A stretch of DNA of 64,000 nucleotides from Pontibacter mucosus (GTDB lineage Bacteria; Bacteroidota; Bacteroidia; Cytophagales; Hymenobacteraceae). The stretch is from NCBI RefSeq assembly GCF_003054055.1, contig NZ_QBKI01000004.1, positions 186,001 through 250,000 on the forward strand, written 5' to 3'. The notes below the pieces were generated by a model. That model had not been told where the DNA came from. It did no database searches and was given only the letters and a program-made list of their open reading frames with translations. This document shows positions 1 through 64,000 of the stretch, one piece after another (positions within the stretch are counted from its first letter, which is position 1; every line of letters begins with the position of its first letter). A program made the position numbers and the translations under genes.

Positions 1-978
1 ACGGAAGCAGGCAGAATGAAAGCCTGGACCAAGTATGATTTTGTGCCGGGAGATAAAGTAATGTTCTCGGATAACCTGGCCGGCGAGGAAGTAGGTGAAT
101 TTCCGTCGCGCTGGGACCTGAAACACGGTAATGCCGAAGTAGCCGTGCTTGGAGACGAGAAAGTGATCAACCTGGTGCAGAGCAGCACAAGCATCACCCC
201 GCTGATGAAAGGAGAAAACTGGTTGCCTGAAACCTTCACCATAGAGATGGATGTGTTCTTCGACAGCGACAACGGCAACGTGGCTTATGAGATATTCCTG
301 GTAAGCGACCAAAAAACGTACAAAGAAGAAGTACATGGCGATTTCTGGAACCCCATCGACATCCGGGCCAACCAGTTAAGGTTCAAAACCTTCGGTTCCG
401 AGTCGGAGGAATTGGCTGCCAAGGAGGTAAAAAACCAGTGGCGGCACGTGGCTATCTCGTTTAACAAGCGCAGCATGAAAGTATACCTCGACGAGCACCG
501 CCTGATCAACATCCCGAACGTAAACGGCAAACCAACCGGCCTGCGCATTGAAGTGGACAAGCGCATTGATGCCAACACGATGATAAAGAACGTGATGATT
601 GCCCAGGGCGGCAAGAAGCTCTATGACCAGGTTCTGGCCGATGGCAAAATCGTTACCTACGGCATCAAGTTCGACGTGAACAAGGCTACCATCCGCCCGG
701 AGTCGGTAGGCACGCTGGCAAGTATAGCCAAGCTCATGCAGGAGCAGCCGGAGCTGAAATTTAGCGTAGAGGGACACACCGACAGCGACGGCGACGATAC
801 CTCCAACCTGAAGCTGAGCCAGCAGCGCGCGGAAGCGGTGAAAACATACCTGGTGGATCAGGGCATTGCCGCTGAACGCCTGGCCGCCAAAGGCCACGGC
901 GAGGCGAAGCCCATCGACAAGAACAATACTCCCGAGGCCAAGTCGAATAACCGGCGGGTGGAGTTTGTAAAACTATAA
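1..978 (+). CDS. OmpA-family outer membrane protein, 5'-truncated by the window
   Basis: The reading frame is open to the first base of the window, so this is the C-terminal part of a longer protein; the first in-window ATG (16) is probably internal. The last ~110 residues are an OmpA C-terminal peptidoglycan-binding domain: FDVNKATI strand, EGHTDSDG loop, and NNRRVEF at the end, with the Asp and Arg that contact diaminopimelate. The preceding ~200 residues look like a beta-sandwich (concanavalin/LamG-like), as often seen in Bacteroidota OmpA proteins. Likely a periplasm-facing outer membrane protein tethering the envelope to peptidoglycan. A strong hairpin follows. The OmpA domain is sure; the N-terminal domain is inferred from its look only. 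Confidence 0.85.
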   Translation, partial: TEAGRMKAWTKYDFVPGDKVMFSDNLAGEEVGEFPSRWDLKHGNAEVAVLGDEKVINLVQSSTSITPLMKGENWLPETFTIEMDVFFDSDNGNVAYEIFLVSDQKTYKEEVHGDFWNPIDIRANQLRFKTFGSESEELAAKEVKNQWRHVAISFNKRSMKVYLDEHRLINIPNVNGKPTGLRIEVDKRIDANTMIKNVMIAQGGKKLYDQVLADGKIVTYGIKFDVNKATIRPESVGTLASIAKLMQEQPELKFSVEGHTDSDGDDTSNLKLSQQRAEAVKTYLVDQGIAAERLAAKGHGEAKPIDKNNTPEAKSNNRRVEFVKL

Positions 979-1040
979 TCACACCGGCAGCGCCCGCCCG
1001 GGTTCTGCCACCCAATTATTCTTTCAGTATCTTTTACCAA

Positions 1041-1068
1041 GCCTGTTACTTAACTGTAACAGGCTTTT
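1041..1068 (+). terminator. Rho-independent terminator after the OmpA gene
   Basis: Perfect 9-bp stem (GCCTGTTAC with GTAACAGGC), 6-nt loop, followed by TTTT. It lies about 60 nt after the stop codon. Confidence 0.8.
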
Positions 1069-1102
1069 CGGTTTACAGATACCTGTGTTTGAACAAAGAA
1101 TA

Positions 1103-1125
1103 TTATTTAGATTTATTTTAAATAA
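1103..1125. promoter_or_regulatory. Fur-like palindromic operator upstream of the TonB receptor
   Basis: An 11-1-11 near-palindrome: the left half TTATTTAGATT matches the complement of the right half at 9 of 11 positions. It sits just upstream of the -33 element of the next promoter. A+T-rich dyads of this size and place are typical of Fur-type iron regulators. The iron link is an inference from the downstream receptor/PepSY pair. Confidence 0.5.
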
Positions 1126-1128
1126 GAC

Positions 1129-1159
1129 TTGCATGGATGCTCCCCCTCCTATACTTTTG
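1129..1159 (+). promoter_or_regulatory. Bacteroidota-type promoter for the TonB receptor gene
   Basis: TTG at 1129-1131 and TACTTTTG at 1152-1159 (TAnnTTTG consensus), separated by 20 nt, as expected for the primary sigma factor of Bacteroidota. The start codon is about 40 nt downstream. Confidence 0.6.
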
Positions 1160-1200
1160 CCCTAATTATAATCAGTCTAAATAAGAACACCTAACCATCC

Positions 1201-3540
1201 ATGCGCAAGTTTCTACTCCTCTTCATATGGCTATTTGCCTTGTCCGAAGGACAGGCGCAAAGCAACGCCACCATTGCCGGCAAAGTAACCACATCACAGG
1301 GCCAGCCGGTTGAGCTGCTCACCGTTGCCCTGGAAGGGACCGTGCTGGGCACGAATACCAACGCTGCCGGCGAGTTTATACTTAACAACATCAAGCCGGG
1401 CAGTTATACCTTGCGTGTGGGCGGAATCGGCTACAAGTCCTTGCGCCAGCCCATCACCCTTGGCAGCGGCGACAACCTGAACCTGCAGCTAACCATACAA
1501 GCAAGCACCAGCACCCTGGATGAGGTGGTGGTATCGGCCAGCCGCAGCGTGGAAACCCTGGACGAGACACCTGCCTCCGTACATGTGATCGATTCGCGAA
1601 CCCTGCAGATTCAGTCGCAGATAAGCACCGACATTTCTAACATCCTGGCGAACTCGGTCCCCGGCCTGGCCTTCAACAGCAACACCACCAGCAACGTGGG
1701 CCAGACGCTGCGCGGCCGCAACGCCCTGGTAATGGTAGACGGGATACCGCAGTCCACGCCGCTGCGCAACGGTAGCCGCGACATCCGCACCATCGACCCT
1801 ACCGCTATTGAGCGAGTGGAGGTGGTAAAAGGCGCCACCGCGGTGTATGGCAACGGCGCTGACGGCGGCCTGATCAACTACATCACCAAGCAGGCTAACA
1901 CCAGCCAGCCTTTCAGCGCCTATACTTCCGTTACCGGCACGGGCAACCTTTTCCATGCTGATGGCACCCTGGGTGGCCGCATCTCGCAGCAGTTTACCGG
2001 TAAACTCAATAACTTCGACTACGTAGCCAGCGGCACCTATGAGAAAACCGGCGTACTGCGCGATGGTGAGGGAGAGGTTATCTCTCCGGTGTACGGGTTG
2101 GGTGAAACGAAAATGTACAACGGCTTTGCCAAGGCAGGCTATAATTTCAACTCCAACCACCGTCTGGAAGGCATGTACAACTACTTCGGTAGCCGCCAGA
2201 ACTCGGACTATATCCTCCAGGAGGGCATCTATGGCGAAAAGCCATCTATCGGCGTGAGGGGCGAAGTACAGGGCGAGCCGGAGGGCACCAAGTATAACCA
2301 CAACGCCCAGCTGCGCTACATTGGCAAAAACCTGTTCCTGAACACTAACCTGGAGCTAAGCTCTTACCTGCAAAGCTTCTACACCGTCTACGGCTATACG
2401 CCATACTTTGAGGGTGGCGGGCAATCGACCATCAAATCCGCTAAAAGGGGTGTGCGCCTGAACCTGAACACGCCTTTTAGAATTAGCAGCGGTATTGAGG
2501 GCAGCGTGGTGTATGGTGCCGATTACCTCAACGACGTTACCTCCCAGCCGCTGGTGGATGGCCGCACCTGGGTGCCGGAGATGGACCTGCACAACCTGGC
2601 TCCTTATGCGCAACTGCAGCTCAACATCCTGCAGGACCTGAATTTCAAGGCGGGCTACCGCTTCGACAATGTGTCGGTAAATGTGGATGATTTTCAGCAG
2701 TTGGTGCTGGCAAGCGGCGCTGGTGGGGACTTTGTGCAGGGTGCAAAACTGAAGTTCAATGCCAACACCTTCAACCTTGGCCTGCGCTACTCCGGGCTGG
2801 AATACTTCAAACCGTTTGTCAGCTACTCACAAGGGTTCTCTATGATAGACGTGGGCCGTTACGTACGCAGTGCCACCGAAGACTTTATCGCGCAAATGGA
2901 CCTGGAGCCGGTGATCGTGAACAACTACGAGGCTGGTTTCCACAGCCAGTTCGGGATTGCCTCTTTCAGCGGTGCCTACTTTATCAGCACCTCTAAGCTG
3001 GGGGCCAACCTGATTGCCAACGAGGCCGGCGTGTACGAGATTGAGCGTGCACCGGAGCGCGTGGAAGGCTTTGAGGCGCTGGTAGACCTGTTCCTCTCCG
3101 ACAAAATAACACTGGGCGTCAACGCCTCTTACAGCGAAGGCAAGGCAGACATCAACAACAACGAAAAGTATAGCGACAGCGAAGACAAGTACCTGACCAG
3201 CCTGCGCATCCCGCCGTTCAAGTTCACGTCTTACCTGAACCTGAAGCCCATCCAGAACCTGAGCGTGAACCTGCAGTGGATATACTCCGGCGAGCGCGAC
3301 CGCTTTGACCGTAACGCCAAAGGCGGCTACAACTCTGGCGAGGGTCCGGTGAAGGCATTCGACGTGTTTAACCTGGCTGCCTCTTACCAGGCCACTGAAA
3401 AGCTGAGCCTGAACGTGGGCGTGGAGAACCTGCTGGACAAAGCCTACTACCTGCCACAAGCTTACTGGTATGGCCGAAACGACAACTTTACCAGAGCCAA
3501 CGGCGCCAGATTTCAGTTAGGAGCAGCCTATAAGTGGTAA
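1201..3540 (+). CDS. TonB-dependent outer membrane receptor, likely iron/siderophore
   Basis: Complete 779-residue receptor: signal peptide (1-20), carboxypeptidase-like regulatory domain (~22-100), TonB-box-like LDEVVVSA (106-113), plug (~120-235) with VMVDGIP and VEVVKGATAVYGNGADGG, then a 22-strand-type barrel ending in aromatic Trp. It should bind a ferric chelate at the surface and import it with energy from TonB/ExbBD. The gene lies behind a Fur-like dyad and 4 nt before a PepSY membrane protein, a common iron-uptake pairing. The ligand cannot be read from sequence; cobalamin or another metal chelate is the alternative. Confidence 0.9.
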   Translation: MRKFLLLFIWLFALSEGQAQSNATIAGKVTTSQGQPVELLTVALEGTVLGTNTNAAGEFILNNIKPGSYTLRVGGIGYKSLRQPITLGSGDNLNLQLTIQASTSTLDEVVVSASRSVETLDETPASVHVIDSRTLQIQSQISTDISNILANSVPGLAFNSNTTSNVGQTLRGRNALVMVDGIPQSTPLRNGSRDIRTIDPTAIERVEVVKGATAVYGNGADGGLINYITKQANTSQPFSAYTSVTGTGNLFHADGTLGGRISQQFTGKLNNFDYVASGTYEKTGVLRDGEGEVISPVYGLGETKMYNGFAKAGYNFNSNHRLEGMYNYFGSRQNSDYILQEGIYGEKPSIGVRGEVQGEPEGTKYNHNAQLRYIGKNLFLNTNLELSSYLQSFYTVYGYTPYFEGGGQSTIKSAKRGVRLNLNTPFRISSGIEGSVVYGADYLNDVTSQPLVDGRTWVPEMDLHNLAPYAQLQLNILQDLNFKAGYRFDNVSVNVDDFQQLVLASGAGGDFVQGAKLKFNANTFNLGLRYSGLEYFKPFVSYSQGFSMIDVGRYVRSATEDFIAQMDLEPVIVNNYEAGFHSQFGIASFSGAYFISTSKLGANLIANEAGVYEIERAPERVEGFEALVDLFLSDKITLGVNASYSEGKADINNNEKYSDSEDKYLTSLRIPPFKFTSYLNLKPIQNLSVNLQWIYSGERDRFDRNAKGGYNSGEGPVKAFDVFNLAASYQATEKLSLNVGVENLLDKAYYLPQAYWYGRNDNFTRANGARFQLGAAYKW

Positions 3541-3544
3541 TACT

Positions 3545-4648
3545 TTGAAGAAACGCGTAAAAAGAACCTTTTCCATTCACCATTGGTGCGGGCTGATAGC
3601 CGGGATATTCATCCTGGTTATCAGCCTTTCTGGCGTTATACTGGTCTTTGATGATGACATCGACGACGCTATGTTTGCCAACCATGCCAGACTGGAAACG
3701 CCGGCCAAAGCACTGCACATTGATAAATCAATTGGCTGGGTAAGGGCGGAGAACTCGGGCTGGGACATTCGGGTGCCTGCGTTGCCTGCCTCGCCAGACG
3801 AAGCGCTGCTGTACGAGCTGCGGCAGGGGCAGCTGCGCCGGTGGCTCTTCGTGCACCCTGAAACCGGGGAGAAGCTGTCTACCGTGGGACAGGCCCACAA
3901 CCGCTTTTCCTACGTGGTGCTCAATATCCATTACAACCTGCTCTCAGGCACGCCGGGTAAAATCGTGGTGCTGCTGATAGGCGTGGCACTGCTGCTGCTT
4001 ACCATTACCGGGTTTATACTTTACCGACGTTCGGTGCTCAAGGTGCTTACTTTCCGGCAAAAAATCAGTTTTAGCAGCCGCCGAAGCATATTTTCCGGTC
4101 TGCACCGCGTGGTAGGCGTGTGGGCATTGGCGTTTAACCTGCTCATGTGTGTTACGGGTTTATCCTTGGCTATTACGGTGGTAAATGCCGCCCTCAAAGG
4201 CGGGCCAAAGGAAATTGCTGTGCCCGAAATCACCACCTCTGTAGATGCCACCATGGCCGAAGCGCGGGCCACCTATCCCGAGTTTGAAATCACGTACCTG
4301 CGCTTTCCGGTAAATGAAGAGGGCAAGCTCCAACTGCTCGGCCGCCTGTACTCCGACCCCTCCTACTACGGCAAGTTCTACAGCAAAATACAGGCAGATT
4401 ATACCACCGGTGAGCTGGGTGCCCCCTACTTTGTGCGGGACCAACCGTTGCTCGACCGCTTCCTTACCTCGCTGCACCCCGTCCACTTTGGTGATTTTGC
4501 GGGGCTCTTTGTAAAGCTGCTCTACGCCTTCTTTGGGCTGATGCCTGGGATACTTTCCATCTCCGGCTTTGTGATTTGGTACTACCGCCAGCAGCCGCAG
4601 CCGGAGCAAAAACAGGTGAGAAGGCAAGTGGTGAAGGTGGTGCGGTAG
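3545..4648 (+). CDS. PepSY-associated inner membrane protein (PiuB-like, iron uptake)
   Basis: 367 residues with four predicted membrane segments (~13-36, 142-162, 190-212, 323-347) around periplasmic PepSY-type regions. The HHW in the first segment and further membrane-proximal His residues fit haem-binding ferric-chelate reductase relatives. The start is a TTG 4 nt after the receptor's stop codon; the next Met would remove the first membrane segment, so TTG is preferred. Probably translated from the receptor's mRNA and acting after it, releasing iron from its chelator in the periplasm. Family assignment is firm; the reductase role is inferred. Confidence 0.85.
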   Translation: MKKRVKRTFSIHHWCGLIAGIFILVISLSGVILVFDDDIDDAMFANHARLETPAKALHIDKSIGWVRAENSGWDIRVPALPASPDEALLYELRQGQLRRWLFVHPETGEKLSTVGQAHNRFSYVVLNIHYNLLSGTPGKIVVLLIGVALLLLTITGFILYRRSVLKVLTFRQKISFSSRRSIFSGLHRVVGVWALAFNLLMCVTGLSLAITVVNAALKGGPKEIAVPEITTSVDATMAEARATYPEFEITYLRFPVNEEGKLQLLGRLYSDPSYYGKFYSKIQADYTTGELGAPYFVRDQPLLDRFLTSLHPVHFGDFAGLFVKLLYAFFGLMPGILSISGFVIWYYRQQPQPEQKQVRRQVVKVVR

Positions 4649-5163
4649 TGGTTTGTAATTGAATAATTAACCCACCCCTACCTTTTCGAGAAACAGGTCT
4701 TTTCATTCTACTTTCAAAGCTTCTAACCTCCCTGTCATTCTGTAAAGAAACTTGGTGGTAGGGAGGTTAAGCCAACACTACTGGCCAACAAGATCCTTTC
4801 AGGATGACAAAAGAGATGGGAATGCCTCCGGTGTCTGCCTCCGCTCTTTCGGATTTGCAATCAGGGAGAGCGAAGCAACTGTCCCCTTGAGGGGACCGCA
4901 GGGGTGTAAAGCTACGGAGCAAGTCACTTTAGATTGGTTGTATTATTTCCGCAGGTGTAAACACCCCTATAGCTGTCCCCTTGAGGGGACAGCTATAGGG
5001 TATGTAGCCCTCGCTCGCCTCTGGCGAGTGTGAGCTATTGCACGGCCTCTGGCCGCTAGGGTTTATACTTCTGCACTTGGTTGTGTCACGTGGCGGGACG
5101 CCACCAAATAACGCACATCACTGTTTGTGAGTATCTCAAATATACTTTATACCACTAAAAACA
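4649..5163. repeat. Gene-free stretch with palindromic intergenic repeats
   Basis: No credible gene. It holds two copies of the palindrome GTCCCCTTGAGGGGAC (4881-4896 and 4975-4990). The second is the core of a perfect 16-bp inverted repeat with a 4-nt loop (4965-5000). A CTCGCCTCTGGCGAG hairpin follows at about 5014-5028, and a GGCGGGACGCCACC segment near 5092-5105 recurs inverted near 34570. These are dispersed intergenic repeats shared with other gaps in the window. Confidence 0.7.
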
Positions 5164-5200
5164 CCGGCGCCGCAGGTTTATACTTGCGGCGCCGGCTTTT
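5164..5200. terminator. Bidirectional terminator between convergent genes
   Basis: Perfect 11-bp G+C stem (CCGGCGCCGCA with its complement), followed by TTTT on the plus strand and by TTTTT on the minus strand. The loop is made of a TTTATACTT word. It separates the PepSY gene from the DUF5686 gene. Confidence 0.85.
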
Positions 5201-5221
5201 CATACTTTGATTTATACTTGC

Positions 5222-7732
5222 CTACAGTTTAAACTGCACCGAGAACTTGAGCCCGAACTTCCGGGTGCCTTCGTCCAGGTGGGTGAGGCGGTGGAAAGCA
5301 TCCACGCGCAGGATTTTGAAGATGTTCTCGATGCCATAGCCCAGCTCCACATACGGCGTATCCCCCAGTGTTTTAAAGGCTTCCTGCCGGCTACCTGATG
5401 GTGTGAATTCCGGCATCAGCTCGAGGTTGCTTTGGCTCAGGCTGCCGTAGAGGATGTTAGCTGAGCCCAGCACGCGCCACTTGAGCTTTTTGATAAGCGG
5501 CAGGCGGTTAAACAGTAGCCCCTCGAAATACTGCTCGTAGTGCAGGGCGGCATACGTATCGCTGGCAAACTCGAAGTAGTCCATCAGGTTGTAGGTGGCG
5601 TCGTAGTAGAAGGGCGTCTCGTTGCCGGTGTGCACCTCCAGCAGCGGGTAAGGCACCGGCGAGAAAATCTTGCCAGCCTCGAGTCGGTACATCGCATTGC
5701 CCAGTCGGCCCATCACAAAGTCCTGCTCCACCCCCAGGTCCACGCGCTGGTAATCCACCGTAGCGCCCAGGGCGTTGTTCAGGCCCAGCGTATACTTCAG
5801 GCTCAGCACGGGGTAGCTACCGCTTCCCAGGCTGATGCGCTCGTTATCGTTCTCCACGTATACTTCATCCTGGGCGTAGCGCGTCAGGAAACTTACCTCG
5901 GTGGCGGTAAAGCTGCTGGCGAGCTGGTCAGGCTGAGCAGGGCCTTTTTTGTAGTAGGCAAAGTCATACTGCGGGTCGAAGTGGCGTTTGCGCAGGCTCA
6001 CGCGCTCGGTTACACCGCGCAGCACATCGCGCTGCAAGTATACATTCGTCTCGCGCACCATCACCGGTTTGCGTAGCTCCCCGAACCGGGAGAAGCCCAG
6101 AAAGAATGGGCTCGAGGCCAACCGGTCAGACATCAGCCCCACCTGCTGCAAATCCTCCTGGTGCGTAAAGCCTACCTCGCTCCAGCGCTTGCGGTCAAAA
6201 ATGTAGCGCCCGCCCAGGCTATACTTGTAGGCCTGGTCTTCGGTGCCATAGGCCACATAGCCGCGCAGCTCTAGTTTGTTGCTAAAGTTGATGTTCGTTT
6301 TGCCGCCTACCTGAAAACGGTGCCCCTCCACGTCGTTCAGCGCATAGGTATAAGGCCAAGGTCCCCAGCTCACTTTCCCGAAGCTCTTGTAACCGGTGCC
6401 CAGCACGGTGGCGAAATTGGTAAAGCGCTTTACTTTCGGTGTCTCGCGGATGGCGTTGATGGTGGCGTAAACCTGCTGGTCGGCCAGGCTGAGGGTGTCG
6501 TGGCGGCGTTCTTCCCAAAAGCTCTCCGCCTGCCTGCCGGCCCCGGCCAACAGCTCCACCGGCTTATCAAAGAAGTCCGGCTTCTGCGGCTGGTTGACCA
6601 CCACCTTCTGGTACGAAGTATAAACTTTCGCCAGAATGCCCGGTCGTTTCGGCGTCAGGCCCACAATCTTAATCTTCACCTCGGTACCGGCGGGCATCCA
6701 GGCCTGCTCCCCTACCTGCTGCAGCTCCTGCTTCAGGGCGATGCTTTCCACGAAGTTGATGTTGGCCGATTTGCTCACGGTGGCTTCCAGTTTGCGCAGC
6801 GCATAGCCATCTGCCGTAATCCACATGCGGCCGTTAAAGGCCAAATCCTGCGGGCGCTTTTGCTTAAAGGATAGTTCGTAACACCAGTCGTCGCCGATGT
6901 AGGTACTGTCCTCCAGCTCATAGTGGTAATAGCTTTTCCAGCCATCGGCAATCGGGCTGATGAAGTTTTTCTGCAGCACACTCACCCAGTTCTGGTAAAA
7001 ATTGTAATCCTGGTAGTTGCTGCCAATCACCTGCGAGACCAGCGTGCCATCCTGCAGGCCGATGCCGGTTACCTTGGTGGCTTTGATGATTTCCTTGCTG
7101 CGCTTGGGGTCGCGGGTATAGTATACATCGGAGAGCGACTCGGAGAGAAAGAAGGGCAGCAGCTTTTTGCCGTCCTCGCCGGCCAGATACATCTGCGAGT
7201 CAACCAGCGAGGTAATGGCCTTGCCTACTACGCCTTTGCCTTTCTGTTGCCCCACGTTGTCCACGTCGAGCTGCATTTTGGTATAAGCCTCGTACTGGTA
7301 GGCCGTGAGCTTGCGCTTGTCGTTAAGGTTCTTGTTGTCTATCACGCGCCGCATAATGGGCCAGGCCGGGTTTTCGCCGGGGCGTATGACTACCTCCTGC
7401 AGCTGCTGGGCGTTTGTTTGCAGCTTAAAGTCGAGCGTCTGGGTGACTACGCCTTTCTGCACGGGCAGCGTGAGGGGCAGGTAGCCCACAAAGGCAGCCG
7501 TGAGTGAGTCCGGGGTGCTGGAAAGGCGGATGTTATACTTTCCCTCCACATCCGTGGACGTACCGATGGAAGAATTTTTAACAAAGATGCCCACAAAAGG
7601 CAGTGCCTCGCCTGTGGCGGCATCGGTTACCTGGCCTGAAATGCGGGTTTGGGCCTGGCTGACCAGCGAGGCAAGTATAAGCAGGGTGAATAGGAAAAAT
7701 CTTTGCAAAGCTATACTTTTTGAAGCGCGCAA
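5222..7732 (-). CDS. DUF5686 outer-membrane protein with carboxypeptidase-like regulatory domain
   Basis: 836 residues: signal peptide ending SLVSQAQ, a carboxypeptidase-regulatory-like beta-sandwich (~28-110, ISGQVTDAATGEALPFVGIFV), then a long region rich in alternating strands and aromatics ending FGLKFSVQFKL, as in outer-membrane barrels. This is the Bacteroidota DUF5686 architecture; its function is not established. The frame opens with a TTG at 7732, but a TAnnTTTG promoter box overlaps that codon. A second TTG at 7708 (MQRFFLFTLL) therefore looks the better start. Transcribed alone, ending at the shared terminator. Confidence 0.85.
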   Translation of the reverse strand: MRASKSIALQRFFLFTLLILASLVSQAQTRISGQVTDAATGEALPFVGIFVKNSSIGTSTDVEGKYNIRLSSTPDSLTAAFVGYLPLTLPVQKGVVTQTLDFKLQTNAQQLQEVVIRPGENPAWPIMRRVIDNKNLNDKRKLTAYQYEAYTKMQLDVDNVGQQKGKGVVGKAITSLVDSQMYLAGEDGKKLLPFFLSESLSDVYYTRDPKRSKEIIKATKVTGIGLQDGTLVSQVIGSNYQDYNFYQNWVSVLQKNFISPIADGWKSYYHYELEDSTYIGDDWCYELSFKQKRPQDLAFNGRMWITADGYALRKLEATVSKSANINFVESIALKQELQQVGEQAWMPAGTEVKIKIVGLTPKRPGILAKVYTSYQKVVVNQPQKPDFFDKPVELLAGAGRQAESFWEERRHDTLSLADQQVYATINAIRETPKVKRFTNFATVLGTGYKSFGKVSWGPWPYTYALNDVEGHRFQVGGKTNINFSNKLELRGYVAYGTEDQAYKYSLGGRYIFDRKRWSEVGFTHQEDLQQVGLMSDRLASSPFFLGFSRFGELRKPVMVRETNVYLQRDVLRGVTERVSLRKRHFDPQYDFAYYKKGPAQPDQLASSFTATEVSFLTRYAQDEVYVENDNERISLGSGSYPVLSLKYTLGLNNALGATVDYQRVDLGVEQDFVMGRLGNAMYRLEAGKIFSPVPYPLLEVHTGNETPFYYDATYNLMDYFEFASDTYAALHYEQYFEGLLFNRLPLIKKLKWRVLGSANILYGSLSQSNLELMPEFTPSGSRQEAFKTLGDTPYVELGYGIENIFKILRVDAFHRLTHLDEGTRKFGLKFSVQFKL

Positions 7733-7737
7733 AGGTA
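7730..7737 (-). promoter_or_regulatory. -7 box (TACCTTTG) of the DUF5686 gene
   Basis: Exact TAnnTTTG on the minus strand, overlapping the most upstream possible start codon. It argues for translation from TTG at 7708. No convincing -33 element was seen. Confidence 0.4.
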
Positions 7738-8003
7738 AGAGGATTTCACTGATTTACCAGCATATTTGTTTAGACAACAATAAGGTAAAGTCCTGACGCT
7801 GTTCCGGGTTTCCTGCCAGCAGGTTAACATAAGGTAAGCGTTCCAGTACGCTCTGCCTCAATAGAATTACATTGGTATAGCTATACTTGCAGCTACGCTT
7901 CCCTCTACCCAATCTTTCGTTGCCTAAAGCATCCGGCCCGTTCACGTGAAAACATTACAGACGGTTTACGTTAAATAACCTGTTTACCAGCACCTACATC
8001 GGC

Positions 8004-9596
8004 ATGAGGCTATATTTTTGGCAGGTTATACTTGCCATCACTTTACTTACTTCCGCTGGCTGTGCCAGAAAAAACTTCTACGCCAGCACACCGGTCGTAG
8101 ACGGGGAAGTATTTGAGCACCTAAAATCCAATTCTGCCACCCCGGACAGCGTGACCATACAGGCGGGGGCACATTACAAGCGCGGTTTCCTGCACCGTCT
8201 TTTCTGGGGCACCCATTACCGCCCCGTTTGGAGTGTTCCGGTTACTGTACCAGTGTTTGAGATGGACACCACCTGGGGCGGGCTGACGGTTGAAAAAAAA
8301 GGCGGCGGTTTCCAGACCACCAGCTTTACCATGGTCAGCGCCGACAACAAAACCTACGCCCTCCGCTCCCTCGACAAAGACCCCAAGGAGGTGCTGCCCG
8401 GCTTTTGGCGTAAAACATTCGTGGTGAACATCCTGCGCGACCAGATTTCGGCCTCGAACCCCTACGGTGCCCTCATTATCCCGCCCCTGGCCAAGGCTGC
8501 CGGTATTCCGCATGCCACGCCGCAGCTGGTGTATGTGCGCCCCAACGACGCGGACTTTGGCGAGCACCAGGACGTAGCCAGCAACAAAGTATACATGCTG
8601 GAGGAAAAGTATACCGACGAGCGCATGGTGGACGAAGTGACGGGCAACCCCGTGGATATCGTGGGCAGCGGCAAAATGCTCAACCAGGTTTTTGGGGATC
8701 AAAACCATTACCCCAACCAGCTGGCCTTTGCCAAGGCCCGCCTCTTCGACCTACTTCTGGGCGACTGGGACCGCCACGAGGGGCAATGGGAATGGGCTCG
8801 ATATGAACGCGGCGGCAACCACTACTACCGCCCTATCCCCAAAGACCGCGACAACGCCTTTTACCGCTTCCAGGATGGCATCATCCCTTGGCTCTTCAGC
8901 CGTAACTGGGCCATCCGTAAGTTTGAGTCCTTTGACGAGGATTTGAGCGACGTGTACGCCCTGACCATCAACTCCCGGTTTATCGATGAGCGGGCACTGG
9001 CGCAGGTAACACGCGCGCAGTTCGACTCGCTGGCTGTGGCCTTGCAGCAAAGTATAACCGACGAGGTGATAGCGCAGGCGGTTAGCCAGTTCCCTGCCCC
9101 GGTGCAAGAGCTGGAGGGCGAGGCAACTAAGCGCAAGCTCATGAGCCGCCGCGACCAGCTGCGTCAGGCCGCCGACAAGTTTTATGACATCCTGGCCAAG
9201 GAAGTATTGGTCGCGGGCACCGATGGCGAGGATGTGTTTGAAGTGAAGCGGCTGAACGACGAGGAAACAGCGGTCACCGTTCGCCGCAAGTCCGACGACT
9301 ACGTCTCCTTTCAGCGCACCTTTAAGCGTTCCGAAACCAAGCTCATCACCCTGCACGGCCTTGCCGGCGACGATGAATTCGAGCTAAGCGGAAAGGTAAA
9401 AAAGGGCATCAACATTAAGCTTGTAGGTGGCCGCGGAGAGGATGAAATCAAAGATGATTCGAAAGTAAGCGGCTGGGGCAAGAAGACCAAAGTATACGAC
9501 ACCGTACGCGGCACCGAGCTGGAGGCCGGACCTGACACCAAAGACAGACGCACCAGCGACGTGCGGGTGCATGCTTTCGACCGCGAAGGGTTTTAA
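8004..9596 (+). CDS. Lipoprotein with kinase-like DRH/DRDN motifs, first of a tandem pair
   Basis: 530-residue lipoprotein (lipobox TSAGC, Cys20) with no family I can name. The core has an ordered motif set like atypical kinases (HipA/PI4K/CotH/FAM20 type): ALRSLDKD (~119-126, possible ATP-binding Lys125), GDWDRHEGQW (DRH 256-258) and PKDRDNAF (279-286). The C-terminal ~100 residues are beta-rich and carry GGRGED, like a GGxGxD calcium-binding repeat. I recall the same core inside larger Bacteroidota proteins followed by an outer-membrane barrel; here it stands alone. A paralogue follows 9 nt downstream. A secreted kinase-fold enzyme is an inference. Confidence 0.6.
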   Translation: MRLYFWQVILAITLLTSAGCARKNFYASTPVVDGEVFEHLKSNSATPDSVTIQAGAHYKRGFLHRLFWGTHYRPVWSVPVTVPVFEMDTTWGGLTVEKKGGGFQTTSFTMVSADNKTYALRSLDKDPKEVLPGFWRKTFVVNILRDQISASNPYGALIIPPLAKAAGIPHATPQLVYVRPNDADFGEHQDVASNKVYMLEEKYTDERMVDEVTGNPVDIVGSGKMLNQVFGDQNHYPNQLAFAKARLFDLLLGDWDRHEGQWEWARYERGGNHYYRPIPKDRDNAFYRFQDGIIPWLFSRNWAIRKFESFDEDLSDVYALTINSRFIDERALAQVTRAQFDSLAVALQQSITDEVIAQAVSQFPAPVQELEGEATKRKLMSRRDQLRQAADKFYDILAKEVLVAGTDGEDVFEVKRLNDEETAVTVRRKSDDYVSFQRTFKRSETKLITLHGLAGDDEFELSGKVKKGINIKLVGGRGEDEIKDDSKVSGWGKKTKVYDTVRGTELEAGPDTKDRRTSDVRVHAFDREGF

Positions 9597-9605
9597 AGAA
9601 GAGTA

Positions 9606-11252
9606 ATGAGACAAACTGATTTACCTGGCTTTCTGGGCCGTTTTTATACTTTATTTTGCCTGCTTCTGCTTTCCGGCCTGGCTGGGTGCGGCAAGCGCTT
9701 CAGCCACAGTGTGCGGCAGGTGCCTGCGCCCGTCCCTGTGGCAGCCACCGTTCCGGATTACACCGACAGTACCTTAACGCTGGCAGCAGGCGAACACTAT
9801 GGCCGAAGCCGCCTGCATACCTTCTTGTATGGCAAGCACTACCGCTCCGTCTGGACCACGCCTGTAGAGGTGCCGGTGCTGGATATCGGCACCGCCTATG
9901 GCGGACTGGAGCCGCTGCAGATGGGCGGCAGCCGCCAGACCATCAACCTGCGCCTGCAGGACAGCACCGGCACCGAGTATGTCATCCGATCCCTGGACAA
10001 AGAACCTGCCAGTGCCCTCCCTAAAAGGCTGCAGAAAAGCTACCTGGCCGATTTCATCCGGGATGCCACTTCCGCCACCAATCCGTATGCCCCGTTGGCG
10101 CTGCCCGCCATGGCAGAGGCCATTGGCATCCACTACCTGGAACCAGAGCTGGTGTTTGTGCCGCACGACCCGCGGCTAGGCGAGTTTATGGATAAGATAG
10201 GCGGCACCATGGCCTTGCTCGAGCGCCGGCCCGCCAAAGACCAATCCGACTACGACCCCATGGGAAACGCCTCCAAGGTAAAAAGCACCCGCTCCGCCAT
10301 CACCGAGCGCCTCACCGACAACGATTCTCACTTCGACGCCAGGCTGTTTCTGCGGTCGCGCCTTTTCGACATGCTGCTCGGCGACTGGAGCCGCCACGAG
10401 GACAACTGGCGCTGGGCCGAGGAAGAGTACAGCGACAAGGCATACGTATACCGCGCCATCCCCCGCGACCGCGACAACATCTTTTTCAAGATGGATGATG
10501 GCCCTGTGCCCTGGCTCTTGCAGCGCCTGGGTGTGAAGCCCCACTTCCAGTCCTTCCACAAACGTATAAGCGCCAGCCGTCTGGAAAAACTTAACCGCAG
10601 TGGCCGCAACCTGGATGAGCTTATACTTGCCCGCCTGAGTTGGCAGGACTGGCAGCAAATTGCCGACAGTGTGCAGCAGGCCCTAACCGACGAAGTCATT
10701 GAACAGGCCTTTACCGCCCTGCCGGACACCATCCATGCGCTCACAGCCGCGTCCACTATCAGCAAGCTAAAGTCCCGGCGCGATGCACTTCCCCAAATGG
10801 CCCGCAGCTGCTATGCCACCTTGGCCAAAAAGGTACAGGTAGTGGGCACGGATAAACACGAGCGTTTTGCGGTGGAAGTGCAGCCAAACGGTGGGATACT
10901 GGTGCGCGTGTATAAGATGCACAAGGACAAGGAGGTGCAGCAGCTGCTTTACGAGCGCCTCTTCCATTCTTCCGAAACACGCACCTTGGAGCTCTACGGG
11001 CTCGGTGGGGATGACGTGTTCATTTTGAGCGGTGACGCAAGGCCAGGGATGAAGATTAAAGTATGGGGTGGTTCCGGAGAAGACCACTATGAGGCCAACA
11101 GCCCCAAGCCGGCTTCCCGCCTGCAAATCTTCGACTCCAAGTATAGAAACCGGCTGGAGGTGCCCCGCAAGGCAAAAGTCAAGCTCAGCAACGAGCAAAA
11201 TGTCCAGACATTTAATGCGGAAGGCTGGCTGCTGCGGTACTACCTCGATTAG
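9606..11252 (+). CDS. Lipoprotein paralogue of the preceding gene, with altered DRH motif
   Basis: 548 residues, lipobox LAGC (Cys28). It is collinear with the upstream protein throughout: YVIRSLDKEP (~125-134), GDWSRHEDNW (259-268), PRDRDNIFF (286-294), a long helical stretch, and GGSGED near the C-terminus. The Asp of the DRH motif is Ser here (Ser262), so if this is a kinase fold this copy may be inactive or a regulator of the first. The genes are 9 nt apart and surely cotranscribed, ending at the hairpin at 11289-11329. Function unknown. Confidence 0.6.
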   Translation: MRQTDLPGFLGRFYTLFCLLLLSGLAGCGKRFSHSVRQVPAPVPVAATVPDYTDSTLTLAAGEHYGRSRLHTFLYGKHYRSVWTTPVEVPVLDIGTAYGGLEPLQMGGSRQTINLRLQDSTGTEYVIRSLDKEPASALPKRLQKSYLADFIRDATSATNPYAPLALPAMAEAIGIHYLEPELVFVPHDPRLGEFMDKIGGTMALLERRPAKDQSDYDPMGNASKVKSTRSAITERLTDNDSHFDARLFLRSRLFDMLLGDWSRHEDNWRWAEEEYSDKAYVYRAIPRDRDNIFFKMDDGPVPWLLQRLGVKPHFQSFHKRISASRLEKLNRSGRNLDELILARLSWQDWQQIADSVQQALTDEVIEQAFTALPDTIHALTAASTISKLKSRRDALPQMARSCYATLAKKVQVVGTDKHERFAVEVQPNGGILVRVYKMHKDKEVQQLLYERLFHSSETRTLELYGLGGDDVFILSGDARPGMKIKVWGGSGEDHYEANSPKPASRLQIFDSKYRNRLEVPRKAKVKLSNEQNVQTFNAEGWLLRYYLD

Positions 11253-11288
11253 GCAAGCGGTTTATACTTTGCACTCCGTGCTAAAAAG

Positions 11289-11329
11289 AAATCCCCGCCC
11301 CTGGTTTATACTTCCGGAGGCGGGGATTT
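11289..11329. terminator. Bidirectional terminator with TTTATACTT in loop and tail
   Basis: Perfect 11-bp stem AAATCCCCGCC/GGCGGGGATTT. The loop contains TTTATACTT and the downstream arm runs into another copy. It lies between the convergent lipoprotein pair and the SDR gene. Confidence 0.8.
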
Positions 11330-11349
11330 ATACTTTATACTGTAGCGTT

Positions 11350-12102
11350 CTACTGCTCTTTTACGATAATAGTAGAGGAGGCCTGTGCCGTTGGCAGCAC
11401 CAGCACTTCGGCCAGGTTTACGTGGGCAGGGCGTGTCACCATAAAGGCTATCAACTCGGCAATATCCTGCGCCAGCAGCGGCTGAAAGCCTTTGTACACA
11501 GCGGCCGCACGCTCCTTGTCGCCCTTAAAGCGCACCTCCGAAAACTCGGTCTCCACCGCTCCCGGGTTTACCTCTGACACCTTGATACCGAACTGCACCA
11601 GATCCATGCGCATGGCTTTGGAGAGGGCGTCCACGGCGTGCTTGGAGGCACAGTACACGTTGCCGTTCGGGTATACTTCCTTGCCCGCAATTGAACCGAT
11701 GTTAACGATGTGGCCTCCGCCCTGCTCCTGCAACAGCGGCAGTACCGCCTTGGTCACGTAGAGCAGGCCCTTCACGTTAATGTCCAGCATGGCGTCCCAA
11801 TCGTCTATGGCGCCATCCTGCACCGGTGCCAGGCCATGGGCGTTACCGGCATTGTTCACCAGTACGCTTACCGCGCGCCACTCCTCCGGCAACGTAGCCA
11901 CCGCCTCTACCACTGCCACTTTATCCCGCACGTCAAACACCAGCGGGTATACGTTGTCTTCTCCTAAGCGCCGCTGCAAATCCTGCAGGCGCTCGTGACG
12001 GCGGCCGGTGGCAATAATCTTAAATCCGTGCTTGGCAAGCTCCACGGCAGTGGCAAGCCCAATACCAGAGGTGGCTCCGGTAACAAGTGCAATCTTGGTC
12101 AT
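11350..12102 (-). CDS. Short-chain dehydrogenase/reductase, YdfG-like
   Basis: 250-residue classical SDR with Rossmann motif GATSGIG (9-15), NNAG (83-86) and catalytic Ser137, Tyr150, Lys154. It resembles YdfG-type NADP-dependent 3-hydroxy acid (serine/allo-threonine) dehydrogenases. Cytoplasmic; the substrate is not determined by sequence. It is the last gene of a ubiE-porT-SDR run, beginning 3 nt after the porT stop codon. Confidence 0.88.
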   Translation of the reverse strand: MTKIALVTGATSGIGLATAVELAKHGFKIIATGRRHERLQDLQRRLGEDNVYPLVFDVRDKVAVVEAVATLPEEWRAVSVLVNNAGNAHGLAPVQDGAIDDWDAMLDINVKGLLYVTKAVLPLLQEQGGGHIVNIGSIAGKEVYPNGNVYCASKHAVDALSKAMRMDLVQFGIKVSEVNPGAVETEFSEVRFKGDKERAAAVYKGFQPLLAQDIAELIAFMVTRPAHVNLAEVLVLPTAQASSTIIVKEQ

Positions 12103-12105
12103 TTC

Positions 12106-12870
12106 CTACTCAAAGAAAAGTATAAGTGATACGTTATGGTGGGTCAGCTTGTCGATGGACCTGCTGTAGGTGCTGTTTGATAAAAGCTTGTGCTGGTTCA
12201 GCAAACCGTGGGAGAAACGCAGCTCCGGGGCAAACTTAAAGTATGGGTAGAAGATATCGATGCCGATGCCATACTCCAGCGCCAGGTCAAACTTCTCCAC
12301 TTCCAGGTAATTGTCAACCTTTGCGCCATTATTGCCTTTGCCCAGGTCTATACCGGGCTTAATACCCGCCACCATGTAGGGCCTGTAGTTAGAGCGGCGC
12401 TTGGATTTATACTTCAGCAGCACCGGCAGCTCAATCATGGTGTTGCTGATTGTCTCCAGCATCACGTCCTCTGTCTCCTCTGTGGTTGGTACCTTGGTAA
12501 ACTCCAGGGTGCGGCCATAAAACCCCACTCCCGGCACAAAGCGGGCATCCAGGTAATCAGCCAGGCGCACGTTCAGCACCAGGCCCGTGTAAAATCCCAG
12601 AGACTTTTTGGAGTTGATGGCTTCCTCACTGCCTGCTCTCAGACGGTCCACATACTCCTGCGAGTGGTGCACGTTATACTTGGTAAGCGGCACGGCCAGG
12701 TAAAAGCCGTAGTGCACGGGGCGCTCGTCGTAGCCGGGCTTGTTAAGGGCGTTTACTTTTTGCTGCGCCTGCGCTTTGCCGCCCAGCATCAGTAAAAGTA
12801 TAAACAGACTACAAAAGGCTATTTTTTGCCTGTGTAGATAGAGCTTATGCCAAATGTGAGTGAATGCCAT
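12106..12870 (-). CDS. porT: PorT/SprT-family protein of type IX secretion and gliding
   Basis: 254 residues: signal peptide (hydrophobic 17-31, AQA cleavage), then a beta-rich outer-membrane-like protein with VHYGFYLAVPLTKY, LNVRLADYLDARFVPGVGFYGR and ELPVLLKYKSKR, which match PorT-type proteins. PorT/SprT is needed for type IX secretion in Porphyromonas and Flavobacterium. As I recall, it commonly sits beside ubiE, as here. The start overlaps the 3' end of ubiE by 52 nt; a shorter start would damage the signal peptide. Other T9SS genes are not in view except a PorE-like candidate nearby. Confidence 0.75.
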   Translation of the reverse strand: MAFTHIWHKLYLHRQKIAFCSLFILLLMLGGKAQAQQKVNALNKPGYDERPVHYGFYLAVPLTKYNVHHSQEYVDRLRAGSEEAINSKKSLGFYTGLVLNVRLADYLDARFVPGVGFYGRTLEFTKVPTTEETEDVMLETISNTMIELPVLLKYKSKRRSNYRPYMVAGIKPGIDLGKGNNGAKVDNYLEVEKFDLALEYGIGIDIFYPYFKFAPELRFSHGLLNQHKLLSNSTYSRSIDKLTHHNVSLILFFE

Positions 12871-13541
12871 TTTGTGTCTCTAAATCCAACTTTATGGTAG
12901 ATGTTCAGGAAGTTCTGCCCGTCCGGGAACGCCTGCACCGACTCCGGCAGGTACGTATAGGCAGCGTTGTCCTTAGAAACGAGTTTACCCACCACCGGTA
13001 GTATATTTTTAAAATAAAATTGATACAGCTGCTTCATCGGGAAGCTGCGCGGCATGGAGAACTCCAGCACCACCGCCGTTCCGCCCGGTTTGAGCACGCG
13101 GTGCATCTCCGCCAGGCCCTTCTCCAGGTTCTCGAAGTTGCGCACGCCAAAGGCCACGGTAATGGCATCAAAGGTGTTGTCTTCAAAGGGCAGGTTCTCC
13201 GAGTCGCCGTACTTGAGCTCTATCTTATCGGTGAGGCCGCGCTTGGCCAGCTTCTCCCGTCCTACGGCCAGCATGCCCTCCGAGATGTCCACGCCCGTGA
13301 TTTTGTCCGGGTTCAGGCGGAGCGCCTCGATGGCGAAGTCTGCGGTGCCGGTGGCGATGTCCAGCAGCTGCTTTGGTTTTTCGGGAACGAGCAGGCTGAT
13401 GGCCTTCTTCCGCCAGATAATATCGATGCCAGCGCTCAAAAAGTGGTTCAGGAAATCGTAGTTGCCGGCAATGTTGTTAAACATCGTGGCCACCTGCGAT
13501 TTTTTGTTCTCGTTCTGGTCTTTGTAAGGTACTACCGCCAT
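12819..13541 (-). CDS. ubiE: Demethylmenaquinone methyltransferase
   Basis: 240 residues, full length for UbiE/MenG. It shows FNNIAGNYDFLNHFLSAG at the N-terminus, SAM site LLDIATGTADFA (59-70), DISEGML, and AFGVRNFENLEKGL, the UbiE signature. It transfers a methyl group from SAM to demethylmenaquinone in the last step of menaquinone synthesis, as expected for a menaquinone-respiring Bacteroidota. It is the first gene of an operon with porT and an SDR, behind a TAnnTTTG box. Confidence 0.96.
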   Translation of the reverse strand: MAVVPYKDQNENKKSQVATMFNNIAGNYDFLNHFLSAGIDIIWRKKAISLLVPEKPKQLLDIATGTADFAIEALRLNPDKITGVDISEGMLAVGREKLAKRGLTDKIELKYGDSENLPFEDNTFDAITVAFGVRNFENLEKGLAEMHRVLKPGGTAVVLEFSMPRSFPMKQLYQFYFKNILPVVGKLVSKDNAAYTYLPESVQAFPDGQNFLNIYHKVGFRDTKWHSLTFGISSIYTGKK

Positions 13542-13569
13542 GGGTTGGGATAAAATGATTGTAATAAGG

Positions 13570-13577
13570 CAAAAATA
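13570..13577 (-). promoter_or_regulatory. -7 box (TATTTTTG) of the ubiE-porT-SDR operon
   Basis: Exact TAnnTTTG on the minus strand about 30 nt before the ubiE start codon. No clear -33 element. Confidence 0.45.
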
Positions 13578-13624
13578 CAGTACCTAAAACTATAATCCGC
13601 AGAATATGTTCCGAAAAGTAAAAA

Positions 13625-13654
13625 AAGCAGGCCGGGTATGCGCCCGGCCTGCTT
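13625..13654 (-). terminator. Terminator of the TPR-propeller-OmpA gene
   Basis: 12-bp stem AAGCAGGCCGGG with a 6-nt loop. On the minus strand it is followed by a run of T, about 40 nt after the OmpA gene's stop codon. Confidence 0.8.
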
Positions 13655-13691
13655 CTGAAGTATAGTTTTGGCTCAGGGCCAAGGTTTGGTC

Positions 13692-15683
13692 TTACTGCAC
13701 TTCCTTACCTTTCTGTATCTCGTCGCGCTCCAGCACTCTGAAGATAGTTCTGCGGTTCAGCTGCATGTTGTCAGCAGAGGTGTTCGGCACGGCAGGTCTG
13801 CTCTCGCCGTAGCTCACCGTTACCATGCGCTTAGCCGAGATACCTTTCTTCACTAAGTAATCGAAGGCGGCGTCAGCACGGTTCTGGCCAAGGGTCATGT
13901 TGTAGGAGTCGCTGGCACGTGAGTCGGTGTGGCCTTCGATGCTGATGTTCATGGTTGGGTTAGCCTTCATGATTTCAGCAATTTTGTCCAGTTCCTGGAT
14001 AGCCTCAGGGCGCAGGTCATACTTGTCGGTAGCGAAGTAGATGTTTTCGAACTTGAATTCTCCTACAGCGGCATCCGGAGCCAGGCGGGCAATGCGGGCG
14101 GCTGTCGTGTCGTCCAGCGTCACGAAGAAGTCTTTTCTAACCGTGGTCGTGTCGTCCAGCACAACAGGTACCTCTACCTCCTGTGTCTCCAGCACCTGAC
14201 CGTCTAGCGACAGCTGCACCTGGTAGTTACGGCCGGAGAGCACGTTTACGCTATAGGTAGCAGAATCCGGCTTGCTCACGTCGCGGTAAGAAATCGGACG
14301 GTTGTCGGCCTGCACACCGTTAAAGATAAGCTCTACGCCTGGCAGGGTAAGGGTGCTATCGCCCATTACCAGCACACGGCCCTTAACCTCGGTGTTTTTG
14401 ATGTAGTTAATCGTGTAGATGTCCTTCTCGCCGTAGCCACCGATGCGGTAAGACGACAGGTAAGCGTAGCTTCCGTCCGGAGCCAGGCGGTAGTAAGTGT
14501 CATCATCCGGCGTGTTGATTGGAGAGCCCAGGTTTACCGGACGGCCCCAGCGGCGCGCCACCGAGTCATACTTGGAAGCGAATATGTCGTAACCGCCCAT
14601 GCTGTTGTGGCCGCGGGAGGCAAAGAATAACGTTCCGTCAGCAGACAGGTAGGGGCTGTCCTCGTCGAAGCGGGTGTTGATGGTTCTGCCAAGGCTCTTC
14701 GGGTTGCCCCAGTTGCCGCTCTTTTCGCGCTGCACCATGTAGATGTCCAGGTCACCGTTCTCGGAGTAGTGGCTCGTAGAGAAGAACAGCGTAGATCCGT
14801 CTGGCGTGATGTAGGCATCAGACTCAAAATCACGGGTGTTCACTTTGTCGCTGATGCTCTTCGGCGTGCCCCAGCTTCCGTCCGACTGGCGCTCGGATAC
14901 CATGATATCACCGTTGTTGATTGATTGGTACAGCAACAGCTTGGTATCGTTGTCGAAGAGTTGGATAGAGGCGTCATGGCCGGCGCTGTTCAGGCCGCCT
15001 GCCACAATGCGCGGTTTCTCCCAGGAGTCCTCGCCGGTGCGGGTGGTCTCGAAAATATCCTCAAAGTACTCCCCGTCTTCAGCAGCCTTACCGCCCGTGG
15101 CTCCCTCGGCGCGCGAAGTGAACAGCAGGTAGTTATAGTCTGATGAGATAACCGGGCTGTGCTCGGAGAATGCCGTGTTCACATCACCGCCCAGGTTTTT
15201 CACGAACACATCCTTCGGGTTAGCCACCTCGCGCTTGGCGTTCTGGGCATACTGGATCAGCTGTGCCACCTCCTCTTTACGCTCTACGTTGCGCGGCTTG
15301 ATGGTTTTCTGATAGTTCTTGAAGTGCTCAATGGCGCTGTCGAAGCGGTAGTTGATGTGGTCGGTGCGCCCCAACCAGTATTCCAGCTCCTTGTCCACTT
15401 TCGGGTTAAGCTCGGCTGCGCGGTACAGGTAGTCAGCCGACCTCTCCTTGTCAAAGCTCAGGTAGCTGATACCGGCAAAGTATAGCGCCTTAGCATTGTT
15501 AGGGTCTGCCGTTAACACCTGGTCATAATAAGGAAGCGCAGCACGGTAGTTCTCCTTATTAAAGAATTTGTTTGCAGTTCGCAATTGCTTTCTGGTGCTT
15601 TGCCCCGATGCGGAAGTGGCCATAAGGCATACCACGGCAAGCAGCAGAGATCCCCGCGAGAACGTTTTGGCTAAATAATTCAT
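13692..15683 (-). CDS. TPR / beta-propeller / CRD / OmpA protein, PorE-like
   Basis: 663 residues: signal peptide (1-27), TPR-like helices (~30-140, ALPYYDQVLTADPNNAKALYF), PD40-type propeller blades (~165-370, repeats such as SPYLSADGTLFFASRGH and DAYITPDGSTLFFSTSHY), a regulatory-like beta domain (~385-490), and an OmpA domain (~545-655, EGHTDSRASDSYN, NRRTIF). This order is that of PorE, the peptidoglycan-binding type IX secretion component, but many Bacteroidota OmpA proteins share it. PorE is a lipoprotein, whereas no lipobox is visible here. Role in envelope anchoring is likely; T9SS membership is open. Confidence 0.85.
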   Translation of the reverse strand: MNYLAKTFSRGSLLLAVVCLMATSASGQSTRKQLRTANKFFNKENYRAALPYYDQVLTADPNNAKALYFAGISYLSFDKERSADYLYRAAELNPKVDKELEYWLGRTDHINYRFDSAIEHFKNYQKTIKPRNVERKEEVAQLIQYAQNAKREVANPKDVFVKNLGGDVNTAFSEHSPVISSDYNYLLFTSRAEGATGGKAAEDGEYFEDIFETTRTGEDSWEKPRIVAGGLNSAGHDASIQLFDNDTKLLLYQSINNGDIMVSERQSDGSWGTPKSISDKVNTRDFESDAYITPDGSTLFFSTSHYSENGDLDIYMVQREKSGNWGNPKSLGRTINTRFDEDSPYLSADGTLFFASRGHNSMGGYDIFASKYDSVARRWGRPVNLGSPINTPDDDTYYRLAPDGSYAYLSSYRIGGYGEKDIYTINYIKNTEVKGRVLVMGDSTLTLPGVELIFNGVQADNRPISYRDVSKPDSATYSVNVLSGRNYQVQLSLDGQVLETQEVEVPVVLDDTTTVRKDFFVTLDDTTAARIARLAPDAAVGEFKFENIYFATDKYDLRPEAIQELDKIAEIMKANPTMNISIEGHTDSRASDSYNMTLGQNRADAAFDYLVKKGISAKRMVTVSYGESRPAVPNTSADNMQLNRRTIFRVLERDEIQKGKEVQ

Positions 15684-15952
15684 GTGATAAAGGGTTTGTT
15701 ATACTTTCCTAAACTAGTGGTGATTTAAAAAATCTCCTGAGACATTAGGCAGCTCCAAGCGGGCTGCCGGGATATTCCAGCATCTATACGAGATATATAT
15801 ATTTTAGTATATCTGAAATACATATCTCTCCCTTAAAAATTTGGCCGGTGTACGTCTGGCAATCCGGAAATAGTAAGCGGGTTTCCGGAAGCCCTGCATC
15901 TAAAAGAGGCAGGTATAGGTATAAAATTACTCACACGAAATTGAATCAGCAG

Positions 15953-15982
15953 CAAATATATACAATATATTATATAAGCAAA
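15953..15982 (-). promoter_or_regulatory. Putative promoter of the PorE-like gene
   Basis: Minus-strand TTTG, 18 nt, then TATATTTG fits the Bacteroidota -33/-7 pattern. The predicted leader is ~270 nt, long enough for leader regulation. Confidence 0.45.
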
Positions 15983-16147
15983 GTATATATGACCATAAAT
16001 AAGGCAACTTTACCCCAATAAGGTATACTTTTTAAAATATTTCCGGGGGAGCTCAGGATAAGGTGGCCCGGGACTAAATGTTACGTGTTTTTTTGCGTTT
16101 CAGAGCTGAGAGTGGTACCTGCCAAACACCACGGAGAATTAATTTGC

Positions 16148-16155
16148 TACCTTTG
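16148..16155 (+). promoter_or_regulatory. Putative -7 box (TACCTTTG) of engB
   Basis: Exact TAnnTTTG about 85 nt before the engB start codon; no clear -33 element. Confidence 0.35.
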
Positions 16156-16238
16156 GGGTTTTACAACAGGATTGCCGCCCAAACTTTGGAAGAAGTGCGG
16201 ACAAAGAGGCGGCTTTAGCTACCACAACACACAGCAGC

Positions 16239-16847
16239 ATGGTAATAAAGGAAGCACAGTTTTTGATGAGCAACACCAAGGTGGAGGCCTGCCCGAAGCC
16301 GGACAAGCCGGAGTATGCCTTTATCGGGCGATCCAACGTGGGCAAGTCGTCGCTCATTAACATGCTCACAAACCAGAAGAACCTGGCCAAGACCTCGGGG
16401 CAGCCTGGCAAGACGCAGCTCATCAACCACTTTCTGATAAACAACGAGTGGTACCTGGTGGACTTACCGGGCTACGGATACGCCAAGGTGAGCAAGCGCT
16501 CGCGCGAGGAGTGGCGCCGCATGATAAACTTTTACCTGCAGAAGCGCGAGAACCTGGCCTGCATGTTTGTGCTGATAGACAGCCGCCACGACCCTATGGC
16601 GCAGGACCTGGAGTTCATACACCAGCTCGGCAACATGGGCGTGCCTTTTGTGATTGTGTTCACCAAGCTCGATAAGCAGTCGTCCATCAAGACGGACTCA
16701 ACCATCGCTGCCTGGAAGCGTAAACTGCGGGAAACATGGGAAGAGTTGCCGCAGATGTTCCGCACTTCCTCAGAAAAGCAGATCGGCCGCGACGAGATCC
16801 TCAGCTTTATAGAAGAGGTGAACGCGCAGGTGCAGAACCAGCCCTGA
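16239..16847 (+). CDS. engB: Ribosome biogenesis GTPase EngB (YsxC/YihA)
   Basis: 202 residues, the usual length. G1 GRSNVGKSS (30-38), the [11 protein letters not shown] switch region, G3 [10 protein letters not shown]4 TKLDK. EngB assists late assembly of the large ribosomal subunit. The start gives the usual short N-terminal extension before the GTPase core. Followed at 64 nt by a TonB-C protein on the same strand. Confidence 0.96.
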
Positions 16848-16911
16848 GGCAGCGGACATTGGTTAGCATTTAAGAGTGTGGCAGCAGGACCCGTGATGTA
16901 GAAAATTTTAA

Positions 16912-17334
16912 ATGTTTACCCTTATGAGAACTGGAATTTCGTTTTTGTTTCTTTTATTTGCCATGCTGGCAGTAACGGCGGCAAACGCCCAAAACACTGG
17001 CAAAGCCACCGCGCAGGCGGCCACGGAGGATAAAGTATGGATCCCTGGGAAAGCCGTACCGGTGGCCGAGTACTACGAGGGTGGCCAGGAGGCAATGTAC
17101 CAGGCTATTTATAAAGAGCTGCAGTACCCCATGCTGGCTAAGCGCAACCGCGTGCAGGGCGACTGCATCATCAGCTTCACCCTGAACCCGGATGGCTCCA
17201 CCACCAACTTTAAGGTACTGCGCAATGCCGGCGCCGGCACCGGGGAGGAGGCGCTGCGGGTGGCCAAGCTGCTGAAGTTTAAAGCCCCCGGCTACGGTGT
17301 GGATGCCAGTATTCCGATAATGTTTAAACTATAA
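16912..17334 (+). CDS. Secreted TonB C-terminal-domain protein
   Basis: 140 residues: signal peptide (FLFLLFAMLAVTAANAQ) followed directly by a single TonB-C-like domain (YPMLAKRNRVQGDCIISFTLNPDGSTTNFKVLRNAG). There is no lasting membrane anchor or Pro-rich linker, so it cannot be a classical energy transducer; such free periplasmic TonB-C proteins are common in Bacteroidota and of unknown role. A second ATG four codons in (16924) is an equally good start. Confidence 0.8.
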   Translation: MFTLMRTGISFLFLLFAMLAVTAANAQNTGKATAQAATEDKVWIPGKAVPVAEYYEGGQEAMYQAIYKELQYPMLAKRNRVQGDCIISFTLNPDGSTTNFKVLRNAGAGTGEEALRVAKLLKFKAPGYGVDASIPIMFKL

Positions 17335-17355
17335 CCGACACAAGACATATTACCT

Positions 17356-17880
17356 ATGCCTATTGATTTAAGACAAGTTGCAGCAGTTTCCGGCCAAAGC
17401 GGCCTTTACCGTGTAGTGAAACCTACACGCACCGGTGTGATTTTGGAGAGCCTGGAGGACACTCCGAAGACGATGGTAGCACAGGCGCGCCACCGCATGT
17501 CGCTGCTCGACGAGATCTCGATCTATACCACCGACGGAGAAGGCACTGTGCCGCTTGCCGAGGTGTTTGACCGCGTAAACGAGAAGTATGGCGAGGACCT
17601 GCCCCTGGGCGACAAGCCATCGAACGAGGACTACAAGGAGTTTATGAGCAACGTGCTGCCAAACTTCGACGAGGACCGCGTTTACGTATCGGACATGAAG
17701 AAACTGGTAAGCTGGTACAGCATCGTGAGAAAGCACGTTGGCTTTACCGAGGCTGCCAAGTCTGAAGAATCAAAGGCGGAAAAGAAACCAGCGGCCAAAA
17801 AGGAAGCTGAGGCTAAAAAAGAAAAGGAACCCGCTGAGAAAAAGGCTCCCAGCAAGAAGAAATCTGAAAAGGAAGCCTAA
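17356..17880 (+). CDS. DUF5606 protein with Lys/Glu/Ala-rich tail
   Basis: 174 residues. The N-terminal ~135 match the Bacteroidota DUF5606 family (LRQVAAVSGQSGLYRVVKPTRTGVILESL). The last ~40 residues are a low-complexity Lys/Glu/Ala tail that looks disordered. No signal peptide, so cytoplasmic. Function unknown. It begins 21 nt after the TonB-C gene and ends at a strong terminator, so the two may share a transcript. Confidence 0.85.
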   Translation: MPIDLRQVAAVSGQSGLYRVVKPTRTGVILESLEDTPKTMVAQARHRMSLLDEISIYTTDGEGTVPLAEVFDRVNEKYGEDLPLGDKPSNEDYKEFMSNVLPNFDEDRVYVSDMKKLVSWYSIVRKHVGFTEAAKSEESKAEKKPAAKKEAEAKKEKEPAEKKAPSKKKSEKEA

Positions 17881-17890
17881 CCTATAAGAA

Positions 17891-17917
17891 AAGCCCTCCC
17901 GCACGGAGGGCTTTTTT
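17891..17917 (+). terminator. Rho-independent terminator
   Basis: 9-bp stem AAGCCCTCC/GGAGGGCTT, 5-nt loop and a run of six T, just after the DUF5606 stop codon. Confidence 0.92.
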
Positions 17918-18463
17918 GTTGCTGCTGGTTTATACTTTGAGCTTTTATACTTTAGGCAAATTATACTTTTGCGGGCTGGCTGAAGTATAAAGTATAGATG
18001 CTGTGATTTATACTTACGTGAAGGTGTAAACCCACCCCCGCCCCGCCCGAGAGGGGAATTCCTGTACCTGTATTCCAGCCCCCCTTCCTCTGAAAAAAGA
18101 TCCCTTAAGTCTACAAGTAACTGTCCCCTTGAGGGGACCATAGGGGTGTAAGGCCAGTGGCAAGAGTCTTCACTAAAAGTAAACCCAACCCCTTAAGGCT
18201 ACTCTCGCTAACTCAAAACTCGCGCTTTGGCTAGCCCAGAGGAGCGAAATCGGGGAACGATTGTCATCCCCCTACCCCCTTCGAAGGGGGACTTGGCAGA
18301 AGTATAATTCCCCTCCTTGGAGAGGTTAGGGGTGGATTAAGCGGGCCCAGCAAGTATAAAAACCAGAAGTATAAAACCACACTCCATTCTCTGGCCAAAG
18401 TATAAGTATAAAACATTTGCCGCCTTCAGCTATTTATACTTGCAGCAACAATTTCTAAAGTAT
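17918..18463. repeat. Gene-free stretch with AAGTATAAA cluster and palindromic repeats
   Basis: Exact AAGTATAAA/TTTATACTT words lie at 17929-17937, 17944-17952, 17983-17991 and 18007-18015, with near copies between and more at 18353-18440. A GTCCCCTTGAGGGGAC palindrome is at 18123-18138, followed by the AGGGGTGTAA tail also seen near 4900 and 47230. Two CCCCTCC/GGGG-type blocks are near 18265 and 18310. No gene is supported. Confidence 0.7.
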
Positions 18464-18478
18464 ATGTACCTTTACGCA

Positions 18479-18787
18479 ATGCCTTACTCCCCTGCCCTGC
18501 TTGCAGGTACCACCAACCACCTGCAGCGTATTTTTGACGTGGAAAACCTGCCAGCCACCAACCTGGAGGCGCTGGAGTTTAAGCTCGCGCACATCGTGCA
18601 GCAACTTCTGCGCAACGACTTCAGCCGGCTGCTGCACATCCTCTACCGCATCGACGTGGACGAGCAAAAGGTAAAAGAGGCCATGATTGACGCCGACGAG
18701 GAAATCATTGCCACCCGCATTGCCCGCCTTATCATCAAAAGAGAAATACAAAAAGCCGAGATAAGACTGCGGTACAGCGGGCACTAA
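18479..18787 (+). CDS. Small conserved-looking hypothetical protein
   Basis: 103 residues from ATG 18479; upstream in-frame starts exist at 18464 (ATG) and 18440 (TTG). Mostly helical and soluble: LEALEFKLAHIVQQLLRNDFSRLLHILYRIDVDE, then IARLIIKREIQKAEIRLRYSG. No domain recognised. Codon use is like its neighbours and a terminator follows closely, so it looks like a real gene. I chose 18479 because the upstream codons run into the TTTATACTT-rich repeat. Confidence 0.6.
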   Translation: MPYSPALLAGTTNHLQRIFDVENLPATNLEALEFKLAHIVQQLLRNDFSRLLHILYRIDVDEQKVKEAMIDADEEIIATRIARLIIKREIQKAEIRLRYSGH

Positions 18788-18793
18788 AGCAAG

Positions 18794-18824
18794 AAAGGCA
18801 GGAAGCGTTGCGCCTCCTGCCTTT
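18794..18824. terminator. Bidirectional terminator before fbp
   Basis: 10-bp stem AAAGGCAGGA/TCCTGCCTTT with an 11-nt loop, between the convergent hypothetical gene and fbp. Confidence 0.75.
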
Positions 18825-18869
18825 GTGATGTTGTTAGTCAGATTACTAATTCCAGATGGGTGGGTTGGG

Positions 18870-19877
18870 TTAACTTACGGCTAGTTCAACTTTCAAAAAC
18901 TCCTCTGCCTTGTCTACCATCTCTGGCGAGCCGATAAACAGCGGGCAGCGCTCGTGTAGTTCGGTAGGTACCAGCTCCATAATGCGCTGCGAACCGTTAG
19001 TGGCCTTTCCGCCCGCCTGCTCTGCAATAAAGGCAAGCGCGTTGCACTCGTACATCAGGCGCAGCTTGCCGTTGGGAGCTTTGGCCGTGGCTGGGTAAAT
19101 GTAAATACCTCCTTTAATCAGGTTACGGTGGAAATCGCCTACCAGCGAGCCAATATAGCGCGCCGAGTACTCGTTTTCCTTGCAATACTGCACATACTGC
19201 TTCACGCCCTCCGGGAAAGAGTTGTAAGTGCCCTCGTTGATGGAGTAGATCTTGCCCGTTTTAGGAGTGCACATGTTAGGGTGCGACAGGAAAAACTCGC
19301 CCAGCGTGGGGTCGTAGGTGAAGCCGTTTACGCCTGCCCCGGTCGTATACACCAGCATGGTAGATGAGCCGTAGATAACGTAACCGGCTGCCACCTGGCG
19401 CGTGCCGCTCTGCAGGCAGTCCTCCATGGTGCCATCGCCGCCTTGATCGGAAATACGGCGGTAGATGGAGAAGATCGTGCCGATAGACACGTTCACGTCA
19501 ATGTTGGAGGAGCCGTCCAGCGGGTCGATGGCCACGATGTACTTGCCGCGGGTGTTGCCGGTCTGGATAACCTCGTCCTCCTCCTCCGAAATGATGGAGC
19601 ATACCTCACCGCCGTTGCGCAGGGCACGTATAAAGCGGATGTTCGCGATCACGTCCAGCTTCTGCTGGTCCTCGCCCTGCACATTTTGCTGGCCGTAGGC
19701 ACCAGTTACATCAAGCAAACCTGCGCGATTTATCTCGCGGTTTACGATCTTTGCAGCCAGGGCAATGTCGCGAAGCAACTGAGACAGCTCCCCCGTCGCG
19801 AAGGGGAAGTCCTCCTGCTTCCTCATAATAAACCTGTCGAGTGTCGTTCCGACAGGCAGTCCTAATTTTTCATTCAT
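18870..19877 (-). CDS. fbp: Class I fructose-1,6-bisphosphatase
   Basis: 335 residues, the usual size. It has IISEEEDE (metal-binding Glu, ~95-102) and DPLDGSSN (118-125), the FBPase signature, with [21 protein letters not shown] near the C-terminus. It hydrolyses fructose 1,6-bisphosphate to fructose 6-phosphate in gluconeogenesis. It stands alone, behind a TAnnTTTG box and divergent from aspartate kinase. Confidence 0.97.
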
Positions 19878-19909
19878 GTTGATAGGTTTTACTGATAGTA
19901 AGTAATTTA

Positions 19910-19917
19910 CAAAAATA
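19910..19917 (-). promoter_or_regulatory. -7 box (TATTTTTG) of fbp
   Basis: Exact TAnnTTTG on the minus strand about 33 nt before the fbp start codon. Confidence 0.45.
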
Positions 19918-19959
19918 TCATTTTTAGACTATATTCCGAGAGCCCTGCGTCTACGATAT

Positions 19960-21234
19960 ATGAATACAGAAAGGATTAAAGTATACAAGTTTGGCGGCGC
20001 TTCCGTTAAAGATGCCGCTGCGTTCCGCAACCTGGCCCGCATCATCCAAACCCAGGACGACGGGAGCCGGCTGCTGGTGGTTGTCTCTGCCATGGGCAAA
20101 ACCACCAACGCCCTGGAGGCGCTTCTCGGGCTGGCCTTCCGCCAGCAGGATTTTAGCGCAGAGCTGGAGCAGCTCAAAGCATACCATCTGCAGGTGCTGC
20201 AGGAGCTCTTTTCGGAGCAGGGGCACCCGGCACACGAACGGCTGGAGCACCTGTTCGATCTACTCCGCACCAGGCTCAGCGAAATCTCCCCGACCGATAA
20301 TTTTGATTGGGTATACGATCAAACAGTAAGTTTTGGCGAACTTTTTTCCGCCACCATTCTGCATTATTTCCTGGCCGAACAGGATGTTTACAACTCACTG
20401 ATAGACAGCAGGAAGTACATCCAAACCGACAATAACTGGCGCGAAGGGAAAGTAGATTGGGCCTGGACCGAGCGCCTGATCCGCCGCGACGTGCCGCAAC
20501 TGCTGCAGCAAGGGCTAGTGGTAACGCAGGGCTTCCTGGGCGGCACCAACAACGGCCATACCACCACGCTGGGCCGCGAGGGCTCCGACTTCAGCGCCGC
20601 CATCTTTGCCTTCTGCCTCGATGCCTCGGAAATGGTGATCTGGAAAGATGTGGCCGGCCTGCTCAACGCCGACCCCAAGCACTTCCCCGACACGGTGCGC
20701 TACCCGGAAATCTCCTATCAGGAGACAGTGGAGATGGCTTATTACGGAGCCTCGGTCATCCACCCCAAAACCATCAAGCCGCTCGCCAACAAGAAAATAC
20801 CGCTCTACGTGAAGTCGTTTCTGGACCCCGAGGGCGAGGGCACCAAGATCTGCGACTGCCGTTTTGAGGTACAGGCCCCGGCTTATATTATAAAAGAAAA
20901 CCAGTGCCTGGTGTCGTTTGGGGTGAAGGATTTTACCTTTATCTCGGAGAAGAACCTGGGCACCATATTTAACGCGCTCTCAGAGCTGCGCATCAAAATC
21001 AACCTGATGCAGAACTCGGCCATCTCCTTCTCCATCTGCACCGACTACAACCCTGAGCGCCTGGAGCGGCTGATGCAGACCCTGCAGGACCAGTTCGTGA
21101 TCCACTACAACACCCAGCTGCAGCTCTACACGGTTAAAAACTACAACGCGGAAAGTATAAAACGCATACAGGAGGGCAAGGAGGTGCTGCTGGAGCAGCG
21201 CACGCGTACTACTTTCCAGATCGTGTGCCGCTAG
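19960..21234 (+). CDS. Aspartate kinase (monofunctional)
   Basis: 424 residues: KFGGASVKD (10-18) ATP site, VVVSAMGKTTN, TQGFLGGTNNGHTTTLGREGSDFSAA, the catalytic aspartokinase signature, then C-terminal ACT-like domains (~300-424, SFGVKDFTFISEKNLGTIFNAL). It phosphorylates L-aspartate, the first step to lysine, threonine and methionine. ACT domains imply allosteric feedback by an end product. Not fused to homoserine dehydrogenase. Confidence 0.93.
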   Translation: MNTERIKVYKFGGASVKDAAAFRNLARIIQTQDDGSRLLVVVSAMGKTTNALEALLGLAFRQQDFSAELEQLKAYHLQVLQELFSEQGHPAHERLEHLFDLLRTRLSEISPTDNFDWVYDQTVSFGELFSATILHYFLAEQDVYNSLIDSRKYIQTDNNWREGKVDWAWTERLIRRDVPQLLQQGLVVTQGFLGGTNNGHTTTLGREGSDFSAAIFAFCLDASEMVIWKDVAGLLNADPKHFPDTVRYPEISYQETVEMAYYGASVIHPKTIKPLANKKIPLYVKSFLDPEGEGTKICDCRFEVQAPAYIIKENQCLVSFGVKDFTFISEKNLGTIFNALSELRIKINLMQNSAISFSICTDYNPERLERLMQTLQDQFVIHYNTQLQLYTVKNYNAESIKRIQEGKEVLLEQRTRTTFQIVCR

Positions 21235-21308
21235 TTTATACTTTGAGTGTTTCTATACTTGCCGCAAAAAGCTAACTTCATACGTCATAACCGAAACCTA
21301 TCACTACA

Positions 21309-22082
21309 ATGGAATTTATACTTGTAACCCCACAGGCGCAGCCGCACGTGGCGCTTATCCAACTCAACCGCCCCAAAGAACTGAATGCCCTGAACCTGCA
21401 GCTCATGGGCGAGCTGCGCGATGCCCTCAAGGCACTAGACGAGGACGATGCCGTTCGCGTGATCATCATCACGGGCAACGAGCGCGCCTTCGCCGCCGGA
21501 GCTGACATCAAGCAAATGGCCGGCAAAACCGCCATCGACATGCTCAACATCGATCAGTTCTCTACCTGGGATCAGATCCGCAAGACTAAGAAGCCGATCA
21601 TCGCGGCGGTTTCGGGTTTTGCCCTGGGTGGCGGCTGTGAACTGGCTATGACCTGCGACATGATTGTAGCCTCGGAGACAGCGCAATTCGGTCAGCCGGA
21701 GATCAAGATCGGCGTGATGCCCGGCGCCGGCGGCACGCAGCGCCTGACCAAAGCCATCGGAAAAGCCAAAGCCATGGAAATGGTGCTGACCAGCAGGTTT
21801 ATGAGCGCCGTAGAAGCCGAGAAGCACGGCCTCATTAACCGCGTGGTGCCAGTGGAGCTATACCTGGAGGAGGCTTTTAAACTGGCCTCCGAGATTGCGC
21901 AGATGTCGCCGGTGGCAGCCAAGCTAGCCAAGGAAGCCGTGAACCGCTCTTTCGAAACTAACCTGGACGAGGGTTTATACTTTGAGCGCAAGAACTTCTA
22001 CCTCTGCTTCGCCTCCGAAGACCAGACCGAAGGCATGAACGCCTTTGTGGAGAAACGCAAGCCGGAGTTTAAGGGAAGGTAG
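21309..22082 (+). CDS. Enoyl-CoA hydratase/isomerase family protein (crotonase)
   Basis: 257 residues, the typical crotonase length. Oxyanion-hole segments AAGADIKQM (62-70) and ALGGGCELAM (105-114). Both catalytic Glu are present (Glu111 in CELAM, Glu131 in QPEIKIG), which favours hydratase activity on enoyl-CoA in fatty-acid beta-oxidation or a related pathway. It stands alone 74 nt after aspartate kinase; a repeat block follows the stop codon directly. Confidence 0.92.
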   Translation: MEFILVTPQAQPHVALIQLNRPKELNALNLQLMGELRDALKALDEDDAVRVIIITGNERAFAAGADIKQMAGKTAIDMLNIDQFSTWDQIRKTKKPIIAAVSGFALGGGCELAMTCDMIVASETAQFGQPEIKIGVMPGAGGTQRLTKAIGKAKAMEMVLTSRFMSAVEAEKHGLINRVVPVELYLEEAFKLASEIAQMSPVAAKLAKEAVNRSFETNLDEGLYFERKNFYLCFASEDQTEGMNAFVEKRKPEFKGR

Positions 22083-22500
22083 TTTGGGAGTTAGAGAGTT
22101 GGGGAGTTTAGGAGTTGGGAAGTTAGAAGGTTAAAAAGTTAGAAAGTCATCCAACCACCCCTGACCCCTCCTTGTCCAAGGAGGGGAGCTTATTCTTACT
22201 GCTTCAGGCGTTGCCATCATTGCCCCGGCTTTTTACTTGTCATCCTGGGTGGATCTTGGTTGAAGGGAGGTTAAGCTGAAGCTGCATCACTTATACTTTA
22301 GCTGAAGTAGTAGCAGACTCCCCGCCTTGGCTAAGGAGGGGTTGGGGGTGGTTCGACCCGGAACTGCAGGAGTATACTCTTCCTACCGCAAGTTTAGCAA
22401 TGCGCAACTTGTGGTAGCTTTGGCTGCAGTTTGAAACTGCTTTGCTTTGAAAAAGCAAGGTTGCCACGGCTTTGGCTATACTTTATACTTTGGGTAAAAG
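22083..22500. repeat. Intergenic repeat block: GGGAGTTAGAGAGTT and CTCCTTG..CAAGGAG types
   Basis: 22083-22146 is low-complexity sequence of the GTTAGAGAGTTGGGGAGTT type, starting right after the preceding stop codon. Two CCTCCTT/AAGGAGG hairpin-like units with CCACCCCT or GGGGTGG edges follow near 22155-22195 and 22320-22350. No gene is supported. Confidence 0.7.
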
Positions 22501-22714
22501 GCTTTCATACTTCACCTCTGAAGTCTGTAGAAGTATAGATTGTTGGTGAAAACACCACCAATGGCGGGAAAAGGAGCAGGCCATACTTTAGCTATAGCGA
22601 ATCGAAGTATAGAGTGTCTGCTTATTTATACTTTTCTGCTCGCGCAGAAAGCAAGTTGCAAACTTGCCTCATGTACAGCCACATTTACGCTTCGCTAAAC
22701 TTGCGGCAGAAGTA
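22501..22714. repeat. Dispersed ~215-bp hairpin-rich repeat, copy 1
   Basis: Near-identical along its length to 58436-58657, in the same orientation. Shared parts in order: a GAAGTATAGATTGTTGGTG hairpin, a variable middle with AAGTATA words, a TTTCTGC/GCAGAAA hairpin, an abutting GCAAGTT/AACTTGC hairpin, and a closing CTAAACTTGCGGCAGAA. The first hairpin has one mismatch in this copy. Confidence 0.75.
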
Positions 22715-22733
22715 TAAACTCAGAAAGCACTAC

Positions 22734-22860
22734 CCACTTTCTAACTTTTTAACTTCCCAACTTTCTAACTAAAAAGACGCAAGGTATTGCGTCTCTACAA
22801 CTCCCCAACTCTCTAACTCCCAAACTCCTAAACTTTATTAACTCTTAACTTTTAACTCTT
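22734..22860. repeat. Low-complexity TTAACTCTCTAACT repeat with GACGCAA dyad
   Basis: Reverse orientation of the GGGAGTTAGAGAGTT family. It embeds a short dyad (AAGACGCAAG/TTGCGTCT, about 22773-22794) that recurs inverted at about 34388-34410 inside the same repeat type. Confidence 0.7.
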
Positions 22861-22872
22861 AACTATAAGCTC

Positions 22873-22880
22873 TATCTTTG
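22873..22880 (+). promoter_or_regulatory. -7 box (TATCTTTG) of the Fur/PerR-family gene
   Basis: Exact TAnnTTTG 38 nt before the start codon; the palindrome at 22893-22917 would lie just after the transcription start. Confidence 0.5.
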
Positions 22881-22892
22881 CAGGAACTTTTC

Positions 22893-22917
22893 CTAAGTAA
22901 GAAACATTCTTATCTAG
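22893..22917. promoter_or_regulatory. 25-bp palindrome, candidate autoregulatory operator
   Basis: TAAGAA, 3 nt, TTCTTA is a perfect core (22898-22912). With the flanks, 9 of 11 positions of each arm pair. It ends one base before the ATG of a Fur-family regulator and lies downstream of its -7 box, where bound repressor would block transcription. Confidence 0.5.
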
Positions 22918-22918
22918 T

Positions 22919-23386
22919 ATGCAGCACAACCAGACCCGAGACGAATTGCGACAACGCCTGCTGGAAGGTGGTTTGAAAGCCACACACCAGCGCATTGTGG
23001 TGTTCGAGGCAGTGATGGAGCTGCATGGGCACCATCCCACTCCCGAGGAAGTATACCAGCACCTGCGGCCCGCTAACCCAACTCTTTCACTAGGCACGGT
23101 TTACAAAACCCTGGACACCTTCGTAGAGACAGGCCTCATCAAACGAGCACTTTCGGAGAAAGGCGGCAAGCGCTACGATGCCAACACGCACGTGCACAAC
23201 CACATCTTCTGCAGCAAAACCAAAGAAATTGTAGATTTTGAGGATGAGGAGCTGGAGCAGCTGCTCACCGAGTTCTTCAGCAAACGAAAACTGGAAAACT
23301 TTGAGATTAAGGGCTTTTCGGTGCAGCTGACGGGGAATAAAGTGGAGCCCGATAAACAAATACGCATTTCAAGAGTTTCAAAATAG
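22919..23386 (+). CDS. Fur-family transcriptional regulator, PerR-like
   Basis: 155 residues: winged-helix domain (~10-85, THQRIVVFEAV, TLSLGTVYKTLDTFVETGLI), then the dimerisation/metal domain with RYDANTHVHNHIFC. Likely regulatory-metal ligands include Asp87, His93, His95 and Asp106; the Asp pattern favours a peroxide-sensing PerR. It has a single Cys (Cys98), so the usual Cys4 structural zinc site is absent. A peroxiredoxin gene follows 31 nt downstream, supporting a peroxide role. Likely represses itself and that gene through the palindrome before its start. Confidence 0.9.
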   Translation: MQHNQTRDELRQRLLEGGLKATHQRIVVFEAVMELHGHHPTPEEVYQHLRPANPTLSLGTVYKTLDTFVETGLIKRALSEKGGKRYDANTHVHNHIFCSKTKEIVDFEDEELEQLLTEFFSKRKLENFEIKGFSVQLTGNKVEPDKQIRISRVSK

Positions 23387-23417
23387 ATTATTCAAAACCC
23401 TAAAAACTAAATAACAC

Positions 23418-24047
23418 ATGGCAGTATTAGTTGGTAAAAAAGCACCTTCTTTTAAAGCAACAGCCGTTGAGAACGGAGAATTTGTAGAGAACTTCTCTCT
23501 GGAGCAGTACATTGGCAAGAAGCACGTAATTTTCTACTTCTACCCAATGGACTTCACGTTTGTGTGCCCAACAGAGATCATCGCCTTCCAGGACAGAATG
23601 GAAGAGTTTGAGCGCAAGAACGTAGCCGTAGTAGGCTGCTCTACTGACACGCATTTCTCTCACTTCGCATGGCTGAACACACCACGCAACCAGGGTGGTA
23701 TCGAGGGTGTAAACTACCCACTTGTAGCAGATGCTTCTAAAACTATCGCGCAGAACTACGACGTGCTGGCTGGTCACTACGACTACAACGAAGAAGGCGA
23801 AGCAGTATTTGTAGGTGAGCCGGTTGCTTACCGCGGTCTGTTCCTGATCGACAAAGAAGGCGTAGTTCGTCACCAGGTTGTAAACGACCTGCCGCTTGGC
23901 CGCTCAATCGACGAGGCTCTGCGTATGGTAGACGCCCTGCAGTATTTCGAAGAGAAAGGCGAAGTTTGCCCGGCCAACTGGTCTGAAGGCAAAGAAGGTA
24001 TGCAGGCTACCAAAGAAGGTGTTTCTAACTACCTTGCAAAGCACTAA
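23418..24047 (+). CDS. 2-Cys peroxiredoxin (AhpC/Prx type)
   Basis: 209 residues. Peroxidatic Cys50 in DFTFVCPTE and resolving Cys184 in GEVCPANW make it a typical 2-Cys peroxiredoxin reducing H2O2 and alkyl hydroperoxides in the cytoplasm. Codon use looks like that of a highly expressed gene. It lies 31 nt after the PerR-like gene and ends at a very strong terminator, so the two are probably cotranscribed. Confidence 0.95.
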   Translation: MAVLVGKKAPSFKATAVENGEFVENFSLEQYIGKKHVIFYFYPMDFTFVCPTEIIAFQDRMEEFERKNVAVVGCSTDTHFSHFAWLNTPRNQGGIEGVNYPLVADASKTIAQNYDVLAGHYDYNEEGEAVFVGEPVAYRGLFLIDKEGVVRHQVVNDLPLGRSIDEALRMVDALQYFEEKGEVCPANWSEGKEGMQATKEGVSNYLAKH

Positions 24048-24070
24048 GCTTTAAGTAACTTATTGATAGA

Positions 24071-24098
24071 AAAGCCCCGGCGATTGCCGGGGCTTTTT
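24071..24098 (+). terminator. Strong terminator after the peroxiredoxin gene
   Basis: 11-bp stem AAAGCCCCGGC/GCCGGGGCTTT, 4-nt loop and a T run, followed by a TTTATACTT word. Confidence 0.93.
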
Positions 24099-24123
24099 GT
24101 TTTTATACTTTGTCTTGGCCGGT

Positions 24124-25038
24124 TTACTGCTTCAGCCACAGGGCACCGTTCTTGGAAGTATACTTCCCAATTTTGCCTTGCGCGTGCAGGTTCTGCAGGT
24201 ATACTTCGGCCTCGCCGGTTTTCATACCAGAGATAACGGCAAACTCCTTGGTGGTAAGTGTGCTATACTTAGCAAAAACCGAAGTATAGGCTGTTTCATA
24301 CACCTGCTTTTTTGCCTCCGGGTGCAGCTGCAGCAGCGCCTGCTCATACTGCTCGTAAGGGCGGGAGCCGTATACCAGCACGCGGTTATCATTCTGATCA
24401 GATACAAAGATGGTCGGGAAGCCGCGCACGCCCAACTGACGCGCCAGCGCCAGATCTTCTTGGAACAGCGTTACTGCCTTGCCTTCAAAATCAGACTTCA
24501 GCTGCGCCACATCCAGGCCAGTCTGCTCGGCGGCCAGCGCCAGGTTTTCCCAGCGGGCAATGTTTTTCTTCTCCAGGAAGATCATCTCCTTTATCCTTCT
24601 CAGGAACTTCACGGCCTTGTCCTCGCCCTGCAACTGAGCTGCCTTAAAGGCGATGGAAGGCGGGTAAGAGGATGGCAGCGGGTCTTCCAGCCACAGGTCG
24701 CCGTCTATTGGCATTTCGTAGTAGGCGCCGGCCTCTTCCCAGTGCTGGGCTACGCTGGCAGGTCCGTTTACGTCGCGGCCGCCGTAGGCTTCCCAGCTTG
24801 GCAGCAAGCCGCCCATGCGGTACTCTACTTCAAAGTATGGGCCGTACTCCAGCGCCAGTTTCTTCAGTTGCGGATCGATACCCCAGCACGAGGAACAGAT
24901 CGGGTCGGTAAAGTATAGCAGCTTGATCGGCTTCTGCGCAGCGGCAATGTTAGTTTCTTCTGTGGTTTCCTGTGCTACCGGCATTTCGCAAACGCCAGTC
25001 TCCATATCGCAGTGCATGATTGTTGGTTTTGTCTCCAT
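24124..25038 (-). CDS. DsbA-family thioredoxin-fold protein (FrnE/SpxH-like)
   Basis: 304 residues. FTDPICSSCWG gives a redox CxxC (Cys48, Cys51) with an inserted helical domain, and GVRGFPTIFV supplies the cis-Pro loop. No signal peptide, so cytoplasmic, as for FrnE- or YjbH/SpxH-type proteins. The last ~60 residues (TLTTKEFAVISGMKTGEAEVYLQNLHAQGKIGKY) look like a winged-helix extension, which is unusual. Divergent from a redox-type HxlR regulator. The role in disulfide handling is inferred. Confidence 0.8.
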   Translation of the reverse strand: METKPTIMHCDMETGVCEMPVAQETTEETNIAAAQKPIKLLYFTDPICSSCWGIDPQLKKLALEYGPYFEVEYRMGGLLPSWEAYGGRDVNGPASVAQHWEEAGAYYEMPIDGDLWLEDPLPSSYPPSIAFKAAQLQGEDKAVKFLRRIKEMIFLEKKNIARWENLALAAEQTGLDVAQLKSDFEGKAVTLFQEDLALARQLGVRGFPTIFVSDQNDNRVLVYGSRPYEQYEQALLQLHPEAKKQVYETAYTSVFAKYSTLTTKEFAVISGMKTGEAEVYLQNLHAQGKIGKYTSKNGALWLKQ

Positions 25039-25162
25039 GGTCTTCTTATCTTGGTTAAACTTTGTATAAGGCGGCCTGTTAGCTTAGTAACCAACCGGCC
25101 GTGCTGAACTTCTTTTACAAAGGTCGGCCTATACTTTAGGAGAGTCAATTAGTCAAAAAAAC

Positions 25163-25477
25163 ATGACTACCAACAATTTTTCGCAGGAGGAGGCAAGCTG
25201 CCCCGCCGAGGGCATTCTGAAGCAGTTATCGGGAAAGTGGAAGCCGCAGATTTTCCGGCTGGCGCTGGACGGGCCGGTGCGGTTTAATGGTTTGCTGCGC
25301 CAGTTGCCGGGCTCTAATAAGCAGTCGGTGGCGACGGCGCTGAAAGAGATGGAGGAAGCTGATATCCTGGTGAAGACCGTGGTACAGGAAAAACCGCTGC
25401 ACATAGAGTATACTTTGTCGGAGAGAGGGCAGGCGATGGTGACGGTGTTCCGAAGTATGGAAGGGTTCCTGAGCTAA
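25163..25477 (+). CDS. HxlR-family transcriptional regulator
   Basis: 104 residues, a single winged helix (CPAEGILKQLSGKWKPQIFRLAL, RFNGLLRQLPGSNKQSVATALKEMEEADIL). Cys13 lies where redox-sensing HxlR proteins (YodB, HypR) carry their sensor Cys. It is divergent from the DsbA-like gene over 124 nt and probably regulates it, in response to electrophile or thiol stress. No operator was pinned down. Confidence 0.9.
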   Translation: MTTNNFSQEEASCPAEGILKQLSGKWKPQIFRLALDGPVRFNGLLRQLPGSNKQSVATALKEMEEADILVKTVVQEKPLHIEYTLSERGQAMVTVFRSMEGFLS

Positions 25478-25480
25478 GGC

Positions 25481-25855
25481 TTAGACCAGCTTGACCAGCC
25501 ACATCCCGGCAAAGGTTGCCAGCAGGCCCAACACCACGCTGGCCAGGATGTAAAGTATAGCCTGCCCGTACTGCTCTGCCTGCAGCAAGTAAACCGACTC
25601 CATCGAGAAAGACGAGAAAGTGGTAAACCCACCCAGGATACCGGTAACCAGGAAGGGCCGCCATTCCGGTGCCAGCGTTCCCCTGGACAAGACAGCCACA
25701 ATGAGCCCGATAAGAAAGCAGCCCAGTATATTTACCCCCAGCGTACCGAATGGAAACGCAGCGCCAGACCGTGTCTGGATAAGCAACGAGAGCAGGTAGC
25801 GCGCCACACCGCCCACAAAACTGCCTATCCCTACCGCTAAAAGTATCTTCATCAA
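25481..25855 (-). CDS. crcB: Fluoride channel CrcB/FluC
   Basis: 124 residues, four membrane segments, with GTLGVNILGCFLIG (Asn42) and GGFTTFSSFSME, the Phe-box/polar-track motifs of fluoride channels. It works as a dual-topology dimer exporting F-. No fluoride riboswitch was recognised upstream; only the terminator of the preceding gene lies there. Convergent with the HxlR gene, with 3 nt between their ends. Confidence 0.93.
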   Translation of the reverse strand: MMKILLAVGIGSFVGGVARYLLSLLIQTRSGAAFPFGTLGVNILGCFLIGLIVAVLSRGTLAPEWRPFLVTGILGGFTTFSSFSMESVYLLQAEQYGQAILYILASVVLGLLATFAGMWLVKLV

Positions 25856-25899
25856 AATTTATACCTGCTCTAAGGCAGTAAATGGTACAGTGAAAGTAT

Positions 25900-25936
25900 A
25901 AAAACCACTCCTAGCCTCTTCAGGGGTCAGGAGTGG
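25900..25936 (-). terminator. Terminator of the VOC-family gene
   Basis: 8-bp stem (25905-25912 with 25929-25936) with extra inner pairing. On the minus strand it is followed by TTTTT. Confidence 0.75.
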
Positions 25937-25956
25937 GTAAATCGCAAATGAGTTGC

Positions 25957-26388
25957 TTAATATTTCTGCTCGTAGTCGTAGTTTACCATCCACTGGATGC
26001 CGAACTTATCGGTGAACATGCCGAACAGCGCGCCCCAGAAAGTTTTGTTCAGCGGCATCGTTACCTTGCCACCTTCCGATAATCCATCGAACAGACGCTT
26101 GGCCTCTTCCTCATTCTCGGCGTTGATGGAGATGGAGAAATTGTTGCCCATTACGGTGGCATGTCCGAACGCCTCGGATGAGTCGCTGCCCATCAATGTA
26201 GTCTCCTTGCTGATAGGCAGGGAAATGTGCATGATTTTGTTTCCTTCTGATTCCGGAATCGGGTTCTCGGAAGGCATGTCTTTAAAACGGCCTACATACG
26301 GAAAATCGCCGCCGAATACGGATTTGTAGAAGTTGAAAGCTTCTTCGCAGTTACCTGTAAAGGTGAGGTAAGGACTGATGGATGCCAT
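25957..26388 (-). CDS. VOC-family protein (PhnB-like)
   Basis: 143 residues with the paired beta-alpha-beta-beta-beta fold of glyoxalase/bleomycin-resistance proteins. ISPYLTFTGNCEEAFNFYKSVFGG and FWGALFGMFTDKFGIQWMVNY are typical of the PhnB-like (DUF1338-unrelated) branch. Enzyme activity unknown. Ends at its own terminator. Confidence 0.88.
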   Translation of the reverse strand: MASISPYLTFTGNCEEAFNFYKSVFGGDFPYVGRFKDMPSENPIPESEGNKIMHISLPISKETTLMGSDSSEAFGHATVMGNNFSISINAENEEEAKRLFDGLSEGGKVTMPLNKTFWGALFGMFTDKFGIQWMVNYDYEQKY

Positions 26389-26603
26389 GGTATAGGTTAG
26401 TTAAGTAGTGATGAAGCTAAATAAAGAGCCGAGGAATACTTTAGTGACGGATAAACCTGCACAGCCAGCATTTAAGAAACATATAGCTCTTGTCAAATAT
26501 AAGATAATTATCCCATTTGCCGCCAGGCACGAGGCTTTGCATTTAAAGGCATGCAAGTATAAAAGGAGGCGAAAGGCTAGGGCTAACCCGGGAAGGTGCC
26601 GGC

Positions 26604-27230
26604 CTATACTTTCTGCAACAGGATGGTCAGGATGCGCGGGATGCCGGTGCGGTCGTTGTTGTCGAAGTACTCGTTTACATCCACCAGCTTTAGGCCGTGT
26701 CGCCGGGCAGCCTGCACAAAATCGGATACGTGGTGGGTGTAGCACTCCACCTCCTGCCTCCCCTCCTCCGTGTCGAAGCGGGCCTTGGTGCCGCTGTATT
26801 GCTTAAAGGGATGCAACTCGCCGATGTACACGTACCCGCCGTGGTTCAACGCGAGGGCCGCCTGCTTAAAGGTATGCTCCAGGTCCGCGATGTGCTCCAG
26901 CACCAGGCTAAAGCTCACTAAATCATATGGCTGCGCGACAAAACTCCAGTTTTGGGTGATGTCGGCAAGTATAAAATCGGCCTTGTTGGAGCTTACTTTC
27001 TTTCTGGCCCGCTCCAGCATCTGCTCCGACAAATCCACAGCCGTGACCTGCAGCGCCCTTCGCACCAGCCATTCGGTGTTTTTGCCTGTACCGCAGCCAA
27101 TTTCCAGACATCTATCAAAAGCTATACTTCCCAATGTAGCGCGCAGGGCCATCGCCTCCAGGTCGCGGGTGCGGTTCTTGTTCGTGTCGTATTGCGGGGC
27201 CCAACGGTTGTAGGCTTCTTCTATGCTCAT
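26604..27230 (-). CDS. Class I SAM-dependent methyltransferase
   Basis: 208 residues, Methyltransf_11/25 type. SAM site CLEIGCGTGKNTEWL, then VTAVDLSEQML and ADITQNW, ending in a beta-strand. Substrate unknown. Its start codon overlaps the stop of the upstream acetyltransferase gene (4-nt overlap), so the two are translationally coupled. Confidence 0.88.
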   Translation of the reverse strand: MSIEEAYNRWAPQYDTNKNRTRDLEAMALRATLGSIAFDRCLEIGCGTGKNTEWLVRRALQVTAVDLSEQMLERARKKVSSNKADFILADITQNWSFVAQPYDLVSFSLVLEHIADLEHTFKQAALALNHGGYVYIGELHPFKQYSGTKARFDTEEGRQEVECYTHHVSDFVQAARRHGLKLVDVNEYFDNNDRTGIPRILTILLQKV

Positions 27231-27709
27231 AATTCTTTCAACATCCAGATGGTGCAGGCGTAGTGGCCGGAGTTGCCCAGTGCGTGCGGCAAAGATACAA
27301 AACCTGCTTTCTCATACATTGATACGGCCTTGGCCAGCTCAGGAAACGACTCTAAGTAGAGCTGCGTGTAACCAAGCTCCCTGGCTGCTTTTATACTTTG
27401 CTGCATTAATTCGTGGCCAATGCCCTTGCCCCTGGCCTCGGCAGCGAGGTAAAATTTCACCAGCTCCGCGCAGCCTTCGGGCAAGCCATCGGTGGGATAT
27501 ACGCCGCAGCCACCAAGTATCACGCCGTCTTCTTCAGCAACAAAGTAGGCGCTGGCCGGGTTTTGGAAGAGCTGATACAAGGCGTCGGTGGTCGGGTCAG
27601 TATACACCGTACCGGGCTTATCAATCTTAAACTCCCGGAAAACCTGCCGGATTAGCGTGGCCAGTGGCTCGTTGTCTGTGGGCTGGATGGGGCGGATGGT
27701 GAGGGACAT
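27227..27709 (-). CDS. GNAT-family N-acetyltransferase
   Basis: 160 residues with the acetyl-CoA-binding motif LAAEARGKGIGHELM and YLESFPELAKAVSMYEKAGF. Acceptor unknown. First gene of a two-gene unit with the methyltransferase (4-nt overlap), which hints at a shared small-molecule target. Confidence 0.9.
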   Translation of the reverse strand: MSLTIRPIQPTDNEPLATLIRQVFREFKIDKPGTVYTDPTTDALYQLFQNPASAYFVAEEDGVILGGCGVYPTDGLPEGCAELVKFYLAAEARGKGIGHELMQQSIKAARELGYTQLYLESFPELAKAVSMYEKAGFVSLPHALGNSGHYACTIWMLKEL

Positions 27710-27808
27710 AGGTCTGTTATACTTTTAGCCGTAAACTACTCAAAATTGCTCTCGTTTATGTCTCCACCAAACCCGATTTTATACTTCCACTGTTGATGCC
27801 CGGGTAAC

Positions 27809-28687
27809 CTAGCCCCGTAGTAAAGGCAGACTGCAGCACCTGAACGAGCCGCCCGTGGCCGGCGCTGCATCAAAGGTTATTTCCGTTACCTCTATGCCTG
27901 CCTTCCTGATTTCCTCGTTGATGGGCTTGCACAGCGGATGGTCGCGGCTGATGATCCGGTCCTGCGACAGCGACAGGATGTTGGTGGCCAGTTCCCGCTG
28001 CTGCTCCTTGTTCACCCGGATCAGGTCGTAGCTGTCCAGTATCTCACGTGGAACCTGCCTGAAGCCTTCCTCATAAATCAGCGCCGCCTTACCTCCCACA
28101 GGATTGAACATGCAGTCCAGGTGCAGCACGTTTTCGCCTTCTGCGAGGGTTCGCGCCTCTACCGGCACCACGTTAAAGGCATCGCCAAACTGCTCCTCCA
28201 GAAAAGCCACGCCCTCGTGGTTCGTGCGCTGCGACACAGCCACAAAGATGTTCCCTTTGTCTACCAGTATGTCGCCGCCCTCTATAAAACAGGAGGGTGA
28301 GTCAGGGATGATGATGTTGGCTTCGTGGCCGGGGATGTCGTGCAAGTAGCGAAAAATACCGGCGCTCTCGTAGCGGCGGCTCCTTTTTACCATGTTGCAG
28401 AGCAGGAACTTCTCCCCTATCACCACACCCAGGTCGCGCGGCGTGAGCTGGTCGTAGACAAACTTGCCCACGTAATCCGGCACCAGCACCTCTACGCCCG
28501 CCTCCGTCAGCACCCGCCTGAAAGTATCGAACTCCTCCTTCAACTGCTCTTTCTGCGGCAGCCCCTGCTTCTGGTCCTCGTTCACCAGCTCCACATAGGC
28601 CGGGGCCTCACTGTAGTTCTCGTACCTCCCGATAATTACTTTCTGTAGCGTATCGGTTTCGCTGTATTGCCTGATGGTCTTACTCAA
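27809..28687 (-). CDS. Amidinotransferase/DDAH-superfamily hydrolase
   Basis: 292 residues of the pentein fold: VIIGRYENY, TPRDLGVVIGEKFL, FIEGGDILV, VLHLDCMF (catalytic-type His/Asp) and a C-terminal GGSFRCCSLPL with Cys284/285 where the nucleophile sits. Such enzymes cleave or transfer guanidino groups (dimethylarginine, arginine, agmatine). Exact substrate is not determined by sequence. Stands alone behind a TAnnTTTG box. Confidence 0.85.
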   Translation of the reverse strand: MSKTIRQYSETDTLQKVIIGRYENYSEAPAYVELVNEDQKQGLPQKEQLKEEFDTFRRVLTEAGVEVLVPDYVGKFVYDQLTPRDLGVVIGEKFLLCNMVKRSRRYESAGIFRYLHDIPGHEANIIIPDSPSCFIEGGDILVDKGNIFVAVSQRTNHEGVAFLEEQFGDAFNVVPVEARTLAEGENVLHLDCMFNPVGGKAALIYEEGFRQVPREILDSYDLIRVNKEQQRELATNILSLSQDRIISRDHPLCKPINEEIRKAGIEVTEITFDAAPATGGSFRCCSLPLLRG

Positions 28688-28719
28688 TTCTATACTATCT
28701 AATGATGCTTTCTGCGCTG

Positions 28720-28727
28720 CAAAAATA
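28720..28727 (-). promoter_or_regulatory. -7 box (TATTTTTG) of the amidinotransferase-family gene
   Basis: Exact TAnnTTTG on the minus strand, about 33 nt before the start codon. Confidence 0.45.
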
Positions 28728-28839
28728 AGACCTTAAATTTGATTTGTTATACTTTATACTTTGGAAGGATGGATGATTGAAGAAGGGTTTCCTGGATTAC
28801 AGCCATAGCAATTAGCAGTTACCGGCTGCGAATATATAT

Positions 28840-29616
28840 CTAAATTAGTTCAGGCTCTAAGGCTGTCTCTACCACTTTACCTTTACTTTTTGTTACCTTA
28901 TAAGCCTTATCTGCTTTATTTTGTGTGACGACTCTTTTCAATTGGGTGCCTTCAAAGTAAAGACCGGCTGTTTCGTCACAGGCATACCCCGGAAGCAACG
29001 TACCTTCTTCAATCATTTTCAAGTATAAAGGACGCCTTTCAGCTTCGGTATGGTAGTGAGGACAGTTACTTCCTTTCAAAAATCCCAATCCTTTCACAGC
29101 AGTATACTCCACTGGCCTGGAGTCAGAAAGTCCTTCTTCAAACCAGCAAATCGCTCCCGCACTGGGTCCTGATAAAACGATTCCTTTCTCCCAGGCTTTC
29201 CTGAGGATAACGTCAATTCCATGGGCTTTCCATAAAGCTACAGCATTCAGTGTGTTGCCGCCTGTAACCAGAATAGCATCCATTTGCAGCAATGTTTCTT
29301 CGAAAGGTGTTTTCTGTTCGGTACTTGAAATAAACACCTTCTGCACAAAGGGTTGTAGCGGCAGTTCTTTCGCTATTTCAAACCATTTGTTGATGTATGC
29401 TTCACTATCTCCCATGGGAGTAGGCAGGAAACATATTTTAGGATTTTCTTTTCCTGTAAGGGAAATTAGGTAGTTGATGGTTTTAAGGTCATACCCTCCA
29501 CCGGTTATAAATAGCCTCCTTATTTCCCATTTCTGTGCAAACAACTCCGCATTTGCAGCGATAGAAATGCCAGCGGTTGCAACGGCTGTATTTCTTAAAA
29601 AGTCTCTTCTTTTCAT
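28840..29616 (-). CDS. Peptidase S51-family (peptidase E/cyanophycinase-like), exported
   Basis: 258 residues. MKRRDFLRNTAVATAG is a Tat-type signal, so export of the folded enzyme is likely. ILVTGGNTLNAVALW and LSGPSAGAICW give the S51 nucleophile elbow (Ser152); the His of CPHYH fits the catalytic site. Relatives cleave aspartyl dipeptides or cyanophycin; export is unusual for peptidase E. Base composition is visibly more A+T-rich than neighbours, suggesting transfer. Confidence 0.85.
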   Translation of the reverse strand: MKRRDFLRNTAVATAGISIAANAELFAQKWEIRRLFITGGGYDLKTINYLISLTGKENPKICFLPTPMGDSEAYINKWFEIAKELPLQPFVQKVFISSTEQKTPFEETLLQMDAILVTGGNTLNAVALWKAHGIDVILRKAWEKGIVLSGPSAGAICWFEEGLSDSRPVEYTAVKGLGFLKGSNCPHYHTEAERRPLYLKMIEEGTLLPGYACDETAGLYFEGTQLKRVVTQNKADKAYKVTKSKGKVVETALEPELI

Positions 29617-29703
29617 GTTTTGGAGCTTTCAGATAACGGCCGCGTGCTTAAGATGCCCGCAGCGTCAGGAGGGTAACTTAAGCATTGTGTTTGTAACAGG
29701 CTT

Positions 29704-30117
29704 TTATTTGACTGGCGCAAGTTTAGCGAGATTTTTTAAGTTGGCCTTATGCTGTCTCGGAGTATATATTTTTGGTACCTGCATTACTATGATATCGTAA
29801 CCGTTCGCCGTCTGTCTCTCTTGTTCACTAAGTTTACGGTATGAAATCACAGGATTTATACCTTTATCCAAATAGTCAAAAATAAATTTTTTAAGGAAAT
29901 AGTCTTTGTGGTTAATTTCATTTCCAGAATGCCCTGATATAAATGCAACTTTCTTGTCCTTAAAACTGAAGTGAGTCTTTTTGTTTATCAGCAATGAGTC
30001 AAGAAGTCGTTGCTCTTTAATTGTCAAATTAGACTTAATTTCTTGTCCAAACGAAATATATTGGAATACCAGGTTTATAAATATGGTACATGTTAATATT
30101 AATAAACATCTTTTCAT
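29704..30117 (-). CDS. Exported hypothetical protein, A+T-rich
   Basis: 137 residues from ATG 30117, which opens a clean signal peptide (MKRCLLILTCTIFINLVFQ, cleaved near SFGQ); an upstream ATG at 30186 would add 23 residues that spoil it. The mature part is Lys-rich with KKVAFISGHSGNEINHKDYFLKKF and GYDIIVMQVPKIYTP. No domain recognised. The A+T-rich codon use differs from most of the window, suggesting recent acquisition with the S51 gene. Confidence 0.6.
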   Translation of the reverse strand: MKRCLLILTCTIFINLVFQYISFGQEIKSNLTIKEQRLLDSLLINKKTHFSFKDKKVAFISGHSGNEINHKDYFLKKFIFDYLDKGINPVISYRKLSEQERQTANGYDIIVMQVPKIYTPRQHKANLKNLAKLAPVK

Positions 30118-30226
30118 ACGATATGGTATTTGTTTTCGGCTTGAGGCCAACGATACTCGTACTGCCAATGAGCGCAGCGTAGCCAATCATAAAGCTGCAC
30201 CAGGTTACCCAAGCAGGCTTCCTGGT

Positions 30227-31966
30227 TTACTCCTTTAATGCTTTCTGGATCAAGCTATTTAAATCTGCTTCGTTAAACTCTCCATGAAATAGCACCTTGC
30301 CCTTCTTGTCTAAGAGGACAATTGTTGGGAAAAAACTAATGCCGTATTCCTCGGCCACTTTCTGTCCCTTGTAGACGGTCTTATAAACTGGCCTAGTTCT
30401 TTGGTTAAAGTTCTGAATATCTTCCGCTTTGTCGTGTAGATTAACGCCTAAGACCGCAAGATCTTTCCCTTGAAATTTTTTAGATAGTGCATTGAGCTTT
30501 GGCACAGCCGCTATGCAGTAGCCGCAGTTCTTAGTCCAGAACTCAAGTACTACTACTTTTCCTTTCAGTTGACTAAGGCTCAATGACTGGCTGCTGTCAA
30601 ACAAAGGGAGTTCCCAGGCTGGTGCAGGCGAGTGCAACGCCAAAGGCACAACCGGTTTCTTGTGTTCCAGGTCAAAATCTGTTGTATAACTGGAGAAATA
30701 CCACGAAAGCTCGGACGGGCTGTCGGGGTTAGTGCTAACATCACGGAACACTGATCTTGTAAAATCTCTGTTCACACTGTTACCCTGTATCATTTGAACA
30801 GGCATCAAACTGCTCTTGTCAATGATGATATCATATATCATTCTTCTATCAAGGCTCAGCTTTGAAAACCCACCCAACCGCTCGATTGTGCGACTATTTA
30901 GCACAAGTTTAACCAAATAGAAATCCTGTTCTGCTATACTTGTATCGGAGACACTTTTGATGATATCCTGATCTGCGACGAGAGCCGGTATCGTCTTTCT
31001 AAGCGTTACCAATGAGTTATGGAAAGGGGTGATGCCTGCAAAATTCTCAAATTTAGGCGTCACATTTACGGTCATGGTCTTCCGTGCCTTGTCCAGGTTA
31101 AAGCTCTCTGAGCCGTTGTACACGAACTTACCATTCTCACTCTCCACCTGGTACTTGAACCCAAGCAACGCATCAGGGGCTGAAAAATCCAGGAAAGCAG
31201 TACCCGAAATGCTTTGGTTATAGTTCTCGGAAGCGTAGTTAAGTTCTAAAAGGTAATCATACCGTATTATTTTCAGGCTTTCCAGCTTTTGGTGCACCTC
31301 TGTCAACAGCTTATTCGCCGTTGGTCGCTCAGTTCTGCTATCATTCAGCGCAAAGGCTCCTGTAGTTCCGGCAAGGTATAAACAAAATACTACTGGAATA
31401 ATCAACCAGGTTGAAGGCACAAACTTCGACACAGCATAAAGTATAACGGGCCGGATGAAGCGGTACAACACCAGCCCCACCAAACTGACTACTGCCCCAA
31501 ATGCAGTCGGAAGCACGGCACCGAAAGTATAAGTCATCGCCAGCACAAAGCCCAGCAGGCACTCGGACCGGTAAACCGGGAAGAACAGGGCCAGCAGAAG
31601 CAGTCCCAGCATCAGGTAGTCTAGGATGACAGTATACCCGGAACTAAAGCAAACGGCAATGAGTGTTCCGAACAGCAAGCCGCCTGCAAACCCATAAAGC
31701 ACGCCCGGTAAAAGGCTGCGGGTTTCGGCCTCTCCATACTTGTCGCTGAAGACTCGCTTCTGGATGCGGTACAAGAGGAACCACGTCAGTACAGGAAGCA
31801 CCAGCGCGCCCCACCAGTTCGAAATGGCCGGAAAGCTATCATCCGCCGCGATATGGTGGCTCGGCACGCCTCCGTTGTAATGGCTCCACACCAGCAGTGC
31901 CCCTATAGCGATGGTCACGATGCCTGTCAGGTAAAGGCAAATCGTACGAAGTTCCTTCTCGTTCAT
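30227..31966 (-). CDS. Membrane protein with C-terminal TlpA-like thioredoxin domain
   Basis: 579 residues: N-terminal ~210 residues with about six membrane segments, of which the run FAGGLLFGTLIAVCF to GLLLLALFFPVYR is clearest; a periplasmic middle resembling Bacteroidota DUF4369/lipocalin-like sensor regions (~215-425); and a TlpA/ResA thioredoxin domain (~435-579) with VVVLEFWTKNCGYCIAAVPKL, redox CGYC, and cis-Pro in ISFFPTIVLL. The fusion of a polytopic N-terminus to TlpA is uncommon. Likely reduces periplasmic disulfides; substrate unknown. Confidence 0.8.
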   Translation of the reverse strand: MNEKELRTICLYLTGIVTIAIGALLVWSHYNGGVPSHHIAADDSFPAISNWWGALVLPVLTWFLLYRIQKRVFSDKYGEAETRSLLPGVLYGFAGGLLFGTLIAVCFSSGYTVILDYLMLGLLLLALFFPVYRSECLLGFVLAMTYTFGAVLPTAFGAVVSLVGLVLYRFIRPVILYAVSKFVPSTWLIIPVVFCLYLAGTTGAFALNDSRTERPTANKLLTEVHQKLESLKIIRYDYLLELNYASENYNQSISGTAFLDFSAPDALLGFKYQVESENGKFVYNGSESFNLDKARKTMTVNVTPKFENFAGITPFHNSLVTLRKTIPALVADQDIIKSVSDTSIAEQDFYLVKLVLNSRTIERLGGFSKLSLDRRMIYDIIIDKSSLMPVQMIQGNSVNRDFTRSVFRDVSTNPDSPSELSWYFSSYTTDFDLEHKKPVVPLALHSPAPAWELPLFDSSQSLSLSQLKGKVVVLEFWTKNCGYCIAAVPKLNALSKKFQGKDLAVLGVNLHDKAEDIQNFNQRTRPVYKTVYKGQKVAEEYGISFFPTIVLLDKKGKVLFHGEFNEADLNSLIQKALKE

Positions 31967-32109
31967 AAATCCTGTATCCGTTTTATACTTGAGCTTGTGG
32001 GCACGCTGTTGATATTCACTTAATTGGCATGAGATAAATTAACACAACGGATTACATTAATCCTATTCTATATAGAAAATTATCTACCCTACCACAAAGT
32101 ATAGCCCCC

Positions 32110-32143
32110 TTGCCAACTATCCCTCCGCAAAGCACTATATTTG
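32110..32143 (+). promoter_or_regulatory. Promoter of the waaA-rsgA operon
   Basis: TTG (32110-32112), 23 nt, then TATATTTG (32136-32143). The start codon is 28 nt beyond the -7 box. Confidence 0.5.
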
Positions 32144-32171
32144 CAGTAGAACCCCGCAAGCAAGTATAAAT

Positions 32172-33413
32172 TTGAAGTTACTCTACGACATCGGCCTGAA
32201 GGCTTATAGTACGGCCATTGCCCTGGCAGCCCCTTTCAATGAGAAGGCGAAGCTGATGCGGCAGGGGCGTGAGCGGCAGTTCGAACGGCTGCAGCAGGCC
32301 TTGCAGCAGAACCAGGCGCCGCTGGTATGGTTTCACTGCGCCTCGCTGGGCGAGTTTGAGCAGGGACGGCCGGTGATAGAGGCATTCCGGGAGGCGTTTC
32401 CAAAGTATAAAGTGCTGCTTACCTTCTTCTCCCCTTCCGGCTACGAGGTGCGCAAAAACTACGCGGGCGCCGACTACATCTTCTACCTGCCGCTGGACAG
32501 CGCCGCCAACGCCAAACGCTTTCTGGACATCGCGCAGCCCAAACTGGCCGTGTTTGTGAAGTATGAGTTCTGGCACTACTACCTGCAGGAGCTGGCTAAG
32601 CGAAGCATTCCTATACTTTCCATTTCGGCTATTTTCCGGCCAGAGCAGGTGTTCTTTAAGCCTTACGGCGATTTTTACCGCAACATCCTGCGCCGCTTCA
32701 CGCATATCTATACCCAGAACCATACTTCGCTGGAGCTGCTGCAACGTATCAACATCACCCACGCAAGTATAGCCGGCGACACGCGTTTCGATAGGGTGCT
32801 GCAAACGGCGGCAAGTATAAAACCCATTCCGCTGGTAGAGGCCTTCGCGGCCGGGCAACAGGTATTTATGGTGGGCAGCAGCTGGCCCGCCGACATAGAA
32901 GTGCTGCTGCCACTGATCCAGAAGTATAAACCAAGTATAAAATTCATCATCGCGCCACACGAGGTAAACGAGGCAAGTATAAACACGGTGATGCAGGCTT
33001 TGGGCGAGGGATCGGTGCGCTTCTCCCAAACCTCTGAGGCAGATGCGGCCAGGTATCAGGTGCTGGTGATTGACAACATCGGCATGCTCTCGGCACTCTA
33101 CAGCTACGGCACCTACGCCTACATCGGCGGGGCCTTCGGCAAAGGGCTGCACAACACCCTGGAGGCGGCCGTATTCGGGCTGCCGCTCTTCTTCGGGCCC
33201 AAGTATGACAAGTTTCAGGAGGCGAAGGATTTGGTGGCGCGGGGCTGCGCTTTTCCGGTGCAAAATGCCGAAGAGCTGCTGCAGGCCTTTGAGCGGGTGC
33301 ACACCACGCCTGGCCTACGCCAAAGTATAACCGACAAAGAAAAAGTATACGTACAAGAGCAAGCCGGCGCTACGGCCAAAATCATGGCTGATGTAAGGCA
33401 ACTGCTGAAATAG
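32172..33413 (+). CDS. waaA: 3-deoxy-D-manno-octulosonic acid transferase
   Basis: 413 residues, the usual size. WFHCASLGEFEQGRPVIEAF, FFSPSGYEVRKNY, KYEFWHYYLQEL, APHEVNE and GGAFGKGLHNTLEAAVFGLPLFFGP are the KdtA landmarks. It transfers Kdo to lipid A at the inner membrane. The start is a TTG; the next Met is at residue 29, inside the conserved N-terminus. Nine AGTATA words lie inside this one gene (mostly as AGT ATA for Ser-Ile), the densest coding cluster in the window. Followed at 5 nt by rsgA. Confidence 0.95.
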   Translation: MKLLYDIGLKAYSTAIALAAPFNEKAKLMRQGRERQFERLQQALQQNQAPLVWFHCASLGEFEQGRPVIEAFREAFPKYKVLLTFFSPSGYEVRKNYAGADYIFYLPLDSAANAKRFLDIAQPKLAVFVKYEFWHYYLQELAKRSIPILSISAIFRPEQVFFKPYGDFYRNILRRFTHIYTQNHTSLELLQRINITHASIAGDTRFDRVLQTAASIKPIPLVEAFAAGQQVFMVGSSWPADIEVLLPLIQKYKPSIKFIIAPHEVNEASINTVMQALGEGSVRFSQTSEADAARYQVLVIDNIGMLSALYSYGTYAYIGGAFGKGLHNTLEAAVFGLPLFFGPKYDKFQEAKDLVARGCAFPVQNAEELLQAFERVHTTPGLRQSITDKEKVYVQEQAGATAKIMADVRQLLK

Positions 33414-33418
33414 ATTAC

Positions 33419-34342
33419 ATGAAAGGAGTAGTAATAAAATCGACGGGATCGTGGTACCTGGTGCGCGACGAGGAAGGAAAGCTGCACCGGGCGCGCCTGC
33501 GCGGGAAGTTCAAGATAAAGGGCCTGAAGGTAAGCAACCCGCTGGCCGTGGGCGACCGCGTGGCATTTGAGGTAGAGCAGACGGGCGAAGACACCGCCGT
33601 AATTTACCAGATCGAGGACCGCGAGAACTACATCATCCGACAGAGCACGCACAAAACTGCCTACTCCCACATCATCGCCGCGAACCTCGACCAGGCCCTG
33701 CTTATCGTAACGCTCGTGTCGCCGCGCACCTCCTTTGGCTTTATAGATCGCTTCCTGGTTACCGCCGAGGCCTACGACATCCCTACCACACTTGTCTTCA
33801 ACAAAACGGACCTTTACGACGACGAGGTGCGCGACTACCAGCGCCAGATAAGCCACATGTACCAGCAGATTGGGTATAACAGCCTGGCGGTGTCGGCAGC
33901 AACCAACGAGGGGATTGAGGATATAAAGGCGCTGCTGCACGGCAAAACCACGCTGCTCTCGGGCCACTCGGGCGTAGGCAAGTCCACGCTCATCAACCTC
34001 ATCGTGCCCGACCTGGAGCTGAAAACCTCCGAGATCTCCGACTTCTCCGACAAAGGCGTGCACACCACCACCTTCGCCGAGATGTTCGAGATAGATCCCG
34101 AAACCTTCATCATCGACACGCCCGGTATCAAAGAGCTGGGCATTGTGGACATTCCCCCGGCGGAGCTGAGCCACTTTTTTCCGGAAATGCGCGAGCGCCT
34201 GAACCAGTGCCGCTTCAACAACTGCACGCACTTCAACGAGCCGGGCTGCGCCGTAATAGAGGCCGTGCGCCACAACGAGATTTCCCTCTCCCGCTACGAG
34301 AGCTACCTGAGCATGCTGCATGGGCAGGACAACCGGAAGTAG
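33419..34342 (+). CDS. rsgA: Ribosome small-subunit GTPase RsgA
   Basis: 307 residues: N-terminal OB domain, then a circularly permuted GTPase with NKTD before GHSGVGKST (P-loop Lys188) and DTPGIKELG, and a C-terminal zinc module (CRFNNCTHFNEPGC). It matures the 30S subunit. It begins 5 nt after waaA, so both share a transcript. A GGAGTTAGAG-type repeat begins just after its stop. Confidence 0.96.
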   Translation: MKGVVIKSTGSWYLVRDEEGKLHRARLRGKFKIKGLKVSNPLAVGDRVAFEVEQTGEDTAVIYQIEDRENYIIRQSTHKTAYSHIIAANLDQALLIVTLVSPRTSFGFIDRFLVTAEAYDIPTTLVFNKTDLYDDEVRDYQRQISHMYQQIGYNSLAVSAATNEGIEDIKALLHGKTTLLSGHSGVGKSTLINLIVPDLELKTSEISDFSDKGVHTTTFAEMFEIDPETFIIDTPGIKELGIVDIPPAELSHFFPEMRERLNQCRFNNCTHFNEPGCAVIEAVRHNEISLSRYESYLSMLHGQDNRK

Positions 34343-34777
34343 CTTTGGAGTTTAAGAGTTGGGGAGTTAGAGAGTTTGGGAGTTGTAGAGACGCAATGAC
34401 TTGCGTCTTTATAGTTAGAAAGTTAGAAAAGGGTGGAGTGGAGATTTGCTTGTTCTGCCTGCTTGCTTCCAAAGTATAAAGTATACTTCTCAAGTATAAG
34501 ACCAATAACGAACGAGTTTTGCACCTTAGTTTGTGCCTCGCTCGCCTCTGGCGAGTGTGCGTCATTTGGTGGCGTCCCGCCACCCGTGCCCGGAGGCACA
34601 CGTTAAAGCGGCCAGAGTCCCCCTAATAGTTCACACTCGCCAGAGGCGAGCGAGGGGAGATTTACTTTCTCTACCTGGTCCGGCTGCAAAGTATAAAGTA
34701 TACTTCCCAGGTATAAACCTGCGGCCTTGCAAATAGCTAGCCGAGGTTTATTGGTCGGAACGAACTTTACTTCTGAA
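34343..34777. repeat. Gene-free stretch with several dispersed repeat families
   Basis: 34347-34432: GGGAGTTAGAGAGTT-type repeat with the GACGCAAT dyad (inverted relative to 22773). 34471-34500 and 34688-34715: two similar segments carrying AAAGTATAAAGTATACTTC. 34540-34590 and 34627-34650: CTCGCCTCTGGCGAG units in opposite orientation, the first followed by the GGTGGCGTCCCGCCACC dyad also seen near 5095. No gene is supported. Confidence 0.7.
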
Positions 34778-34820
34778 AAAAGTAGCGGCAGATACTTTTG
34801 GGGTATCTGCCGCTACTTTT
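34778..34820. terminator. Long bidirectional terminator
   Basis: Perfect 18-bp stem with a 7-nt loop. The arms begin AAAA and end TTTT, so it can act both ways between the waaA-rsgA unit and the fasciclin gene. Confidence 0.85.
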
Positions 34821-34833
34821 CTTGTTTAGCCGA

Positions 34834-35493
34834 TTACTTCTCTTCGGCCAACAGCTTTTCTACTAAGTGCAGCACGCCGTTCTGATTCTCTATGTCGGCT
34901 TGCCTTACCCTGGCACCGTTCACGAAGATGGTATTGCCTTTCCGGGTAACGCTCAGCTGCTGACCGCCTACCGTCTTCAGTGTAGCGCCGTTGGTGAGGT
35001 CGGCAGCCGTGATCTTACCGGTCACGATATGGTTGTTGAGCATCGTTACGAGGCGCTGCTTGTTGCTCGGTCGCATCCAGTCGTCCAGGGTTCTGTCCGG
35101 GATGGCATCAAAAACGCTGTCGACGGGGGCGAACACGGTATAGGGGCCGGTGCCGTTTAACAGCCCAACAAGCTCGGCCTTGCGCAGTGCGCCCACAAAC
35201 ATCGTCAGGTCGGGGTGTGCCGAGATGTTTTCCATCAGCTTTCTGGAAGGGGTCATCACATTATCCCCTATCCTGGGGTGCGGTTTGCGAGCTTCGTCAC
35301 GGCCTTCTCCGGCCTGCTTGCCTTCTGTGGTAGGGGTTGTTCCACGGGAGCCCGGCTCCTCGCGCAGGTTAGTGCCCGCCTCCCGCTGCATCTCGTTGGC
35401 TGCGTTTTCCTCGTTGGTGCCGCCTCCGCAGCCTGCCAACGCCACGCTGCCACAAAGGGCCAGCGCGCACCCTAAAGTTCTTATTGTTTTCAT
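34834..35493 (-). CDS. Fasciclin (FAS1)-domain lipoprotein
   Basis: 219 residues: lipobox ALAGC (Cys22), a disordered Gly/Glu/Thr linker (~23-85), and one FAS1 domain (~88-217) with FAPVDSVFDAIP and NGVLHLVEKLL. FAS1 lipoproteins are surface or periplasmic adhesion-type proteins; the specific role is unknown. Monocistronic. Confidence 0.9.
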   Translation of the reverse strand: MKTIRTLGCALALCGSVALAGCGGGTNEENAANEMQREAGTNLREEPGSRGTTPTTEGKQAGEGRDEARKPHPRIGDNVMTPSRKLMENISAHPDLTMFVGALRKAELVGLLNGTGPYTVFAPVDSVFDAIPDRTLDDWMRPSNKQRLVTMLNNHIVTGKITAADLTNGATLKTVGGQQLSVTRKGNTIFVNGARVRQADIENQNGVLHLVEKLLAEEK

Positions 35494-35575
35494 AGCGTAT
35501 GATATACTTGAGCGTGATGTGAATTCGGCCCGGCCCTAAAGCCAGGCTTATAGCTCTCTTAAACTATAAATTCCG

Positions 35576-35583
35576 TACTTTTG
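35576..35583 (+). promoter_or_regulatory. -7 box (TACTTTTG) of the cyclophilin gene
   Basis: Exact TAnnTTTG 38 nt before the start codon; no clear -33 element. Confidence 0.45.
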
Positions 35584-35621
35584 TTATTTGTAACAATGTT
35601 CAAGCTAAACCAGAACTATTC

Positions 35622-36080
35622 ATGAAAACCGCAGAAATCCATACTCCAAAAGGTGTAATGAAAGTAGAGTTTTATGAGAAAGACGCTCCTAAAACCGTAG
35701 ATAATTTTGTAAAGCTGGCCAAAGAGGGTTTTTACGACGGGCTGACCTTCCATCGCGTGCTTCCGGACTTTGTGATCCAGGGTGGCTGCCCCAACACCCG
35801 CGAAGGCGCCAAAGGCGTGCCTGGCACCGGCGGCCCCGGCTACAAAATCGACTGCGAACTCTCCGGCGACAACCAGTACCACGACCGTGGCGTGCTGAGC
35901 ATGGCCCATGCCGGCCGCAACACCGGTGGCTCGCAGTTCTTTATCTGCCACAGCCGCAAAAACACCGCCCACCTGGACCGCAACCACACCTGCTTCGGCA
36001 AAGTGGTGGAAGGCCTGGACGTAATCGACCAGATTCGCGCCAACGATCGCATCGAGAAAATTGTGGTAAACGAGGCATAA
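35622..36080 (+). CDS. Peptidyl-prolyl cis-trans isomerase, cyclophilin type
   Basis: 152 residues, a single cyclophilin domain without signal peptide: [15 protein letters not shown] (His44, catalytic Arg45), [36 protein letters not shown]. Cytoplasmic proline isomerase (PpiB-like). Monocistronic with its own promoter and terminator. Confidence 0.94.
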
Positions 36081-36103
36081 AACCCTCAACATCAACACAT
36101 AAA

Positions 36104-36142
36104 AACAAAGCCAGCGCCTGCAGACACAGGGCTGGCTTTGTT
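36104..36142 (+). terminator. Terminator after the cyclophilin gene
   Basis: 12-bp outer stem (AACAAAGCCAGC with its complement) plus a 4-bp inner stem. Confidence 0.8.
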
Positions 36143-36395
36143 GCTTTCCGGCCTCCTGCTTCTCCCCTCAGAGCCATTCCCCAAGTATAAACCCACTGCT
36201 CGTCAGGCTGTTTTTTTGCAGATAGGCCAAAAATCCTACAGAAAATGCTTAATTTTACCTAACATCTGTTCGGCACCTGCACTTTACATGCTTGCACCGC
36301 TTTGGCTGTGTCGTTTCAGCAGAATAATTCTAGCAAATAGTATACTTTAGTAAACCGGTGGAATCAGAACCCTTATCCCGCCGGCACCCTTGCGT

Positions 36396-37700
36396 ATGAA
36401 GAGACTCGCTTTACACTGGCAAATTCTGATCGGTATGGCTCTGGGCGTGGCCTGGGGAATGATGTCCAGCTCCTTTGGCCTCAATAGCTTTACCACCGAC
36501 TGGATTGGCCCCTTCGGTACCATCTTCATCAACATGCTGAAGCTGATTGCCGTGCCGCTGGTGCTCGTGTCGCTTATCACCGGTGTTTCCAGCCTCAGCG
36601 ATATCAGCCGCCTCTCGCGCATCGGCACCAAAACCATCGGCACCTACCTGGGCACCACTGTGTTGGCCGTGGTGCTGGGCCTGGTACTTGTGAATATCTT
36701 TGAGCCTGGCAAAGCCTTCTCGCCCGAGAAGCGGGAGGAGTTTAAACAACAGTACGCCGGCACTGCCTCTGCCAAATCAAGCGATGCCGCCGCTCTGGAG
36801 CAACAGGGGCCACTGCAGCCGCTCGTGGACATCGTACCCGAAAACCTGTTCCGGGCCATGACCAGTAACGGCAGCATGCTGCAGGTTATCTTTTTTGCCC
36901 TGCTCTTTGGCATCGCCCTCATCCTCATCCCTCCCGACAAGGCACAGCCCGTCAACGATTTCTTCGAGGGCGTGAACATGGCCATACTTAAGATTGTGGA
37001 TATTATCATGATGACCGCCCCCTACGGCGTGTTCGCCCTGCTGGCTGGGCTGGTGGTAGACTTCGCCGGCGATGACCCGGGTGCTGCCCTGGAGCTGCTG
37101 ATGGTGCTGGGGTATTACTGCATTGTGGTAGCCATAGGCCTGGCCCTGATGATTTTGGTTGTGTATCCGGCGCTGGTAGTTACAGTTGGCAGAACAAAGT
37201 ATGCGCATTTCATAAGAGGGATTTTCCCGGCACAGATGCTGGCCTTCTCTACCTCATCGAGTGCGGCCACGCTGCCTGCCACCATGGAGTGCTCGGAGAA
37301 GAACCTGGGCATCAATAAAGAGATTACCAGCTTTGTGCTGCCGCTGGGGGCCACCATCAACATGGATGGTACCAGCCTTTACCAGTCGGTTGCCGCTGTG
37401 TTTATTGCCCAGGCCTATGGGATAGAACTGGACCTGGCCGCACAGCTGGGCATTGTGATGACCGCCACACTGGCCTCAATAGGCTCTGCGGCCGTGCCGG
37501 GTGCGGGTATTGTGATGCTGGTAATTGTGCTGCAGCAGGCCGGTATCCCGATTGAAGGCATTGCCCTTATACTTGCCCCGGACCGCCTGCTGGACATGCT
37601 GCGCACCACGGTAAACGTTACCGGCGATGCCACAGTGGCCATGATGGTGGCCCGCACCGAAGGGCAGCTGCACCCGCCCACAGAGATTACAGTAAAATAG
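36396..37700 (+). CDS. Dicarboxylate/amino acid:cation symporter (DAACS family)
   Basis: 434 residues from ATG 36396 (a TTG two codons upstream is the alternative). Polytopic with the family's re-entrant serine motif SSSAATLPATME and NMDGTSLYQSVAAVF, which form the Na+/substrate site, and PGAGIVMLVIVL. It takes up glutamate, aspartate or C4-dicarboxylates with Na+ or H+. Residues ~110-150 form a soluble insert. Substrate unresolved. Confidence 0.92.
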   Translation: MKRLALHWQILIGMALGVAWGMMSSSFGLNSFTTDWIGPFGTIFINMLKLIAVPLVLVSLITGVSSLSDISRLSRIGTKTIGTYLGTTVLAVVLGLVLVNIFEPGKAFSPEKREEFKQQYAGTASAKSSDAAALEQQGPLQPLVDIVPENLFRAMTSNGSMLQVIFFALLFGIALILIPPDKAQPVNDFFEGVNMAILKIVDIIMMTAPYGVFALLAGLVVDFAGDDPGAALELLMVLGYYCIVVAIGLALMILVVYPALVVTVGRTKYAHFIRGIFPAQMLAFSTSSSAATLPATMECSEKNLGINKEITSFVLPLGATINMDGTSLYQSVAAVFIAQAYGIELDLAAQLGIVMTATLASIGSAAVPGAGIVMLVIVLQQAGIPIEGIALILAPDRLLDMLRTTVNVTGDATVAMMVARTEGQLHPPTEITVK

Positions 37701-37762
37701 CAAAAGCTTTCCTCAAAGTATAAGCCCTAGCCAAACGTACATCAGCAACTATCAGATTTAAT

Positions 37763-39421
37763 ATGAGAACAAACATGTACCGCCACCTGAAGGCCACGGC
37801 TGCCTTCCTTCTACTTAGCGGTTCGGTTGCCTTTGCCCAGGACGGCGTTTCGTCTGTCGCGGAGATAGACAAGGCCTACCACAATTGGTACAACCTGGAC
37901 ATGAAGCAGGATAAGATACCGGGCGTAAGCGTGAACCGCGCCTACAGCGAACTGCTGGTTTCCAAACAGCCCCGCAAAAAGGTGGTGGTAGCCGTGATAG
38001 ACAGCGGCACCGATATCAACCATGTCGAGCTTCAGGGAAGGGTTTGGGTAAACAAGAATGAGATCCCGGGTAACGGGATAGACGACGACAACAACGGTTA
38101 CGTGGACGACATCCACGGCTGGGGTTTTCTGGGCAACGCTGCCGGCGAAAACATCCAGTACGAGACCTACGAGTACGTGCGCCTGCTCCGCCAACTGGCT
38201 CCAAAGTATGGCAAGGTAACGTCGCCGCAGGGGCTTACGGAGGCAGAGCAAAAGGAGTATAACACGTACCTGGTTACCCGCAAAAACTTCGAGGAAGAGC
38301 TGACAGATCGCCTCAAGACAAAGCAAAACCTGGACGCTTTCGACGAAGTGCTGGCCATCTGCGAGCAACTGGTAACCGGCCACCTGGGCAAAGACACCTA
38401 TACTGTTGAGGACCTAAAAGGCATTTCCTCCACTAACCAGGACGTGATGCGGGCGCGCAACTGGCTGGTGCAAAAGTATAGCCAGGGCTTCACGCCTAAG
38501 TCGTTCAGGTCTTACAAAGAGTACATCGATAAGTTTGTCAACTACCACCTGAACCCGGACTTCGACCCGAGAACAGAAATAGTGGCCGACAATCCGGAGG
38601 ATATAAACGATACCGACTACGGCAATGGCGATGTGATTGGCCCGAGAGCCGACCACGGCACGCCGGTATCAGGCATTATTGCCGGCATCCGCGGAAACGG
38701 GGTGGGGATAGACGGCATTGCGGAGCATGTGGAGATTATGGCGCTGCGTGCGGTGCCAAGCGGGGACGAGCGCGACAAGGACATTGCCCTGGCCATTCGT
38801 TATGCGGTAGATAACGGCGCCCACATCATCAACATGAGCTTTGGCAAAGACTTTTCGCCGCAGAAGCACTTTGTGGACGAGGCCGTGAAGTATGCCGAGT
38901 CAAAGAACGTGCTGCTGGTACATGCCGCCGGCAACGACGCCAAAAACATCGACAACGCCGACAACTTCCCCACAAAGCAACTGCAGGACGGCACCCGCGC
39001 CAGCACCTGGCTGGAGGTAGGCGCCACATCCAAAAACCTGAAGAAAAACTTTGTGGGCGAATTCTCAAACTACGGCCGCGAAAGCGTGGACCTGTTTGCC
39101 CCTGGCGTGGACCTCGTGCTGCTGGCCCCGGACAACAAGTATGATAAGATGAACGGCACCAGCTTCGCCAGCCCTGTAGTATCGGGTGTGGCGGCTTTGG
39201 TTTGGTCTTATTACCCGGAGCTTACGGCGGTGGAGCTGAAGAACATCCTGCTGGAGTCATCCACCAAATACCCGAGGCTGAAAGTATACTACCCAACCGA
39301 GGACCCTAAGAGTAAAAAGAAAGTGAAGTTCTCGACGCTATCAGCATCCGGCGGTGTGGTAAACGCCTACGAGGCCCTGAAACTGGCCGAGAAGGTGGTG
39401 CAGCAGAAAGGTGTGCTATAG
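37763..39421 (+). CDS. Secreted subtilisin-like serine protease (S8)
   Basis: 552 residues with signal peptide (to AFAQ26). Catalytic triad: Asp80 (VIDSGTD), His298 (DHGTPVSG) and Ser467 (GTSFASP). The Asp-to-His distance of 218 residues holds a large insertion not seen in plain subtilisins (38050-38600), rich in helix and Asp (GIDDDNNGYVDD). No propeptide-length N-terminus and no type IX C-terminal sorting domain are visible, so it likely stays periplasmic. Ends at a strong terminator. Confidence 0.92.
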   Translation: MRTNMYRHLKATAAFLLLSGSVAFAQDGVSSVAEIDKAYHNWYNLDMKQDKIPGVSVNRAYSELLVSKQPRKKVVVAVIDSGTDINHVELQGRVWVNKNEIPGNGIDDDNNGYVDDIHGWGFLGNAAGENIQYETYEYVRLLRQLAPKYGKVTSPQGLTEAEQKEYNTYLVTRKNFEEELTDRLKTKQNLDAFDEVLAICEQLVTGHLGKDTYTVEDLKGISSTNQDVMRARNWLVQKYSQGFTPKSFRSYKEYIDKFVNYHLNPDFDPRTEIVADNPEDINDTDYGNGDVIGPRADHGTPVSGIIAGIRGNGVGIDGIAEHVEIMALRAVPSGDERDKDIALAIRYAVDNGAHIINMSFGKDFSPQKHFVDEAVKYAESKNVLLVHAAGNDAKNIDNADNFPTKQLQDGTRASTWLEVGATSKNLKKNFVGEFSNYGRESVDLFAPGVDLVLLAPDNKYDKMNGTSFASPVVSGVAALVWSYYPELTAVELKNILLESSTKYPRLKVYYPTEDPKSKKKVKFSTLSASGGVVNAYEALKLAEKVVQQKGVL

Positions 39422-39443
39422 TCTAAAGTATAAAATAAAGTAT

Positions 39444-39471
39444 AAACAGGGAGCGAAAAGGCTCCCTGTTT
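39444..39471. terminator. Bidirectional terminator after the subtilase gene
   Basis: 11-bp stem AAACAGGGAGC/GCTCCCTGTTT, 6-nt loop. Two AAGTATAAA words lie just upstream, the second overlapping the stem. Confidence 0.85.
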
Positions 39472-39485
39472 GCTTTTACGGGTGC

Positions 39486-40217
39486 TTACAGCGATAACAG
39501 CAGGGCCGCATACAAGCCCGCCCCAAGTGCAAAAGCCCAGTAGCGGCTCTCGCGCTCCTCGGGCAGCTCTTCTTTCAGCACGTTCATGATCACGCCGCCT
39601 CCTACAAAGGCCATCACCAGGATAACAAGCGCCTCGGGTAGTTCCACCACAAAGCCAATGCCCCACCCGGCTACCAGGGCAACCACCAATACCCAACGGC
39701 CAATGCGTCGGTAACTGTCGTGGTGGTGCTCTTGCAACCCAAAATCATTCACGATGAAGTGCAGGGCCATGGCGATGGAAAACAGCAGCAGGTTCTGCAA
39801 AGTCCCCTCCTCCCGCTGAAAAAGGATGTACCCAATCAGGGCGTTATAAATGGCAAAGGAACCGATGTGCAGCCAGAAGATGCCTTGCTCGTGTCGCGGC
39901 TCCTCCTGTCCCTTTTTCTTCTGCCTGTACTTGGTCTCCACCACCACCCGCTCCAGCCCGTAAAATACGGCCAGCCCGATCAGGGACATCAGGTACACGT
40001 GGTGGTTCAGGAAGCGCTCCGCCCAGTTCAGCTTAGACACCTGCTCCTGCCCCTCGCCCAGCTCCGGAAACAGGTGCAGAAACACGTAGGCCACCGATAC
40101 GCCGCCCGCCACAGAGAGCCACACGCTGCGTGGCACCCCTGCCAGAAACCGTAGCCGTGTTCCGAAAAAGTGTATAAACGCCAGCACCAGCACCGGCCAT
40201 ATCGAAACGTACCCCAT
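39486..40217 (-). CDS. ZIP-like integral membrane protein
   Basis: 243 residues, about seven to eight membrane segments. VSVAYVFLHLFPEL, ALHFIVNDFGLQEHHH and ELPEALVILVMAFVGGGVIMNVL echo the metal-binding helices and His-rich loop of ZIP transporters, but the usual HEIPEG motif is not intact (ELPEAL). It may be a divergent metal transporter; substrate and direction are not determined. Monocistronic. Confidence 0.6.
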   Translation of the reverse strand: MGYVSIWPVLVLAFIHFFGTRLRFLAGVPRSVWLSVAGGVSVAYVFLHLFPELGEGQEQVSKLNWAERFLNHHVYLMSLIGLAVFYGLERVVVETKYRQKKKGQEEPRHEQGIFWLHIGSFAIYNALIGYILFQREEGTLQNLLLFSIAMALHFIVNDFGLQEHHHDSYRRIGRWVLVVALVAGWGIGFVVELPEALVILVMAFVGGGVIMNVLKEELPEERESRYWAFALGAGLYAALLLSL

Positions 40218-40360
40218 ACCTAAACCTACTTTGTCCGCACGGCTTAGGTTTTATACTATCCCGCCACCAAAGAATAATAAATTTACTATATTAGACTTGG
40301 CAACGGAGCCGTCATTTATAAACGTAAATGCCCTTGTCCCTTGGCTGCTATCTCAATCGC

Positions 40361-40954
40361 ATGGTCTATCAACTCTCCGAATTCATACTTCCCTACATTC
40401 TAGGTATCGACCTTTTCCTGATTGCGCTGCTGTACCTGTCTAAGCTGCCAGACGAGAGAATAACACGCCGGTTCATTCTTGCGGCAGCCCTGGCAGGATT
40501 TGCCGGCCTGTCTTTCTTCAAGCTCCTGTTCACAGAAACTGGTATCGCTGCTTCCACGCCTGTAAGCATTGAGTTCATAAACAAAGACCTTCCAGCACCG
40601 GTCTACTTCATAAAAGATGGTCGCGAGGGCAAAAGAGTGTTCTGGAAAGACAGCCTTCCTAAAGGTGCAACGACACATACGTTTGAACAGGAGGGTAACC
40701 CAGACCTAACGCTTGCCACGAAATTTGACGGGGAGTGGCATTATACCACGATTAACCTCAGGCAGGTTCTTAAAGTAACGGTAGAAAAACCGGCCTTCAA
40801 AAAAGTAGATCAACCCGAAGTTGAACAGGCGATCAGCAAGTATAGATGGATAGAAACCGGTAACTACGCATCCAATTTTCTGGTAGTGGGCTTTGTGGCT
40901 ATACTTGTATGGAGACTGAAAAAAACCCGTAAAACTGTTATGTTGAAAGTATAA
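40361..40954 (+). CDS. Hypothetical membrane protein with two membrane segments
   Basis: 197 residues from ATG 40361 (a further ATG at 40328 is possible but adds residues that break the hydrophobic start). Membrane segments near the N-terminus (LPYILGIDLFLIALLYL; a second at FILAAALAGFAGLSFFKLLF) and C-terminus (ASNFLVVGFVAILVWRL), with a ~100-residue extracytoplasmic beta-rich part between. No family recognised. 12 nt before the next small gene, likely an operon. Confidence 0.6.
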   Translation: MVYQLSEFILPYILGIDLFLIALLYLSKLPDERITRRFILAAALAGFAGLSFFKLLFTETGIAASTPVSIEFINKDLPAPVYFIKDGREGKRVFWKDSLPKGATTHTFEQEGNPDLTLATKFDGEWHYTTINLRQVLKVTVEKPAFKKVDQPEVEQAISKYRWIETGNYASNFLVVGFVAILVWRLKKTRKTVMLKV

Positions 40955-40966
40955 GCAAAGTATACC

Positions 40967-41260
40967 ATGAACCTCACCACCTTCAAAGCCAGCCTGTCAG
41001 GCGCCACGCCCCCGCCCGCAGCCAACGTATACCTGCAGGCGCTGTGGCACGAGGCAAAAGGCGACTGGGACAAAGCACATGAACTGATACAGGACCTGCC
41101 GGATAAGAACGCCGCCTGGATACACGCTTACCTGCACCGCCAGGAAGGCGACACGTGGAACGCCGATTACTGGTACCGCCGGGCCGGCAGAAAACGCCCC
41201 CAGCAAACACTGGCAGAGGAGTGGGAAAGTATAGCTGCTGCCCTGCTGGAGGAAGTATAA
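40967..41260 (+). CDS. Small conserved-looking helical protein
   Basis: 97 residues, Trp/Ala-rich and helical: VYLQALWHEAKGDWDKAHELIQDLPDKNAAWIHAYLHRQEGDTWNADYWYRRAGR. The helix pairs look like one or two TPR-type units. No signal peptide. Function unknown; I believe similar short proteins are widespread in bacteria. Ends just before a perfect 13-bp terminator. Confidence 0.7.
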   Translation: MNLTTFKASLSGATPPPAANVYLQALWHEAKGDWDKAHELIQDLPDKNAAWIHAYLHRQEGDTWNADYWYRRAGRKRPQQTLAEEWESIAAALLEEV

Positions 41261-41280
41261 ACCAGGCTACCTATAAAAGC

Positions 41281-41310
41281 TAAAGAGCCGCAACTGGTTG
41301 CGGCTCTTTA
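41281..41310. terminator. Bidirectional terminator
   Basis: Perfect 13-bp stem (TAAAGAGCCGCAA with its complement) and a 4-nt loop, between convergent genes. Confidence 0.9.
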
Positions 41311-41359
41311 TGTATGGAGTATAAATCTCTAACTCCTAAACTCTCCAACTCTTAAATTC

Positions 41360-42880
41360 CTAAAAGTCTTCCTCGTCTTCCTCTTCGCCAAAGCTGGGCA
41401 TCGTGAACATGCCGCTGAGCAGGTCCTTAAACTGCAGGCCGGTGCTGAGGCGGCTTTTGCTGAGCTGGCTGTGCTCGGCTAAACCGTGCAGGGCAAACTC
41501 CATCATAAACAGCTTCTCGTCGCCTTTGGCATCGGGCTGGTGCTTTTCCACCAACTCGGCCAGGCCCGGTATACTTTGCAGCGCCTTTTTATACTCCGAG
41601 GTAGAGGCGTCGTTCAGAATGTCAATCGTATGGCCATCACCGAACCAGTCGGTTATCTTCTTGTAAGGGTTGCCCGCTTTCGATTTCTTGGCCTTATCCG
41701 GGTCGGGAAAGTAATTGAGGAACTGCGTACGGATGGCTTTTCCCATCAGCACCTGCGCCACATGGCCAGCCCCCTCCTGCTCGCCCTCGTACACCAGCTC
41801 CACCTTACCCGTTACCGAAGGAATGGTATTCAGAAAATCCGACACTCGCACATAGGTTTTGTTCTCGCCATTCAATAGGGCGCGCCGCTCGGCGGCACTC
41901 AGCAGGTTCTCAAAGGCAGATATCGTTAAACGGGCCGACACACCACTTTTGGGATCCACGTACTCGCTCTCGCGGGCCTCAAAGGCCACCTGCTCTATCA
42001 GGTCGCCAATGATGTCGTTGGTCTGCACCAACTCGCCCTGGCCATCTTTTACTCTGGCCTCCTGCTGCGTGATTTTCTTGCCGGTTTCTATCGTTTTCGG
42101 ATAGTGCGTGATGATCTGGGAATCGATACGGTCTTTGAGCGGGGTAACGATAGAGCCACGGTTGGTATAATCCTCGGGGTTGGCCGTGAACACAAACTGA
42201 ATATCCAGCGGCATACGCACCCTAAACCCACGAATCTGAATGTCGCCTTCCTGCAGAATGTTAAAAAGAGCTACCTGGATGCGCGCCTGCAGGTCGGGTA
42301 GCTCGTTTATCACAAAAATGCCCCGGTGCGAACGCGGAATCAGGCCGAAATGTATCACGCGCTCATCGGAGTAAGGCAGCTTCATGGTGGCCGCTTTTAT
42401 CGGGTCAGCATCACCAATCAGGTCGGCTACGGAAACATCTGGTGTGGCCAGTTTCTCGGTATAGCGGTCTGAGCGGTGCAGCCAGGCAACGGGCGTGTCG
42501 TCGCCGTGCTCGTGCACCAGGTCTTTGGCGAAGCGCGAAAGCGGGTGCAACGGATCGTCGTTCAGTTCAGAGCCCTGCACCACAGGGATGTACGCATCCA
42601 GCAGGTCTATCATTTGCCGCGCGATACGGGTTTTGGCCTGCCCGCGCAAGCCCAGCAGGTTGATGTGGTGCATCGAAAGTATGGCCCGCTGCATGTCCGG
42701 AATCACGGTTTCCTCATAGCCCCAGATGCCCGGAAAAACCTCCTCCTTATTCTGTAATCTCTTGATGAGGTTGCGGCGCAGCTCCTGCTTCACGCTCTCC
42801 GGCTCATAGCCGGCAGCCTTTAGTTGGCCAAGTGTTTTTATCTGGTGCAGCTTTTCGGCTGGTATGTCTCTGTAGTTCAT
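41360..42880 (-). CDS. MoxR/magnesium-chelatase-like AAA+ ATPase
   Basis: 506 residues: Walker A GLRGQAKTR (77-85), Walker B GIFVINELPDL, sensor FTANPEDYTNRGSI, and a helical lid. It resembles the ChlI/sigma-54-interacting AAA+ branch. The gene upstream of a VWA-domain protein on the same strand repeats the ChlI/ChlD or MoxR/VWA pairing, where the ATPase remodels targets with its VWA partner. Target unknown; no tetrapyrrole genes are in view, so a true Mg-chelatase is unlikely. A 17-bp palindrome lies 30 nt before its start. Confidence 0.87.
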   Translation of the reverse strand: MNYRDIPAEKLHQIKTLGQLKAAGYEPESVKQELRRNLIKRLQNKEEVFPGIWGYEETVIPDMQRAILSMHHINLLGLRGQAKTRIARQMIDLLDAYIPVVQGSELNDDPLHPLSRFAKDLVHEHGDDTPVAWLHRSDRYTEKLATPDVSVADLIGDADPIKAATMKLPYSDERVIHFGLIPRSHRGIFVINELPDLQARIQVALFNILQEGDIQIRGFRVRMPLDIQFVFTANPEDYTNRGSIVTPLKDRIDSQIITHYPKTIETGKKITQQEARVKDGQGELVQTNDIIGDLIEQVAFEARESEYVDPKSGVSARLTISAFENLLSAAERRALLNGENKTYVRVSDFLNTIPSVTGKVELVYEGEQEGAGHVAQVLMGKAIRTQFLNYFPDPDKAKKSKAGNPYKKITDWFGDGHTIDILNDASTSEYKKALQSIPGLAELVEKHQPDAKGDEKLFMMEFALHGLAEHSQLSKSRLSTGLQFKDLLSGMFTMPSFGEEEDEEDF

Positions 42881-42909
42881 TTGTACAGTTATCAGTTAAC
42901 ATTTATCAG

Positions 42910-42926
42910 CAACCAATCATTGGTTG
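42910..42926. promoter_or_regulatory. 17-bp perfect palindrome upstream of the MoxR-like gene
   Basis: CAACCAAT, C, ATTGGTTG: a perfect 8-1-8 dyad 30 nt before the start codon. Place and symmetry fit an operator; no regulator is adjacent. Confidence 0.4.
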
Positions 42927-42994
42927 TGATGGTTAATTCCTCTATTCTAGCAGCTTTCCCTCGGGGGTATGCTTGGGTTATCAGGTTGTTTTTT

Positions 42995-43080
42995 GTCTGA
43001 ATCAGGATTTACAGGATGAAGGGATTGACAGGATTATAATTCACTTATCCACTCAATCACTCATTCAAAATTCCCAAACT
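42995..43080. repeat. Dispersed repeat, inverted copy of 48570-48627
   Basis: GTCTGAATCAGGATTTA, then GGATTG-CAGGATT, TTCACT and CACTCATTCAAAA recur in the same order, inverted, between the FdtA- and FdtB-like genes, each time joined to the AACTCTCTAACTC-type low-complexity repeat. Confidence 0.7.
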
Positions 43081-44181
43081 CTAAAAGCTTTTCTTGCGGT
43101 TGCGCCCGTAGTCGCGGAACACCAGGTGGCCGAGGCCTTTAAGTGAGCTATAGTACGCCTGCCCGTTATTCACCTTCGTGAACTCGTCTACGAACTGCTG
43201 CAGGTAGGGATCTGAGGCAATCATAAAGGTGGTGATCGGAATCTTCAGACGGCGGCACTGGGCGGCCAGGTTCAGGGTTTTGTTCACCACTTTCCTATCC
43301 AGCCCGAAACTGTTTTTATAATAGCGCAGCCCTTCTTTCAGGCAGGTAGGTTTGCCGTCGGTGATCATAAAGATCTGCTTGTTCTGAGTTTTGCGCTTGC
43401 GCAGGATGTCCATGGCCAGCTCCAGACCGGCAACGGTATTGGTATGGTAGGGGCCGACCTCTAAGTATGGCAGGTCATTGATCTCTATCTGCCAGGCATC
43501 GTTGCCGAACACAATCACATCGAGCGTATCCTTGGGGTACTTTTGTTTGATGAGTTCGGCCAGGGCCATGGCAACCTTTTTGGCTGGTGTGATGCGGTCC
43601 TCGCCGTACAGGATCATCGAGTGTGATATGTCGATCATCAACACTGTAGAGGCCTGCGTTTTGTGCTCTGTCTCGGTTACCTCCAGGTCCTGCTCGGTTA
43701 GCCGCAGGTCGCCGATGCCGTGGTTGATCTGGGCGTTGCGCAGCGAGTCGGTCATGGAGATCTGCTCCAGCGCATCGCCGAAGCGGTACTCGCGGCGGTC
43801 GGTGCTGGCCTCGTCGCCTATGCCGGTGTGCGGCGTGGCATGGCTGCCTTTGCCTCCTTTCTTCAGCTTCCCGAAAATCTCTTCCAGGGCGCTGCGCCTT
43901 ATACTTTGCTCGCTTTTGGCGGTAAGTATAAACCCTCCTCTTTCCTGCGGATTTTCATCCAGGTAGCCTTTGCGCTTCAGGTCTTCGATAAAATCGCCGA
44001 TGCCATACTCGTCGCTGGTCAGGTTATACTGCTTGTCCAGCGAGCTGAGCCAGTTGAGCGCCTCCCCCACATCACCGGAGCTGATGGTTACCAGCTGCAG
44101 AAAGATCTTCAGCAACGATTCAAAATCGGCCTTACTGTCTTCCGGTGGAATATATTCTCCAAATCTGTATCCTAAAGCCAT
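43081..44181 (-). CDS. VWA-domain protein, partner of the MoxR-like ATPase
   Basis: 366 residues from ATG 44181 (MALGYRFGEYIPPED); the frame runs upstream to 44319 but that part crosses the neighbouring terminator. C-terminal VWA domain (~190-360) with MIDISHSM (MIDAS DxSxS) and MITDGKPT. The N-terminal ~180 residues are helical and charged. Usually such proteins bind Mg2+ through the MIDAS and work with a MoxR ATPase, here the next gene on the same strand 200 nt downstream. Confidence 0.87.
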   Translation of the reverse strand: MALGYRFGEYIPPEDSKADFESLLKIFLQLVTISSGDVGEALNWLSSLDKQYNLTSDEYGIGDFIEDLKRKGYLDENPQERGGFILTAKSEQSIRRSALEEIFGKLKKGGKGSHATPHTGIGDEASTDRREYRFGDALEQISMTDSLRNAQINHGIGDLRLTEQDLEVTETEHKTQASTVLMIDISHSMILYGEDRITPAKKVAMALAELIKQKYPKDTLDVIVFGNDAWQIEINDLPYLEVGPYHTNTVAGLELAMDILRKRKTQNKQIFMITDGKPTCLKEGLRYYKNSFGLDRKVVNKTLNLAAQCRRLKIPITTFMIASDPYLQQFVDEFTKVNNGQAYYSSLKGLGHLVFRDYGRNRKKSF

Positions 44182-44297
44182 AGTTTGTAAAGATTGTATA
44201 GTATAACAACGCTCTGGCGTTTTTGTTAGGTATACGCGCTTTACCCTCTTCTGGCACCACCTTGTTTTCAGGAAGATAGCTAGTGAACGTAAAAAAC

Positions 44298-44327
44298 AAA
44301 GGGCAGGCTGCTGCTGCAACCTGCCCT
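44298..44327 (-). terminator. Terminator of the acyl-ACP desaturase gene
   Basis: 9-bp stem AAGGGCAGG/CCTGCCCTT. On the minus strand it is followed by TTTGTTTTTT. A TTTATACTT word adjoins it. Confidence 0.8.
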
Positions 44328-44351
44328 TATTTATACTTTATCGCTCGCCTG

Positions 44352-45335
44352 TTAGGAGGCTATCCAGCGGAATTTATACTCTAATTCAGGCACTTTCATG
44401 CGCTCGGCCACGCGCTTGAGGCGGGCGGGCAGGGCCATTACATAGTCGCGGGCGCGCTCGCCGGCTTCGTCCAGACCGGTAAGTGCCTCGATTTTCCACT
44501 CTTTTATCAAGCCATCTAGAATGTCGGTATAGTCTGCGGAAGTATAAACCCCGAGGCGTTGTGCCGCATCTGTAAAGTGGCCGAAAGTTTTGCCTAAATC
44601 CACCCCCAGCTCGCGCATGTAGTGGGCCGGCATTACGATTTTCTTGCGCATCATATCCTCAAAAGCCAGCATCATCTCGTTCGGGTCAGCCTCGAAAATC
44701 TTGCCCACAAACGATTTATAGGCTTTGGCGTGGCGCGCCTCATCGGCCGCTACGTGGCCGCACAGCTTGGCCAGTTGGGTATCGCCCTGCTTCTTGGCTA
44801 GCTGGGCTACGCGGCGGTGCGAAATATTAGTGGCAGTCTCCTGAAAAGAAGTATAAACAAACGAGCGGTATGGGTCGTTGTCCGTCTGCAGGTCAAATCC
44901 GTCAGCAATCAGGTACTGCGTGGAGGCTTCCATTTCGCGCATGTTGATGCGGCCGCTCAGGTACAGGTAGCGGTTCAGCACATCGCCGTGGCGGTTTTCC
45001 TCTGCCGTCCAGGCACGGTTCCATACCATCCATGGGCCGCTCGGATCTTTCGGCAGGCCGTCAATTGTCATCAGCCAGCTCTCGTAGGTAGGCAGTGCTT
45101 CCTCGGTAATGGTATCTCCCACCAGCACGGCCAGCAGGTCGTAGCTTAGGTCGCGGGCACGTTCGCGCAACTCTTTCACCTCATCAAAGAAATTCTCCAT
45201 GGTGGCGTCTGGCAAAAGGTCTGCTGGTTGCCAGCTATCCTCTACAGTTTTAAGAAACTCGGAGATCTTTTCTCCCACGAAGTCTTCCATCCATTTTATG
45301 ACTTCTCCACGGGAGGCGAGTGCTGGTGTAATCAT
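44352..45335 (-). CDS. Acyl-ACP desaturase (ferritin-like diiron enzyme)
   Basis: 327 residues from ATG 45335; an upstream in-frame ATG (45413) would place the TAnnTTTG box inside the gene. The two diiron motifs are present: EENRH (Glu112-His116) and DEARHAK. FVYTSFQETATNISHRRV lies between them. It introduces a double bond into acyl-ACP chains using O2 and ferredoxin, so it sets membrane fluidity. Soluble, unlike membrane desaturases. Regiospecificity is not readable. Confidence 0.93.
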   Translation of the reverse strand: MITPALASRGEVIKWMEDFVGEKISEFLKTVEDSWQPADLLPDATMENFFDEVKELRERARDLSYDLLAVLVGDTITEEALPTYESWLMTIDGLPKDPSGPWMVWNRAWTAEENRHGDVLNRYLYLSGRINMREMEASTQYLIADGFDLQTDNDPYRSFVYTSFQETATNISHRRVAQLAKKQGDTQLAKLCGHVAADEARHAKAYKSFVGKIFEADPNEMMLAFEDMMRKKIVMPAHYMRELGVDLGKTFGHFTDAAQRLGVYTSADYTDILDGLIKEWKIEALTGLDEAGERARDYVMALPARLKRVAERMKVPELEYKFRWIAS

Positions 45336-45358
45336 GATGCTGTTGTTTAATTGAATTC

Positions 45359-45366
45359 CAAATATA
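45359..45366 (-). promoter_or_regulatory. -7 box (TATATTTG) of the desaturase gene
   Basis: Exact TAnnTTTG on the minus strand, 24 nt before ATG 45335; it supports that start. Confidence 0.5.
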
Positions 45367-45525
45367 ACTATTAAATCCCGATAATAACCCGTCGTAGATA
45401 ACAAATCACCCACAAAACACCCTTTTTGGATGATTTTGGGGGCTAAAACATATGATACTCCACTAAAGGCCAGTATAGCTTTAGCTTACGGATAAAAAGA
45501 GAGTAGGTAAACAAAACAGTGCTAT

Positions 45526-46467
45526 TTACTGCCGGTGCCGAAGCCGGTGGTAGTACTCGCGCAGGAAACCGAGGTTAATTTTGCGCCTGTTCAGCTGCCG
45601 GATAAAGCGGTATAAAAAAGGGATACCCGTGGTTTGTTTCAGTAGCTGCAGCAACTGCTCTGCCTCGTTAAAATTGCCGGTGAGGTAGGCGTGCCGCGCC
45701 TCATACTTTAGCCGCAAAGCTAGCGCCGCGCGCTCGGGCGGGGTTTGCACTAAGGCTGCGGCCCTCCTGCATACTACAACAGTGGAGGATAACAATTGGT
45801 TGCCTTTCCGGTACCAGCCGCTGGAAAGGGAGCGGCCGTGCAGCCTACGTTTGGTGGTTACCTTGGGCAGGTAGGCATACTTATACTTGCGGGCAGAGCG
45901 CACCCAGAAGTCGAAGTCCTCGTAGGCCAGGCGCTCGTCATACCCGTTTAGTTCCTCAAACACCTCTCGCCGGATGAGCATGGTGGGCGGGCAGATGAAG
46001 TAGCGGCCCAGCACCTCGGCAAACACATCGCCATCAGGTGCTGCTCTATACTTCTGGCTATGAAAGTACAGGTGCTCCGAGTCGTCGGATATATACTCGG
46101 CATCGGAATACACCACGCCATACTCCGGCCCAAGGCGCTGAAACTGCTCTACCTGCTGCGCCACCCGCTCAGGCAGCAGCACGTCGTCGGTCGCAAAATC
46201 AAGTATAAACTGCCCGTGGCTGGCCCGCCACCCCCTGTTAAAGGCCCGGGTGTTGCCCAGGTTGCTGCCCGTGCTGATGAACCTGAGCTGCGGATACCGC
46301 TGCACATACTCCTGAATTACGCGGACGCTGTTGTCGGTACTGCAGTCATCCACAATAATTACCTCCAGGTTGGGGTAGGTCTGCGCTAAAACAGAATCCA
46401 GGGCCTCAGGCAGGAAGCGCTCGTGGTTGTAGCACAAGCAGATGATGGAGACAAGGGGTTGCGGCAT
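45526..46467 (-). CDS. Family 2 glycosyltransferase
   Basis: 313 residues from ATG 46467 (MPQPLVSIICLCYNHERF). GT-A fold: VIIVDDCSTDNS, DFATDDVLLPERV (DxD-like), YEDFDFWVR. No membrane segment, so a cytoplasmic transferase for a surface glycan. It is on the same strand as the FdtB- and FdtA-like genes across a 950-nt repeat region, and may add the amino sugar those enzymes make; that link is an inference. Confidence 0.9.
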   Translation of the reverse strand: MPQPLVSIICLCYNHERFLPEALDSVLAQTYPNLEVIIVDDCSTDNSVRVIQEYVQRYPQLRFISTGSNLGNTRAFNRGWRASHGQFILDFATDDVLLPERVAQQVEQFQRLGPEYGVVYSDAEYISDDSEHLYFHSQKYRAAPDGDVFAEVLGRYFICPPTMLIRREVFEELNGYDERLAYEDFDFWVRSARKYKYAYLPKVTTKRRLHGRSLSSGWYRKGNQLLSSTVVVCRRAAALVQTPPERAALALRLKYEARHAYLTGNFNEAEQLLQLLKQTTGIPFLYRFIRQLNRRKINLGFLREYYHRLRHRQ

Positions 46468-47414
46468 GGGCGAAGATAAGGGTTTTCTGGTTTTTGTTAG
46501 TAGTGTGAGTGCTGTAGTCCGTGCCATGTTGTACTTCTATACTTTGGCTATACTTTACACTTCCCCTAGCGCAAGCGTCCGCTTGTGTCTTTATCCTTTG
46601 GCCGCTGTCCTTCCCCACCGCTGGCGCGGGTTTGTAACCCGTGCCTAACTATGGTGTTGGGTTTGCAACCCAACTGGTTTGAAAAGCCATACTTTATACT
46701 TTAGCAATACTTTTATACTTGCCGGTTTATAATTTCCTTACCACCGCTTCTTTTGCTGGCGCGAGCTTGTAGCTCGTGTCTTTTTATACTTGGGTTATAC
46801 TTTCCTAGCCGCCGCTTCCTTCCATTTGACACAAGCTATCCTTACTAGCTTCCGTTCATCCTCCAGCCTTATATACCTACAGTTGCATCTATACTTTGGT
46901 ACCCTCAAGGCCGGGAGGCCTCGCCTTCGGGCATCGCGCTGTGTGCCTGAAGCTGCTCCTCGCTCCGCTGCGGGCTGCCCTTAACGGGCACCAGAAATCT
47001 AGAAGGCGCTCAACCCAAAGGCTGGGAGCAGAATCGATAGCCGCAGCTTTTTGTCATCTCGACCTATGGGAGAGATCTGTTTAGAATTCCAGATAGATCT
47101 CTCACAGCTACGCTGGCTCTCTTCGGCTCCCGCCTCGAGAGTACTCGAGATGACAGGGAATGATTAAAGTACAGACTGTCCCCTTGAGGACAAGTGAGAA
47201 CGAGAGTTCGAAACTTGCGAGCAAAGCTCAATAGGGGTGTAGTTGTATACTGGGTTTATACTTTGTAGGGACAGGTCGCGACCTGTCCGCGCGAGGACAA
47301 CAGCTATAGAACTTATACTTTGGCCAGAGCAGCTACAGGCTCCCCTCCTTAGCCAAGGAGGGGCTAGGGGTGGTTGGGCGCGGAACTACAAGAGTCCCTG
47401 TTCAGAGATGATCT
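46468..47414. repeat. 950-nt gene-free repeat region
   Basis: Frames here are broken and repeat-derived; no gene is supported. Contents: GGCGCGGGTTTGTAACCCGTGCC-type dyads (46622-46650, variants at 46652-46680 and 46755-46780), TTTATACTT words at about 46690, 46711, 46781 and 47255, an AGAGATCTGTTTAGAATTC / AGATCTCTC dyad with ACTCGAGATGACAGG (47068-47160), a degenerate GTCCCCTTGAGG unit (47170), GACAGGTCGCGACCTGTC (47269-47288), and a CCTCCTTAGCCAAGGAGG hairpin (about 47345). Confidence 0.75.
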
Positions 47415-48521
47415 CTACCGCTTGAAAAAGGCCTTTACCCTCTCCACCACGCGCTGTTGCTCAGCTTCTGTTAACCCGGGGAACAAGGGCAAGCTGAGGC
47501 TGGTGCGGGCCAGTTCTTCTGCAATGGGAAAATCTCCGGCTTTGTGCCCCAGGAAAGTATAGGCTGGCTGCAGGTGCACCGGAAAGGGGTAGTGTATGGC
47601 CGTGCTGATGCCTTGCGCTTGCAGCCAGGCTTGCAAGGCGTCTCGGTGCCGGGTGCGGATATTGAAGATGTGGTAGACATGCGCACAGTCCGGGGCCGTG
47701 TGCGGAAGTATAAGATCGCCCGTGTTTTGCAGTCCCTGTAAGTATACTTGTGCCAGTCGTTTCCGCTCCAGGTTCAGCGCCTCCAGGTGGCGAAGCTTTA
47801 CCCGCAGCACCGCTGCCTGCAGTTCATCCAGCCTGGAGTTTACCCCAACCAGCTCGGAGTTATACTTGCGCGACTCGCCATAGTTCCTATACCTGGCAGC
47901 GAAGGACGAAACACGTGCATCAGAGCTTACCACAGCGCCGGCATCTCCCAGTGCGCCCAGGTTCTTGGTAGGGTAAAAACTAAAGGCAGCAGCATCGCCT
48001 ATACTTCCCGCATAACGGCCTTTATACTTGGCACCATGCGCCTGAGCGGCATCCTCCAGTAATTTTATATCATGTTCCTGCGCCAACTGCTGCAACTCCT
48101 CCATCTGGCATACCTGCCCGTAGAGGTGCACGGCAAGTATGGCTTTGGTTTTGGAAGTGATATGCGGCGCGGCCCTCTCGGCGGTGAGGTTGTAGGTATA
48201 CTTGTCGGGCTCGGCCAGCACCGGCCTGGCCCCCACCTGCAGCACCGCGTTTATGGTGGCAATAAACGTATGGACCGGCAGCACCACCTCATCCCCGGCA
48301 CCAATGCCCAAACCCTTCAGCGCGATCACGAGAGCGTCGTATCCGTTGCCTACCCCGATGGCGGTTTCTGCACCTAAATAAGTGGCAAACTCCTGCTCGA
48401 ACGCCTGCACCTGCGGCCCCAGCACAAACTGCTTTTCCGCCACAGCCTCCTGCACCGCCTGCTGCACCCGCGCCTCCAAGCCAACCGGAAAATCTCTGAA
48501 CTGAAAGTATGGAAGAGGCAT
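47415..48521 (-). CDS. DegT/DnrJ/EryC1-type sugar aminotransferase (FdtB-like)
   Basis: 368 residues. PLP site: Lys186 in [15 protein letters not shown], Asp157 in [33 protein letters not shown] is typical. It aminates a nucleotide-linked keto sugar. The FdtA-like 3,4-ketoisomerase just upstream suggests the substrate is dTDP-3-keto-6-deoxy-hexose, giving dTDP-Fuc3N or Qui3N, as with FdtB/QdtB. The acetyltransferase and RmlA/B of that pathway are not in the window. Confidence 0.9.
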
Positions 48522-48524
48522 AGG

Positions 48525-48645
48525 AGAGTTTGGGAGTTAGGGAGTTAGAGAGTTAGAGAGTTGGGGAGTTTTGAATGAGTGAAAGAGTGAATTTTAATCC
48601 TGCCAATCCTTAAATCCTGATTCAGACAATTTACAATCAACAAGT
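48525..48645. repeat. Low-complexity GGGAGTTAGAG repeat joined to dispersed element
   Basis: 48525-48570 is the GGGAGTTAGAGAGTT family; 48570-48627 is the inverted copy of 42995-43065. Confidence 0.7.
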
Positions 48646-48651
48646 ATACTT

Positions 48652-49065
48652 CTACAACTCCTGATGCGCCGCCAACTGTTTAAAGCGACTATAATCACGG
48701 ATGTAATCGGCTTCGCTGAAGTCGGTGGAGGCAAGGCACAGGGCCACGGCTCCATCCGAAAAACGCAGCTCAGTCCAGCACATGGCCGGGATGTATAAGC
48801 CCTGCGTTGAATCAGTAAGCGTAAACGCCTGCTTTTCGCGGCCGGTGTCTGTCAGCACGTGTATACTTCCGCTCAGGGCAATCAGCACTTCCTCGGTGGC
48901 CAGGTTGGCATGGTGCCCGCGCTCTACCTCCGGCGGAGTGGCTTGGGTCCAGAACACGCGTTTTACCTCAAACGGGATGGCGTCGGCATACTGGGTGCTG
49001 GTGATGAACCCAGTGCCCAAACTACCGGCGCGGTGAAAGGTGAGCAAGTATGGATTAGCTGGCAA
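48652..49065 (-). CDS. FdtA/WxcM-like cupin, sugar 3,4-ketoisomerase
   Basis: 137 residues, single cupin domain. RVFWTQATPPEVERGHHANLATEEVLIALSGSIHV carries the RGHHA active-site motif (Arg49, His51) of FdtA/QdtA-type dTDP-4-keto-6-deoxyglucose 3,4-ketoisomerases. Same strand as the FdtB-like gene 130 nt downstream; together they would make a 3-amino-3,6-dideoxyhexose for O-antigen or a surface glycan. Confidence 0.87.
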   Translation of the reverse strand: MPANPYLLTFHRAGSLGTGFITSTQYADAIPFEVKRVFWTQATPPEVERGHHANLATEEVLIALSGSIHVLTDTGREKQAFTLTDSTQGLYIPAMCWTELRFSDGAVALCLASTDFSEADYIRDYSRFKQLAAHQEL

Positions 49066-49172
49066 AAGTATAAAGTATGGTATCGCTGCAAATGTAACGA
49101 TTTTGAAGAGATGCCGATAATTTTTACCCTTGCTGCGCTTTGGTTAACTTGCAGGATTGCAACCAGCGTACC

Positions 49173-49796
49173 ATGGAAGATACCTACAGAACCATAGCCG
49201 AGCCTTCCGAAGGATTGTACAAGGAGAAAGGCAGCAAGTTTATTGCGCTGGCCTATGCGGTGTACTCCGAGGAGGAGGTAAAGGAAATTATCGCGGAGCT
49301 GAAGAAGAAGTACTACGATGCCCGCCACCATTGCTATGCCTACATCCTGGGGGCCGACCAGAGCCGCTACCGCGCCAACGACGACGGCGAGCCCAACCAC
49401 TCTGCCGGCGACCCTATACTTGGCCAGATCCGCTCCGCCGGCCTCAGCAACGTGCTGGTGGTAGTGGTGCGCTACTTCGGGGGTACCAAGCTAGGGGTAA
49501 GCGGCTTGATTAATGCCTACAAAGTATCGACAGCCGATGCGCTGGCCAACGCCACCATCGTGGAGAAACACGAAACCGTGCTGCTGCAGGCCCACTATGC
49601 CTACCCGCAGATGAATGACGTGATGAGCCTGGTAAAGGAGTACGACCTGCCCGTGCGCGACCAGCAGTTCGAGCTTGATTGCAAGCTGACACTGGAGGTG
49701 CGCCGCAAGCTGCAGGATGAGATCACCACCAAACTACAGGACATAGAAGGCGTAAAAGTATCCGTTTTCACCGGAAGCAACTCTTTAACTCTCTAA
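49173..49796 (+). CDS. YigZ/IMPACT-family protein
   Basis: 207 residues from ATG 49173; an upstream TTG adds a non-conserved stub. N-terminal UPF0029 domain: KGSKFIALAYAVYSEEEV, DARHHCYAYILG, NDDGEPNHSAGDPILGQI, VVVRYFGGTKLGVSGLI, then a DUF1949-like C-terminal domain. Related to IMPACT; molecular role in bacteria not settled. Its last codons (coding SLTL) and stop lie within the start of an AACTCTCTAACTCC repeat. Confidence 0.93.
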   Translation: MEDTYRTIAEPSEGLYKEKGSKFIALAYAVYSEEEVKEIIAELKKKYYDARHHCYAYILGADQSRYRANDDGEPNHSAGDPILGQIRSAGLSNVLVVVVRYFGGTKLGVSGLINAYKVSTADALANATIVEKHETVLLQAHYAYPQMNDVMSLVKEYDLPVRDQQFELDCKLTLEVRRKLQDEITTKLQDIEGVKVSVFTGSNSLTL

Positions 49797-49832
49797 CTCC
49801 CCAACTCTCAAACTCCTAAACTCTCTCACCCT
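49797..49832. repeat. Short AACTCTCTAACTCC-type repeat between yigZ and corA
   Basis: The whole 36-nt gap is made of the low-complexity repeat, which begins inside the 3' end of yigZ. Confidence 0.65.
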
Positions 49833-50963
49833 ATGTCGAAGCGAAACAGGCAGCAGCGCCGAAACAAGATCCTGGAACGTAAGGCCGGCGTGAAACCAGG
49901 CTCCCTGGTCATCTCCTCAGAGGCATTTGCACCGCGCTTCTTCCTGATGTCGTTTAACGAGGATCTGTTTGAGGAGCATGAGTTTGGCACCTACGACGAG
50001 CTGATGCGACAAGTGAAAGGGCTGCCCAACGCCAGGCACTGGATCGACATCAGGGGGTACGCCGACAAGGTCATGCTGGAGAAGCTGATGCAGGATTTCG
50101 CGCTGCATGCCCTGCAACTGGAGGATGTGCTTAACGATTACCAGCGCCCAAAGGTAGAGGAGTTCGGAGATAACCGCCTGTTTATAATTACCCGCATGCT
50201 GCGCTGGTCGCCGGAGTTCAGATCTCTGGACGATATCCAGTTCTCGCTCTTTACCGGACCTAATTACGTTTTAAGCCTGCAAAGCGACTACGGCGACTGC
50301 CTGAACCCGCTCCGCGACCGCATCCGGGCCGGCAAGGGCATCATACGCCAGCGCCCTGCCACCTACATTGCCTATGCCATACTCGACGTCGTGCTGGACT
50401 ACTACTTCCCGGTGATGGCCGATATTGGTGCCTATATAGAGGAAATGGAGCAGCAGGTTCTTATAAATCCGTCCAAAACAACACTTGCCCAGGTGCTGGA
50501 CCTGAAGAACGAGCTCGTGAAGCTGCGCCGCATTACCTGGCCCGCCCGCGACCTGATGAACGAACTCCTGCGCATGGATGAAACCACCATTCCCGCAAAC
50601 CTGAAAGTATACTTCCGCGACGCCTACGACCACGCCGTCCAACTGATAGACCTGGTAGAGAACCACCGGGAAATGGCCTCCAGTTTGGTGGAGCTGTACA
50701 TGTCCACGGTGAGCAACCGCATGAACGAGATCATGAAAGTGCTTACCATCATCTCCAGCATCTTTATTCCGCTCAGTTTTATTGTGGGTTTGTATGGGAT
50801 GAACTTCGCGCGCCAGGATCCGGAAACGGGTCAGGTTTTCCCGTACAGCATGCCCGAACTTTACCAGCCCTACTCCTACCCCATCCTGGTGGGGCTGATG
50901 GCCATACTTATACTTTTGCAGCTATACTTCTTCTACCGGAAAGGCTGGTTCAGGAGCTTTTAG
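49833..50963 (+). CDS. corA: Magnesium/cobalt transporter CorA
   Basis: 376 residues: large cytoplasmic N-terminal domain with long helices, two C-terminal membrane segments, and YGMNF, the selectivity GMN motif, at the first one's end. Basic C-terminal tail (FYRKGWFRSF). Pentameric Mg2+ channel. 36 nt after yigZ, with only repeat sequence between; cotranscription is possible. Confidence 0.95.
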   Translation: MSKRNRQQRRNKILERKAGVKPGSLVISSEAFAPRFFLMSFNEDLFEEHEFGTYDELMRQVKGLPNARHWIDIRGYADKVMLEKLMQDFALHALQLEDVLNDYQRPKVEEFGDNRLFIITRMLRWSPEFRSLDDIQFSLFTGPNYVLSLQSDYGDCLNPLRDRIRAGKGIIRQRPATYIAYAILDVVLDYYFPVMADIGAYIEEMEQQVLINPSKTTLAQVLDLKNELVKLRRITWPARDLMNELLRMDETTIPANLKVYFRDAYDHAVQLIDLVENHREMASSLVELYMSTVSNRMNEIMKVLTIISSIFIPLSFIVGLYGMNFARQDPETGQVFPYSMPELYQPYSYPILVGLMAILILLQLYFFYRKGWFRSF

Positions 50964-50982
50964 AGGAAGAGGAGCGGTACAA

Positions 50983-51771
50983 TCAGTTTGAATAATCCAC
51001 ACGTCCATCATCACCATAAACCAGCACCCAACTTTTACTTTCAGAAGCTCCTTCCGTTTTATAAGAATATGTGGTGAAGTTATTTGTGGATAGGGTTCTG
51101 TAGAGTAAGTCCTGCCACAGGCACTGTCCTTTTAGAGGGTTGGGTTTGTCGTCATAGCCTCCGAACAACTCTTCAGTTTTCGATAGGACCGTATCATCAT
51201 ACCTGGATTTTTCGACACCCACTATTCTCTGTAGATTGCCGTTACTATCAAAAAAATAATCTCTCTCAACTATTCTATGCTTTAAGCCCTGCTTTGTACT
51301 TTGCAACCTCCTTTGGGAGTCGTAGAAATAGAATATGGTATCAGTATATGCGTGATTGCTTTTATCATCGTAGGTTATCTTCTGTTTGATAAGACCTTTT
51401 TCAAGTATAATTTCCCTCTTATTCACAGAACCGTCCAGGTAACCGATATCATCTTTAGTTCTTAATGTAATGAGATTTGCCGAAGTATATTCTACCTCAT
51501 CATAAATCGCATCTATATATATACCTGCGTAGCCGCCCGCACCTACAGCACCGATGTAGCCCCCAATTCGCTTTACAATTCTATTGCCCTTGTACACAAA
51601 ACTGGCGGTGCCTCCAATAAACTGAGGAGCAGTATGATTTTCTTTATTGATAGTATACTGTGCCGCAACGGACTCAAACTGTGCAAATAAAACAGGCTCA
51701 GGAGTATCTTTCTCTGAACAGCCGAAAAATATCGTGCTGGAGATAAACAACAAAAGTATAAATCGTTTCAT
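50983..51771 (-). CDS. Hypothetical lipoprotein
   Basis: 262 residues, lipobox IFFGC (Cys18). Beta-rich with repeated aromatic strands (ITYDDKSNHAYTDTIFYFYDSQRRLQSTKQG, RDYFFDSNGNLQRIVG), which recall RHS/YD-like strand pairs of Bacteroidota DUF4595-type lipoproteins. Function unknown. A+T-richer than its neighbours, so possibly acquired. Confidence 0.7.
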   Translation of the reverse strand: MKRFILLLFISSTIFFGCSEKDTPEPVLFAQFESVAAQYTINKENHTAPQFIGGTASFVYKGNRIVKRIGGYIGAVGAGGYAGIYIDAIYDEVEYTSANLITLRTKDDIGYLDGSVNKREIILEKGLIKQKITYDDKSNHAYTDTIFYFYDSQRRLQSTKQGLKHRIVERDYFFDSNGNLQRIVGVEKSRYDDTVLSKTEELFGGYDDKPNPLKGQCLWQDLLYRTLSTNNFTTYSYKTEGASESKSWVLVYGDDGRVDYSN

Positions 51772-51853
51772 AGCGGTTTTATTTATCAGTGCCCTAGTTA
51801 AGGCTGGCCTGAATGGAGTGGTGCAACATGGCTATTTTATTTCGAGTTTTCAC

Positions 51854-54556
51854 CTACTCTCCTACTTTGAAACGCAGTTTTTTCAGTTCCTTGCCGAAGG
51901 TATAGTATAAAGTATAATCGTGGGTGATGTCGTTGTAAAAGATGGTGACAGGATTGCTGGTCTCCAGCGAGCGCCCTCCGATGAGCCTGCCGTTGGCGTC
52001 GTAAAGGTAGGTTTTGCCTGGCCCGGTTTCGGTGATGGCGTAGATTCTGTTCACGCTGCCAAAGCGGAAGTACTGCACAATTTTAGGGGCTGAGGTGACA
52101 TAGCGCTTCTCAAACACCTCTTTCAGGTCCTGGTCAAAAATGGCCACCTTCCCCATTTCCTGCCGCACGATTACGGCGGAGCGGCCGTTGCTGCTCTCCG
52201 GCACCAGATCGAACATGGCCCGTTTGCTCGGGCGGTGCAGCTGTTGCTGCCGCAGCACCCTGCCCTGCAGGTTAAAGGTGATCACATTGCCATACCGGGT
52301 TACTGCCGTTACCTCCGTGCGCTGCAGGTCTGCCCCGGCTTTAATCGTCAGCCCCGAGGTTAGGGGCACCTTCAGGTCGATGGGGAAGCCCGGGTAGGTG
52401 TCGCCGGTGCGGCTTAGGGCATAGATATAGCCATTCTGCAGGGGCACCAGCACCACATCCTGGCCACCAACACGCACGTGCTGCGGGCTTGCCGACAGGC
52501 GGTAATCCATGCGGCGTGGCTGCCAGCCCTGCACCGCAGCACCCTGCATGTTAAACATATACAGGTTCCCGAAACTGTCGTCTACCAGCAGGTGGTAATT
52601 TCCATCCTTCTCATAGTCGAACACGGCCAGGTGCTGCAGTTCCACTGTATCCGGCAGGTTAAACGGAAAGTTTACCAGAGGCGCGCCCTGGTTATTGATA
52701 GCGTGGATGCGGTTGGCCGTGATGAACAGGTAACGCAGCTTTTTATCGGCCCCATACTCTATTTGCCTGATGTCGCTGCGAAGGGCGGTGCCGAGGCTGT
52801 CGGTCCAGCCGCGCCTGCCCTGGTCTGTGATGTTGATGAGCACATTCGCCGAGTCCTGCACCACTACCTCCCGGGTGCGGGTTACCGCATTCTGCACCGG
52901 AAATGGCTGCGTGTCGATCCGGTTATTCAGCGCTATACTTTCAACCTCCTCAAAACCGTCCTGGCTGTCAGGCTTGATTTGGTCTGGCCGCCGGATGACA
53001 AGGCTGGTGTAGTAGCGTCCGTCATTCTCTACCAGCGAAAACTGCAGCCCCACCTGCGCAAAGCGCTTGATCAGGGTAGCATTCTGCAGCAGGTCTTCCC
53101 GCTCGTCTTCCCGGGTGTAGCGGTTCAGGAGGTACCAGGCGTTGGCATTGCTCAGGAAAAAGCTAAGGTTTGCCTCATGCTGCGCCTCCTCCAGAAAAGC
53201 TTTCTGCACGCCAGACTCGCTCCAGACATCGCCCTTGGCAATGTCGTCCAGAAGGTGCCGCAGCGTAACAGCCTCTTCGGCCATGACCAGGTAATCGTCC
53301 AACTGCACCGCATACGTTTGCTCAAAACCTTTGAACACGCGCCCCAGCAATTGCTCCGGCAGGTTGGGTACATCCAACAACCGAATGGTATACTTGCCAT
53401 ACTTCTCAGTATAAGGTTCTTCCTGCTGGCTGGCGGCCAGGTTGCTGAGCAGGCGCTGTGTGCGGGCAGGGTTAGTTGTATGGGTATAGATAAGCTTCTC
53501 GGGGCTCTGCACTATGCTGTTCGACTCCAGGTACACCACTGCTGCCTCCTTGCTCAGGCCGCGGGACAGGCTGTCTGCTAATGCCGTGGCTGCAACCTGC
53601 CCTTGCCGCAGCTTGGATACATCCTGCAGGCCGAAGTGCAGTATCATGGCCGTGTTGTTGGGCAGATAGCCTCTTATACCCAGTGGCTGCGGCTTTTGGG
53701 GCTGCATGGTATTGTGCAGTGAGTTTTTCAGCCGCTCCGGCACAGAAAAACCGTTCAGGAAGATGCGGTTCTGCCTCAGTTTCAGCTCCAGCATGCCGCT
53801 CTGGCAAAGCGACGAGAGGTAGCGCACCTGCGGCATCAGCTCCTTCTCCAGAAAAAGCCCCAGCAAATCGGGCAGCGCCCGGTAGTTCACAAACACGTTG
53901 GCGTACACATCGGGCTGGCTCAGGTAATTTACATTGCTGAAATCTGCCGCCACAGAAACGGGTATGCCACGAGAGGAACGCCGCACTATCTCCTCCACCA
54001 AAGCCGGCGAAGAACTGAGGATGATGTTGTTATGAAAGGTAAAGTAGGTAAAGCTGCTGCCGTTGCGCTTGTTGGTGATGCTGGTGAGCAACTGGCCCTG
54101 GTAATCGCGGGAGTTCTGCTCGTAGATGTCGCTTTTGTTGATGTTCTCGGCAAGGGTGCGCATGAAGCGGAGCTCGCCCACGGAGTTTACCGGCACGTAA
54201 AACACGAACCTCGTTTCGGCCCCACCCTCTACGTGCAGCGAGGTCAGGATATGCTTCTCGTTGAGGAAGCGGTCCAGGCGCTGGTTGCCGGGGGCCACGC
54301 TATCCAGGTAGACCAGGTTGTCGGAAAGGCTTGCCGTGGCAGGCAGCATCGCCACGCTCTCCCACAGGTTTGTTTCCCGCAGGTGCTCCAGTAGTTGCTG
54401 ATGGTTGTTCGTCTCCACCACGAGCGCCGCATCCTCAGGCACCAGTGTCCAAAGGTCTACCTTCTCCTGCGAGGCCTTCCAGCGGTTAAACCCGTAGAAG
54501 ATAAGGGAGGCCAGTATAACGAAGCCAACAAAGATTAATACAAGGCGTTTTGGCAT
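51854..54556 (-). CDS. Large membrane-anchored protein (DUF3352-like N-part, propeller-like C-part)
   Basis: 900 residues: one N-terminal membrane anchor (5-24) and a long extracytoplasmic part. The N-terminal ~540 residues (WTLVPEDAALVVETNN, YLPNNTAMILHFGLQD) look DUF3352-like. The C-terminal ~340 (HAINNQGAPLVNFPF, NLYMFNMQGAAVQGW, YIYALSRTGDTYPGFPIDL) have regular blade-like repeats as in PQQ/WD-type propellers. Exported scaffold or binding protein; role unknown. Monocistronic, divergent from the stress protein gene. Confidence 0.75.
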   Translation of the reverse strand: MPKRLVLIFVGFVILASLIFYGFNRWKASQEKVDLWTLVPEDAALVVETNNHQQLLEHLRETNLWESVAMLPATASLSDNLVYLDSVAPGNQRLDRFLNEKHILTSLHVEGGAETRFVFYVPVNSVGELRFMRTLAENINKSDIYEQNSRDYQGQLLTSITNKRNGSSFTYFTFHNNIILSSSPALVEEIVRRSSRGIPVSVAADFSNVNYLSQPDVYANVFVNYRALPDLLGLFLEKELMPQVRYLSSLCQSGMLELKLRQNRIFLNGFSVPERLKNSLHNTMQPQKPQPLGIRGYLPNNTAMILHFGLQDVSKLRQGQVAATALADSLSRGLSKEAAVVYLESNSIVQSPEKLIYTHTTNPARTQRLLSNLAASQQEEPYTEKYGKYTIRLLDVPNLPEQLLGRVFKGFEQTYAVQLDDYLVMAEEAVTLRHLLDDIAKGDVWSESGVQKAFLEEAQHEANLSFFLSNANAWYLLNRYTREDEREDLLQNATLIKRFAQVGLQFSLVENDGRYYTSLVIRRPDQIKPDSQDGFEEVESIALNNRIDTQPFPVQNAVTRTREVVVQDSANVLINITDQGRRGWTDSLGTALRSDIRQIEYGADKKLRYLFITANRIHAINNQGAPLVNFPFNLPDTVELQHLAVFDYEKDGNYHLLVDDSFGNLYMFNMQGAAVQGWQPRRMDYRLSASPQHVRVGGQDVVLVPLQNGYIYALSRTGDTYPGFPIDLKVPLTSGLTIKAGADLQRTEVTAVTRYGNVITFNLQGRVLRQQQLHRPSKRAMFDLVPESSNGRSAVIVRQEMGKVAIFDQDLKEVFEKRYVTSAPKIVQYFRFGSVNRIYAITETGPGKTYLYDANGRLIGGRSLETSNPVTIFYNDITHDYTLYYTFGKELKKLRFKVGE

Positions 54557-54710
54557 AGCAAGCGCTGTGGAGCTACAAAAATAGGAGAAAATTCTGAACT
54601 ACACGGTCGACGCGCCGGGGCACCGGTATAGTTTGGCCATCTGCGCACCTCCTTTTGCGACTTACCACGTATACATCATCCAAGTTAAAATCAAAGACCC
54701 TTACGTTTAT

Positions 54711-55616
54711 ATGTTCAGAATACTGATACCCGTTGACTTCACAGAAAGCTCCACGAATGCCTGCCGCTATGCCCTGCACCTGTGCGCTGCCTTGCCCCAG
54801 GCCGAGATTCTGTTGCTGCACTGCTTCAGCGATTACCTGCTACAGCCCCAGCTCGACGACCCGACCACGGATACGGGCTACAGCCCCCTGAGCCCCGGCT
54901 CGGAGATGATGACGGACCGCGTGCTCCACCTCAACCAGCAGGAGCAGCAGGAAAAGCTCGAAAAGCTGTACAAGGAGCTACTGGCTGAGGCCCACACACA
55001 CAGCAACCACACCCAACTGAAGCAAGCTTTTATCAATGGCCTGGCGGAAGACGTGATCCGCGACGAGATAAGCCGCTACAAGCCTGACCTGCTGCTGATG
55101 GGCACCAAGGGAGAGGACAACATCGCCCGCTCCCTTTTCGGCACTATTACGACTAAAATGGTAGAGGACGCCAAAGTGCCGCTCTTAACCGTGCCGGAAT
55201 CCTACAAAGATTTTAGCCTGCACCGCGCCCTCTACGCCACCGACTTCGACAAGACCGACGCCGAGGCGATTACGGTGCTGCTGCAGCTGCTAAAGCCGTT
55301 TAACCCCGAGATACTCTGCACCCACATCGGCACGCAGGACTCGGAGCGGGACGACAGTTTTAAAATGGAGCAGCTGCAGGCAAGGCTTTACGCCGCCCTG
55401 CCCGACAACAACCTGCAGTTTGCCATACTTCCGAGCGAGGATGATGTGGCCGATGCCCTGCAGGACTTTGTGGCCCGCGAGCACATCGGCCTGATTGCCG
55501 TCACCAACCAGCAGCGCTCCCTGTTCAGCAGCATTTTTAAACCGAGCCTGAGCAAAAAACTGGTGCTGGAGGCGCAGGTGCCGCTACTTGTCTTCCACAG
55601 TACCGAGAAAGTCTAA
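54711..55616 (+). CDS. Universal stress protein, tandem Usp domains
   Basis: 301 residues from ATG 54711 (MFRILIPVDFTESS); the frame extends upstream to 54633 but only the ATG gives a normal UspA start. Two UspA domains: the first ends LLMGTKGEDNIARSLFGTITTKMV (ATP-binding G-x-G-type loop); the second (~155-301) is more degenerate. Cytoplasmic stress protein of unknown precise role. Its 3' end overlaps the convergent ATP-grasp gene by 4 nt. Confidence 0.9.
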   Translation: MFRILIPVDFTESSTNACRYALHLCAALPQAEILLLHCFSDYLLQPQLDDPTTDTGYSPLSPGSEMMTDRVLHLNQQEQQEKLEKLYKELLAEAHTHSNHTQLKQAFINGLAEDVIRDEISRYKPDLLLMGTKGEDNIARSLFGTITTKMVEDAKVPLLTVPESYKDFSLHRALYATDFDKTDAEAITVLLQLLKPFNPEILCTHIGTQDSERDDSFKMEQLQARLYAALPDNNLQFAILPSEDDVADALQDFVAREHIGLIAVTNQQRSLFSSIFKPSLSKKLVLEAQVPLLVFHSTEKV

Positions 55617-56509
55617 GCTATACTGTTGGTTTGCAGTTGCGCTGCCAGTGCCTCGTAATACCGCTCTATGGCTCCCTCGCTGGTGGCCATAAACAGGAAA
55701 GGCTCTATGAGCTCCAGTTCCATCAACACCAGCTCACCGGCGCGCTCTATGCCGTCCACACGCGCATAGAGGCAGCCCTGGGCATACTTGTCTACCAGGT
55801 TGTGGGCAGCCTCCAGCAGGTGCGCCGGCGGCTCCGGGGTGTGTATCGTTCCACCAAAGAAATGCTGCACCCTAAAGTCGCCGGCCTTGGCGGTTTTGAG
55901 CACGGCATGGCTGTATTCGCCGTTAAAGAACAGGAAAGACCACTCGCCTTTGGTCTGGATTTCGGGGATGAAGGGCTGCGCCAGAAAGCTCTCCTGCTGC
56001 AGCAGGCTGTTTATACTTTCGGCCTGCGCTTCGGCCTCCGGTGGGGTAAGGGCAAAGGTGTTCTTGGCGCCTCCGCTCACGGCCGGCTTCACGATTATTT
56101 TATCCGACTGCAGTCGCTCGAAAACGGTGGCCACGTCCAGGCTGCTGCCCTGCTCCAGCCACAGGGTGGGCACTACCCGCTCGCCTTTCTCCTGCAGCTC
56201 CACCAGGTAGCGCTTGTCCGCGTTCCAGCGCACGATGCTGATCGGGTTGAGCACCCGCACCCGCAGCTCCTCCAGCCTATCCAGCCAAGTATAAAAAGTG
56301 CCGATTTTGTCGAAATAATCCCAGGGCGATTTCAGCAGCACCAGCTCATACTTGCCCCAGTCCACGGCCGGGTCGTCCCATACTTCGAGCGTTACCTGCA
56401 GCCCTTTTTGCGTCAGAAACTGGTGTAGACGGGCATTTTCCTCCTCCGATACCCCTGTATACTTGCCCGCGTCTTTATAAGTGACGAGCGCTATTTGCTG
56501 TGTGTTCAT
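55613..56509 (-). CDS. ATP-grasp domain protein
   Basis: 298 residues. Landmarks: VLLKSPWDYFDK, KIIVKPAVSGGAKNT, WSFLFFNGEYSHAVLKTAK, YARVDG and LVLMELELIEPFLFM with the ATP/Mg-binding Glu. It resembles the RimK/glutathione-synthetase-like and DcsG-type ligases that join a carboxylate to an amine. Substrates unknown. Monocistronic. Confidence 0.85.
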   Translation of the reverse strand: MNTQQIALVTYKDAGKYTGVSEEENARLHQFLTQKGLQVTLEVWDDPAVDWGKYELVLLKSPWDYFDKIGTFYTWLDRLEELRVRVLNPISIVRWNADKRYLVELQEKGERVVPTLWLEQGSSLDVATVFERLQSDKIIVKPAVSGGAKNTFALTPPEAEAQAESINSLLQQESFLAQPFIPEIQTKGEWSFLFFNGEYSHAVLKTAKAGDFRVQHFFGGTIHTPEPPAHLLEAAHNLVDKYAQGCLYARVDGIERAGELVLMELELIEPFLFMATSEGAIERYYEALAAQLQTNSIA

Positions 56510-56657
56510 TTTTTATCATCTTTGCCGCCAAATTATACTTTATCCCAGGCCAAAACAACCCATCGGGCGGTGTGCTAAAACTTATAAACTTTTGGGCGGT
56601 TGATCCTCGTATGTAAGTATACTTTACCTGCACTTTCTACTATATTTAACGTTCACT

Positions 56658-57293
56658 ATGTTCCTCCGCCCTCACAGCATAAGCCACGCCTGCGGTCTGA
56701 AGGCCCGTTTGCTCCTGCTGTTGCTGTTTATACACACCTTTGCCACTGCCTGCACCGACAATGCCACAGAAGAAGAGGCCGAGCTGCCGCCTGTGGTGCG
56801 CCGCAGCGCTACCGACACCGATACCACCACAGTAGCCAGCGCCAATACCTTTGACCTGCTGGGCAATCCGTTTGTGGCCACCCTGGAGCAGAGCAACGAC
56901 CTTACCAGCTACTTCGATCGCATCCACGCTGACTTTACCGTAGACGCCGAAGCCATCGAGAACCGCCACAACGCCGGTGTAACCGACACGATTTATACTA
57001 TCCGCTCCGGCGAATCGGCCCTGGAGTTCTACGCCCCGTCTTACTCGGGCGAGCTGCTGCTGCAAATGGCCGACATCCGCAGCGCCGACATCGTGCTGCG
57101 CGACAACCTTCGGGTGGGCATGCCGCAGGCAGAGCTGCTCAAGCGCCTGCGCAGCCAGGGCGGCGACCTGAAAATTACCCAGACTCCCACCGAAATTATC
57201 GCCTCGGCCAGAGAAGGCGCCCCCATGAGCCTGCATTTCTTTATGCAGGGCGGCAAGGTAACGCGCATCCTGTATGAGGGGTATGTGGATTAG
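56658..57293 (+). CDS. Hypothetical exported protein, possible lipoprotein
   Basis: 211 residues. Hydrophobic LLLLLLFIHTFATAC near the N-terminus gives a weak lipobox (Cys32). Acidic linker, then a soluble domain (~65-211) with YTIRSGESALEFYAPSYSGELLLQMADI and MPQAELLKRLRSQGGDL. Not assigned to a family. Codon use is normal for the window. Confidence 0.65.
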   Translation: MFLRPHSISHACGLKARLLLLLLFIHTFATACTDNATEEEAELPPVVRRSATDTDTTTVASANTFDLLGNPFVATLEQSNDLTSYFDRIHADFTVDAEAIENRHNAGVTDTIYTIRSGESALEFYAPSYSGELLLQMADIRSADIVLRDNLRVGMPQAELLKRLRSQGGDLKITQTPTEIIASAREGAPMSLHFFMQGGKVTRILYEGYVD

Positions 57294-57418
57294 GGCTGAG
57301 GCCGAATCGTTACACAGCTGAACCGTTGCTGTACGTGCCAGGCTGCATGCAGTCCGACAGATTTCACTTCATACGTACGTCCGCTCCCATTCTTCCAGTT
57401 CCCCTCACCTCATTTTGC

Positions 57419-57426
57419 TATCTTTG
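57419..57426 (+). promoter_or_regulatory. -7 box (TATCTTTG) of the dtd-mazG unit
   Basis: Exact TAnnTTTG 24 nt before the dtd start codon. Confidence 0.5.
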
Positions 57427-57450
57427 CCCCGAACCAAAGTATAGCATACT

Positions 57451-57909
57451 ATGCGAATTGTGATTCAGCGGGTGACGCAGGCTGCCGTGCGGATTGAAGG
57501 CGCCACAAAAGGAGAAATAGGTTTAGGTTTGCTGCTGCTGGCCGGCTTCAGCGCCGATGACACCGAGGAAGACCTGAAATGGATGGCCGGCAAAGTAGCG
57601 GCCCTGCGGATTTTCTCCGATGCCGAGGGCAAGATGAACCTGAGTATAAAGGATGTGGATGGCGAAGCCCTGGTCATCAGCCAGTTTACGCTTTACGCCA
57701 GCACCAAAAAAGGCAACCGCCCCTCCTACATCAACGCCGCTCCTCCGGCTGTTTCTATACCTTTGTATGAACGTTTTGTACAACTGATGGAAGAGGCGCT
57801 GGGCAAGCCGGTGCAGACAGGTGCGTTTGGGGCTGATATGAAAGTATCGCTGCTGAACGACGGCCCGGTGACGATTGTGATGGACACCAAGCAGAAAGAC
57901 CTTTTTTAA
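57451..57909 (+). CDS. dtd: D-aminoacyl-tRNA deacylase
   Basis: 152 residues. The SQFTLYAS and NDGPVTIVMDT motifs form the DTD active site (cross-subunit Gly-cis-Pro motif). It removes D-amino acids (and glycine from tRNA-Ala) mischarged on tRNA. Followed at 2 nt by a MazG-like gene, so both housekeeping functions are cotranscribed. Confidence 0.96.
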   Translation: MRIVIQRVTQAAVRIEGATKGEIGLGLLLLAGFSADDTEEDLKWMAGKVAALRIFSDAEGKMNLSIKDVDGEALVISQFTLYASTKKGNRPSYINAAPPAVSIPLYERFVQLMEEALGKPVQTGAFGADMKVSLLNDGPVTIVMDTKQKDLF

Positions 57910-57911
57910 GC

Positions 57912-58238
57912 ATGACCATAGCCGAAGCACAGGCCATTGTAGATCAGTGGATCAAAGAGAACGGGGTGCGTTATTTTAACGAGCTCACCAACATGGCCAT
58001 CCTTACCGAAGAGGTAGGCGAAGTGGCCCGCATTATCTCCCGCCAGTACGGTGAGCAGTCGTTCAAGAAAAGCGACGAGGGCAAGCAGCTGGGCGACGAG
58101 CTGGCCGACGTGTTGTTCGTACTTATCTGCCTGGCCAACCAAACAGGTGTAGACCTGACCGAAGCGCTGCAGAAAAACCTCGAAAAGAAAACCAACCGCG
58201 ACAGCAACCGCCACAAACAAAACGAAAAGCTCAAGTAA
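57912..58238 (+). CDS. MazG-like nucleotide pyrophosphohydrolase
   Basis: 108 residues, single MazG-like helical domain: EEVGEVARI and DELADVLFVLICLAN carry the ExxE and ExxD Mg-binding pairs. It hydrolyses (d)NTPs to NMP and PPi; preferred nucleotide unknown. Lys/Arg-rich tail. Coupled to dtd (2-nt gap). The GGGAGTTTGGGAG repeat begins a few bases after its stop. Confidence 0.92.
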   Translation: MTIAEAQAIVDQWIKENGVRYFNELTNMAILTEEVGEVARIISRQYGEQSFKKSDEGKQLGDELADVLFVLICLANQTGVDLTEALQKNLEKKTNRDSNRHKQNEKLK

Positions 58239-58435
58239 GCCCTGGGAGTTTGGGAGTTAGAGAGTTGAGGAGTTTGGGAGTTAGAAAGTTTGAAAGTATA
58301 AAATCTAGTTGGTGCAGATTTACTTTCGTGCACAAGTATAACAAGTACCACTGGCGCCGGTATCCAACCGGTGCCGCCCGGTGTGCTGCGAGTCTCCAGA
58401 CTCGCTTTGGAACAGGTTTATACTTTGATTAAACA
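58239..58435. repeat. Low-complexity GGGAGTTAGAGAGTT repeat and AAGTATAAA words
   Basis: 58245-58288 is the GGGAGTTAGAG family. AAGTATAAA-type words are near 58289 and 58416, and a GAGTCTCCAGACTC dyad is at 58390-58403. No gene. Confidence 0.65.
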
Positions 58436-58657
58436 GCTTTCATACTTCGCCCCTGCAGTTTGCCGAAGTATAGATTGTTGGTGAAAACACCAACAATGGC
58501 GCAAAAAGGCTATAGCTATACTTTATACTTTAGCCGTGGCCAATCCAGTTATAAAGTATATACCAACCTGCGCTTTTCTGCTTACGCAGAAAGCAAGTTG
58601 AAAACTTGCCTCATACGTAGCCACAAGTTACGCTGTCGCTAAACTTGCGGCAGAAAG
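58436..58657. repeat. Dispersed hairpin-rich repeat, copy 2
   Basis: Same element as 22501-22714. Three hairpins are clear here: 58474-58497 (10-bp stem, AAAA loop), 58575-58592 (7-bp stem, TTAC loop) and 58593-58609 (7-bp stem, 3-nt loop). Confidence 0.75.
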
Positions 58658-58660
58658 TCA

Positions 58661-58723
58661 TAAAGTATAAAACGGGAGCGGCTGGCACTACTAAAATGCC
58701 AGCCGCTCCCGTTTTATACTTTA
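58661..58723. terminator. 27-bp perfect inverted repeat ending in AAAGTATAAAA/TTTTATACTTT
   Basis: Arms 58661-58687 and 58697-58723 are exactly complementary with a 9-nt loop. The outer 12 bp are the AAGTATAAA word in opposite orientations; the inner part is a G+C stem. It works as a bidirectional terminator between the mazG-like and comB genes. Confidence 0.9.
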
Positions 58724-58752
58724 GAGAGTTAACTTTCTAACTCCTAAACTCT

Positions 58753-59481
58753 CTAACTCTTAACTTCCCCAACTCTCACCAGGTCCACCAGCCTGTCGTG
58801 GCGCCAAACGGGTAGTACATCGTACACGTCGTGGCGGAGGCAGAACTCGATGTCTTTGTGGATTTCCAGGTGCTCTAGGCGGCGCACGTGCGAGGACTGA
58901 CGCAGAAACTCCACCAGATCCTGCTTGGCCGTCTGGTATAAGTATAGCGCAGCCAGGGCGCTGTCATGTTCGTAGCTAAAGCTATCGTTCAGCCGCTCTA
59001 CCAGGGCGCCGGCAAATAGGGTGTCCTCCAGGTTAAACTGGCCTTTCCAGCCGGCACAAACCACCAGTACATCCAGGTTCAGCTCCCGTAGGTGGTTGAC
59101 CACCGCCTGCAGGTTCAGGAAAGCGCCCACCACAATCTCCTCTGCCGCCTCCGACAGCCGGATGGCACGCGTACCGTTAGTAGTCGTGATCGCGATGTCG
59201 CGCCCCGCCACGTTCCCGTTCATGTATGCGAACGGGGAGTTGCCCAGGTCAAAACCCTCGGCTTTGATGCCGTTACGCTCCGCGGCTGTCAGGCAACCGC
59301 GCTCGGCAAATCCACGGCACTCTTCCAGCTCCATCACCGGGAAGATGTGAGAAGCCCCCTCCGCAAAGGCTGTTACCATGGTAGAAGTAGCCCGCAGCAC
59401 ATCCACAGCCACCACAGCCTTTCCCTTCAAATCATACAAGTGCAGCAGCTCCGGGCTGAAACACACATCTATACTTGGCAT
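58753..59481 (-). CDS. comB: 2-phosphosulfolactate phosphatase family protein
   Basis: 242 residues: VVAVDVLRATSTMVTAFAEGA, FDLGNSPFAYM, ITTTNGTRAI and VCAGWKGQFNLEDTLFAGAL are ComB signatures. ComB converts 2-phosphosulfolactate to sulfolactate (coenzyme M route in archaea). In Bacteroidota a link to sulfonate/sulfonolipid metabolism is possible but unproven. Its last eight codons and its TAG stop are made of the GGGAGTTAGAG-type repeat (58753-58779). Second gene after gcvT on the same strand. Confidence 0.9.
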   Translation of the reverse strand: MPSIDVCFSPELLHLYDLKGKAVVAVDVLRATSTMVTAFAEGASHIFPVMELEECRGFAERGCLTAAERNGIKAEGFDLGNSPFAYMNGNVAGRDIAITTTNGTRAIRLSEAAEEIVVGAFLNLQAVVNHLRELNLDVLVVCAGWKGQFNLEDTLFAGALVERLNDSFSYEHDSALAALYLYQTAKQDLVEFLRQSSHVRRLEHLEIHKDIEFCLRHDVYDVLPVWRHDRLVDLVRVGEVKS

Positions 59482-59496
59482 AAGTATTTGTTATTC

Positions 59497-59554
59497 GTTA
59501 GTAGTTGTTAGTTGTTCGTAAGAATGTAGTAACGAACAATTAACAACTACTAAC
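59497..59554. repeat. Near-perfect 23-bp inverted repeat between gcvT and comB
   Basis: Arms 59497-59519 and 59532-59554 pair at 22 of 23 positions around a 12-nt loop. A+T-rich with no T run; it may be a repeat unit or stabilise the mRNA end. Confidence 0.6.
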
Positions 59555-59560
59555 CATTAG

Positions 59561-60649
59561 CTATTTCTTAACGAAAGGCAGCTTTACCACCTGTGCCTTC
59601 ATGTCCTTGTTGCGCACGCGGATGCTTATCTCGGTGCCTACCTTGCTGTAGTCTTTGGTTACGTAGCCCAGCCCGATGCCCTTACCAAGCGATGGCGACA
59701 TGGTGCCGGAGGTCACTTCGCCCACCTTCTCGCCCTCAGCGTTCACGATCTCGTAGTGCGAGCGCGGAATAGCTTTCTCCAGCATCTCAAACCCAATCAG
59801 CTTGCGGCTTACGCCCTGCTCTTTCTGCGCCTTCAGGTTCTCTGAGTTCACAAACTCCTTGTCAAACTTGGTGATCCAGCCCAGGCCAGCCTCCAGCGGG
59901 GAGGTGGTATCGTCGATGTCGTTACCGTAGAGGCAGAAGCCCATCTCCAGACGCAGCGTGTCGCGGGCACCCAGGCCGATTGGCTTAATGCCATGCGCCT
60001 TGCCAGCCTCCATTATCGCGTCGAATACCTTGCGGGCATCCTCGTTTTTCACGTAGATCTCAAAACCGCCCGCACCAGTATAGCCTGTTGCAGACACCAG
60101 CACATCCGGCACACCGGCAAACTCGCCCCGCTCAAACGTATAGTAAGCCATACTGGCCAGGTCGATCTTGGTCAACGGTTGCAGCGCCTCAACGGTTTTA
60201 GGCCCCTGCACGGCAAACAGGGAGGTTTCATCAGAGATGTTCACCATCTCCGCGCCCTCGGTGTTATACTTGCTGATCCAGTTCCAGTCCTTTTCGATGT
60301 TAGAAGCGTTTACCACCAGCAGGTACTCTTCCTCAGCCATGCGGTACACCAAAAGGTCGTCCACGATGCCGCCCTCCTCGTTTGGTAGGCAGGAATACTG
60401 TATTTTTCCGTCCGCCAGTTTAGAGGCATCATTGGTGGTTACGCGCTGGATCAGGTCCAGGGCTTTGGGGCCACGAAGTATAAACTCGCCCATGTGCGAC
60501 ACGTCGAAGATGCCAACTGCCTCGCGCACCGTCTTATGTTCTTCTATATCTGATGAGTAGCGCACAGGCATGTTATAGCCGGCAAAAGGCACCATTTTAG
60601 CGCCCAGCGCCTCGTGCACATCATTTAAAGCGATTTTCTTAAGTTCCAT
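59561..60649 (-). CDS. gcvT: Glycine cleavage system aminomethyltransferase (T protein)
   Basis: 362 residues, the usual length. [68 protein letters not shown]. It releases ammonia and passes the methylene group from H-protein-bound aminomethyl to tetrahydrofolate. The P and H proteins are not adjacent. Behind a TAnnTTTG box; no glycine riboswitch was recognised. Confidence 0.96.
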
Positions 60650-60984
60650 ATCAGATTGAGCTATTCATTGTTATATGGCAAAATTAAGTATTTTTCGGGC
60701 TCATCCTAAATTAATCCCCTGCCGCTGGCTAGGTTTGCCGCCGGTGGAACAAGTGCGCCATCGTTGTAACCATTACCTATAACTCTCGTATGAGCTTAGA
60801 CCAGAATAATCGCCAAAGGAAATATATGTTTACCCAGATACAATTTGCCTGCACTGCTGGCCTAGCCTCGCTGTGCTGCTCTCTAAGCTCCCTATCTCCT
60901 GATTTGTCTACGCTATTGCAGGCTTAACCACTGTCAACTCTCCCTGCACAGGAGCCAGCCAACTTATAGCCTCAGCCCTTATCC
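60650..60984. other. Divergent intergenic region with one possible tiny ORF
   Basis: TAATTTTG (60679-60686, minus) is a -7 box for gcvT. A 45-codon frame on the plus strand (60790-60927, MSLDQNNRQRKYMF...) has a Cys/Ser-rich hydrophobic end but no other support. Nothing else was recognised. Confidence 0.35.
60679..60686 (-). promoter_or_regulatory. -7 box (TAATTTTG) of gcvT
   Basis: Exact TAnnTTTG on the minus strand, 30 nt before the gcvT start codon. Confidence 0.45.
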
Positions 60985-62487
60985 ATGAAACTATCTGTAA
61001 AACTATTTGCCGGATTTCTGCTGATCTCGGTGCTGTTTACAGCCGTAGCCATTGTTAACTTCCGCCTGTCGGAGGCCGTTATCGAGAACTCGAAATGGGT
61101 GTCCCGCTCGCAGATTGTCGTGCGCAACTCTGCCGCGCTCCAACGTAACATCATCGACATGGAAACCGGCCTGCGGGGCTTCCTGCTAAACGGCAACGAG
61201 ACTTTTCTGAAGCCGTACTGGCAGGCCCGCGACCAGATGCCGAGTCTGATGCAGGAAACGCGCAACTTCGTAACCAACCTGCCCGACCAGCAAAAGAAGC
61301 TAGATGAGATAGCCGAACTGCAGCAGCGGCTGGAAAAAGATTTCGCTACGCCACTCATCCAGATGAAACGCTCCCATCAGGACACGATCATGACGGATCG
61401 GGAGCTAGACCTAAAGCTGGAGGAGCTGGTGCTGGGCGAGCAAATGGTGATGGACTCCATTCGGGCCGCCTTCCGTGCCTTTAACGCCATCGAGTACCAG
61501 GTGCGGGCAGACCGCAGCGAGCGCCTGAACAAAAGTATAAACAACACCCGCCAGCTCTCCACCATACTTACCATACTTTCTGTGATCATCGGCCTGAGCT
61601 GGGCCTACTACATTACCCGCCTCATCAGTAACCGCATCATGAAGATGGTGACGCTGGCCGAGCAAATTTCCAGGGGCGACTATAAAACCCAGATTGTAGA
61701 TACGGGCCAGGATGAGCTGAGCCGCCTGTCGCACTCCCTTAACCGCATGTCGGCCACCATCGATGAGACCTTTACGGAGCTGGATCAAAAGAACAAGGAG
61801 CTGGACCAGTTTGCCTACGTGGTGTCGCATGACCTGAAAGCCCCCTTGCGCGGCATTGAGGTGGCATCGCGTTGGGTGGAGGAGGACATGGGAAGCCAGC
61901 TGCCCGATAACATAAAGGAATATCTGAAGATGATGCGCGCCCGTGTGCACCGGATGGAGAACCTGATAAACGGCATTCTGGCCCTCTCCCGCATTGGGCG
62001 CACAAGCCAGGCGAAGGAGCAGGTAGATACAAACGAGCTTCTGGCGGAAGTTGTGGAGTTACTGTCGCCGCCGCCGGGCTTCCGAATAGATGTACAGCGT
62101 AACTTACCTGCCCTCCATACCGTTCGAATACAGTTACAGCAGGTCTTCAGCAACCTGATCAGCAACGCCATCAAATACCACGATAAGGAGAATGGGAAAA
62201 TTACAGTTCGGCACCACGAAACAGAGGAATTTCACGTTTTCTCTGTAACGGACGACGGCCCCGGCATAGATCCGGAGTACCATGCACGGATATTCGTGAT
62301 ATTTCAGACGCTGCAGGAACGGGATGCTTTGGAGAGCACCGGCGTAGGCCTAAGTATAGTAAAGAAGATTGTTGAGTTGCAAGGGGGAACTGTGTGGGTA
62401 ACTTCGGAGCCAGGCTCGGGATCTACTTTTACTTTTACGTGGCCAAAACATACTGTTATTGAACAAGAAATTAGTAGCTTTGTCTAA
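60985..62487 (+). CDS. CHASE3-HAMP sensor histidine kinase
   Basis: 500 residues: membrane segment (7-27), periplasmic CHASE3 domain (~30-190, RNIIDMETGLRGFLLNG), second membrane segment (193-211), HAMP (~212-265), HisKA with VVSHDLKAPL (His282), HATPase with NLISNAIKYHDK, DDGPGI and STGVGLSIVKKIVE. The kinase half is of the phytochrome-associated Cph1 type. Ligand unknown. The single-domain receiver 23 nt downstream is its probable partner. Confidence 0.93.
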   Translation: MKLSVKLFAGFLLISVLFTAVAIVNFRLSEAVIENSKWVSRSQIVVRNSAALQRNIIDMETGLRGFLLNGNETFLKPYWQARDQMPSLMQETRNFVTNLPDQQKKLDEIAELQQRLEKDFATPLIQMKRSHQDTIMTDRELDLKLEELVLGEQMVMDSIRAAFRAFNAIEYQVRADRSERLNKSINNTRQLSTILTILSVIIGLSWAYYITRLISNRIMKMVTLAEQISRGDYKTQIVDTGQDELSRLSHSLNRMSATIDETFTELDQKNKELDQFAYVVSHDLKAPLRGIEVASRWVEEDMGSQLPDNIKEYLKMMRARVHRMENLINGILALSRIGRTSQAKEQVDTNELLAEVVELLSPPPGFRIDVQRNLPALHTVRIQLQQVFSNLISNAIKYHDKENGKITVRHHETEEFHVFSVTDDGPGIDPEYHARIFVIFQTLQERDALESTGVGLSIVKKIVELQGGTVWVTSEPGSGSTFTFTWPKHTVIEQEISSFV

Positions 62488-62510
62488 TACTCTGAAGGGA
62501 TTAAAGTATA

Positions 62511-62945
62511 ATGAGCGAGAAAGAAGTTAATATCCTGCTAGTAGAGGATGACTACCTGGATACGATGAATGTTGAGCGGGAGCTTAAGAAGATTGGCGTG
62601 AATCACCCGGTATTTGAGGCACGCAACGGCAAGGAAGCCCTGAACCTGCTGCGCGGCGTCGGTGTGCCCAAAATCTCGCCAGCCCCCAGCGTTATACTCC
62701 TGGATATAAACATGCCGAAAATGAACGGCCTGGAATTCCTGACGGAGTTACGCCACGACCCGGAGTTCAGCCACATCCCTGTCTTTATCATGACCACCTC
62801 CAACGAGGAAACCGACCGCCTGGCCGCACAGAAACTCAATGTATCGGGCTATATTGTGAAGCCCCTCTCCTTCGACAGCTTCGAGCGCAGCGACTCTTCC
62901 CTCGACAGCTTCAGCCTCTTCCTGGACCTGATTAAGCTTAAATAA
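62511..62945 (+). CDS. Single-domain response regulator (Rcp1-like)
   Basis: 144 residues, receiver domain only: acidic pocket VEDD (11-14), phospho-acceptor Asp65 in LLDINMP, MTTSNEE and the YIVKP Lys. No output domain, as in Rcp1, which pairs with Cph1-type kinases. It starts 23 nt after the kinase gene and ends before a strong terminator. Output is probably by protein contact or phosphorelay. Confidence 0.95.
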   Translation: MSEKEVNILLVEDDYLDTMNVERELKKIGVNHPVFEARNGKEALNLLRGVGVPKISPAPSVILLDINMPKMNGLEFLTELRHDPEFSHIPVFIMTTSNEETDRLAAQKLNVSGYIVKPLSFDSFERSDSSLDSFSLFLDLIKLK

Positions 62946-62971
62946 GCACCCGCTTTCTTCTCGAAAGTAAT

Positions 62972-63018
62972 AAGTATAAAAGCCGCTGAGCATCTGCTGT
63001 TCAGCGGCTTTTATACTT
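62972..63018. terminator. Terminator with AAGTATAAA/TTTATACTT as stem base
   Basis: 18-bp perfect stem: AAGTATAAAAG then G+C core, with an 11-nt loop. The base of the stem is the AAGTATAAA word in inverted pair, as at 58661-58723. It separates the receiver gene from convergent rnhB. Confidence 0.9.
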
Positions 63019-63106
63019 TAGAAGGCATTTTATACTTCGCCTCCGGGTGATCAGCTTATACGTTGCAGCGAGTATAAACCCGAGGCAAGTATAAGTATAA
63101 GTACAA

Positions 63107-63697
63107 CTACTGCAGTTGCTTTGGCAGGAGCGTAAAAGATTGCCGGTGATGCTCCGTAGCACCGTGGCTGGAGATGCCCATCCGGTGTGCCTTCGTAGGA
63201 TAGCCTGCATTTTGTTCCCAACCGTAATGCGGGTGTTCCTGCGCCAGACGGCTCATCAGGTCGTCGCGGTGGGTCTTAGCCAGCACAGAGGCAGCCGCTA
63301 TAGACAGGTAGCTGGAATCGCCTTTCACAATGCAGGCGTAGGGTATTTGGTTGTATGGCTTAAAGCGGTTCCCATCCACCAGCAGGTACTCCGGCTGCTG
63401 CGGCAGCGCCTCCAGGGCACGGTGCATGGCCAGGTAAGTGGCATTCAGGATGTTTACCTCATCAATTTCTTCTACAGAGGCCTCCCCTATGGCCCAGGCC
63501 ACGGCATCGCGTGTAAGCTCACCGCGCAGCTGCTCCCGGAGTTTTTTTGTAAGTTTCTTGGAATCGGTAAGGAGCTGGTGCCGGTAATCGGGCGGAAGTA
63601 TAACAGCTGCCGCCACCACCGGACCGGCCAGGCAGCCTCTTCCCACCTCGTCTACGCCCGCCTCTAAGGTATAGCCACTGTAGTTTGGTAATAGCAT
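63107..63697 (-). CDS. rnhB: Ribonuclease HII
   Basis: 196 residues from ATG 63697 (MLLPNYSGYTLEAGVDEVGRG). The frame extends to 63745, but that part would overlap the upstream gene's terminator. Catalytic Asp16-Glu17 (VDEVGRG), LLVDGNRF, and SVLAKTHRDDLM Asp are present. It removes ribonucleotides and RNA primers from DNA. Confidence 0.96.
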   Translation of the reverse strand: MLLPNYSGYTLEAGVDEVGRGCLAGPVVAAAVILPPDYRHQLLTDSKKLTKKLREQLRGELTRDAVAWAIGEASVEEIDEVNILNATYLAMHRALEALPQQPEYLLVDGNRFKPYNQIPYACIVKGDSSYLSIAAASVLAKTHRDDLMSRLAQEHPHYGWEQNAGYPTKAHRMGISSHGATEHHRQSFTLLPKQLQ

Positions 63698-63729
63698 TTG
63701 TATAAACTTTGGGCACAAGTATAAAAAGA

Positions 63730-63761
63730 AAAGCCCGCCAGTCAAACGACCGGCGGGCTTT
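63730..63761 (-). terminator. Terminator of the truncated gene at the window end
   Basis: 10-bp stem AAAGCCCGCC/GGCGGGCTTT with inner GTC/GAC pairs. On the minus strand it is followed by TTTTCTTTTT, about 50 nt after the stop codon at 63814. Confidence 0.82.
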
Positions 63762-63813
63762 AAGGTTAAACTTTCACTTTAAACTAGTATTTGACTGTCA
63801 TGTCATGACTTAA

Positions 63814-64000
63814 TTACCTCGGGCTTATTACAGGAGCCGAACCAGCTGAAGGAGCATTAAAATCCAGCTCATTTTCTGGCACATCCCATCTTTCAAGGTA
63901 ATTATAATCAATTGTTGCATTCTTATCTAGCTCTAAAGTTCCTTTCGCGTTGTGAAGCACAACTGCATTGGTTCTGCCGCCGCCCTCAGAAACAGGCTTA
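63814..64000 (-). CDS. C-terminal fragment of an unidentified protein, truncated by the window
   Basis: Minus-strand frame open from the window edge to TAA at 63814-63816; 61 codons, too short to be caught as a full gene. The readable end includes RTNAVVLHNAKGTLELDK, DYNYLERWDVPENELDF and a short Ala/Ser/Pro tail. A terminator follows at the right distance, supporting a real gene. No family recognised. Confidence 0.6.
   Translation of the reverse strand, partial: KPVSEGGGRTNAVVLHNAKGTLELDKNATIDYNYLERWDVPENELDFNAPSAGSAPVISPR

Follow-up and report, generated by a model that had tools for sequence, protein, structure and literature searches.

The question raised by this locus is why one short word recurs so often in it, and what could read it. 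In the window, by which we mean the whole 64-kb stretch of Pontibacter mucosus DNA analysed, AAGTATAAA, or TTTATACTT in reverse, is found in 73 exact copies (37 forward and 36 reverse) scattered from end to end, in line with the approximately 75 counted by eye in a preliminary description of this DNA. The large excess claimed there stands as well, although its chance figure of ~0.5 copies was too low: an order-3 Markov model expects 4.0 (z 32.7, the highest score among all 9-mers of the window). The core AAGTATA/TATACTT had also been described as commoner than the 9-mer, and indeed occurs 198 times (99 and 99) for an order-3 Markov expectation of 33 (z 28.3). The excess is genome-wide: the 5.2 Mb genome to which the window belongs, hereafter the P. 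mucosus genome, harbors 4337 copies of AAGTATAAA, 2171 and 2166 by strand, as compared to 32 (21 and 11) for the reversed word taken as a control.

The recurring unit is AAGTATA, a sharp 7-mer whose 3' end is graded. In a 464-kb sample (~9% of the P. mucosus genome), the core reaches a density of 2.6 per kb, the information is confined to ~10 bases, and single-base variants at word positions 1-6 occur at 0.4 to 2.3 times expectation. The word is therefore not merely part of longer repeats, the objection that the preliminary description had raised against itself, and a search of the same 464 kb for a REP-like or longer repeat detected no conserved sequence past ~10 bp and no flanking motif. AAGTATA and its two main counterparts in the genus, AGGTATA and AACTATA, are all non-palindromic. 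Overlaps that form a palindrome, such as AAGTATACTT, involve a minority of words (42 pairs for 2554 AAGTATA, 32 pairs for 250 AACTATA); in the window, this palindrome of two overlapping cores lies at 24156..24165, with others at 34479, 34696, 47740, 48642, 50605, and 56615.

Words are present in both orientations, in genes and in gaps, as first described, and strongly favor the latter: among 449 words of the 464-kb sample, 157 are coding, 271 intergenic, and 21 span a boundary, a split that is approximate since the crude gene calls (own hexamer scorer) miss some genes, such as the ORF at 12106-12870. Core density is lowest in divergent gaps (5.3 per kb) and highest in convergent ones (10.2 per kb), which makes promoter regulation unlikely. 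The inverted pairs at terminators noticed earlier do exist and yet are a minority, terminator-like hairpins accounting for 17 of 108 convergent word pairs at 15-70 bp spacing (864 kb of the P. mucosus genome and genome G020). In the window, inverted pairs form the outer stem of two such hairpins, at 58663..58721 (18 more pairs inside) and 62972..63018 (14 more pairs inside). Six words cluster at 17929..18015, in an intergenic stretch where no gene is called: three in reverse orientation are followed by two forward ones, arranged in tandem with a 7-bp step, and by a last one in reverse. A cluster of seven at 18300..18464, six of them sharing orientation, reaches into the beginning of a called gene. 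Intergenic neighboring words share orientation and form local arrays, the one at locus L020 comprising 15 copies with a 6-bp period; we know of no such local same-orientation intergenic arrays as a trait of the DNA uptake sequences of Neisseria (DUS) or Haemophilus (USS). The window holds no tRNA gene and no Rfam match at gathering score.

Spacing and strand were analyzed likewise. Word distances peak at 7, 11, and 18-19 bp, in part due to one 6-bp array; helical phasing was considered and set aside, as no clear 10.5-bp period emerges and the periodogram peaks at 5.75, 12.5, and 11 bp. USS are evenly spaced; the Pontibacter clusters are no more even than a two-rate random model, and less even from 1 kb upwards. 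With GC skew as a guide to the replichores, there is no strand or ori-ter bias to speak of, a result against KOPS or Chi: in G020, sampled as 20 pieces of its 4.98-Mb contig, the G-rich strand is not favored (246 versus 216 clusters after collapse, p 0.18), and the rank correlation of orientation with GC skew in this genome is 0.45, with a borderline p of 0.049. Along its contig 1, the P. mucosus genome shows an orientation bias that is strong on raw counts but mostly fades after cluster collapse, 3 of 21 pieces keeping p <0.05. Word density increases with GC in G020, despite the word being AT-rich, and is low in some islands; in the P. mucosus genome the correlation (0.29, p 0.21) is not significant. 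The word-poor pieces, which are few regions, are those with an MmeI gene and a polysaccharide gene and, equally, the highly conserved rpoC/EF-G region. Three sampled second contigs (10 kb each) carry 0-0.8 words per kb, as compared to 1.05-1.68 in the anchor regions.

These anchor regions were retrieved as orthologs of two adjacent genes on the forward strand of the window (32172..34342), encoding a Kdo transferase family protein (32172-33413) and the RsgA GTPase (33419-34342), within which the 9-mer occurs at 32403, 32813, 32922, 32933, and 32975. The same pair served to build a tree by a quick method with midpoint root, in which 22 of 47 inner branches have support below 80. Counted on whole genomes, the spelling of the word is clade-specific, so that one may speak of dialects. 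Pontibacter belongs to Hymenobacteraceae, the family guessed in the preliminary description. AAGTATAAA is abundant in 23 of the 50 Pontibacter genomes searched, and the 49 further genomes examined from this family and its order show no excess of it, which agrees with the lineage specificity first suggested. AGGTATAGC is the word of one 12-genome clade and AACTATAGC that of one 7-genome clade, three members of which also use AAGTATAAA; GGGTATRR and TATATRGC are each the dialect of one single species, and nine of the 50 genomes have no clear word. Such dialects lie beyond what the earlier reading of a single window could reveal. A second, unrelated word, AACGTASC, is found in Spirosoma, Fibrella, and Fibrivirga, suggesting that genome words may have arisen more than once within Cytophagales. 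In the survey of loci of at least 9000 bases, an AAAACCG word was noted in Larkinella, while the extreme words of loci L184 and L163 are limited to those single loci and are probably local repeats; locus L254 (1041 bases) was not used.

The sites of the different dialects were compared at the anchor locus. Among the three main spellings, part of the sites at this one locus are inherited with their letters changed in place. With all species pairs pooled, 3696 comparisons of AAGTATA sites with the AGGTATA clade find precisely AGGTATA in 21.6% and the word unchanged in 6.9%; the corresponding 1138 comparisons with the AACTATA clade find AACTATA in 26.3% and no change in 14.9%. For AGGTATA sites, 18.3% of 717 comparisons show AACTATA, which differs by two letters. 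Counting each site once, in 11 species chosen from the 36 that have a single clear main dialect, and with all other 7-mers sharing the first three letters as controls, respelling exceeds the controls in 22 of 22 tests at this locus, with an uncorrected p <0.05 in 21. From the P. mucosus genome to AGGTATA, 4 of 33 sites are respelled versus 16 of 411 for controls (p 0.052), and to AACTATA, 6 of 28 versus 4 of 412 (p 7e-6). Between dialects, the majority of aligned word sites are neither kept nor respelled, and the dialects of G036 and G042 are not located at the sites of other dialects.

Within a dialect, 70.9% of 2718 aligned words are retained, versus 41.5% of 4130 control 7-mers. Gains per one-mismatch site amount to 10.5% for words and 1.5% for controls, and losses to 29% versus 73%, the latter with a control set other than in the retention test and both directions without outgroup polarization. 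These tests cover 44 species pairs that share a dialect and are at least 82% identical, three mixed species being left out, and their counts are non-independent because pairs are counted from both sides. Gapped sites, which were set aside, are nearly as frequent among words (110/2828) as among controls (209/4339), and in same-dialect pairs the change spectrum of words resembles that of controls. Words thus arise by ordinary substitution, not insertion.

We propose that AAGTATA[A/G] is a genome self-recognition word, whose most likely role is that of a DNA uptake sequence in natural transformation, and put the probability of this reading at about 0.48. By analogy with DUS and USS, uptake appears the best-supported reading; in its favor are the excess, the presence on both strands, the sharp core, the dialects, the respelling, the origin by substitution, the retention and raised gain, the absence of strand bias, the increase of density with GC in G020, and the low density in some islands and on the three sampled second contigs. 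Three elements of this reading are inferred: recognition of the word by a protein, uptake as the underlying process, and a receptor other than a pilus protein. An envelope receptor specific for a double-stranded DNA sequence would bind word-bearing DNA, which would then pass the ComEA-like tandem helix-hairpin-helix (HHH) protein and enter through the ComEC channel. Recombination would finally swap resident alleles for the incoming ones. Words created by point mutation could spread and persist because word-bearing incoming alleles would replace residents. A change in receptor specificity would leave old sites to be respelled or lost and new ones to be gained, yielding dialects. More tentatively, Pontibacter may perform pilus-free sequence-specific uptake, with an envelope receptor reading the 7-bp word, whose shifts would have changed the spelling at least four times (five spellings) and built barriers to gene exchange between species of the genus.

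The competence genes sought on the advice of the preliminary description are found in part. ComEC is encoded in all 50 genomes, its gene containing a stop in G009 and G021, and the HHH protein has an intact open frame of 304-346 amino acids in 49 genomes, the exception being G021, where the frame is broken. A PF00437 search yielded a full type IV pilus/T2SS ATPase in none of the 50 genomes: there are only short P-loop matches, none spanning the family, and three of these are barely above cut-off (25.0-25.9 versus 24.9 bits). Without this ATPase no ComP-type receptor is expected, and uptake machinery of the Neisseria/Haemophilus type seems absent from Pontibacter. ComEC and the HHH protein were rejected as the trait deciding word presence, since both occur in word-rich and word-free species. 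The DUF5689 surface protein was rejected as receptor, being missing from the P. mucosus genome and present in 22 of 50 genomes in a manner unrelated to the word, and so was the neighborhood of the HHH gene as the site of a dialect-specific gene, no neighbor tracking the dialect in 20 genomes (crude ORFs, one cut short). Counting against the uptake reading are the missing pilus ATPase and the failure of DUF5689, ComEC, and HHH to track the word. So do the uneven spacing, the same-orientation arrays, the non-significant GC trend in the P. mucosus genome, the word-poor rpoC/EF-G region, the position of the G036 and G042 dialects off the sites of others, and the many cross-dialect sites neither kept nor respelled. 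In the literature searched, Pontibacter and natural transformation occur together in a single paper, which concerns LexA.

Several other mechanisms could account for such a word. As for the HIP1 word of cyanobacteria, an orphan methyltransferase with a non-palindromic 7-bp target, together with methylation-directed repair, could create and maintain it, dialects following changes of target. HIP words are likewise genome-wide, variable between species, and replaced along with the matching methyltransferase, according to the available sections of PMC4390886, and a biased process creating words would also yield raised gain and denser words in gaps, where constraint is weaker. HIP and its alternates are palindromic, however, while the Pontibacter words are not, and word-poor second contigs, as in the three sampled, are unexpected if all resident DNA is affected, unless these replicons are recent; we regard this mechanism as the main rival, though an unlikely one. 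Somewhat less probable again are sites of an abundant nucleoid or chromosome-organizing protein, present in thousands, weakly selected, and changed together with the specificity of the protein. The respelling of inherited sites would result from any change of reader, and cooperative binding could benefit from tandem copies spaced 7 or 11 bp apart; yet divergent gaps are the poorest and convergent ones the richest, making promoter regulation unlikely, clear 10.5-bp phasing is lacking, and the scarcity of words in islands and on second contigs would have to be put down to age.

KOPS and Chi are strongly orientation-biased. An orientation signal of this kind, for AddAB/RecBCD or FtsK, would share with the Pontibacter word its shortness, lineage specificity, and over-representation, but the near balance of strands, both in G020 (246 to 216) and in the window (37 to 36), renders it very improbable. 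Spread by insertion or copying, as a transposon-like or REP-like element or as slippage arrays, receives the lowest credence: the 15-copy array of L020 and the co-oriented intergenic neighbors are of the sort it would produce, whereas nothing is conserved past ~10 bp, and gapped sites and the change spectrum resemble those of controls.

To our knowledge, dialect-bearing genome words are known only with type IV pili (Neisseriaceae, Pasteurellaceae) or methyltransferases (cyanobacterial HIP). The preliminary description knew of no such word for this group, and none is found in the literature searched, which lay mostly outside subscription journals. At least five spellings in one Bacteroidota genus, with sites partly inherited, constitute a natural experiment on the joint change of reader and sites, and the Pontibacter words could offer a handle on the envelope step of DNA uptake in Bacteroidota.

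Among known systems, the DUS of Neisseriaceae share with the Pontibacter word thousands of copies, dialects congruent with phylogeny, and a position in and between genes, with some inverted pairs at terminators (PMC3630211, available sections). PMC7371117 describes an atypical distribution of DUS in mobile DNA, to which the low word density on the three sampled second contigs may be a parallel. Unlike DUS, it has a core of 7 bp instead of 10 or more, strongly prefers gaps, forms same-orientation arrays, reaches 2.6 cores per kb, and occurs in genomes lacking a full type IV pilus ATPase. Pasteurellaceae USS (Hin and Apl types) resemble it in their 9-mer spellings specific to subclades and their origin by point mutation, the alternative of insertion having been tested in PMC1626085, which has a section headed 'USS are not insertions'; they differ from it by the flanking motif, the even spacing, and the pilus ATPase. 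Cyanobacterial HIP1 and alternate HIPs are genome-wide, patchy among species, and replaced by one another (PMC4390886, in part), as are the Pontibacter words, but they are GC-rich palindromes tied to orphan methyltransferases. In Riemerella, also of the Bacteroidota, no uptake word is named in the accessible parts of the literature consulted (PMC8459023, PMC7965970). The latter, as far as available, reports that R. columbina favors its own DNA and raises the possibility that Flavobacterium johnsoniae has a T4P-type system. The family of DUF5689 surface proteins, described in partially available text as essential for Riemerella transformation, is absent from the P. mucosus genome. Conversely, a Riemerella transposon screen found ComEC, DprA, ComF, and RecA to be essential, with four proteins without known transformation homology, one of them an HHH protein (PMC8459023, available sections), and Pontibacter, like Riemerella, possesses both ComEC and an HHH protein.

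The preliminary description had singled out the 9-mer AAGTATAAA, read TTTATACTT on the other strand, as hugely over-represented in both orientations, and this holds well beyond the window. The window carries 37 + 36 = 73 exact copies for an order-3 Markov expectation of 4.0, and 99 + 99 copies of the core AAGTATA for an expectation of 33. The complete P. mucosus assembly (5,231,950 bases, 23 contigs) contains 2171 + 2166 copies versus 21 + 11 of the reversed word. In a 464-kb sample of this genome, made up of the window plus twenty 20-kb stretches, 1194 aligned cores confine the information to the segment from one base before the core to two bases after it: A is favored before the core, position 8 prefers A, then G, then C, with hardly any T, and position 9 prefers A, then C, then G. 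One-letter variants of the 9-mer in the sample reach 0.4-2.3 times expectation at positions 1-6 and 0.1-3.3 times at position 7, but up to 6 times at position 8 and 10 times at position 9. This positional information and these variant frequencies define the unit as a sharp 7-mer whose 3' end is graded.

The suspected restriction to one lineage is borne out by the relatives. AAGTATAAA was counted in 99 genomes: 50 Pontibacter (P. mucosus included; numbered G001 onward), 11 from other genera of the family and 38 from the order. Counts within the genus are bimodal, 23 genomes holding 1062-4337 copies, in excess, and 27 holding 84-572. The 49 genomes outside the genus show no such excess, their counts resembling those of the reversed word, which they exceed at most 3.3-fold (13 versus 4). 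The nearest relative of P. mucosus is P. chinhatensis LP51 (G039), with 91% DNA identity over 4.3 kb.

The genus spells the word in clade-specific dialects. Regions of 11-19 kb around one orthologous locus, anchored on two neighboring genes of the window (Kdo transferase family and RsgA GTPase), were compared in the 49 other Pontibacter genomes. The top over-represented 7-mer is AGGTATA or the overlapping GGTATAG in 12 species, and AACTATA or the overlapping ACTATAG in six; at the G032 locus, AAGTATA ranks first and AACTATA third. In a midpoint-rooted tree of the two anchor genes (720 columns, SH-aLRT support), the AGGTATA species form one clade of 12 and the AACTATA species together with G032 one clade of 7, both with a support of 100. 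Whole-genome counts agree with these locus-based dialects: AGGTATAGC is present in 1365-2768 copies in the 12 AGGTATA-clade species versus 57-297 in the other 38, and AACTATAGC in 752-2985 copies in the 7 AACTATA-clade species versus 22-318 in the other 43. To note, three members of the AACTATA clade (G026, G032, G046) combine high counts of AACTATA with high counts of AAGTATA, as though in transition from one dialect to another. A clade of four (G024, G036, G042, G045; support 99) is placed among the AAGTATA species: GGGTATRR reaches 4343 copies in G036, where its reversed control has 1256, and 488-1643 copies in the remaining 49 genomes; TATATRGC reaches 3299 copies in G042 (736 for its reversed control) and 148-530 in the 49 genomes besides it, while no word was found in the DNA examined of G024 and G045. 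The DNA examined of seven further species yielded no clear word (G002, G007, G023, G025, G027, G033 and, over 16 kb only, G041); all seven branch outside a supported 43-member group in the midpoint-rooted tree, and G007 has a slight excess of AAGTATAAA (572 copies versus 92 of the reversed word).

Between the three main dialects, part of the orthologous sites is respelled. Pooled over all species pairs in the anchor locus, 3696 comparisons of AAGTATA sites with the AGGTATA clade give exactly AGGTATA in 21.6% and AAGTATA in 6.9%; 1138 comparisons with the AACTATA clade give AACTATA in 26.3% and AAGTATA in 14.9%. Between members of the AAGTATA group (6231 comparisons), these sites show the two respellings in 2.6% and 0.1%, respectively. 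For AGGTATA sites, 717 comparisons give AACTATA, a spelling that differs at two positions, in 18.3%. Four control 7-mers undergo the same letter change at 0 to 2.8% between the AAGTATA group and the AGGTATA clade. As pooled comparisons share sites, distinct sites were recounted, a site counting as respelled when half or more of the aligned species read it so. For P. mucosus against the AGGTATA clade, 4 of 33 sites read AGGTATA and 3 are kept, versus 16 of 411 other AAGnnnn sites respelled (p 0.052); against the AACTATA clade, 6 of 28 are respelled versus 4 of 412 (p 7e-6). In 11 chosen species, respelling exceeds the controls in 22 of 22 distinct-site tests, and in 21 of them the uncorrected p falls below 0.05; the strongest case is G044, with 9 of 36 AACTATA sites respelled in the AAGTATA group versus 0 of 493 controls. 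By this recount, part of the word sites is inherited, their spelling following the dialect, and the larger part is lost or new. The sites of the single-species dialects of G036 and G042 do not coincide with those of other dialects.

Within a dialect, 44 species pairs, 82-92% identical in the aligned region, keep 1926 of 2718 ungapped word sites (70.9%) versus 1716 of 4130 (41.5%) for 30 permuted-word sets. Two or more changes affect 43.6% of changed word sites and 46.6% of changed controls, and gaps are equally rare at both. Words thus arise and decay through ordinary substitutions and are kept in excess. Word loss is 29% versus 73% for 12 stricter control-word sets, and of 4271 one-mismatch sites, 10.5% are matched by a word in the partner species, versus 1.5% for controls (0.5-3.0% for single sets). 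By these unpolarized counts, a directional force acts on both gain and loss; selection, biased conversion or biased mutation could each suffice.

The word lies in genes and in gaps, as initially described: according to crude gene calls, 157 of the 449 9-mers of the 464-kb sample are coding, 271 intergenic and 21 span a boundary, i.e., 0.42 per kb in genes versus 3.06 between them. Inside genes, 332 cores follow the gene orientation and 268 oppose it, neither strand being strongly preferred, and all codon offsets occur in both orientations. In gaps of 20-1500 bases, density decreases from convergent (10.2 cores per kb) to co-directional (7.1) and divergent (5.3) ones; the distribution therefore favors places of free sequence and not promoters. 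Strand polarity was assessed in G020, a genome of the same dialect, using 20 pieces across its 4.98-Mb contig and GC skew as a guide to the strands. With 246 clusters on the G-richer strand versus 216 on the other (p 0.18), no KOPS- or Chi-like polarity was seen; net orientation correlates weakly with GC skew (rank correlation 0.45, p 0.049).

Neighboring intergenic words often share their orientation: in the 464-kb sample, alike and opposite pairs number 177 versus 18 at 6-20 bp and 222 versus 110 at 300-600 bp, counts strongly weighted by word clusters. Words inside genes hardly do so (170 versus 145 at 300-600 bp). The very start of P. mucosus contig 3 (locus L020, 5-95) contains 15 overlapping cores that recur every 6 bp. 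At 34496-34660 of the window lies a dispersed intergenic repeat of ~120-160 bp, with several copies in P. mucosus and at least one in many other Pontibacter genomes (~76-89% identity); a short repeat at 34342-34439, close to a GAGTTAGAG-like stretch, is shared with G020, G039, G034 and G013.

Word density in the 20 pieces of G020 rises with GC content (Spearman 0.81), despite the AT-richness of the word; the raw trend in P. mucosus is not significant (0.29, p 0.21). A scan of ten ORFs showed that the four poorest G020 pieces include MmeI-type restriction, polysaccharide, threonine-synthesis and kinase/phosphatase genes, and rpoC with EF-G; hence both foreign-looking and strongly constrained DNA are word-poor. 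Three second contigs, presumably plasmids, were sampled over their first 10 kb: those of G019, G001 and G020 hold 2, 0 and 8 cores, compared with densities of 1.05, 1.21 and 1.68 per kb in the respective anchor regions.

A second word, AACGTAGC/AACGTACC, is found in other Cytophagales (loci L162, L165, L173, L178 and L180 from Fibrella, Spirosoma and Fibrivirga), reaching ~16 times its reversed control. AACGTASC, counted in 18 genomes against the reversed pattern, is in excess in Spirosomataceae, strongly variable among species: 6624/418 in Spirosoma profusum, 4785/330 in Fibrella forsythiae, 3631/274 in Fibrivirga algicola, 3381/364 in S. terrae, 2828/396 in S. endophyticum, 2232/301 and 2228/325 in two Fibrisoma, 1.8-4.4 times control in the other five Spirosoma and Fibrella genomes, 1.1-1.9 times in four Larkinella and ~2.1 times in two Rufibacter. 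Among the 20-kb loci, those of three Spirosoma abound in ACGTAGC and those of Fibrella forsythiae and Fibrivirga in ACGTACC, spellings that resemble dialects. In ~20 kb of three Larkinella species (L164, L167, L203), AAAACCG shows a 2.5- to 3.3-fold excess.

Competence genes, evoked from the start, were partly retrieved: ComEC and a tandem-HHH protein exist, while a pilus ATPase was not found and the genes do not follow the word. ComEC is present in 50/50 genomes, with a stop in G009 and G021. The tandem-HHH protein (304-346 amino acids, 313 in P. mucosus) is present in 49/50, being broken in G021. The single contig of G021 displays stops or short frames in these genes (C1:2771217-2771876 and 2078296-2078647), which may stem from sequencing error; its word count, 1270, is the lowest among the 20 pure AAGTATA species. 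No match covering the type II/IV secretion ATPase family was detected in any of the 50 genomes, the search returning only short P-loop stretches, three of them just above the family cut-off. According to PMC8459023, transformation of Riemerella, another member of Bacteroidota, requires ComEC, an HHH protein, three further proteins that show no homology to known machinery, DprA, ComF and RecA; of the eight essential genes it names, none is a pilus gene. Pontibacter shares with Riemerella ComEC and the HHH protein, but the DUF5689 surface protein of the latter is absent from P. mucosus. None of ComEC, the HHH protein and DUF5689 follows word presence across the 50 genomes.

The main rival explanation is that HIP-like methylation and repair maintain the word. 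The same-orientation intergenic arrays fit poorly with every model, be it HIP-like or DUS/USS-like. The pilus motor of DUS and USS systems was looked for in the 50 Pontibacter genomes and not found, and for this reason the word is not filed as a DUS. By analogy, it would nevertheless work like one: its dialects, the partial inheritance of its sites, their substitutional origin, the directional gain and retention and the lack of strand bias, together with the low density in the few accessory regions sampled, make up a combination best known from DUS and USS.
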